Shown: positions 1 through 25,162 of the stretch, piece by piece
Layout of the letters: the number at the start of each line of letters is the position of its first letter
How positions within the stretch are numbered: the first letter of the stretch is position 1
From: a virus
Strand: one strand, 5' to 3'
IMG/VR virus record: IMGVR_UViG_3300027734_000295
Coordinates: 1-25,162 of that record
Length of the DNA: 25,162 bases
Notes under the pieces: model-generated
The model's database searches: none
What the model saw: the letters and a program-made list of their open reading frames with translations, nothing else
What the model was told of the DNA's origin: nothing
Program-made: the position numbers and the translations under genes

Positions 1-20
1 GGGTAGTATGATTCGTTCAT
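1..20 (-). CDS. 5' end of an unidentified gene (cut by window edge)
   Basis: An ATG at 20 running leftward encodes M-N-E-S-Y-Y-P before the window ends. It is preceded by a very good Shine-Dalgarno site (AAGGAGG, 5 bases before the ATG) inside the short gap after the holin-like gene stop at 29. Seven residues are too few to identify the product. The position after a holin-like gene makes a lysis enzyme possible, but that is inference from position only. Confidence 0.6.
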
Positions 21-28
21 AATCCTCC

Positions 29-271
29 TTATTTATTTCTTATAAATTCTATTAACAGAAAAGTTACTGTAGCAGTAGATACAGAAGCGATAATTGGATT
101 AATCCAGGTAGCAAATGATTTCTTTTTTAGTTCTTGGTGTACTACATCTTTGAATTCTTCAAACTCCTGTTTAGTCACATAGTTCCTAGACATCTCGTCT
201 AACTTGCGATCAATCTGATCTAGTCTGTAGAGTAGGAGTTCGTAGTTTTCTTTTTTAGGTGTAGGTGTCAT
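29..271 (-). CDS. Small coiled-coil membrane protein, holin-like
   Basis: An 80-residue protein. Residues about 8-52 are charged and helical with heptad-like spacing (LYRLDQIDRKLDEM), and residues about 57-76 form one hydrophobic membrane segment, followed by a short basic tail (RNK). This layout, a soluble coiled coil then a single C-terminal membrane helix, is that of XhlA/BhlA-like phage hemolysin or holin accessory proteins, which act in the host inner membrane at lysis. The start is supported by AGGAAA upstream. It is the second-last gene of the visible late operon, where lysis genes are commonly found. Function is inferred from architecture and position. A membrane anchor of other purpose cannot be excluded. 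Confidence 0.6.
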   Translation of the reverse strand: MTPTPKKENYELLLYRLDQIDRKLDEMSRNYVTKQEFEEFKDVVHQELKKKSFATWINPIIASVSTATVTFLLIEFIRNK

Positions 272-279
272 CTCATTTC

Positions 280-747
280 CTATATAGCTTTCAAGTAAGC
301 CCTATGTGCTTGTTCTGCGGTATCAAAACACCCCAAGTAAACCTGCGTGCCGTTTATACTACGTCGGGCTACCCAGCGTTTCCCCTTGAGCTTTACGCCA
401 GCTAACCAATCGGGGTGCTTAGTGCTTCTACGGTTTCGAGCCTGTTCCGCCATTGTTGCCCAGGTGCAGTTTTCTTTGGTGTAGCCCCCGTTGGTATCAC
501 GGCGTTCTATCGTGGTATCTCGCTCACCGTGTTCTTTAACGTGTAATGAGTATGCTTCATAGAGAGCATCACGAAATTCTTCAAAACTATCAAACTCAAA
601 CGTGACACCTCTCGCACCGTACCGTTTATAGGAATCTGAGTTGGGGTTTTCGCACCGAGTCTTAGCAGCAGTATATATTCGATAAAACCTAGTTTTACGA
701 AAACCGTGACGTACTCCTTGACCAGTGGTTGTTATTTCTTGAATCAT
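280..747 (-). CDS. HNH-type homing endonuclease-like protein with C-terminal AP2 domain
   Basis: A 155-residue protein. The N-terminal half carries the signature of phage HNH/AP2 proteins: R-C-E-N-P-N then Y-x-x-Y-G-x-R-G-V at about 31-48, then T-I-E-R-R-D-T-N-G-G-Y-T-K-E-N-C-T-W-A-T at about 79-98, followed by EQARNRRS. Residues about 115-155 form an AP2/ERF-like DNA-binding domain (GVKLKGKRWVARRS, YLGCFDTAEQAHRAY). Such proteins are usually free-standing homing endonucleases that cut related phage DNA and copy themselves. It lies between the LamG fibre and the holin-like gene and overlaps the fibre stop by ATGA, so it is co-translated with the structural operon. The usual L-D-R-I-D core reads I-E-R-R-D here, so catalytic activity is uncertain. 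Confidence 0.8.
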   Translation of the reverse strand: MIQEITTTGQGVRHGFRKTRFYRIYTAAKTRCENPNSDSYKRYGARGVTFEFDSFEEFRDALYEAYSLHVKEHGERDTTIERRDTNGGYTKENCTWATMAEQARNRRSTKHPDWLAGVKLKGKRWVARRSINGTQVYLGCFDTAEQAHRAYLKAI

Positions 748-2303
748 AGGTAAGCGTTCTCTGCCGCTATGCGTATTGTTGCTCTATCGCCAAGAAAATA
801 CACAAAAGTTGCCCCAGCACCCTCTTCTAAGATATTCAAGTAATAAGGTGTTTGAGTAGTTACACTTCTATGGACAGGTAGGCATGTTGCAGTACCACCA
901 ACATCTATATTAGTTGCAGCACCGCCAATAGTGTGCGTATCATTAGCACCAGATATAGAAGATGCTGTAGTTGATAGGCAGGCCGCCGTCCATCTATATA
1001 GATTGGTACCGCTAACTTGAAGTGCGGCCATATAATGTAAATTCCAATCACCAACTGGAACTGATAGATTTGCAGTACCAGGGTTATACCACGTTCCTGA
1101 AGTAGGGGTTGCTTGAGATAAGAGTGTTCTTAGTAAGTATTCTAATTGCCACTTGCCTCTTTGTCCTGGAAAGCCATACGGAGTCTTCTGTGTGGAGTAA
1201 CTAATTGTTCCTATTCCACCTGTAGTAGGGAGTGTTTCTCCTTCTGGTATTTGGACTGTGTAGGTAGTGTTAGTAGAGAAGGTCTGTGCCATGATTATTC
1301 CATAGTTGGTAGTACCAGCGGTTACAGAAGTTCCTGTGACAGGGTTGGTGAAAGGTGTGTCCGCGTTGGTAGCTACTGCACTTCCGTTAGCCGTAAGGTT
1401 GTTAGCGTTGGCTGATAGGTCGTTTAGGGAGTTGTTGAAGGTGTAGGCAGATATTAGAGAAGTTTCTGAGCCTGTAAGGGTTTGGTTCATTGAAGCTCGG
1501 ATTGTAGCTGCCGATAGGACGGCTGAGTAAAGTGCAACTTGAGCGATTTTACCGTCGAATAAGTTTGTTCCACCGTTATATGAACCTATTTCAAAGTTAC
1601 CAGCTTGAGTTATAGCCGCTAGGCCAGCTCCCGCACTCGTAACAAGTGAGGGCACAAGCACACCATCTATGTATACGGTTCCTAAACTACCCGAGAGGTC
1701 TATTGTTGCTGCGATATGTACCCATTTATTCAAAGGAACTGATTGATACGAAGTTACAACTCTGTTTACTCCAGCACCATAACCACCGAGAGTGATTTGT
1801 CCCGCTGAACCGATACTAAGGATATAACCATTTGTGCCATTATAACGGCTTATCACAGCCATGTTGCTGCCTGTATAACTCTCCAGTTTAACCCACGCAC
1901 TTGCAGTAAAGTCATCAGTAAACGTCATACCCGCTGGGCTAGTTTTAGAATAATACTGAGAACTTCCCGATTCTAAATCAGTACACTGTGTAGGAGCTGT
2001 TACAGTACGAGGTAGTTTAAGTCTTTGTCCTGGAGATGTAGCACTTGTTGTATCTACTGAAGGAACAAGGACTGTATAGGATCGGTTTCCTAAAGCGGTG
2101 ATAGTAGTAGGAGCGTAGCCTAGAGATTCCCACCCATCAGTAAATCCAGCAATCTTAGATCGTTCTATAGCTGCTCCAGCTTTAATATTAGAGTTATCTA
2201 GGTTGCCGTTAATTTCAGCAGCAATCGTATTGAACGGATTGTTTACGTCGCTTGCGTCAATTGTCTGACCGTCTGATGGTAGTGTTAATGAAATTGTAGC
2301 CAT
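744..2303 (-). CDS. Tail fibre-like protein with LamG/concanavalin-A-like domain
   Basis: A 519-residue protein. Its N-terminus (about 1-55, D-A-S-D-V-N-N-P-F-N-T-I then I-K-A-G-A-A-I-E-R-S-K-I-A-G-F) resembles phage fibre attachment segments. Residues about 128-270 form a LamG-like jelly roll: FTASAWVK, then W-V-H-I-A-A-T-I-D, V-Y-I-D-G-V-L, F-D-G-K-I-A-Q-V-A-L-Y. The C-terminal third is Thr/Ser/Gly-rich and beta-predicted. LamG domains usually bind glycans, so a receptor-binding or virion-decorating role is likely. The start at 2303 has AAGGAA eight bases upstream and sits one base beyond the previous stop. No enzymatic motif was recognised. Confidence 0.75.
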   Translation of the reverse strand: MATISLTLPSDGQTIDASDVNNPFNTIAAEINGNLDNSNIKAGAAIERSKIAGFTDGWESLGYAPTTITALGNRSYTVLVPSVDTTSATSPGQRLKLPRTVTAPTQCTDLESGSSQYYSKTSPAGMTFTDDFTASAWVKLESYTGSNMAVISRYNGTNGYILSIGSAGQITLGGYGAGVNRVVTSYQSVPLNKWVHIAATIDLSGSLGTVYIDGVLVPSLVTSAGAGLAAITQAGNFEIGSYNGGTNLFDGKIAQVALYSAVLSAATIRASMNQTLTGSETSLISAYTFNNSLNDLSANANNLTANGSAVATNADTPFTNPVTGTSVTAGTTNYGIIMAQTFSTNTTYTVQIPEGETLPTTGGIGTISYSTQKTPYGFPGQRGKWQLEYLLRTLLSQATPTSGTWYNPGTANLSVPVGDWNLHYMAALQVSGTNLYRWTAACLSTTASSISGANDTHTIGGAATNIDVGGTATCLPVHRSVTTQTPYYLNILEEGAGATFVYFLGDRATIRIAAENAYL

Positions 2304-2304
2304 A

Positions 2305-4263
2305 TTAATAGTTTCCTTGTGTTTGCATTAGTGCGGATTGTAAATCTTGTGGTGCGTATTGGTTAGCTTGCTGACCGCCACCTTGCATGACTGTTTGGAA
2401 GCCGTATGCTAAGGTATTAAGTTTTCTGTCTATAGCTTCTTTACTGTCACCAGGTCTAGGCAGATATGCTTTCATGTATGCGCGTACTTCACTGTCTGGT
2501 ACAGCAGCACCTGACTGTGCTCTTAGAAGTGAACTTACTGCTGCATATCCAAGAGTATCAAACTCTGTAGTCCCAGCTGCTCTTTGTACATATCCACCAA
2601 CTAATGGAAGTGATTTACCAGGGATACCTGACTTAGAAACTACTCCAGGATCTCTTTGGATAATGCCAGCTAACTGAGTAAGTGCATTAGTTCCCTGTTG
2701 AGCAAGGTTATACTGTGCTGCGGAAGTTTTACCTATGTTAGAGGTAGGCTGCTTGGGAGTAAATGTTTCATATAGTTTAAGATAAGTTGAAGCATTCTTG
2801 GGGTCTCTTTGAATGTCAGCCATGACTGCTTGCTGACTATAGACTTCTGGTTGTTGCATTCCACCCATTCCACCCATTCCCTGATCCATTACCATACCCT
2901 GAGCACCGCCCATAAACTGATTTGGAGCCATTCCTTGGTCCATTCCTGGCTGCATGCCAGTATCTTGCTGTAATGGAGCTTCTGGAGCCTGTAGGGCACC
3001 GTATGTGGCTCGTCCTAGACTTGCAGGTACTTGGCGTATCATTTGATTTGTAACCTTAGTAATTGGCCCGCCAGTTCCAGCCAATACCTTACCTAGTGAT
3101 TCAACCTTTGATCCAACAATACTTTCAGCAGCTTTAACAGGTTGCAGGGTAGATACCTTACCGACAAGTCCGCCGCCAGCTTGGTTACGAGATGACTTTA
3201 GAAGTAGTTTGTTAGCGTTAGTAGCGGAACTCCATAAAGCATTATCAGTAGCAACACCTGGAACTTTAGTGTTAAGGAATGGTCTAATTTCACCACGGAT
3301 TACATCTATAACTGCGTTCTTATTTGTTGTAGCTGCTGTAGAGCCTTTACCGAGGCTAGTTGAAACTCCCTCTAACTGTTTAGTAAAGTTCCATAGTCCG
3401 TTAATATCTTTTGCATTGGCTAATCTTGATACTTGTTGTTCAGCATATCGTGTAGCGCCTGCATCAAGGCCGCCTTGAGTTGTAACCTTCTTAAGTATGC
3501 TTGAACTTAGTTTGCTAATTTCATTTGCGCTTAACTGTACGTTGTTAGCAGCATACTTCTGTGTAAGTTGCTGGCCAAGATTTGCTAGTTTAGGTTCCAA
3601 GGCTTTTTGCATAGCTTCTGGACTTCCTACAGGTATTCCAAATCCACCTTTCCTAGTTGAAGATGTAATAGCTTTTATAAGTTCATCACTTCTTGCTGCA
3701 CCAAGTGGTTGTAGTCCTGGAGCAGTCGCACCCTGAGCTAGACCCATACCACTAGCCTTAAGTCCTTTACCAATATTTTCAAGTCTTCCTATTTTAGCTG
3801 TTTGTTCAGCTCCACCAGCAGCAATGTTCTTCAATGTGCTTGCAAGCCCCTTTTCTCCAGTAATAGCTTTACCTGCTTTTGCTAGATTAAATGCTTCGCC
3901 TGCACCTGATAAAGCACCGCTAAGTAATCCTTCTTTAACGGCTGAGCCTAGACCATATTGGTTATCTCGTATCTTATTTTCTGCTAATCGTCCACCAGTA
4001 CCACCGATAAGTCCTCCGATAATTGCACCAGGGATAGCACCTACACCACCAAATCCCGCACCAATTGCAGCTCCAGCGGCTGCACCACCACCACCTGCAA
4101 GTTCAGATAAAATAGAAGTTAGAAAACCGCCTCTGCCTTTTTTCTTTGGCTGTTGAGTCGGCTGTCTATCTACGTATTGCCCATTTTGAAAAGCATACTT
4201 ACCTTCTGTTGTTGCAGGAGATCTACTATTTTGCTGTAGGTATGCTATGAGCTCAGGACTCAT
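2305..4263 (-). CDS. Large internal virion / DNA-ejection-like protein with glycine zipper
   Basis: A 652-residue protein. Residues about 57-91 are a glycine-zipper stretch (repeated GxxxG with Ala, Ile and Leu) preceded by a KKKGRGG basic patch, able to insert in a membrane. The middle (about 110-420) is helical, Ala/Leu/Lys-rich and polar. Residues about 423-475 are a Met/Gly/Gln low-complexity tract. The end is again helical and Gln-rich. It is next to another Gln-rich helical protein, downstream of the nozzle gene, where podoviruses keep internal core (ejection) proteins. No lytic transglycosylase motif was seen. The ATG overlaps the previous stop as TAATG, with AGAGG upstream. The role is inferred from composition and gene order. 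Confidence 0.6.
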   Translation of the reverse strand: MSPELIAYLQQNSRSPATTEGKYAFQNGQYVDRQPTQQPKKKGRGGFLTSILSELAGGGGAAAGAAIGAGFGGVGAIPGAIIGGLIGGTGGRLAENKIRDNQYGLGSAVKEGLLSGALSGAGEAFNLAKAGKAITGEKGLASTLKNIAAGGAEQTAKIGRLENIGKGLKASGMGLAQGATAPGLQPLGAARSDELIKAITSSTRKGGFGIPVGSPEAMQKALEPKLANLGQQLTQKYAANNVQLSANEISKLSSSILKKVTTQGGLDAGATRYAEQQVSRLANAKDINGLWNFTKQLEGVSTSLGKGSTAATTNKNAVIDVIRGEIRPFLNTKVPGVATDNALWSSATNANKLLLKSSRNQAGGGLVGKVSTLQPVKAAESIVGSKVESLGKVLAGTGGPITKVTNQMIRQVPASLGRATYGALQAPEAPLQQDTGMQPGMDQGMAPNQFMGGAQGMVMDQGMGGMGGMQQPEVYSQQAVMADIQRDPKNASTYLKLYETFTPKQPTSNIGKTSAAQYNLAQQGTNALTQLAGIIQRDPGVVSKSGIPGKSLPLVGGYVQRAAGTTEFDTLGYAAVSSLLRAQSGAAVPDSEVRAYMKAYLPRPGDSKEAIDRKLNTLAYGFQTVMQGGGQQANQYAPQDLQSALMQTQGNY

Positions 4264-5048
4264 TATCTTATTCCTCTAATACTTCGGCTGATATTAGTTG
4301 GTTGTGCCACAAAGCGTGGTACTCCACCTGAAGTTTGTACTGGTTTAGGAGCTGTAAAAGGTCTTACGGTTGCTCCAAATAGATCTGGCCTGTTAGCGTG
4401 GTATAGCTGTATTTTCAATTGATCATTGGTGTTACCTCTGTTAGCGCTTGATAATGTAGCGTTATAGTCACTTTTTAGTTCGTTATCGCCCCATTGTCCA
4501 CCACCTTGCATAAAGAACATTTTGTCGTATAAAGCTTGTATTTCTGGCGTGTATCCAGCTGGTGCACCGCCACCGCCACCACCTGCTATACCGCCACCGA
4601 ATGATGGAGAGAATCCACCACCGCCACCAGCAGCAGCTCGTTGCGCAGCTAGTTGTGCATCAAACTGACGTTTTTGTTCTTCAGTATTTAATTCATTCTG
4701 TCTAATTCCGTAAGCTTGTGTAGATTGATCTTTTTGAATTTGATTAAGAGCGTCTTGTAAATTAAAACGTTGTTGTTGGTATTTACTTCTAAGGTTTGCT
4801 ACAGCTGGTAAGAAAGTACTACCAGTATATTTAGCCTGTTCAGCTAAAGGTACACCTGAATAAAACATACCCCTTCTGTTAGCTGCTTCGTTGATAGATT
4901 GAAAAGCATCGGTTTTAGCAGCCATTAGGCCAGCTTCTTGAGCTTGCATAGCTGGATCTATTGCTTCTTGTTGTTGTTTAACGAGTTGACGCTGCGGGTC
5001 ATACACGCTACCTAGTTCTGACATTATGGAGGACAGTTCTCGTGCCAC
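4263..5048 (-). CDS. Gln-rich coiled-coil protein, probable internal virion protein
   Basis: A 261-residue protein. Residues about 10-135 are strongly helical and Gln/Ala-rich (QQRFNLQDALNQIQKDQ), followed by a flexible poly-Gly region (about 137-165) and a compact polar C-terminus. The start is GTG at 5048, with an AGGGG site upstream. It is the first gene after a copy of the repeated promoter element at 5066-5090, so it probably heads a transcript with the 652-residue ejection-like gene, to which it is joined by TAATG. Similar Gln-rich helical proteins occur among podovirus internal head proteins. No named family was recognised. Confidence 0.55.
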   Translation of the reverse strand: MARELSSIMSELGSVYDPQRQLVKQQQEAIDPAMQAQEAGLMAAKTDAFQSINEAANRRGMFYSGVPLAEQAKYTGSTFLPAVANLRSKYQQQRFNLQDALNQIQKDQSTQAYGIRQNELNTEEQKRQFDAQLAAQRAAAGGGGGFSPSFGGGIAGGGGGGAPAGYTPEIQALYDKMFFMQGGGQWGDNELKSDYNATLSSANRGNTNDQLKIQLYHANRPDLFGATVRPFTAPKPVQTSGGVPRFVAQPTNISRSIRGIR

Positions 5049-5065
5049 TATATTTACCCCTGTAA

Positions 5066-5090
5066 CACCCAGTTGCTCTTAGTATACTAC
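5066..5090 (-). promoter_or_regulatory. Late promoter element, copy c (before 261-residue protein)
   Basis: On the minus strand TATACT occupies positions 5-10 of the element and CTGGGTG positions 19-25, exactly as in the copies at 8279-8303 and 21282-21306. Here the bases before the hexamer are TAG rather than TGA. No TTGACA-like -35 is seen 16-18 bases upstream. The GTG start lies 17 bases beyond the element. Confidence 0.65.
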
Positions 5091-5108
5091 ATTTAATAAT
5101 ATTTAACG

Positions 5109-5657
5109 CTAATTTAAAAGTATCGCCTTGTAATAATATATTGATATATCGTCATTTACTGTGCCCTCACCTGTAAATTTAAGAATAACGTTATTAGCAA
5201 TACTTTCACTTGATGTGTTTGTATCTACTACAGAAGTTCCACCGTTATATGAGAAATTTGCATAGCTCATCTGGGATCCGCCACCATTAAAGATTATCTC
5301 TGCTTGAAGTGACCAGTCTTTATTGTTCATAGCGATAGCACCACTAGAGAATACTGTCGTGCTACCAAACTTTAATTTAAGGGTTTTGTTATTGGCATTA
5401 GCGTTAGTTTGTCCGCAAGCAAATATTAATATAGAAGTACCTATTTGGGATAAGGTACCAAAGTTTATGGTGGTCGACATTAAATCAGTTTCTGCTGTTC
5501 CTGCGTTACCAACTGGCCCGTTCTGAGACGCTAGCTTGTAAGGGGCTTGAGATAACTGTCCATCAAGACGAGAGAACGTGTTTAGAAGTTCTGTACGTAA
5601 CTGTCCAGATTGAGTATTGATGTTTATGTTGGGGGTTATGGAGCGAAAGCCGGCCAT
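5109..5657 (-). CDS. Beta-rich structural protein, possible head or tail fibre
   Basis: A 182-residue protein. It opens with a polar helix (R-T-E-L-L-N-T-F-S-R-L-D-G-Q-L) after an Asn/Ile-rich N-terminus. The rest is predicted beta sandwich: alternating hydrophobic residues, many Ser/Thr/Asn/Gly turns, closing with D-I-S-I-Y-Y-Y-K-A-I-L-L. This looks like a short phage fibre or decoration domain of jelly-roll type. It directly follows the nozzle gene (TAATG overlap at 5657) and is the last gene before promoter copy c. SD support is weak, so translation may be coupled to the nozzle gene. No specific family was recognised. Confidence 0.5.
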   Translation of the reverse strand: MAGFRSITPNININTQSGQLRTELLNTFSRLDGQLSQAPYKLASQNGPVGNAGTAETDLMSTTINFGTLSQIGTSILIFACGQTNANANNKTLKLKFGSTTVFSSGAIAMNNKDWSLQAEIIFNGGGSQMSYANFSYNGGTSVVDTNTSSESIANNVILKFTGEGTVNDDISIYYYKAILLN

Positions 5658-7624
5658 TATTCAATCCGTCTTGATCTAAATTGTAGGAGATAGCTAAGTA
5701 TTTCTACTGGTGTATCAACACCTGTTTGCTCGAATCTAATCTGATGCCAGAAAGCTTCTGACCCTTGTAGGATTGTAGGCGTAGAAACCGTTGAGCTTCC
5801 CCACACTGTAACGTTGTCCGTCCAGACCGTACCGCCTCCCCATGATGTTCCAGAAGCCTGTGCAGATATTGTGTATTGTAAAGGAACGTTTCCTTTTTGA
5901 TCCATGTCTATGCTGACCGATAGGTCGTAGGGTTGCGTCTGCAGTCTGATAGATGGAAGTACACGTCTTAAAAATATCTTGTGAATACCGTCACCAAAGT
6001 ATTTAGTCCAGTATTTAAAGGCAATTGGACGTCCCATATCTGAATATGCTTGCTCTGCGTAATATATAGATCCTACTTGTGAAGATCCTTCATATAACTC
6101 TTCGCTTTCGTTAACGAAAGACTTATCTACATAAGTGTTTGAGTCTCTTAGCCAGACACGGTTTATATCGTCCCAGAGAATGCAAGAGTCGTTAGTCACA
6201 GCTATACCAGCAGGATAATAAAGTCTGTAGTAGTTGGCGTGATATACAGCAGATGCTTTAGTTTTATCTGACATGTTATTAACTTCTGTCTGTATAGGGT
6301 CACTTACTAGTTCGTCTGCGGAACCGTTATATCGGTACACTCCATCGTCATTTAAGAAGTATATGTGGTTAGGGCTAGTCGCAATTGACGCTTGATTTAC
6401 TGCGCCTTTCTTTCCAGAAGATTGCCTTAATACAAAGTTGCCTGGATCATCACCAAATAATACATACTTAGTTTTTCTAGTAAATATGATTAGGTTATCT
6501 TGGAAGACCATAAGTCCTGTAATTGGATCACCTGACTTAGGAGAAGGAGCATAAACTATATTGGTGGAAGTATATTTATTATATTCACCAAGATCAGAGT
6601 ACTTAAGTAAAGTTGGGTTGTCTTTATCTACGACCCATAGTCTGTTTTTATGAAATATCACAAACTTAGATATAGGTATGGTTCCTGTATATCCAGATGA
6701 TGCGCTTACATCTTGCCACGTTGTACCATCGTATTGTTGCGGAGTGTCGACACCGTTACAGACATATAGAACGTCATTGGACTGTGCAAAGGCATATGAT
6801 GTTGCGCTTGACGATAAACCTGTTTTTAGTGCTGTTAGCGAACCGTTAACGTCAGAAACAGAATAAACCGCAGTACCAACGGCAATGATAGTTTTAGCTG
6901 TTGCGTTAGATGGAGTATATCGTATACCTCCAAGTAAGGGCTTATTGGTCGATACATATGTTTTGCAATTTAAATCAAATGTAGTAGTGGCCCAAGAACC
7001 GCCCTGGTTAGAAGAAGTCTTAGCTGTAGTGGCTGCAGTAGTAGATGACCACTTGTAGTCTCCAGTGCCACCTTCTTGCATATATGCGACTATCCAATAA
7101 CTAGTACCGCTTGACACCACAGGAGCCTCTACAAAGCGTGCTGTTTCATAAACGTAACTTGCGGTAATCTCACTTGATAAGATTGAACTAGAGGCAAGCA
7201 GAGTGCTTGGACTCCCACCAGAGTCTGAGTATATAGCTACTTCAAGGTGTTGTGATGGGTTTGTTCCGTACTTTAAGTTAAGTTCAACTTTAGTTAAACG
7301 TCCCGTAGCACCCGCAGTAAATTTCTTAGCGTTCCATGTAGATGTTCCAATCGATTGATCTGCAGCACCAGTCACAGTTGTTTGTTGTTGATCAACTGTT
7401 TCGCCTACAGGTACAGAATAAAAGCCTGGGCCTTTGCGTGTTCCAATAGCTACTCGTCTATCGGATGCATTGCGAGCGTATAATCGCACGTTATAGAAAT
7501 ACGGCGAATCTGAATCTTTCATTTGAGTATATGGAGCGGTCGTATTAAGACCAGAGAAAGTCTGTATCAACTTCTCTGTCGCTCGTCTCGCTGTCGGTGG
7601 AGAGGCAACTCTACGTATTCTCAT
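5657..7624 (-). CDS. Tail nozzle (gp12-like) protein, beta-propeller
   Basis: A 655-residue protein. From about residue 240 it repeats propeller-blade motifs: N-D-V-L-Y-V-C-N-G-V-D near 283, F-H-K-N-R-L-W-V-V-D near 324, F-Q-D-N-L-I-I-F-T-R-K-T-K-Y-V-L-F-G and then H-I-Y-F-L-N-D-D-G-V-Y-R-Y-N-G. This pattern is typical of podovirus tail-tubular-B/nozzle proteins (T7 gp12, P22 gp10 type), which form the DNA exit channel below the adaptor. The N-terminus (R-R-V-A-S-P-P...F-S-G-L-N-T-T, residues 1-75) matches the usual opening. An extra beta-sandwich of about 145 residues (about 80-225) sits between them. It follows the adaptor gene by one base. Family identity comes from pattern recognition, not alignment. 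Confidence 0.75.
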   Translation of the reverse strand: MRIRRVASPPTARRATEKLIQTFSGLNTTAPYTQMKDSDSPYFYNVRLYARNASDRRVAIGTRKGPGFYSVPVGETVDQQQTTVTGAADQSIGTSTWNAKKFTAGATGRLTKVELNLKYGTNPSQHLEVAIYSDSGGSPSTLLASSSILSSEITASYVYETARFVEAPVVSSGTSYWIVAYMQEGGTGDYKWSSTTAATTAKTSSNQGGSWATTTFDLNCKTYVSTNKPLLGGIRYTPSNATAKTIIAVGTAVYSVSDVNGSLTALKTGLSSSATSYAFAQSNDVLYVCNGVDTPQQYDGTTWQDVSASSGYTGTIPISKFVIFHKNRLWVVDKDNPTLLKYSDLGEYNKYTSTNIVYAPSPKSGDPITGLMVFQDNLIIFTRKTKYVLFGDDPGNFVLRQSSGKKGAVNQASIATSPNHIYFLNDDGVYRYNGSADELVSDPIQTEVNNMSDKTKASAVYHANYYRLYYPAGIAVTNDSCILWDDINRVWLRDSNTYVDKSFVNESEELYEGSSQVGSIYYAEQAYSDMGRPIAFKYWTKYFGDGIHKIFLRRVLPSIRLQTQPYDLSVSIDMDQKGNVPLQYTISAQASGTSWGGGTVWTDNVTVWGSSTVSTPTILQGSEAFWHQIRFEQTGVDTPVEILSYLLQFRSRRIE

Positions 7625-7625
7625 T

Positions 7626-8267
7626 TTATACTCTTACTCTCGCACCTGGTACGTTTGCTTGTACATCTACTTGTCTAGTGGAATACCTAGTAGTAAAAGC
7701 TTCTAATAGATCAGCATATCGATTAGCGTATTGTGAAGCATAGTCAAAATCTTCTTTTTGTTCGTAAATTCTTATTTTTGCCCCTAAGATAAGTAGTTCC
7801 TCAAAAGGTTCAGGTATAGCAGGTACGTCTGAAGCGGATGACATCTGTGTTACTGATTTAACATAATCAAAAGTTAATGTGTATGTCTGATCTGAAAGAG
7901 TCGAGAACTCTACACTAGTCCAGTAAGTCCAGTTGCTAAGTTGACCAGTTGTTATTACCGCTGGATATTGATCTCTAAAATCATTTGGTGTCATGTAATA
8001 GTTTTTTAAGTTTACAGCTAAACCTACTGGAGAAGTTATTCTTAGGTTAATAAATCGCTGTAAGTCTGTTGGAAGTGCGGTAGCAAAGGTATTGGTTCCA
8101 GCAGTCACTGTGTTAGTGCTTGAAGCAGAGTTAAGTGTAATGTCAAAGGTGTTAAAAATTGACTGTTGGGTATAGTTTAATGCGTCTCCTGCAATAGTTG
8201 TACTTAAGTTAGCATCACCAACTTGTGTCTGTAATTTTGTTTTAAGGTCTCCGAAGATGTAACTCAT
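7626..8267 (-). CDS. Head-tail adaptor (gp11-like) protein
   Basis: A 213-residue protein. An N-terminal helix and a C-terminal helical segment (EPFEELLILGAKIRIYEQ, then Y-A-S-Q-Y-A-N-R-Y-A-D-L-L-E-A-F) flank a central beta domain with P-T-D-L-Q-R-F-I-N-L-R and a long Y-T-L-T-F-D-Y strand. This is the architecture of the tail-tubular-A/phage adaptor family, a ring between portal and nozzle. Its place directly upstream of the nozzle gene is the classic podovirus order. The start has AAGGA six bases upstream, and the gene heads a transcript from the promoter element at 8279-8303. Confidence 0.72.
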   Translation of the reverse strand: MSYIFGDLKTKLQTQVGDANLSTTIAGDALNYTQQSIFNTFDITLNSASSTNTVTAGTNTFATALPTDLQRFINLRITSPVGLAVNLKNYYMTPNDFRDQYPAVITTGQLSNWTYWTSVEFSTLSDQTYTLTFDYVKSVTQMSSASDVPAIPEPFEELLILGAKIRIYEQKEDFDYASQYANRYADLLEAFTTRYSTRQVDVQANVPGARVRV

Positions 8268-8278
8268 TATAATCCTTA

Positions 8279-8303
8279 CACCCAGTTATTAATATTGTAT
8301 CAC
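8279..8303 (-). promoter_or_regulatory. Late promoter element, copy a (before adaptor)
   Basis: Minus strand: TGATACAAT (extended -10, TGn then TACAAT at element positions 5-10) followed at fixed distance by CTGGGTG (positions 19-25). It fills most of the 37-base gap between the tailspike stop and the adaptor gene. An SD (AAGGA) lies just after the CTGGGTG. No -35 resembling TTGACA was seen. Confidence 0.65.
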
Positions 8304-8304
8304 G

Positions 8305-10740
8305 TTATTTAATTGCCGCTAGTTCTGCATCGTCTGCTGCATCTTGTAATACTAAACCTTTTTGTCCTGTGGTGTATGTATCAATATCACTCCAGACTGC
8401 TACGCGAGATTGGTCAGGTATAGAAGAGTAATCGGCCGCAACGATAATTGGGCTGATATGTCCGTTATCCCATAGGTCTAGCCCTGCTACTTTGTTAGTA
8501 AGTCCAGCGTCATATATGTCATCAAGGAATGCGTAAGCCCCAGCTGTAGCGGTAAATGCGGTTATAACTACTGTTGCGTATCTACTGTCGCTAGAGGTGT
8601 AATTAGCAGTTAGTGTCCACGGCAACCAAGCTCCTGTAGTAGTAGCCATTGTGACAGTATCGTCAGGCGATGCAGTAAGCAAAGTATCTGGTAGATACAA
8701 GGATACGTTTAATACTCCAGAGCTAAATGTGGCATTACGATACAAGTAACCATAGACCTGTACCTGAGATGTAGGGTTAGCAGGTACTTTGAATGTCATT
8801 GCTGCTCCAGCAGTAGAGTTCTCAGGCTTGATTGCTACAGCTAGTGAGCCTGCAGTCCTTACAGTGGTATCTGTTAGTCCTGAACCACTTGACCAGAATG
8901 AGCCCTTATTAGAATACCAGCGGTGAGATGATGAGTTTGTCCCAAAGTCTTGGAATGCTATATCTGAACCATCAAGCTGGTTTAAGTACCCACTTATTAG
9001 AGTGGCAGAGGCAAAGGTACAATCCTTAAATAGTGCGGTGTTGTAGGTGGTAGTAAGAGTTAAGATATCTATCACATTGGTAAATAGCGTTCCAAAATTA
9101 CAATTAGTAAATAATATTGCTACTGCTGAGCTAAAATAAATTCCGTTAGTTCTGGCAGCATTTACTGTGCAGTCCTTAAAAGTAATGTTGTTTGAGCTAC
9201 TAACATATATAGCGGCGATTGCTGCGGTGTTAGAACCATTAGCTCCGTATGAATGGCAATTATCAAAAATTACGTTTGATGAGTTTGTTCTTACTGAGAA
9301 TGATGAACCGCTAACAGCTGCACCTGCTCCTCCAAAATCTAAACAATTGTAAAATGTCTGACCTGAACATGTAAGAGTACCAATGGCAGCGTTCGATGTG
9401 TTGGTACAAAGATTATTATATGCAACTACATCTGTAATTGTAGCGGCGGTAGTACAGCTGTTAATGTTTAATGTATTTCTTGTACCAGCAGAGTTTTGAT
9501 ATAAGACTGCCTTATCCATCGTATCTACGCTTGCAGCTGTGTTCTTAAAGTTAAGTCCGTGTGCTGAGGCTGCACTAGAATATTCCCATCGTGTTAATCC
9601 AAAGTCTGATGTTAATAGAGTGCTTTGTGAATATACTTTATATCCTCTGGTCGTTGTAAGAGGCTTTACGATGCAGTTTCTAGTTAAGTTAGCCATATGT
9701 ACCCCAGCAGCGTGCGTATAGGTCAGAGCGGCTTCTACGCCTCCAGCAGTAGCACTTAGTACAAATGAGGTAGATGAGTTGCGAGTAATGACATATCTTA
9801 TTTCGTTTTGGTTATAGGCAGTAGAAGTACCGATTACTATTTCATCACCAACAGCAGCGTCCCAGCCTGTAGATACAATTAAAGGGCTAGCAGCAGTTCC
9901 AAGTCCTGAAGCGTACTTAGTTGACGCTATATAATCTGCTCCTGTAAATGTAAGCTGACCGCCCCTGTTGCTTCCAGATGTGAAAATACCAAACTCACCG
10001 TTAGTCGTGTTGCAATCTATTGTTAAAGTAGAAACAAGAGCTTTGTTTGAAACATTACCAGACCAGTTAAAACTTCCTGTGCCAGAGCATATGATAGAAC
10101 CTCTAACTGTTAGAGAAGTTGATATTGTAGTGTCTGCTGATACTCCACCACCAGTTCCAACAGTTATAGCTGCTCCCATTGTAACTGCAGTTCCATCTTG
10201 CATCGTCTTATCTGTACCTGAACCAACAACGCTAGCAACAGCCCCAGAGAATACAAGTTGTTTGGCTGTAAGCCCTGAGTTGTGAAAGCCAGCTACCCAT
10301 ACATCATCATTAGCCGCTAAAGCTGAAGCCGTGTTATAAGTTGTAGTTGTCAAAAGAGTTGATGTAGTTGCAGCAAGAACTGTTCCTGATGTACCTCCTG
10401 AGCTATACACTTTAACTCTGTAAGCTGAGGCAGTCAGAGTTGCATAAGTATAAGGTGTTCCAAATCTAGCATAATTCCAGCCAAGCCTAATATCTGCGTT
10501 GTTCATTGTCGCACTGGCTTTTGTAACAGTAGACTCTTGCAATTCAACAATTACGTTAATAGTTGTAGGCAATGCTGAGACGTATACCCAAGCACCTGTA
10601 GCCGCATTGACTAAGTTAGGTGCAGTAAATCCAGCACTAGTAACACCAGCAGCGGTAATGTTCTGTGAAGTGGTAGTTACCGTACCAGTTCCGACGTGAG
10701 TATCATATGACCCAGCAGATACAAAAGTTCTTAATGCCAT
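8305..10740 (-). CDS. Tailspike-like protein with parallel beta-helix
   Basis: An 811-residue protein. Residues about 1-200 are beta-rich, Thr/Ala-rich attachment or accessory domains. Around 295-340 the segment G-D-E-I-V-I-G-T-S followed by S-S-T-S-F-V-L-S-A resembles the capping strands seen in G8/right-handed beta-helix proteins. From about 380 to 600, short repeats such as N-V-I-F-D-N-C-H-S-Y and N-I-T-F-K-D-C-T-V-N stack as in pectate-lyase-like parallel beta helices. The C-terminal 180 residues form further beta domains. Such trimers recognise and often degrade surface polysaccharide. I could not assign catalytic Asp/Glu residues. The start overlaps the preceding stop by TAATG, with GGAG upstream. 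It lies before the adaptor gene, an uncommon place for a spike. Confidence 0.75.
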   Translation of the reverse strand: MALRTFVSAGSYDTHVGTGTVTTTSQNITAAGVTSAGFTAPNLVNAATGAWVYVSALPTTINVIVELQESTVTKASATMNNADIRLGWNYARFGTPYTYATLTASAYRVKVYSSGGTSGTVLAATTSTLLTTTTYNTASALAANDDVWVAGFHNSGLTAKQLVFSGAVASVVGSGTDKTMQDGTAVTMGAAITVGTGGGVSADTTISTSLTVRGSIICSGTGSFNWSGNVSNKALVSTLTIDCNTTNGEFGIFTSGSNRGGQLTFTGADYIASTKYASGLGTAASPLIVSTGWDAAVGDEIVIGTSTAYNQNEIRYVITRNSSTSFVLSATAGGVEAALTYTHAAGVHMANLTRNCIVKPLTTTRGYKVYSQSTLLTSDFGLTRWEYSSAASAHGLNFKNTAASVDTMDKAVLYQNSAGTRNTLNINSCTTAATITDVVAYNNLCTNTSNAAIGTLTCSGQTFYNCLDFGGAGAAVSGSSFSVRTNSSNVIFDNCHSYGANGSNTAAIAAIYVSSSNNITFKDCTVNAARTNGIYFSSAVAILFTNCNFGTLFTNVIDILTLTTTYNTALFKDCTFASATLISGYLNQLDGSDIAFQDFGTNSSSHRWYSNKGSFWSSGSGLTDTTVRTAGSLAVAIKPENSTAGAAMTFKVPANPTSQVQVYGYLYRNATFSSGVLNVSLYLPDTLLTASPDDTVTMATTTGAWLPWTLTANYTSSDSRYATVVITAFTATAGAYAFLDDIYDAGLTNKVAGLDLWDNGHISPIIVAADYSSIPDQSRVAVWSDIDTYTTGQKGLVLQDAADDAELAAIK

Positions 10741-10955
10741 TAGCTTATCTCCGTTCCGACTTCAATATCTTGAGATACTTGATATTCTGCTACAAATGCA
10801 TCTAATCGGCTTTTAATTTCAGCTTGGGCGTTAGATGGTATAGCTTCTACTACTTGGCTAGTTAGAATTGGTGTATCGCCATCTAAGATATCAAACACGA
10901 AATGCTGTGTAAGGTTTAGTGTTAGTTCTGACTTTGAGGTTATTTTTGCTATCAT
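10740..10955 (-). CDS. Small hypothetical protein (71 aa)
   Basis: This 71-residue acidic protein was not recognised as a family. It has an N-terminal beta-like part (K-S-E-L-T-L-N-L-T-Q-H-F-V-F-D-I-L-D-G) and a C-terminal helix (Q-A-E-I-K-S-R-L-D-A-F-V-A-E-Y). The start has a strong AAAGGAG site. It is joined to the tailspike gene by TAATG and follows the 314-residue gene by 15 bases. The coupling suggests a virion component or a chaperone/attachment partner for the tailspike, which is inference. Confidence 0.55.
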   Translation of the reverse strand: MIAKITSKSELTLNLTQHFVFDILDGDTPILTSQVVEAIPSNAQAEIKSRLDAFVAEYQVSQDIEVGTEIS

Positions 10956-10970
10956 TATTTTTACTCCTTT

Positions 10971-11915
10971 CTAAAATGCTGTCGCATAATCTGTATAAGT
11001 TTGACTTGCTCGGTTTGTCCAGGCTGTGGAATAAGCTGATGCCCCTGCTACGTATTCAAACTTCTTAGTTGCTATGGTCTTTCTCATTATATACCAGCCA
11101 CTATCAGATTTTTGAAAGCCGAAGTATTTATAAGTTGCCGTAGCTTCTATATCAGATATGCCCCAAGTCGTAGCACCGCCACTACTGCTTGTTGGTACAT
11201 TGCCAGAAGCATCTAGTTGAACTTGTACGGCTTTGCCGCTTATATCTTTAAATGGAAGTATGTAATTCGGTACTGGGAACTGCAAATTGTTAATAGCTTT
11301 AGTGGTAGCCCTAGTAGCCTCTACTAGTGGGGATAAATTTGTTTCAGGTTGTTCTTTGAGAGTTAACTTAGTTACCTCTTTAGCGACAGACTCTAGGGCT
11401 CTAAGTAATGGTTCCGTGTCAACCTTTTCAGTCGCAATCTTTACATCTGCAGGTTTAACTTCTATACGGGGATCAAATATCGGATTAAGTTCAAGTTTAT
11501 TTATAGCGTCAATTAAAGGTTTAATGTACTTCTGTATCTCAGTAATGTTAGTAATAGTAACGTCTTCAACAGGTTCTGGAGTCTCAGGCATAAACCTAGG
11601 TATATCTTTTATCGCCGTATAGACTTTGTCCATAGCAGAAACAACGTTAGTATCATCATTCTTTTCAGGCTTTAAGACTACGGCTAATCTATCTAACGCT
11701 GATATAACCTTAGACATGTCCCGTGCAGTAGCTATATCATTAATGATATTAACTTTTTGAGGATTGACTCTTTTATCTGAGATTAACTTAACCGTTGAAT
11801 ATTCAACTGCTTTTTTAACCTTATTGCCAACCTCAACTATAGTAGATAGTTCTTCTTTGCGTTCAGCTTCTTCTTTTAACTGAGAGTTATAGGCGTCTAT
11901 TTTTTCTAAATCCAT
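10971..11915 (-). CDS. Helical virion-associated protein with C-terminal beta domain
   Basis: A 314-residue protein. Residues about 1-215 are charged and helical with coiled-coil character (LKEEAERKEELSTIVEV; later I-Q-K-Y-I-K-P-L-I-D-A-I-N-K-L). After a Pro-rich link (F-P-V-P-N-Y-I-L-P-F), the last 95 residues are a compact domain with a W-G-I-S-D-I-E...Y-K-Y-F-G-F-Q-K-S-D-S-G-W-Y-I-M-R-K-T core. I have the impression that this core recurs in phage structural proteins, but I cannot name the family. It begins the tailspike transcript, just after promoter copy d, with only a weak SD (TTAGGT). A fibre shaft or decoration protein is plausible. Confidence 0.5.
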   Translation of the reverse strand: MDLEKIDAYNSQLKEEAERKEELSTIVEVGNKVKKAVEYSTVKLISDKRVNPQKVNIINDIATARDMSKVISALDRLAVVLKPEKNDDTNVVSAMDKVYTAIKDIPRFMPETPEPVEDVTITNITEIQKYIKPLIDAINKLELNPIFDPRIEVKPADVKIATEKVDTEPLLRALESVAKEVTKLTLKEQPETNLSPLVEATRATTKAINNLQFPVPNYILPFKDISGKAVQVQLDASGNVPTSSSGGATTWGISDIEATATYKYFGFQKSDSGWYIMRKTIATKKFEYVAGASAYSTAWTNRASQTYTDYATAF

Positions 11916-11930
11916 GGAATATTTACCTAA

Positions 11931-11955
11931 CGCCCTGACAGGTTAAGTATATCAT
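11931..11955 (-). promoter_or_regulatory. Late promoter element, copy d (before 314-residue protein)
   Basis: Minus strand: TGATATACT with the hexamer at element positions 5-10, identical in phase to the portal copy. It is followed at positions 19-25 by CAGGGCG, a two-base variant of CTGGGTG. The TGA of the extended -10 is also the stop codon of the epimerase gene. No TTGACA-like -35 is visible. Confidence 0.6.
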
Positions 11956-12908
11956 ATGGATTGTAACCATTTAATTAACTTAGTAAATCCCTGTTTAGGT
12001 GTAATTTCTTCTGCAGATCCATAAACTTTATCGTACTTACTGCCGTCTGTCCTGCGTGACATAACACCCATTGGCTTATCTAGCAAGTATTTAAATTTAT
12101 TTCGCAGTTCTAGATCGCCTACTATCTCACAGCACATCTCTGCTATTTGAGTCACGTTGACTTCGGTCTCAGAAGCCACGTTTACAGGCCCTTCATATTT
12201 ATCAGATGATAATATTTTGTATATCCGTTTAACTGCATCATCAATGTAAAGGAATACTCTTTGCTGAGTACCGTCACCCCAGATCTCAATTTCGCTACCA
12301 TCTTTAGATGCCTTTAGTACTTTAGTAGCTATAGCCGTAGGAAACTTCATGCGTTCACCTTCCATCTCTTGGTAGGCACCATATATAGTGTCAAAGATAC
12401 CAACTCTAGCACTAAACGGTGCACGTTCACAAAGTCGTAGCATCATAAGTTTTTCCCAACCGTAACTCATGTCGCAGTTTGCTGGATACATCATGTCTTC
12501 TGTTAATGTAGGACTATCACTCTTATCGTTTAAATGTATTGGATAAATACAAGCGGAAGCAGAAAAGAACATCCTTTTTATTCCATGTTCATCCATTGCT
12601 TTTAAAACGTTAAGGTTTATCTGATGACTATTGATGTACGGATAGTAATCATTGCCTCCGTGGAAGTAACCTACACCTCCCATATCTGCAGCTAGTTGCA
12701 CGACCCAATCTGAATAATATAAAGAGTTATATACGTCTCTATATTCACAAAGATCAGCTACAACGATTTCGTCTGCCTTGCCCCACATGCTTTCTCTGTA
12801 CTCTGGAAAGTCTTTATCAACTGCACGAACCCAGTGACCCTTTTTCTTAAGATAAGCAATTAAATTACAGCCAATAAATCCACCACCGCCTAGTACTGTT
12901 ACTCTCAT
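11952..12908 (-). CDS. GDP-mannose 3,5-epimerase-like NAD-dependent epimerase
   Basis: A 318-residue extended short-chain dehydrogenase. The NAD-binding site is G7-x-x-G10-x-x-G13. The active-site couple is Y149-x-x-x-K153 (YGWEK). It carries features of GDP-mannose 3,5-epimerases: AADMGGVGY at about 73-81, SASACIYP at 116-123 with Cys120, R-V-G-I-F-D-T-I-Y-G, E-G-E-R-M-K188-F-P, and EIWGDGTQQRVFLYIDDAV. In the plant enzyme the equivalent Cys and Lys are the acid/base pair that epimerises C3 and C5, giving GDP-L-galactose. Other GDP- or dTDP-sugar epimerases or reductases remain possible. The start overlaps the preceding glycosyltransferase gene by ATGA and has AAAGG upstream. It is the last gene of the sugar cassette. 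Confidence 0.78.
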   Translation of the reverse strand: MRVTVLGGGGFIGCNLIAYLKKKGHWVRAVDKDFPEYRESMWGKADEIVVADLCEYRDVYNSLYYSDWVVQLAADMGGVGYFHGGNDYYPYINSHQINLNVLKAMDEHGIKRMFFSASACIYPIHLNDKSDSPTLTEDMMYPANCDMSYGWEKLMMLRLCERAPFSARVGIFDTIYGAYQEMEGERMKFPTAIATKVLKASKDGSEIEIWGDGTQQRVFLYIDDAVKRIYKILSSDKYEGPVNVASETEVNVTQIAEMCCEIVGDLELRNKFKYLLDKPMGVMSRRTDGSKYDKVYGSAEEITPKQGFTKLIKWLQSI

Positions 12909-13570
12909 TTCATTACCTTTCGTAGTTTAGTTGCATCGTCCATTCTTTCGCCAGCCATACTAAAATATATATCAGCAGTCTTATCTTCGTTCATGCGTGC
13001 ATATTTTTCTCTGTAAGTATCGTCTAGTTCTGTTTTAGCAAAGTCTGGGTGCATATGCTCTGTTAATATGTCTATGAATATATGACGATCTACAAGCTTT
13101 GCAACGTCGTTTATCCAGGTATCAGAGTAGTCACCAGAGAATACTGGAGGGCATATATAACCTAACGCATTAAACCAGTTCTTATGTACGAAACCATGGG
13201 TACCGTATTTACCGTCGTGTACTGATCCATCTTTACCAAACACGTAGCCAATCTTGTCTTCTAGTTTATCAAAAGTGTTTATGACTTCTCTATCCCAGTG
13301 CTTAGTTCTAAAGACAATATCATCTCCGCAGTACATCATAATGTTATTAGATGCTACTTCTGCACATTTGTTCCACATATCACTTAGCACTATTCGTTCA
13401 CCTTTTATAATCTTCATTGGTACTTTAAGGTTCTTGTAAGTATTGTCATCTTCGTCTATGTACAAAACAAGTTCAATCTCCATTGGTTTTTGTGCAGTTC
13501 TGACAACTGAGTCCCATAATCGTTTAATGTTATGAGGTCTTTTTCTTGTAGGTATAAGTATGCTAATCAT
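12905..13570 (-). CDS. Glycosyltransferase, GT-A fold (GT2-like)
   Basis: A 221-residue protein from the ATG at 13570. It opens with the first strand of a GT-A domain (MISILIPTRKRP), then V-L-Y-I-D-E-D-D, and a metal-binding D-x-D-like motif G82-D83-D84 in N-N-I-M-M-Y-C-G-D-D-I-V-F. Later parts contain G-T-H-G-F-V and a C-terminal helical tail. It should transfer a sugar from a nucleotide donor, but the acceptor is unknown. An upstream in-frame ATG at 13600 would add MDKESPRMAP. I prefer 13570 because it makes an ATGA overlap with the dehydratase stop and begins exactly at strand one. Neither start has a convincing SD, which fits translational coupling. Confidence 0.78.
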   Translation of the reverse strand: MISILIPTRKRPHNIKRLWDSVVRTAQKPMEIELVLYIDEDDNTYKNLKVPMKIIKGERIVLSDMWNKCAEVASNNIMMYCGDDIVFRTKHWDREVINTFDKLEDKIGYVFGKDGSVHDGKYGTHGFVHKNWFNALGYICPPVFSGDYSDTWINDVAKLVDRHIFIDILTEHMHPDFAKTELDDTYREKYARMNEDKTADIYFSMAGERMDDATKLRKVMK

Positions 13571-14562
13571 AGGAGCCATTCTGGGTGATTCTTTGTCCAT
13601 TCTATGGTTGATTTCAGACTTTTTTCAAAGCTGAATGGGGCCACCCACCCCAATTCTTTAAGTTTAGTATTATCTAGTCCATAACGTAGGTCATGTCCAG
13701 GGCGTGATGAGTGAAAATCAACTAACTCATAATGAAGTTCTGCTCCATAAAATTTAGCTATTAATTCAGCCATCTCTAGGTTATTGACTTCTTTTTCACC
13801 AACGATATTAAAACGGTTTAGATCTTCTGCTGGGTATCGAGTAGGAACGACATTCTTTAACAAAAAACATAATGCGTCTGCTTGATTACGCGCATGTAGA
13901 TAATATCGAGATCCTGGTTGTCCGTCTTTGCTAGCGTGAATGGTAACTTTTTCTCCATTGGCAATTTGCTTCATGACTTTCGGTACAAATTTCTCAGGGT
14001 CCTGCATTTCTCCAATAATGTTCATGGTATTGGTGATAACTATTGGAAGGTTGTAGGTTCTCCAGTATGCGTAGCAAATAGCTTCTTGTGCGGCTTTTGA
14101 CGCTGAATACGGATTGCTTGGGCGGTAAGGTTCTCCTTCTTTGTGGTTGTGATCAGTAGCTGGCCCATATACTTCGTCCGTAGATATATGAATAAATTTC
14201 TTTACATTACTTTTTTTGAGCCACTCAAGCATAGTCAAAATAAGCGCAACATTATTCTCGGTAAATTCTCTAGGATCGGTTATTGAGCGGTCTACGTGGC
14301 TCTCTGACGCTATGTTAAGTACATAGTCAACATCTTTTAGTTTTTGTTCAAACTGCTCGCTAAAAGGAACAGTGAGATCATGCCTAATCAATGTTAAACG
14401 GGATAGATCTTGATCACTAAGTTGCTGCGTGATACGATCGGTTTTACCCATGTGCCTGAATGAATCAATACCGATAATCTTCCAGTCAGTCGTCGTTAAC
14501 ACGTGTCGCAGGGTATGACTACCCATAAAACCGCCAATACCAGTAATAAGAACTGTTTTCAT
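13567..14562 (-). CDS. rmlB: dTDP-glucose 4,6-dehydratase-like enzyme
   Basis: A 331-residue extended short-chain dehydrogenase. G8-x-x-G11-x-x-G14 binds NAD. SESHVDRSI (about 86-94), ISTDEVYG with T128-D129-E130, and PYSASKAAQE with Y152 and K156 reproduce the RmlB active site, in which Asp-Glu eliminates water and Tyr-Lys drives hydride transfer. Product in the family: dTDP-4-keto-6-deoxyglucose, precursor of rhamnose, fucosamine and related sugars. The partner genes RmlA, RmlC and RmlD are not in the window, so donor and later steps must come from the host or from unseen genes. It is joined by ATGA overlaps to glycosyltransferases on both sides, with GGAG upstream. GDP-mannose or UDP-sugar dehydratase activity is an alternative. 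Confidence 0.82.
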   Translation of the reverse strand: MKTVLITGIGGFMGSHTLRHVLTTTDWKIIGIDSFRHMGKTDRITQQLSDQDLSRLTLIRHDLTVPFSEQFEQKLKDVDYVLNIASESHVDRSITDPREFTENNVALILTMLEWLKKSNVKKFIHISTDEVYGPATDHNHKEGEPYRPSNPYSASKAAQEAICYAYWRTYNLPIVITNTMNIIGEMQDPEKFVPKVMKQIANGEKVTIHASKDGQPGSRYYLHARNQADALCFLLKNVVPTRYPAEDLNRFNIVGEKEVNNLEMAELIAKFYGAELHYELVDFHSSRPGHDLRYGLDNTKLKELGWVAPFSFEKSLKSTIEWTKNHPEWLL

Positions 14563-15272
14563 TCTAATGTCTCCAAATATTTAAGTTCGTCATCATAACC
14601 ACGGTCATACATAGTTTTCTTGTAATACTCAGGATAATCTTTCCAGTTCTCTTTAGTAGCAAATGTCCAGCTTAGGCGTTCGTCCATATGTCCTACGATC
14701 CAGCCATCGTTCTTTATCTCTCGAGATAGGCGACTATCTTCTTGTGACCTAGAACGTGAGCCTTCCCAAGGAGCTTCGTTATATTTAATGCCTGTTTCAT
14801 ATATTCCACGTTTAATTATATTTGGGCCACCTACACAACCAGGCCATTCAATTACTCCCATGCCGTTATAATAGTTTGGAGTTTTATTCTCTCCACCGTC
14901 AAAGTCTAAGCCAAGCTGACCTAGTCTATCTATATTCTTAAAATAATCAGCTGCTCGTAAATCCCAACCTTTCTCAAAGTGCATATCATTGTCGAGTCGC
15001 ATTAAGTGTGTTGCCTGAGGATATTCCTGTAATCCCTTTTGCCAGCCGATATTTGTAGCTTTTCCTGGATAATAGTTATCTGGATTAAGAATTACTTTAT
15101 TAGCTCTATTACGTGTTACAAGATTCGCAAGATATTCCTTAGTTCCATCGGTAGAGTTGTTGTCTACGATTACTAGATAGTATGGTGTTTGTATAGTAGC
15201 CCACAGACTACGTAGCGTCTTTTTAGTATAGTCTAAACGATTATACGTAATCATCGCTATAAGTAACTTCAT
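14559..15272 (-). CDS. Glycosyltransferase family 2-like protein
   Basis: A 237-residue protein with a classic GT2 start: M-K-L-L-I-A-M-I-T-Y-N-R at 1-12, L-V-I-V-D-N-N-S-T-D-G-T at 33-44, and a D94-N-D96 metal/nucleotide-binding motif in M-R-L-D-N-D-M. After this come P-G-C-V-G-G-P-N-I-I-K-R and Q-E-D-S-R-L-S-R, the usual acceptor-side loop with a candidate catalytic E-D pair. It is a soluble cytoplasmic transferase with no membrane segment. The acceptor cannot be read. The ATG overlaps the preceding glycosyltransferase stop as ATGA and no SD is seen, so it is probably translated by coupling. Confidence 0.85.
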   Translation of the reverse strand: MKLLIAMITYNRLDYTKKTLRSLWATIQTPYYLVIVDNNSTDGTKEYLANLVTRNRANKVILNPDNYYPGKATNIGWQKGLQEYPQATHLMRLDNDMHFEKGWDLRAADYFKNIDRLGQLGLDFDGGENKTPNYYNGMGVIEWPGCVGGPNIIKRGIYETGIKYNEAPWEGSRSRSQEDSRLSREIKNDGWIVGHMDERLSWTFATKENWKDYPEYYKKTMYDRGYDDELKYLETLE

Positions 15273-16132
15273 AGATCTATATCGTTATCGTCAATAATAG
15301 TGAATCTTTTAGCTGGATATGTAGCTAAGCCCTGTGCGACTAGGTTGTCTGCGTGCTTCTGACTAGTAGTTACAGCACCTGTAGGAGTGTCTACTGTAAC
15401 AAGTTTTGTTTTAGCGCCTAACGCAATAGGCTGAGACTGTATAGCTTTTAGTCTCTTGTTCTTTATAATCTTCTTCCACACTTCAATATTATGAGCACCG
15501 TTGTTGCTTCCAGCTTTACCTAAGTTAATAAGTTTTCTTTGAGCTAACTTAATAGGAAGTACTTGTATTATGATTCCAGCTTTCCAAAGTTTAATGCTAA
15601 ACGTTATATCGTGTAGACCATATCCGTCACCTGATTCATTTTTGCTTGCTGTTAGTTTAACTGATTCACCGTAATTTAAGATTGACCAGCGTATCTTATC
15701 TGTAAAATATGGTTCTCTTAAGTTCTCAAAGACTCTTCTTTTAACTAATAAGCAACCAGTACCAGCAAACACTACACGACCGCCTTTATCGTAGAACACA
15801 GAGCCACGGCCATCTTTTGTTACGGGATAGTCACAGGTAATGACGTTTACATCTGCATCTAACATCTCTTGCAATACATTCGGTGGTAATACCATATCGT
15901 CTTCTATGTACCAAAAGTGAGTTACCTCTTCGTCTATAATCGCTCTGTTCGTTGGCCTAATAAAGCACTCAGGTATAGGTTTACCGTGTGAGAAAAATAT
16001 CTTGTGTGGTATACCTTTTAAGTTTTGCAGTATTTCATCTGCAGTTTCAGAAAACATTAAACCACGTGATGGTAATATTACTCCTACTTTTATGCCTTTA
16101 GGTATCTTGTGCCAAGTTTTATTTAACGACAT
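15269..16132 (-). CDS. Glycosyltransferase-like protein, copy 2 of tandem pair
   Basis: A 287-residue protein from the ATG at 16132. It shares with its upstream neighbour the block V-I-L-P-S-R-G-L-M-F-S-E-T, the metal-binding E-D-D-M-V-L-P, Y-G-L-H-D, and QRKLINLGKAGSNNGAHNI. The EDD motif and strand-one pattern indicate a GT-A glycosyltransferase fold. The copy has its own C-terminal tail of about 60 residues (T-K-L-V-T-V-D-T-P-T-G-A...). An earlier ATG at 16150 would add six residues. I chose 16132 because GGGAG lies eight bases before it. The gene overlaps the end of the first copy by 14 bases. Donor and acceptor are unknown. Confidence 0.75.
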   Translation of the reverse strand: MSLNKTWHKIPKGIKVGVILPSRGLMFSETADEILQNLKGIPHKIFFSHGKPIPECFIRPTNRAIIDEEVTHFWYIEDDMVLPPNVLQEMLDADVNVITCDYPVTKDGRGSVFYDKGGRVVFAGTGCLLVKRRVFENLREPYFTDKIRWSILNYGESVKLTASKNESGDGYGLHDITFSIKLWKAGIIIQVLPIKLAQRKLINLGKAGSNNGAHNIEVWKKIIKNKRLKAIQSQPIALGAKTKLVTVDTPTGAVTTSQKHADNLVAQGLATYPAKRFTIIDDNDIDL

Positions 16133-16967
16133 TGAATTGTCTCCCATCATTTAAGAACGGTTGATCATCTTCATCATATGAGATAAAAGGCGGTATCTCT
16201 TCCCAGAACTTTACTTTCTTAACCCGATTAAGTGCACCTCTAAACAGCTTGGAGTTTTCAGGGTTGATCATACCAGACACAAGATCTCTCCCAACTACAG
16301 TGATCTCTTTAATATTATGTGCGCCCTTATTAGAATGAACTTCGCCTAGTTTAACTAACTTCCTTTGGCCTGCGGTACGTTCAAGTGGATAAATAGGTAC
16401 TCCAGAAGAGTAGAGCACCATGCCAAAGTTTAAATCATGTAGTCCGTAAAAGACTTTAGTTAGCTTACGCGGCCAGAAGTGTATCGTATCTTTATCGATA
16501 AACGGATCAAATGTACGGTCTGTACGCCATATAGGTTTTTCAAGTTGTTCTAGTATCGGTCGTGCTACGAGGATAAAACCAGTACCAGTCCAGAACGCAA
16601 AACCCTCAGGATCGTGTAGGCAAGTAGAGTCACCATCTTGTTGGAAAGGATAGTCAAGCGCTACGACTGGATATTGTGCTGCAAACATTTCTTTTAGTAT
16701 GCCTTTAGGTAAAATCATGTCATCTTCACAGAAAAGCACAGCATAAACACTAGGGTCTTTCAAAGCACGCTCTGTGGGCTCATTAAAGCACTCTGGGAGG
16801 CTTTTGGCGTGTGCCCAGTATATTTCGTAGTCCATGCCCTCAAGTTCGCTTAGAAGCTCTTCAAATGTCTCAGAGAACATTAAACCCCTTGAAGGTAAAA
16901 CGACAGCTAGTTTAGTTGCCGTCGGGGTGGTCGGCTGATGTTGTTTCGCCGATGTTTGGGTTTTCAT
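16119..16967 (-). CDS. Glycosyltransferase-like protein, copy 1 of tandem pair
   Basis: A 282-residue protein. After a Gln/Thr-rich N-terminal extension (1-18) comes V-V-L-P-S-R-G-L-M-F-S-E-T, then F-C-E81-D82-D83-M-I-L-P, F-W-T-G-T-G-F-I-L-V, V-F-Y-G-L-H-D-L-N-F-G-M, and G-Q-R-K-L-V-K-L-G-E-V-H-S-N-K-G-A-H-N-I. It is a GT-A-type fold with an E-D-D metal site, paralogous to the following gene. It overlaps the preceding small gene by 56 bases. The SD before this ATG is poor, but no later ATG precedes the conserved block, so the true start may be slightly different. Confidence 0.75.
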   Translation of the reverse strand: MKTQTSAKQHQPTTPTATKLAVVLPSRGLMFSETFEELLSELEGMDYEIYWAHAKSLPECFNEPTERALKDPSVYAVLFCEDDMILPKGILKEMFAAQYPVVALDYPFQQDGDSTCLHDPEGFAFWTGTGFILVARPILEQLEKPIWRTDRTFDPFIDKDTIHFWPRKLTKVFYGLHDLNFGMVLYSSGVPIYPLERTAGQRKLVKLGEVHSNKGAHNIKEITVVGRDLVSGMINPENSKLFRGALNRVKKVKFWEEIPPFISYDEDDQPFLNDGRQFNVVK

Positions 16968-17259
16968 CTTTTAAGTCTTTTATTAGTTTATTCAACATAA
17001 GTACAGCGCCAATAGTTTGTTGTGCTTCATTTCGGTGCTGTGCCATATTTGTGTAGCCCTTATCTTTTAGTGTAGGGTTTTCGTCTTCTTGTAAACGTGC
17101 TGCATGCAACATATCTACACGTGCTCGCCAGTGTAGTGACTTAACTTGGTTGAGTTGATCTTCCAAGAATGCCATCTTCTGTCTTGGGTGCAGCTCTATT
17201 TCTTTAGGTATTTTATATAGTTTTACGTTTGCTTTATCTAATACTAGAGGGTCTATCAT
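16912..17259 (-). CDS. Small helical protein heading the sugar cassette
   Basis: A 115-residue protein from the ATG at 17259, preceded by AAAGGA at good spacing. An upstream ATG at 17313 in the same frame would add a hydrophobic stretch, but it reads through the likely promoter region and has no SD, so I reject it. Residues about 24-95 are helical and charged (RQKMAFLEDQLNQVKSLHW, then A-R-L-Q-E-D-E-N), with an acidic polar C-terminus. I recognise no family. It is the first gene after the UUCG terminator, so it begins the transcript of the glycosyltransferase cassette. Confidence 0.6.
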   Translation of the reverse strand: MIDPLVLDKANVKLYKIPKEIELHPRQKMAFLEDQLNQVKSLHWRARVDMLHAARLQEDENPTLKDKGYTNMAQHRNEAQQTIGAVLMLNKLIKDLKDENPNIGETTSADHPDGN

Positions 17260-17280
17260 AATTGTTCCTTTAATTAACAT

Positions 17281-17315
17281 TAACACAATAATATAACGTA
17301 TTAAAAAAGGCAACG
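17281..17315 (-). promoter_or_regulatory. Candidate promoter for the sugar cassette
   Basis: On the minus strand TTGCCT is followed after 17 bases by TATTGT, about 30 bases before the ATG at 17259. Each box matches the sigma-70 consensus at four of six positions. A 12-base string TTAAATGTAGTA just upstream (about 17330-17341) is shared with promoter copy c, but the CTGGGTG part is absent. A new transcript start is needed here because of the terminator upstream. The exact boxes are uncertain. Confidence 0.3.
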
Positions 17316-17350
17316 ATAATATAACTTTTTACTACATTTAACAGATAACA

Positions 17351-17374
17351 AAAAAGAACCCCGAAGGGTTCCTT
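17351..17374 (-). terminator. Rho-independent terminator after the capsid gene
   Basis: Read on the minus strand: GAACCC, loop TTCG, GGGTTC, then a run of six T. The stem is six perfect pairs, extended by a G-T and two A-T pairs, closed by the very stable C(UUCG)G tetraloop. It starts 22 bases after the capsid stop codon, so it should end or reduce the head-gene transcript before the sugar cassette. Confidence 0.9.
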
Positions 17375-17395
17375 AATGTAGATCCTATTATTTTA

Positions 17396-18280
17396 TTAGG
17401 ATTTAACAACAAAACCGAAGTTGCTTCGTAGTGCGTTGTGTCCGTAAAGAACATCAACAGTTACGAGCCATCCAAGGTGTTCCTGCTTGTACTGCGCTTG
17501 AGTACGAGGTTGCATCTGCATAGCAATTGCCCATGCTTCCTTGTGGAAGAATAGGTGATTGTATTCATCAGTAGCTGTGTCTAGATAAACCAAGTTTTGG
17601 CTCATGTATACGTCAGCACCGTAGATGCGTCCGATTTTACCGTTAGCGATAGAGTTAGCGTCACCACCAACACCTAAAGCGTCATAACGAACATACTTGT
17701 CGATTGCAAGCATTTCTGCTTCACCCTTAGGGTGTACAACTAGAGCACGGTCAGAACGTGGAGCTTTGTTTTCACTTAGGTATCGGTTAACAGTCAAGAT
17801 GAGGTTGTCATTTAGAGCTGTTCCGTATGCACCGTAAGCTTGGCTCGCAGTTTTCCATGTAGTTGTCATGTTTGTAGCTAGGTCGCTGTCAATTTTCTCT
17901 GAGATTGCGTAAGCCGCAGCTTGTGTGTAATCGCTTCGAAGATCAAAAGCAGACTGTACTTTTACTAGGTCTTCAACAATGAATGAGCTTTCGTAGTGCT
18001 TGTTCAATGTGATAGTTGTTTTTGTTTCTGTGTTGTAGTTTAGCGTAACTACAGTGTTTTGAGCTTTTAGGTTCGCGCTAATTGCAGATACGTTTGGAAT
18101 TTCCAAAGTTTGTCCGCTAGATTGAACGTCAGCGTCATAATGCTTAATGAGTGGAAGAAGAACTAGATTGCTCTTTACGAACATTAATACTTCTTTTGAC
18201 CATACATTTGGGCGGAATACGCTACCAGCTGTTGCACCGATGTTTACGTTGCCAGAGTTATATGCACCTGTTGTTGCCAT
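17396..18280 (-). CDS. Major capsid protein (HK97-like fold)
   Basis: A 294-residue protein. It starts with a flexible Gly/Asn/Ala-rich arm, then V-W-S-K-E-V-L-M-F-V-K-S-N-L-V-L-L-P-L-I (about 26-45), G-Q-T-L-E-I-P-N-V (E-loop-like strand), Y-E-S-S-F-I-V-E-D-L-V-K, then R-A-L-V-V-H-P-K-G-E-A-E-M-L, G-K-I-G-R-I-Y-G-A-D-V-Y-M-S-Q-N and a final G-W-L-V-T-V-D-V-L-Y-G-H-N-A-L-R. This order (spine helix, P-domain, capsid turn near I-Y-G-A-D-V, final A-domain strand) is that of podovirus major capsid proteins. It follows the scaffold gene by 26 bases. The SD is weak (GAAAG). An intrinsic terminator follows. Confidence 0.9.
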   Translation of the reverse strand: MATTGAYNSGNVNIGATAGSVFRPNVWSKEVLMFVKSNLVLLPLIKHYDADVQSSGQTLEIPNVSAISANLKAQNTVVTLNYNTETKTTITLNKHYESSFIVEDLVKVQSAFDLRSDYTQAAAYAISEKIDSDLATNMTTTWKTASQAYGAYGTALNDNLILTVNRYLSENKAPRSDRALVVHPKGEAEMLAIDKYVRYDALGVGGDANSIANGKIGRIYGADVYMSQNLVYLDTATDEYNHLFFHKEAWAIAMQMQPRTQAQYKQEHLGWLVTVDVLYGHNALRSNFGFVVKS

Positions 18281-18306
18281 TTTATTTCTTTCAATTTATT
18301 AATTTA

Positions 18307-19083
18307 TTATTTCCCTGAGATAGCTTTATTGATTGCAGAATAATTCTTTTGAAACCATTCTTGGTCATTACGGTCTATTAATTCATAAACGTTTTGGTTG
18401 CTTATGACATTGGATTCGTAAGAACCTGCATTCGTTGCTGCCGCCAGTGGAGGTACGGCTTGTTGTTTCTGTGCAAGATTAGTAAGTGCTTCTCGACCAC
18501 CTTCCCGTTTTAAGTCTGCTTCTCGCGTAGGATCATTCCTAGCTAGGGCATATAAAACATCAAGATCATTCTGTAAGTGGGGTCGTTGTACTACAATTTC
18601 CGCCATCTTGCCTTCAAATTCTCTTGCTTCGGGTGTTGACTCCCAAAAACTATTCACTTTATTTTGAATTGTTAATTGATTCACCTGTACAGCTAGCTGA
18701 TCTACAGCACTGTCACCAGTATAGTCAATAAGCGGTTGATCCATCACAGCTGTGTTGTATTCTCGCGCTTTAAGGGTTGCCTCGTGCATTTTCTTTTCGG
18801 CTTCACGATACATGCTGGCCATCTTAACAGGATCTTCTAAAGGAAGTCCTTTCTTTTCTGCCCATGACTTTATATCGTCACCGTCGGCTTGTGTTGGTGC
18901 GGTTGCATCTTCAACGGCCGTGTCTGCACTCGGTTGGTCGTCTTGAGATGTGATAGGTTGTAGGTCTGGAGTTCCATTAGCATCCGTAGATATAATTTGC
19001 TCGTTTCCTTCTATCTTTACCGCCTCTGTTGGTTGTGTGGGTTGTGCTGAAACAGCGCCCTCCGTAGGGGTTGTGGTATCCAT
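18307..19083 (-). CDS. Capsid assembly scaffolding protein
   Basis: A 258-residue acidic protein. Residues 1-75 are disordered and Thr/Gln/Asp/Pro-rich; 75-215 are helical and charged (M-Y-R-E-A-E-K-K-M-H-E-A-T-L-K, then V-D-Q-L-A-V-Q-V-N-Q-L-T-I-Q-N-K). The C-terminus is a short helix ending in N-K-A-I-S-G-K. Composition, size and the slot between portal and capsid genes are those of phage scaffolds, which direct procapsid assembly and then leave. A fused protease is not seen. The start has AGGAG five to six bases upstream, in a leader that contains a hairpin and a weak copy of the late promoter element. Confidence 0.78.
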   Translation of the reverse strand: MDTTTPTEGAVSAQPTQPTEAVKIEGNEQIISTDANGTPDLQPITSQDDQPSADTAVEDATAPTQADGDDIKSWAEKKGLPLEDPVKMASMYREAEKKMHEATLKAREYNTAVMDQPLIDYTGDSAVDQLAVQVNQLTIQNKVNSFWESTPEAREFEGKMAEIVVQRPHLQNDLDVLYALARNDPTREADLKREGGREALTNLAQKQQAVPPLAAATNAGSYESNVISNQNVYELIDRNDQEWFQKNYSAINKAISGK

Positions 19084-19107
19084 CTTTACTCCTAATTGTT
19101 AATGTCT

Positions 19108-19132
19108 TGCCCAGAAATGAGGAGGATAAACT
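19108..19132 (-). promoter_or_regulatory. Weak late promoter element, copy e (before scaffold)
   Basis: Minus strand: TATCCT at element positions 5-10 and CTGGGCA at positions 19-25, the same spacing as the four better copies. There is no TGn before the hexamer. Because part of CTGGGC is also one arm of the leader hairpin, the match could be partly accidental. Confidence 0.35.
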
Positions 19133-19136
19133 GGGC
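19109..19136 (-). other. Leader hairpin upstream of the scaffold SD
   Basis: GCCCAG and CTGGGC form a six-pair stem with a 16-base loop. On the transcribed minus strand the loop contains TCCTCCT, complementary to the AGGAG SD of the scaffold gene located about 25 bases downstream. The arrangement could mask or expose that SD. It is visible in sequence, but the function is inference. Confidence 0.4.
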
Positions 19137-19147
19137 GACTTTTAGTT

Positions 19148-19381
19148 TTAATTGTCTTTATCCCCCTCATGCTTAGGTACGACTGCTAAAAATTGTAAAT
19201 GATCTATTGCCTTTATAACACCTCCTGCCTCTCGAAGCAAGCCAAAAGCGGTTTCAGCAGTTTTTGCCTCTGAAGCGTCATCTTGTAATCGTTGCTTAAC
19301 TATGTTTAATTCGTTTAAAAGTTGCTTACCTAATGGTGAAGAGAATAAACTCTTATATTGGTTAGACCAATTACTGTCCAC
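19148..19381 (-). CDS. Small helical protein between portal and scaffold
   Basis: A 77-residue protein from a GTG at 19381, which overlaps the portal stop by 11 bases. GGCGGACAAG precedes it. An in-frame ATG at 19417 would add twelve residues encoded within the Gly/Gln repeat of the portal tail, which I consider less likely. The body is helical: L-F-S-S-P-L-G-K-Q-L-L-N-E-L-N-I-V-K-Q-R-L, then T-A-E-T-A-F-G-L-L-R-E-A-G-G-V-I-K-A-I-D-H-L. I recall similar short conserved genes between portal and scaffold in other podovirus-like genomes, without an assigned function. Confidence 0.6.
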   Translation of the reverse strand: MDSNWSNQYKSLFSSPLGKQLLNELNIVKQRLQDDASEAKTAETAFGLLREAGGVIKAIDHLQFLAVVPKHEGDKDN

Positions 19382-21269
19382 CTTGTCCGCCTTGTGGCAT
19401 CTGTCCACCTTGAGCACCGCTCATTCCTTGCATACCTTGCATTGGCTGAGGAGGTGTAGTTGGGACTGGAGCAATTTGCTCACCATTAAGAGCCTGGTCT
19501 GACATTTGCTGAGTAGCTCTAGTCTCCATTGCGCCTTCGTGTGTAACAGAAGCTTGATAGCCTGATTCTTCTTCCATTTGTGCCTGGATATCTGGCGGTG
19601 CGTCTTTATAGTTAATAATTGTCTTAGGTTCACCGCTTCCAGCCTGCTTACTGCCTTGTTTGCCCTGAGCTTCTTGCATTAACTCTTCTTCGGTTTTAAC
19701 TAATGTCTCTACTTCTTTAGGATCTAGATTAAATCCTTTTTGGATAATGTATCTTGTAAGAGTAGCTTGATCTATGTAAGGGTTTCCAAGCATAGCGCTA
19801 TATAACTCTTTAAGATCACGCATCTTGAATCGTTTTTCGTCTTCTAGCGTTGATTTAAGCTTAATACGTGGCTCATAATCACCCTTAAACATATTAGGAT
19901 CAAATTCTTTCCAATTAATACCCTTATCACCGATTACACGGAACATTACTGGTGCTGTTACGTACAGTTGTACAAGCTGGAAGACTAGTTTTGCTAGTTG
20001 GTAGTATCCGCCATTCTCTAACATAGAAATAATTAGTCCAAATCGGCGTCCTGCACTGTTCTGCTGAGCTTTTACCTCAGTAGCAGTGGTTTCTCCACTC
20101 ATTGCTACACCTTTGAGTATTTCATCTATAGCAGTTGCTTCACGGATTTCATTCTTAATGTTAGTTCGCTCGTTAAAGACGTTTGAAGGAATAATAGGTT
20201 TCTGTACAGCCTGGTATGAACCTGGTTTAAATGGATATACGTTACCTGTTGCGGAACGCATCTTATCTAAATAGCTAGAATACTGTGGGTCAAGTTCCAT
20301 TTCAGGATCAATTGCCCATGATACAGCATCTATGTTCTGGTTAGTAAGGTCGTTTAAAAGTTCCTGGTGCTTAGCGATTGGCTCAATAACTGACTTACCG
20401 TAAAGTTGTGACTCATCTGGAGAGAAAGAATCAATTATATAAGAGAACATTCCAGTCGGGTTCTTATAGCCTAAGAATTGTTGACGTTGTTTGTAGTAGT
20501 TAATGTTTTCATAGATTACTTGCTCTCTGTTTCCAACGTAGATGACCTTATCACGTGTCTCGTAGCAGATAACTTCAATCTGGTTCTCGTCTTGAGGCAT
20601 CTCAGCATTGTTGCCCATTTCACTGTCTTTGTCTTGCTTGTCTGTTTCTTCACCTGAATCAAACTTGCCTAGTTTATCAAGGTTCTTGTATTTAGGTACG
20701 AACTCGCCAGTCTCTGGATCAATTACTTTTTCTTTTTCTAGTTCTTTTTTGTTAGCTAGGAATCTATGGCCCATATAGCCAGCGTTATCTCTGTTAAAGA
20801 ATGTTGCAGCTGGATCACAGAAGAAGTCACGAAGAGGGATTATATCAAGACAAGGATGGTCAATGTTCCAATATACTTTTAGTACGCTTGTACCTAGTTT
20901 AAACATTGCACGGTTGTGTTGTATGAGCTTAGGTGTCCACTGCCCTATGTCCCAGTAGTAAGACAGAAGAGCGTTTAATACTTCAGTGTTAACATCTTGT
21001 TCTGGCTTGGTAGCCATGTATTCAACTACAGGCTTATCTCCACTAGTTGCAGAGACCATTGTTTCTACTAAAGAGTATGACATTGGTACGAAAGTATCAG
21101 AGATACCGTTATATCCAACGTATACACGTTCTGAATTGTATAATTTGTTCATGTTCTGCCACTTATCGTGCCATGAACCAGAGCGATAGCTCCATGATGC
21201 GTTAAAGGCACTTACTACCTTATTTACTGTGTCGTCTGTATTCTTAGTTGTAGTTGTTTTTTTAATCAT
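19371..21269 (-). CDS. Portal protein
   Basis: A 632-residue protein from the ATG at 21269. Features of podovirus portals: early W-H-D-K-W-Q-N-M-N-K-L-Y-N, G-I-S-D-T-F-V-P-M-S-Y-S-L-V-E-T (wing), T-S-V-L-K-V-Y-W-N, P-L-R-D-F-F-C-D-P-A-A-T, then S-Q-L-Y-G-K-S-V-I-E-P-I-A-K-H-Q-E-L-L-N-D-L-T-N-Q-N (stem/crown region), and G-E-T-T-A-T-E-V-K-A-Q-Q-N-S-A. The dodecameric ring is the DNA entry and exit port and docks the terminase. The last 80 residues are low-complexity Gln/Met/Gly/Pro. A GTG at 21284 would add five residues but lies inside the conserved CTGGGTG of the promoter element, so I prefer 21269. No good SD is seen. Confidence 0.92.
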   Translation of the reverse strand: MIKKTTTTKNTDDTVNKVVSAFNASWSYRSGSWHDKWQNMNKLYNSERVYVGYNGISDTFVPMSYSLVETMVSATSGDKPVVEYMATKPEQDVNTEVLNALLSYYWDIGQWTPKLIQHNRAMFKLGTSVLKVYWNIDHPCLDIIPLRDFFCDPAATFFNRDNAGYMGHRFLANKKELEKEKVIDPETGEFVPKYKNLDKLGKFDSGEETDKQDKDSEMGNNAEMPQDENQIEVICYETRDKVIYVGNREQVIYENINYYKQRQQFLGYKNPTGMFSYIIDSFSPDESQLYGKSVIEPIAKHQELLNDLTNQNIDAVSWAIDPEMELDPQYSSYLDKMRSATGNVYPFKPGSYQAVQKPIIPSNVFNERTNIKNEIREATAIDEILKGVAMSGETTATEVKAQQNSAGRRFGLIISMLENGGYYQLAKLVFQLVQLYVTAPVMFRVIGDKGINWKEFDPNMFKGDYEPRIKLKSTLEDEKRFKMRDLKELYSAMLGNPYIDQATLTRYIIQKGFNLDPKEVETLVKTEEELMQEAQGKQGSKQAGSGEPKTIINYKDAPPDIQAQMEEESGYQASVTHEGAMETRATQQMSDQALNGEQIAPVPTTPPQPMQGMQGMSGAQGGQMPQGGQGGQ

Positions 21270-21281
21270 CAGTATAAGTTG

Positions 21282-21306
21282 CACCCAGCTGTTTTCAGTA
21301 TATCAC
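21282..21306 (-). promoter_or_regulatory. Late promoter element, copy b (before portal)
   Basis: Minus strand: TGATATACT, an extended -10 with TATACT at element positions 5-10, then CTGGGTG at positions 19-25, 12 bases before the portal ATG. It lies just after the terminase stop. The bases 16-18 upstream of the hexamer are only A/T, without a TTGACA-like box. Confidence 0.7.
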
Positions 21307-21317
21307 TTATTAAAAAA

Positions 21318-22655
21318 TTATATATATTTCATCCGCCTATTAAATACGCCCTCATTGACTTTAATCTCAGGCATTTGAGCTGGTCGTTGGTTAACTAGCG
21401 CGTATCTTAAGCAGTCATAAAGATGATCTTCAGCTCTGGTATCAACGTCTTCTGTTTTGTGCATGTCGTAAGGTAATGATGGAAGAGTTCTTATTAAGTT
21501 AACGCAACTAGAGAATACTTGTAGGTTTGGTTTGTTATCTGGAGCAATAGCTAAAGATTCATGTACGGCGTTCATACCGTTCATGCGGTCATTATTTGCT
21601 GGCTGAAAGATTAGTCCTGCTTTCTGAAAGATGATTGCTACGCTTTCACCTGTCTCTACTGATCCGTGCTGTTTCCATAGGGAAGGATCTGCCCACTTAG
21701 TAACTACTAGTTCTTCTCCAGACAAATCATTTATTGTTTGTGCCTGTTGACTAGCTGCCATTGCGTGAGGATAGAATTCCCTGTAGACGTATATTCTTTC
21801 ATTGGCTGGATCTCTAGCAAGCCATAGGCAAGCAGCGTATGTGTTGTAGCCCCAGTCATATGCTAACCACTTAGTCCAGTGCTTTGGTATAGGGAATGGA
21901 TCAACTACGTGTCTGTCTCTTTCCCACTCAGTAAATACCTGTCCGCTAAATATATCCCAGTCTCCCTTTAAGAGTGCTCGCTTTAAATCTGGATCAGAGA
22001 TACTTTCAAGCTGTTTAGAGTAAGACTTTCTGAAAGCTTCTATCGGGTGATCGTCTACTTTAGCTGGAATAAACTGTCTAGTGTTGCCTGCTTTATCTGT
22101 GTAGATAGTTTCTGGAGTTATTATGTCAATGAAATAAGCTTTAACCCAGCCGTGGCCTACGTTGCCAGGGTTTGTTGCGGCCATTACTTTAAGTGGATGC
22201 TCTCCTGTAGAACGTACACGAGTCTTTAGGTATTCGTATTCGTCCTGGGTAAAGTGAGTTAACTCGTCCATTAGTAAAAGGTGAATCTCTGCGGACTGGT
22301 ATCTAAACATATCTCCAGGGTTCTCTAGATAAGCTAGTTGAATGATTGAGCCGTTTCTTAAAACAAAGGTTCTGTCTTGTGAGTTGTATTTCATTCCGCC
22401 TGAGTCTATATACTGGGAAGCCTGTTTATAAATTTCTGGTACGATAGATTGCTTTAACTCTGGGATAGTACGACGAAACATATAAACACGTGACTTGGGC
22501 CACTGCAGTGCAAAGGTGATTGCTTCTGCCACAATAGCGGTAGTCTTTCCTCCACCTGCAGCTCCACCGTAAAGTGTTTCAAATGCAGTACTAGTATGGA
22601 ATTTAGTTTGCCGATCAGATGGTTCGTAATCTGGCACTTTAATTTGATGGGTCAT
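21318..22655 (-). CDS. terL: Terminase large subunit
   Basis: A 445-residue DNA-packaging motor. ATPase: Walker A G-G-A-A-G-G-G-K37-T38, adenine-binding Q-x-K-F-H near 16-20, Walker B L-L-L-M-D130-E131, coupling motif A-T-N-P-G at 160-164. Nuclease (RNase H-like): D267-W-G-Y, A-D323-P-S, and a last acidic site in A-E-D-H-L-Y-D414-C-L-R-Y. It cuts concatemeric DNA and pumps it through the portal, which is the next gene. The start has AGGAAGG upstream and is two bases from the preceding stop. All motifs are intact. No clear small subunit lies beside it. Confidence 0.97.
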   Translation of the reverse strand: MTHQIKVPDYEPSDRQTKFHTSTAFETLYGGAAGGGKTTAIVAEAITFALQWPKSRVYMFRRTIPELKQSIVPEIYKQASQYIDSGGMKYNSQDRTFVLRNGSIIQLAYLENPGDMFRYQSAEIHLLLMDELTHFTQDEYEYLKTRVRSTGEHPLKVMAATNPGNVGHGWVKAYFIDIITPETIYTDKAGNTRQFIPAKVDDHPIEAFRKSYSKQLESISDPDLKRALLKGDWDIFSGQVFTEWERDRHVVDPFPIPKHWTKWLAYDWGYNTYAACLWLARDPANERIYVYREFYPHAMAASQQAQTINDLSGEELVVTKWADPSLWKQHGSVETGESVAIIFQKAGLIFQPANNDRMNGMNAVHESLAIAPDNKPNLQVFSSCVNLIRTLPSLPYDMHKTEDVDTRAEDHLYDCLRYALVNQRPAQMPEIKVNEGVFNRRMKYI

Positions 22656-22656
22656 A

Positions 22657-23523
22657 TTACCTTCCTAGTTGAGCTTGTAGGGCAGCACCACGTAGTTGGT
22701 CTCGCTGTACGATGACAGGTACATCTTTAATACCTAGTTCACGCATAGCTTGAAGACGGTGTTTGCCATCTTCTAATAACGTCTGCCCAGTTTTTTTATT
22801 TAATGAAACAATTAAAGGATCTATACTGTTTGAATTATTAGGATCCATACCTTGTTTAAGTATTATGTTCTTCCAATAATCTACGCGTGCTCTTTGCAAT
22901 GGAGCTGCTTTAACCCCGCCGCCATATTCAATGTTCTTAGCTTGTACGAGATTAACGTCACCACTTAAGAACCCACGTTTTACTTGGTCGGCTAATTCAG
23001 GACTGGTTCGAGGGTCTCTTACAATAACTTCTCTTCTTCCTCCAGGCAGACTTATATAGCCGCCTTCGCCTAATGGGTTTGCCTTAGCGTTTAAATACAT
23101 TGCTCTTCCAAGTGGAGTTGCAGCACCTAATCCAGCTCCTAACGCAGCACCTTGTAAAAAGCCTTGTGGAGTTATTCTTTGGTTCTGTGCAGTACTGCTG
23201 GCTAGATTCATTGCTCCGCCAAGTAAACCGCCTTGTGCCGCTCCAAAGAGTGTTTGTTTAGCTAGTGTTGGTGCAGCTAAGCTTGCTTTAGCCATAGGCC
23301 CAGCTAACGCAGTTAAGCCTACCTGTGCGGTATTACCGATAATATTTTTAAGTATAGTTCCTTGATCATTAGTTCCAAAGACTCTTCTCTGTATATCATC
23401 TATAGGTTTTCCTTGTAGTTCTCTGTAGATAGCTTTAGGTGTATAGGCTAGTCCAGTGCCCATCTGTGCAAAAGGCTGGGCTATTCCTCTACCAACATTT
23501 AGAAGTGTTTGTGCTAAATTCAT
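22657..23523 (-). CDS. Glycine-zipper protein with C-terminal ParB/sulfiredoxin-like domain
   Basis: A 288-residue protein. The N-terminus (about 1-45) is polar, with F-A-Q-M-G-T-G-L-A-Y-T-P-K-A-I-Y-R. Residues about 62-130 are Ala/Gly/Leu-rich with repeated GxxxG (G-L-L-G-G-A-M, A-L-G-A-G-L-G-A-A) and could insert in membrane. Residues about 210-275 match the ParB/Srx fold: I-D-P-L-I-V-S-L near 235, L-L-E-D-G-K-H-R-L-Q-A-M-R-E-L-G-I-K near 250-267, V-P-V-I-V. In phages this domain occurs in DNA-binding, nuclease or modifying proteins. The start overlaps the preceding small gene by ATGA, so a local promoter is unnecessary. Possible roles are packaging helper or ejected virion protein, and neither is proven. 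Confidence 0.65.
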   Translation of the reverse strand: MNLAQTLLNVGRGIAQPFAQMGTGLAYTPKAIYRELQGKPIDDIQRRVFGTNDQGTILKNIIGNTAQVGLTALAGPMAKASLAAPTLAKQTLFGAAQGGLLGGAMNLASSTAQNQRITPQGFLQGAALGAGLGAATPLGRAMYLNAKANPLGEGGYISLPGGRREVIVRDPRTSPELADQVKRGFLSGDVNLVQAKNIEYGGGVKAAPLQRARVDYWKNIILKQGMDPNNSNSIDPLIVSLNKKTGQTLLEDGKHRLQAMRELGIKDVPVIVQRDQLRGAALQAQLGR

Positions 23524-23684
23524 GACTTAAGTGTACTATCTTCACTACCTATATGCCAAGTATCGACTTCGTCTACCTGTATAGAGTCATCCTTATTAAG
23601 TTGTTTGTGGATCCATTCGCTTTTGTTCTCCAGCGCCGCCCACAGTTCTTCGTCTTCTTCTCGTATATAAACATTAACTCTCAT
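23520..23684 (-). CDS. Small ribbon-helix-helix-like protein (54 aa)
   Basis: A 54-residue protein. M-R-V-N-V-Y-I-R-E-E-D is a short strand followed by E-E-L-W-A-A-L-E-N and S-E-W-I-H-K-Q-L-N-K helices. This is the layout of small ribbon-helix-helix DNA-binding proteins, where the N-terminal strand enters the DNA major groove. The acidic C-terminal 20 residues are probably flexible. AAGGA precedes the ATG at good spacing, and the stop overlaps the ParB-domain gene by ATGA. It could autoregulate the late operon or recognise packaging DNA in place of a classical small terminase. Both are inference. Confidence 0.6.
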   Translation of the reverse strand: MRVNVYIREEDEELWAALENKSEWIHKQLNKDDSIQVDEVDTWHIGSEDSTLKS

Positions 23685-23764
23685 CGTGTTTCCTTATACG
23701 TATCAGTATACACACCTTTGTCAAAGGGGAAACTATAAAATCCATACACACATCCTCTTTTCAT
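23681..23764 (-). CDS. Possible 27-residue micro-gene
   Basis: An ATG at 23764 opens a 27-codon frame whose TGA overlaps the ATG of the 54-residue gene as ATGA, the same coupling used through this operon. The peptide is aromatic-rich (G-F-Y-S-F-P-F-D-K) with a basic start. No SD is visible before the ATG, and an in-frame TTG lies farther upstream. The overlap could be chance. Family unknown. Confidence 0.3.
   Translation of the reverse strand: MKRGCVYGFYSFPFDKGVYTDTYKETR
23692..23715 (-). repeat. Inverted repeat arm, right-to-left orientation
   Basis: Minus strand GTGTGTATAC, six extra bases, GTATAAGG. A plus-strand counterpart lacking most of the insert lies at 23909-23928. This arm contains a TATACT -10-like hexamer and the SD of the 54-residue gene. 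Confidence 0.5.
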
Positions 23765-23810
23765 AATCGTGTCACGCGCTGAAATACGCTCTAAACTCTT
23801 CTGGCTCAAA

Positions 23811-23845
23811 CACCCCTACCCCTGTTTTAAGGGTTCCCTAGGGTG
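23811..23845. other. GC-rich stem-loop in control region
   Basis: CACCCCTA (23811-23818) pairs with TAGGGTG (23839-23845) leaving one bulged C, and inside it CCCT pairs with AGGG around a GTTTTA loop. It includes the perfect palindrome CCCTAGGG. There is no T-run on either side, so it is not a typical terminator. Confidence 0.35.
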
Positions 23846-23908
23846 GTACTACTCTATATATAGAAATGACACTAACTTTTTATATTTCTACTACTACAGG
23901 TATATGTA

Positions 23909-23928
23909 GTGTGTATACGTGTATAAGG
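23909..23928 (+). repeat. Inverted repeat arm, left-to-right orientation
   Basis: GTGTGTATAC followed by GTGTATAAGG, the counterpart of the minus-strand arm at 23692-23715 about 200 bases away. The two arms face outward from a common centre, as expected for paired operators or divergent control sites. Confidence 0.45.
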
Positions 23929-23949
23929 GGTGGGAGTTATATGATGTAA

Positions 23950-23985
23950 TGTAATACGACTGTAATACGGCTGTATATAAGCCAT
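23950..23985 (+). repeat. Tandem TGTAATACG iteron-like units
   Basis: Two 11-base units, TGTAATACGAC and TGTAATACGGC, lie directly head to tail, followed by TGTATATAAGCC. The last two units reappear in diverged form at 24114-24136. GGCT and AGCC flank the A/T core and can pair. Confidence 0.55.
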
Positions 23986-24113
23986 AGCATTGCTATTACA
24001 TAGTCACCTATTACTCTATATACCTCTATATAACCTATATATACTCTTATATAGATACAATACTAGTATATGTATTCCATTTATTGGGCGGGGTATGGTG
24101 TATTGCTACCTGT

Positions 24114-24144
24114 TGTATATACGCTGTATAAGCCATTATAAGCC
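24114..24144 (+). repeat. Second copy of iteron-like units
   Basis: TGTATATACGC, TGTATAAGCC and ATTATAAGCC follow each other. Aligned with 23961-23985 the first two units give an imperfect direct repeat of about 24 bases, with a two-base gap. The third unit repeats the TATAAGCC part. Confidence 0.5.
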
Positions 24145-24238
24145 TATATAACGTGTTTATACTCTATACATGTAATATACTGTATATCTATTCATTTTGG
24201 CGTTTATTCACTTGTGCATAACTTTATATAATAAGCAC

Positions 24239-24268
24239 TTGACAGTATGCATATGCTTATGCTACCAT
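24239..24268 (+). promoter_or_regulatory. Probable early promoter for plus-strand genes
   Basis: A perfect -35 TTGACA, an 18-base spacer and -10 TACCAT preceded by TGC (extended -10). The first plus-strand gene begins about 55 bases downstream. Unlike the late elements it has a consensus -35 and no CTGGGTG, so host RNA polymerase should recognise it. Confidence 0.65.
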
Positions 24269-24323
24269 GTATTCAGTCAGCAATGGCTACACTATAAAAT
24301 AATCATAACGAAGGGATTAAGTT

Positions 24324-24404
24324 ATGACCAAAATACAGGTTCGCTACATCAAATCAGTAACAAAGTATCGCTACTATGCTGGCGTACTATATCAGGAGCA
24401 ATAA
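24324..24404 (+). CDS. Micro-gene, 26 aa, first of early cluster
   Basis: A 26-residue basic peptide (M-T-K-I-Q-V-R-Y-I-K-S-V-T-K-Y-R-Y-Y-A-G-V) preceded by AAGGGA. Its TAA shares a base with the next ATG (TAATG), as in the following pair. It is the first reading frame downstream of the TTGACA promoter. Family unknown. It could be a leader peptide for the genes behind it. Confidence 0.5.
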   Translation: MTKIQVRYIKSVTKYRYYAGVLYQEQ

Positions 24405-24496
24405 TGAAAATTACAAGTAACATTCCAGTTATATTCAAGTTAAACGGTATTAAAGTATCAACTAATATACCCTTTACAATTAAAGGTAAAAAATAA
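24404..24496 (+). CDS. Micro-gene, 30 aa, early cluster
   Basis: A 30-residue peptide with AGGAG seven bases before the ATG and TAATG junctions at both ends. It contains two similar halves, S-N-I-P-V-I-F-K and T-N-I-P-F-T-I-K, separated by L-N-G-I-K-V-S, so it may be a beta hairpin of duplicated strands. The frame is open farther upstream, but that part crosses the promoter, so the SD-linked ATG is chosen. Function unknown. Confidence 0.5.
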   Translation: MKITSNIPVIFKLNGIKVSTNIPFTIKGKK

Positions 24497-24717
24497 TGTA
24501 TAAATATGATGCAACTATAAAATATAGCACAACAGAAAAACACCCTGATACACCTAGTGCAACTAACCTAGTATTTAATGATGTTTATAGAATTGATACT
24601 AGTATATTCGGCGGTGATGCTGTCGAATATATTAAACGTGACCTTGCACTAGTTGCAGGCGGTGGATATAACACCGAAAATATAACTAACGTAACGTATA
24701 AAATAACAAGGAGTTAA
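24496..24717 (+). CDS. Small hypothetical protein (73 aa), early cluster
   Basis: A 73-residue protein beginning at a TAATG junction with AAAGG upstream. It starts with a strand M-Y-K-Y-D-A-T-I-K-Y-S-T and ends with a strand T-N-V-T-Y-K-I-T-R, with a central helix-like V-E-Y-I-K-R-D-L-A-L-V. No family recognised. Position in the leading part of the early cluster suggests a host-takeover or regulatory role, which is inference only. Confidence 0.6.
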   Translation: MYKYDATIKYSTTEKHPDTPSATNLVFNDVYRIDTSIFGGDAVEYIKRDLALVAGGGYNTENITNVTYKITRS

Positions 24718-24721
24718 CAAA

Positions 24722-24898
24722 GTGACAACTACAGAATTTGATAATACATGGCAATACATGGTTGACGCCGATATTGCAACAGATGACACTTTACGCGTTA
24801 TAACAAGTATAAACGGCTATAATATCGACACTTTGAACGACGTATTGTATGCGGTCACAGGTTACAGGAATATCAATCAACTAAAAGCATCGGAGTAA
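24722..24898 (+). CDS. Small acidic protein (58 aa), GTG start
   Basis: A 58-residue acidic protein starting at GTG 24722, with AAGGAG eight bases upstream in the four-base gap region after the previous stop. The composition is Asp/Thr/Asn-rich (D-N-T-W-Q-Y-M-V-D-A-D-I-A-T-D-D), with a helical end L-N-D-V-L-Y-A-V-T-G. Strong acidity could mean DNA mimicry, but no family is recognised. Confidence 0.55.
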   Translation: MTTTEFDNTWQYMVDADIATDDTLRVITSINGYNIDTLNDVLYAVTGYRNINQLKASE

Positions 24899-24902
24899 TA
24901 AC

Positions 24903-25052
24903 ATGAGTAAAACAACAGCATTTTTTCTTGTGTTCGTGGGTGTAGTAATAGGTTACGCGTGGTCATACCAGGCTAATGCACTAGAACCAACTAAGATATA
25001 CGAAGATGGTAGTTATTACGGGTGTATGAAAGATTACCCTTGTAACGATTAA
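24903..25052 (+). CDS. Small secreted or membrane-anchored peptide (49 aa)
   Basis: A 49-residue protein. Residues about 4-21 are hydrophobic (T-A-F-F-L-V-F-V-G-V-V-I-G-Y-A-W) after a Lys, ending in Q-A-N-A-L, a plausible signal peptidase site A-N-A after residue 26. The remaining 23 residues are polar and hold two Cys (G-C-M-K-D-Y-P-C-N-D) six residues apart, able to form a disulfide outside the cytoplasm. GGAG lies upstream. It might be a superinfection-exclusion or envelope-active peptide. That is inference; a simple membrane anchor is equally possible. Confidence 0.55.
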   Translation: MSKTTAFFLVFVGVVIGYAWSYQANALEPTKIYEDGSYYGCMKDYPCND

Positions 25053-25073
25053 TAAATAAAGGAGATTAAAAAC

Positions 25074-25162
25074 ATGAGTACACGAGCATATAGAATTATA
25101 GAAATAAAATCTGAAGGCAATCCTTCACTTAACTTGAGTCACCAGGACGCTTTAGCTAATTT
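25074..25162 (+). CDS. 5' part of an unidentified early gene
   Basis: An ATG at 25074 with AAAGGAGA upstream opens a frame that runs off the window after 29 codons. It starts S-T-R-A-Y-R-I-I-E-I-K-S and continues S-L-N-L-S-H-Q-D-A-L. The beginning, an exposed strand with basic residues, is not enough to name a family. Confidence 0.6.
   Translation, partial: MSTRAYRIIEIKSEGNPSLNLSHQDALAN

Follow-up and report, generated by a model that had tools for sequence, protein, structure and literature searches.

In small phages transcribed by host RNA polymerase, hundreds of capsid proteins stand against about a dozen portal proteins, and this ratio is usually ascribed to the strength of promoters and ribosome-binding sites. 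Control by RNA pairing is known from the small RNAs of bacteria and phages and from long-range mRNA pairing in RNA phages, where a seed of 8-13 nt lies near the 5' end of the target mRNA and seed and targets covary. Covarying complementarity between regulator and target and a conserved RNA structure on the side of the regulator, in this case a hairpin, are also found in the phages studied here. Unlike a small RNA, the hairpin proposed as partner belongs to a late mRNA of a double-stranded DNA phage, and its targets would be several virion mRNAs of the same phage. T7-type promoters resemble the element described below in that they are short and conserved and carry GGG near the start, but they are rigid units of about 23 bp, whereas spacing is variable here, the -10 region is of the sigma70 type and a polymerase gene was not found in the searches given below.

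For the Thermus phage P23-45 (gp39 system), middle and late extended -10 promoters have been described (PMC7403470). Late genes are read from them by host RNA polymerase, as proposed here; unlike here, a transcribed tag with a complementary hairpin does not figure in the account consulted (PMC7403470). Cluster K mycobacteriophages carry SAS/ESAS elements, i.e., short asymmetric repeats just before start codons, mostly in one orientation and with subcluster-specific variants of the associated repeats (PMC3203893); SAS are mostly located outside the structural module (PMC12699233). The likeness lies in a repeated short motif near gene starts. However, the tags share only GGG and a nearby Shine-Dalgarno sequence with SAS and differ from the SAS consensus GGGATAGGAGCCC, and, unlike for the tags, no complementary RNA partner is described for SAS in these two sources (PMC3203893, PMC12699233). 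Our literature searches yielded no account of tags with a complementary hairpin, an absence that is no proof. If true, a conserved RNA that pairs with the 5' ends of virion mRNAs would add a layer of control that is separate and directly testable, and repeated 5' tags together with their complement in a covarying hairpin would offer a computational route to such systems where no cultured host is available.

Gene content of the window and its relatives

The window, i.e., the whole stretch of 25,162 nucleotides analysed here, is the 25 kb virus record IMGVR_UViG_3300027734_000295, apparently a fragment. Its genes for terminase, portal, scaffold, major capsid, tail and internal virion proteins all lie on the minus strand. 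The scaffold gene lacks a profile match and was assigned, as a presumptive one, from its position between portal and capsid. A block of glycosyltransferase-like and nucleotide-sugar epimerase genes (11952-16967), mostly conserved in relatives, resides between the capsid and tail genes. The major capsid protein retrieved 71 related IMG/VR contigs (identity 64-95%), and the comparison set consisted of about 70 related viral contigs from uncultured phages. Saccharibacteria are a plausible candidate host of the window phage because one Candidatus Saccharibacteria MAG accounts, with two of its contigs, for two of the three matches in GTDB genomes.

Predicted late promoters

The original prediction had named five copies of a 25-base element, and all five sequences are present at the positions given. 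The window has exactly four sites at which TATACT or TACAAT at element positions 5-10 is combined with C[TA]GGG[TC]G at positions 19-25, each in an intergenic gap and on the minus strand, against 0.0 expected (300 shuffles). Judged by their sequence, these copies (5066-5090, 8279-8303, 11931-11955 and 21282-21306, minus strand) are promoters of the sigma70 type. Their -10 hexamer is close to the consensus and usually TGn-extended, and they have no -35 element. As originally noted, TGA precedes the hexamer in three copies and a TTGACA-like -35 is absent from all. The features are as follows, the anti-tag being the complement found in the hairpin described further below:

21297..21302, minus strand: -10 hexamer TATACT of the predicted portal promoter, preceded by TGA (extended -10), conserved in relatives
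21282..21290, minus strand: 5' tag AGCTGGGTG, predicted +1 to +9 of the portal mRNA
11946..11951, minus strand: -10 hexamer TATACT upstream of the 314-aa gene, preceded by TGA
11931..11939, minus strand: 5' tag variant GTCAGGGCG, the same variant as in relative G002
8294..8299, minus strand: -10 hexamer TACAAT of the predicted promoter of the tail-protein (tail-tube-A-like) gene, preceded by TGA
8279..8287, minus strand: 5' tag AACTGGGTG, eight Watson-Crick pairs and one G-U pair with the anti-tag, -14.0 kcal/mol
5081..5086, minus strand: -10 hexamer TATACT of the predicted promoter of the 261-aa gene
5066..5074, minus strand: 5' tag AACTGGGTG, duplex with the anti-tag -14.0 kcal/mol

Normal sigma70 spacing (hexamer, 6 nt, +1) places the predicted start at element position 17. 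CTGGGTG, originally taken for the transcript start itself, would therefore represent +3 to +9 of the RNA. It was also considered as a Shine-Dalgarno sequence and rejected because a separate one usually comes after it. The GGG of the tag lies 15-24 nt before the start codon. In the portal reading frame the listed GTG start falls inside the tag, and the conserved start is an ATG at about 21266-21269. The two sequences originally listed as variants fared differently: 11931-11955 stands as a promoter copy, while 19108-19132 is no variant of the promoter element because it lacks a -10 hexamer and forms the 3' half of an RNA hairpin; it was rejected as a promoter. The claim that every longer minus-strand gap in the structural region except the one with the terminator holds a copy was right as far as it was taken: the six minus-strand gaps above 30 nt comprise four promoters, one hairpin and one terminator. 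The terminator, at 17314-17395 behind the capsid gene, has the ordinary form of a hairpin with a T run. In relatives, a tagged promoter often comes directly after the capsid terminator; the window has none there.

Alignment of the orthologous gaps of relatives revealed the same element before the portal, 314-aa, tail-tube-A-like and 261-aa genes. The broader consensus reads TGnTATAAT, 5 nt, a pyrimidine, A (predicted +1) and a tag ending in GGG[CT]. In relatives, the strict form of the motif is present about 60 times near gene starts over 22 contigs, with about one such case expected (shuffled sequence yields about 1.5 strict matches per contig anywhere, 3-4% of them near a start). TGn is found at 46 of 64 tagged promoters (72%), as compared with 38 of 277 untagged -10-like sites near starts (14%), and in the window at three of the four copies. 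A TTGACA-like -35 is no commoner at tagged promoters than at untagged sites.

The element had tentatively been attributed to an alternative sigma factor or an activator, which the analysis does not support, and by analogy with T7 a promoter for a single-subunit phage RNA polymerase may be added. A special sigma factor or polymerase would agree with the G-rich conserved sequence near the start and with the missing -35, yet we regard it as very improbable. The hexamer is close to TATAAT, carries TGn and lies about 6 nt before a predicted purine start, features that are partly built into the search pattern, and the distance from hexamer to GGG is not rigid but ranges from 9 to 15 nt across tagged promoters. 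PF00940 was detected in none of 30 related contigs, many of them fragments, and the control genomes likewise gave no match; neither a sigma factor nor a phage RNA polymerase appeared among the best 25 Pfam and the best 25 PHROG families for 88 early-region proteins. With the gene not found in these searches and the spacing variable, the single-subunit polymerase promoter was set aside. The search for a shared early regulator ended similarly, as only NinG-like and KGG-like proteins are widespread and neither is clearly regulatory.

The notion of a late regulon, on the other hand, is supported. The element resides at promoters of virion genes and was not seen at early genes of relatives, and tagged leaders are absent from 388 kb of candidate host-group (Saccharibacteria-order) DNA (0 of 48 extended -10 sites near starts, versus 47 of 87 in the phages), which led us to discard a host promoter feature.

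Concerted change of the 5' tags

Within one genome, the tags of the late promoters, which would constitute the first 9-12 nt of the mRNAs, change together. Tags of different genes within one genome are identical at 6.90 of 9 positions and those of the same gene in different genomes at 5.50 of 9 (permutation p<2e-4). The control regions, i.e., the six-base spacer before +1 (p=0.58) and the nine bases downstream of the tag (p=0.10), are not concerted. In the pair G009/G010, AACTGAG replaces AACTGGG at three tagged promoters. The tag is apparently read by something that acts in trans.

The group G023/L049/L053/L057/L063 has neither tag nor anti-tag. A group without tag or hairpin (L053, L057, L058, L063 and G023) carries a promoter-like sequence in front of the scaffold gene; its conserved leader, AGAGC[AG]TATGTACTTCT, may represent a further 5' tag.

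A hairpin upstream of the scaffold gene

The scaffold-upstream gap of the relatives holds a stable hairpin in nearly all cases and no promoter of the tagged type. In the window, it consists of the following parts:

19157..19168, minus strand: 5' arm GAGGGGGATAAA of stem S1, within the last codons of the 89-aa gene
19129..19137, minus strand: anti-tag CGCCCAGTT, a loop sequence with complementarity to the 5' tags, its last two bases also in the stem
19119..19130, minus strand: 3' arm TTTATCCTCCTC of stem S1 in the hairpin fold
19109..19114, minus strand: S2b, CTGGGC, which can base-pair in cis with the loop sequence GCCCAG, inside the fifth copy 19108-19132

In an alignment of nine hairpin sequences 99% of cells pair, seven of the ten S1 pairs exhibit compensatory changes, and the covariation score was reached by none of 500 shuffles. 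A conserved GGGC-containing strand 3' of S1 is able to pair with the loop (S2); in the window's clade, loop lengths suggest that S2 and full S1 are largely exclusive. Neither the window hairpin nor that of G005 matched a curated Rfam family. In the cultured distant relative Pf-WMP3 there is no room for a hairpin because the portal and scaffold genes are only 4 nt apart.

Complementarity of tag and anti-tag

The hairpin loop contains a stretch that is complementary, in antiparallel orientation, to the tag found in its own genome. Tag and anti-tag are AACTGGGTG/CGCCCAGTT in the window (G000), AATACGGGC/GCCCGTATT in G003-G005, AACATGGGC/GCCCATGTT in G006, AACTGAGTG/CGCTCAGTT in G009 and ACAAGGCGGG/CCTGCCTTGT in G019, and AACTGAGT/GCTCAGTT is a further pair. 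The existence of at least six different tag sequences, each with its own anti-tag, is the strongest argument. When the whole 170 nt of the scaffold region were scanned, in own and foreign genomes alike, the tag scored 19.5 on average in its own genome and 15.3 in others (permutation p=5e-5), and the version based on duplex energies gave p=2e-5; the permutations keep some phylogenetic dependence. A test on unique pairs (p=1e-5) is biased because the anti-tags were picked by best match, and it carries no weight in our argument. On the sense strand, anti-tags are nearly unique to the scaffold element. In several clades the tag match runs past the bases shared with S2, so that complementarity is not a by-product of S2 pairing. 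The matches are not uniform: clade C (G018/G019) has a one-base bulge or mismatch, several AACTGGGC genomes (G008, G011, G012) match over 6 nt only, and the window variant GTCAGGGCG fits the anti-tag less well (duplex -10.5 kcal/mol). In the GGGN core, 20 deviations are G-U pairs and two are mismatches, the last position being partly fixed by the search pattern.

A different explanation takes the tag as a DNA site (+1 to +12) for a phage repressor or activator and the scaffold region as a further, inverted copy. Protein and sites would co-evolve and the tags would therefore change in concert, a pattern compatible with any trans-acting factor, and small candidate DNA-binding proteins exist, namely WhiB in G016, G018 and G019 and a small helix-turn-helix-like protein in G002-G005 and G016. 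We judge this explanation unlikely, given that the inverted copy sits in constant orientation in the loop of a covarying RNA hairpin, that core deviations are mostly compatible with G-U pairing and that neither candidate gene is common to all genomes.

Control by WhiB/WhiA, considered because of the clade C WhiB genes and a GACAC-like tag in one clade, was rejected with WhiB present in three of 29 phage records and GACAC not general. The WhiB-family genes adjoin NinG in one phage clade (G016, 9177-9461, plus strand; G018, 5130-5402, minus strand; G019, 29678-29950, plus strand). The family has been described as exclusive to Actinobacteria (PMC6282962). WhiB matches were also obtained in eight of 15 Saccharibacteria-order genomes, and these could stem from contamination or prophages.

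Replication on additional contigs

After the first analysis, new contigs were found via the portal proteins of two other clades. Tag and anti-tag are AGGCTGG/CCAGCCT in L172, ACTAGGCAGG/CCTGCCTGGT in L173, CGGGCGAG/CTCGCCCG in L176 and GGGCTAGT/ACTAGCCC in L213. A distant clade, whose portal is 34-36% identical, has an unrelated tag (TGGCGATGYG/CGCATCGCCA), and over 10-13 nt its tag TGGCGATGYGTCG is complementary to the scaffold-upstream element. With one contig per lineage, the replication test gave p=1e-4. L175, L212 and L215, also among the new contigs, have no tag and showed no match.

The full tag of the distant clade occurs mainly at one promoter per genome, that of the portal. Action in trans on many mRNAs may therefore be limited to the window's group. 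The same distribution suggests that the oldest form was the 5' end of the portal-scaffold-capsid mRNA pairing with its own interior, and that other virion mRNAs were added in the window's group.

A model for control of virion protein production

Pairing between tag and hairpin RNA is well supported by these comparisons; the start sites, the pairing in the cell and the direction of its effect are inferred. The explanation that we consider likely as a whole combines sigma70-type tagged late mRNAs, pairing of tag and hairpin and, probably, a limit on translation. Host sigma70-type RNA polymerase would transcribe the late virion genes from extended -10 promoters, and each mRNA would begin with a fixed tag of 9-12 nt, located 15-24 nt ahead of the start codon. 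The hairpin in the portal-scaffold intergenic RNA would display the complement of the tag in its loop. The two would pair in cis within the portal-scaffold-capsid mRNA; in the window's group, the hairpin would also pair in trans with the tags of other late mRNAs. The most probable consequence is restricted translation of the low-copy gene that comes first on each tagged mRNA (portal, tail protein and others including internal proteins), while scaffold and capsid, untagged and downstream of the hairpin, would stay open.

We favor a limit on translation because the tag lies just 5' of the ribosome-binding sites of low-copy genes and because the proteins that such phages require in hundreds of copies, scaffold and capsid, are encoded downstream of the hairpin and are untagged. 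Position does not prove translational repression since the tag leaves the Shine-Dalgarno sequence uncovered, and pairing may also affect mRNA stability. The effect could also run in the opposite direction, with 5' ends of late mRNAs opening the hairpin or preventing S2 and thus activating the production or processing of scaffold and capsid after the onset of late transcription. We regard this as possible though less likely: S2b can pair with the loop and would compete with the tag for the same bases, and the window stem ends next to the stop codon of the preceding gene, where it would be disturbed by ribosomes, but in the sequences inspected the scaffold ribosome-binding site lies outside both S1 and S2.

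Our results suggest that the phage may tune virion protein production by RNA-RNA pairing and not by a special promoter factor. We lean, by a little, towards the wider statement that a double-stranded DNA phage sets the ratio of its virion proteins by a handshake between mRNAs, in which a hairpin in the head-gene mRNA would meet matching 5' tags on its own and other virion mRNAs and the pair would have been rewritten many times with complementarity kept.

Further observations in relatives

A second anti-tag-like stretch, CACCCTGCCTTGTG, is present at 22979 (plus strand) of G018, where it lies among tail genes and on the strand opposite to them. In five contigs (G021, L038, L045, L061 and L063) the match to the major capsid protein starts only at residue 23-25 and is preceded by a sequence resembling the end of a group I intron (GAAGCGATAGTCTG...). 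The capsid gene of these relatives may thus contain an intron at this site.

Follow-up and report, generated by a model that had tools for sequence, protein, structure and literature searches.

In an uncultured phage that carries a six-gene sugar cassette, we found the core glycosyltransferase genes to be linked to the gene for the major capsid protein (MCP): they occur with it, lie behind it and diverge in step with it. The cassette probably glycosylates the virion of the phage that encodes it (we put this at roughly 60%), most likely at the MCP, which we infer to be the acceptor. The window, that is, the whole stretch of DNA analyzed, is a virus record of 25,162 bases, with its late genes on the minus strand in a T7-like order: TerL, portal, g258, MCP, the cassette, and then tail and internal virion genes (Table 1). 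No DNA-level match to the window was found among GenBank phages. The predicted MCP model, of modest confidence, resembles HK97-fold capsids. Pf-WMP3 (Saffermanviridae) shares the T7-like order of terminase, gp8 portal, gp9 scaffold, gp10 MCP and gp11 tail, and its MCP is 28% identical to that of the window, but it has no glycosyltransferase gene between the MCP and tail genes. Because this outgroup keeps the portal-scaffold-MCP-tail series free of such a gene, the cassette looks like an insertion into the T7-like morphogenesis order.

The first-pass annotation had described six genes at 11952-16967, lying between capsid and tail genes and mostly joined by ATGA junctions, and this description held. 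All six ORFs were found there on the minus strand as intact, overlapping genes for two NDP-sugar enzymes and four GT-A-type glycosyltransferases, with MCP on one side and tail and internal virion genes on the other. Four-base ATGA overlaps join EPI1 to GTa (12905-12908), DEH to GTb (14559-14562) and GTb to GTc (15269-15272). A fourth (13567-13570) arises if GTa starts at Met-11, the start we favor because its homologues are 221-225 amino acids long. GTc and GTd overlap by 14 or 32 bases. The cassette had also been credited with its own terminator and start region. A terminator-like hairpin does follow MCP, but it is followed first by g133, a gene that this annotation omitted, and we found no convincing sigma-70 promoter for the cassette. 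A gene of about 70-126 amino acids lies upstream of GTd in nearly all relatives examined.

Table 1 Features of the glycosyltransferase cassette and neighboring late genes in the window.
Feature	Description	Position	Strand	Basis
EPI1	Nucleotide-sugar epimerase (substrate putative), optional, occurs with GTa	11952-12908	-	PDB 2c59 E 2e-41; 6/24 loci
GTa	Family 2 glycosyltransferase, optional	12905-13600 (start probably 13570)	-	PF00535, phrog_14945; 8/27 loci
DEH	NDP-hexose 4,6-dehydratase (RmlB-like; substrate putative), optional	13567-14562	-	TIGR01181; STDEVYG, YxxxK; 6/29 loci
GTb	Family 2 glycosyltransferase, conserved core	14559-15272	-	PF00535 E 5e-14; 38/38 loci
GTc	Paralogue of GTd, conserved core	15269-16150 (start may be 16132)	-	Homology to GTd, 45/45 loci
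GTd	Predicted GT-A-fold glycosyltransferase, conserved core	16119-16967	-	Invariant motifs, predicted fold, 49/49 loci
g133	Small protein, first gene past terminator	16912-17259	-	
Terminator-like hairpin	Between MCP and cassette	17353-17374	-	9-pair stem and T run
MCP	Major capsid protein, HK97 fold, proposed acceptor	17396-18280	-	Pfam Phage_capsid_2; PHROG major head protein
g258	Scaffold-position gene beside MCP	18307-19083	-	
Portal	Portal	19371-21284	-	
TerL	TerL	21318-22655	-	

The claim of four glycosyltransferases was borne out, by different routes. GTa and GTb scored 25.5 and 53.0 bits against Glycos_transf_2, both above the gathering cut-off of 23.3. GTc and GTd matched no Pfam or NCBIfam model, the GTd profile found no meaningful match among solved structures, and tblastn searches with both gave no match in GenBank phages. 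A predicted model of GTd (pLDDT 85.4) showed a GT-A fold. Its best structural match was LH3 (Z 12.8), followed by Mnn9 (12.0), and the top-ranking matches were all of the GT-A type. GTd can thus be assigned a GT-A fold with good confidence from the model, and the same fold is predicted for GTc by homology (hhalign probability 100 between the two). In GTd, the acidic, DxD-like metal-binding motif E81-D82-D83 is invariant in 39 sequences, as is H177-D178. In GTc, E83 and D85 are conserved in 37 sequences and D84 nearly so. We considered the top rank of LH3, a lysine glycosyltransferase, as a hint to the acceptor and rejected it, since the Z values of GT-A proteins lie close together. A197 of STIV (PDB 2c0n), also a viral GT-A protein, reached Z 11.9 against the GTd model; however, STIV is an archaeal virus, a relationship of A197 to GTd was not detected at sequence level, and similar scores are reached by many other GT-A proteins.

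EPI1 and DEH both belong to the Epimerase/GDP_Man_Dehyd family of the extended short-chain dehydrogenase type. DEH carries the catalytic Asp-Glu of STDEVYG (residues 127-133) and YxxxK (152), but its score of 247.8 bits against TIGR01181 lies below the RmlB equivalog cut-off of 365.1. The nearest solved relative of EPI1 is GDP-mannose 3,5-epimerase, and its catalytic Cys (SACIYP at 118), YxxxK (149) and a Lys align with PDB 2c59; no NCBIfam equivalog model reached its cut-off. The earlier labels of GDP-sugar epimerase and dTDP-sugar dehydratase are thus right as to family, but since both enzymes fall below the equivalog cut-offs, GDP and dTDP name the nearest relatives only and the substrates are putative. 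A glycan of more than one sugar, which had been suggested on the strength of this GDP/dTDP pairing, gains plausibility from another source. In several relatives EPI1 is found with GTa although DEH is absent, while others have DEH and lack EPI1; this separate occurrence makes more than one donor sugar in the window plausible and disfavors a single-sugar pathway formed by DEH and EPI1.

The comparison covered about 90 contigs: an MCP search gave 71 loci, and more distant MCP relatives were added. Presence was counted only at loci with enough sequence downstream of MCP (fractions in Table 1). The first-pass annotation had pointed to related genomes for the same gene set, and they share it in part: GTd-GTc-GTb stood behind MCP in all sufficiently long close relatives, but DEH, GTa and EPI1 were only sporadic. 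The cassette therefore has two layers: GTd-GTc-GTb form a fixed core, and DEH, GTa and EPI1 an exchangeable periphery. In relatives, different genes for deoxy- and amino-sugars take the place of the distal ones. Among 101 peripheral ORFs, NCBIfam models identified 10 UDP-GlcNAc 2-epimerases, 8 FnlA/PseB-type dehydratases, 7 RmlB-type enzymes, 3 UDP-sugar dehydrogenases, one RmlA and one RfbH, and Pfam added methyltransferases, C-methyltransferases, FdtA-like proteins and more glycosyltransferases. The DEH of the window and that of one relative (L003) are 97% identical with a dS of 0.25, whereas the dS of the adjoining GTd and GTc exceeds 1.3 in the same pair, a sign that DEH was recently exchanged. 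Such frequent gain and loss of distal genes is what passengers without a coherent function would show, but that explanation is hardly credible given the universal core, the invariant motifs, the overlapping genes and the strong purifying selection on the cassette (dN/dS 0.04-0.10 for genes with unsaturated dS).

The link between the core and MCP also appeared when the search began from the glycosyltransferase. With GTd as the only query, 60 loci were retrieved, and almost all of them lie in phages that the MCP search had already found. Three contigs were new: MCP is present on two, and the third starts 0.4 kb before GTd. Remote members, whose MCP scores against the profile fall as low as 68 bits, have a single glycosyltransferase of the GTd/GTc family directly behind MCP (L217, L220, L222-L224); this points to a duplication of one ancestral gene as the origin of GTd and GTc. 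There were exceptions: one locus (L164) has MCP and no such glycosyltransferase within its 23 kb fragment, and in two others (L172 and L221) the family member is located away from MCP.

Divergence followed the same pattern. Tree distances were compared across 38 deduplicated genomes (35 for GTc, 31 for GTb), and correlations with MCP were 0.81 for GTd, 0.73 for GTc and 0.69 for GTb, as against 0.35 for the scaffold-position gene and 0.29 for portal, two genes that correlated with each other at 0.77. The MCP-GTd correlation ranged from 0.66 to 0.90 in 60% subsets, and its partial r given portal was 0.80. Quartet agreement, where chance gives 0.33, reached 0.67 between MCP and GTd, 0.52 between MCP and portal, and 0.83 between portal and the scaffold-position gene; the MCP and GTd trees thus conflict in a third of resolved quartets. 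In one genome (L209), the portal is near that of the window (distance 0.52), but MCP (1.41) and GTd (1.66) are both distant. This linkage can also stem from co-transfer of neighboring late genes. As a control for plain physical linkage, we took the 11 genomes in which 900 bases or more separate MCP from GTd. The correlation weakened there, to only 0.44 for MCP-GTd, with MCP-g258 at 0.77.

These data also bear on whether another virion protein, such as a tail, fiber or small head protein, is the acceptor, with the position behind MCP merely reflecting late expression. The cassette does lie between MCP and the tail genes, and mosaic evolution of late genes is normal. We nevertheless consider such an acceptor unlikely, as glycosyltransferase divergence tracks MCP and not portal, the scaffold-position gene or g11 (g11-GTd r 0.32, n = 16), and relatives with a single glycosyltransferase keep it directly behind MCP. 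Ser, Thr and Asn residues of MCP gave little guide to the acceptor site, with too many of them invariant and only two MCPs from glycosyltransferase-poor loci.

Phage glycosyltransferases are able to glycosylate hypermodified bases, so the phage DNA itself could be the substrate. We regard this as very improbable. No gene of the thymidylate-synthase/hydroxymethylase family was found in eight related records of 31-42 kb, a search whose control worked, although these records may lack part of the genome and bases can be modified by other routes. A set of six enzymes, with exchangeable sugar genes and linkage to MCP, also fits poorly with DNA modification.

The first-pass annotation had left virion-protein glycosylation and remodeling of the host surface side by side. 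Because the core glycosyltransferases are tied to MCP in occurrence, position and divergence, the virion option is now the better supported of the two. Late in infection, a changed host surface could block superinfection or ease release, or the genes could be auxiliary metabolic genes for host adhesion. Nucleotide-sugar genes of groundwater Patescibacteriota phages have been interpreted as auxiliary genes for host surface adhesion (PMC12911398), sugar genes of groundwater viruses have been read as auxiliary metabolism (PMC10980836), and the diversity of sugar genes here resembles O-antigen loci. The Patescibacteriota phage genes are of the same enzyme kinds (rmlB, rmlD, gmd, galE) and are linked to the same broad host group; host adhesion was proposed there, whereas the genomic linkage here points to the virion. 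A host-surface role seems fairly unlikely to us, as it does not predict co-divergence with MCP, and the cassette encodes no evident flippase, polymerase, GtrB/GtrC-like transferase or other multi-pass membrane protein of the kind that marks Gtr-type or Wzx/Wzy systems. In a simple hydropathy test, none of the six products showed a clear hydrophobic or transmembrane segment, and none of 126 ORFs from 32 variable regions in relatives had two or more transmembrane segments.

For glycosylation of the virion, we propose the following scheme. During late expression, GTd, its paralogue GTc or both would place the first sugar on MCP in the cytoplasm, and GTc and GTb would then lengthen the glycan. DEH may supply a 4-keto-6-deoxy sugar as an outer residue, and EPI1 an epimerized outer sugar, probably transferred by GTa. 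Since variation is confined to the outer part, the phage would probably gain a variable virion surface, with which it could adsorb to surfaces of the host or the environment, or evade factors that bind the capsid. Extended to the relatives, the scheme describes a large uncultured T7-like clade, possibly of ultrasmall Saccharibacteria, with dedicated capsid glycosylation. A glycosyltransferase family linked to MCP, derived from one ancestral gene and later duplicated, would prime the shell, and through rapidly exchanged sugar genes the capsid glycan would differ from phage to phage, much as O-antigens vary, but on a virus particle. We offer this broader picture tentatively, as somewhat less than an even chance.

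Virion glycosylation by phage enzymes has been reported: in mycobacteriophage Che8 and its relatives (cluster F1), the major capsid protein bears glycans (Freeman et al. 2023, as cited in PMC11256854). The phage studied here resembles Che8 in encoding its own glycosyltransferases, recognized by sequence and model, and in its HK97-fold capsid, which is the acceptor in Che8 according to that citation and the proposed acceptor here. It differs in that the glycosyltransferase genes of the F1 phage Maravista map close to the genome's 3′ end, whereas those of the window follow MCP, and in that core glycosyltransferases here belong to a family without a Pfam model. New here are an MCP-linked glycosyltransferase family, its universal presence in a large uncultured clade, and the core and periphery structure of the cassette. 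Sugar genes of uncultured phages are usually booked as auxiliary host metabolism; here the core is tied to the capsid gene. This yields a testable rule: the virion is decorated by those glycosyltransferases that lie behind MCP and diverge in step with it. Should the rule hold, it would add a new family of protein-glycosylating enzymes, make capsid glycans predictable from sequence, and give reason to re-read many calls of viral auxiliary metabolic genes.

The host is tentatively placed in Saccharibacteria, the assignment being tentative because it rests on binning. In a search of about 85,000 genomes, one per species, the GTd relatives found were confined to one Candidatus Saccharibacteria MAG, with two contigs, and one other bacterial bin. 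When 380 genomes of the phylum of this MAG were searched for DNA or spacer matches, short hits were scattered, and the stretch of the window matched by three genomes is T-rich and of low complexity, so we did not count these hits as spacers. Only the phage contig of that MAG matched the window well, and among the same 380 genomes it was this MAG alone that carried GTd relatives.

L209, a related phage locus, is a mosaic genome in which TerL and portal are similar to those of the window, while the major capsid protein (MCP) and the glycosyltransferase GTd are both distant, which suggests that MCP and GTd were replaced jointly. For the dehydratase gene (DEH), dS between the window and L003, another relative, is 0.25, far below the divergence of the adjoining glycosyltransferase genes GTd and GTc, suggesting that DEH alone was exchanged recently. 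A small gene of about 70-126 aa directly precedes GTd in nearly all relatives examined, and its divergence shows a moderate correlation (r 0.53, n = 25) with that of MCP and GTd.

Coordinates of the features discussed
Locus	Positions	Strand	Feature
Window	280-747		HNH endonuclease gene, amid structural genes
Window	13567-14562	-	DEH
Window	16912-17259		Small gene preceding GTd
Window	22657-23523		Gene upstream of TerL; weak ParB-like match, C-terminal part
L003	13775-14845		DEH
L160	9199-9901		GTd, seemingly divided between two frames
L209	1529-7580		Mosaic

The apparent split of GTd in L160 would reflect either a broken copy or a sequencing error. A genome search found in-frame stops inside matches to the GTd/GTc family in G397 and G391, the records of L222 and L172. 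In L172, a gene of this family lies apart from MCP on the opposite strand, adjoining an HNH-endonuclease-like ORF.

One Candidatus Saccharibacteria MAG bins two different phages of the clade, L109 (JACDEK010000007) and L110 (JACDEK010000001), making a link to this host possible.
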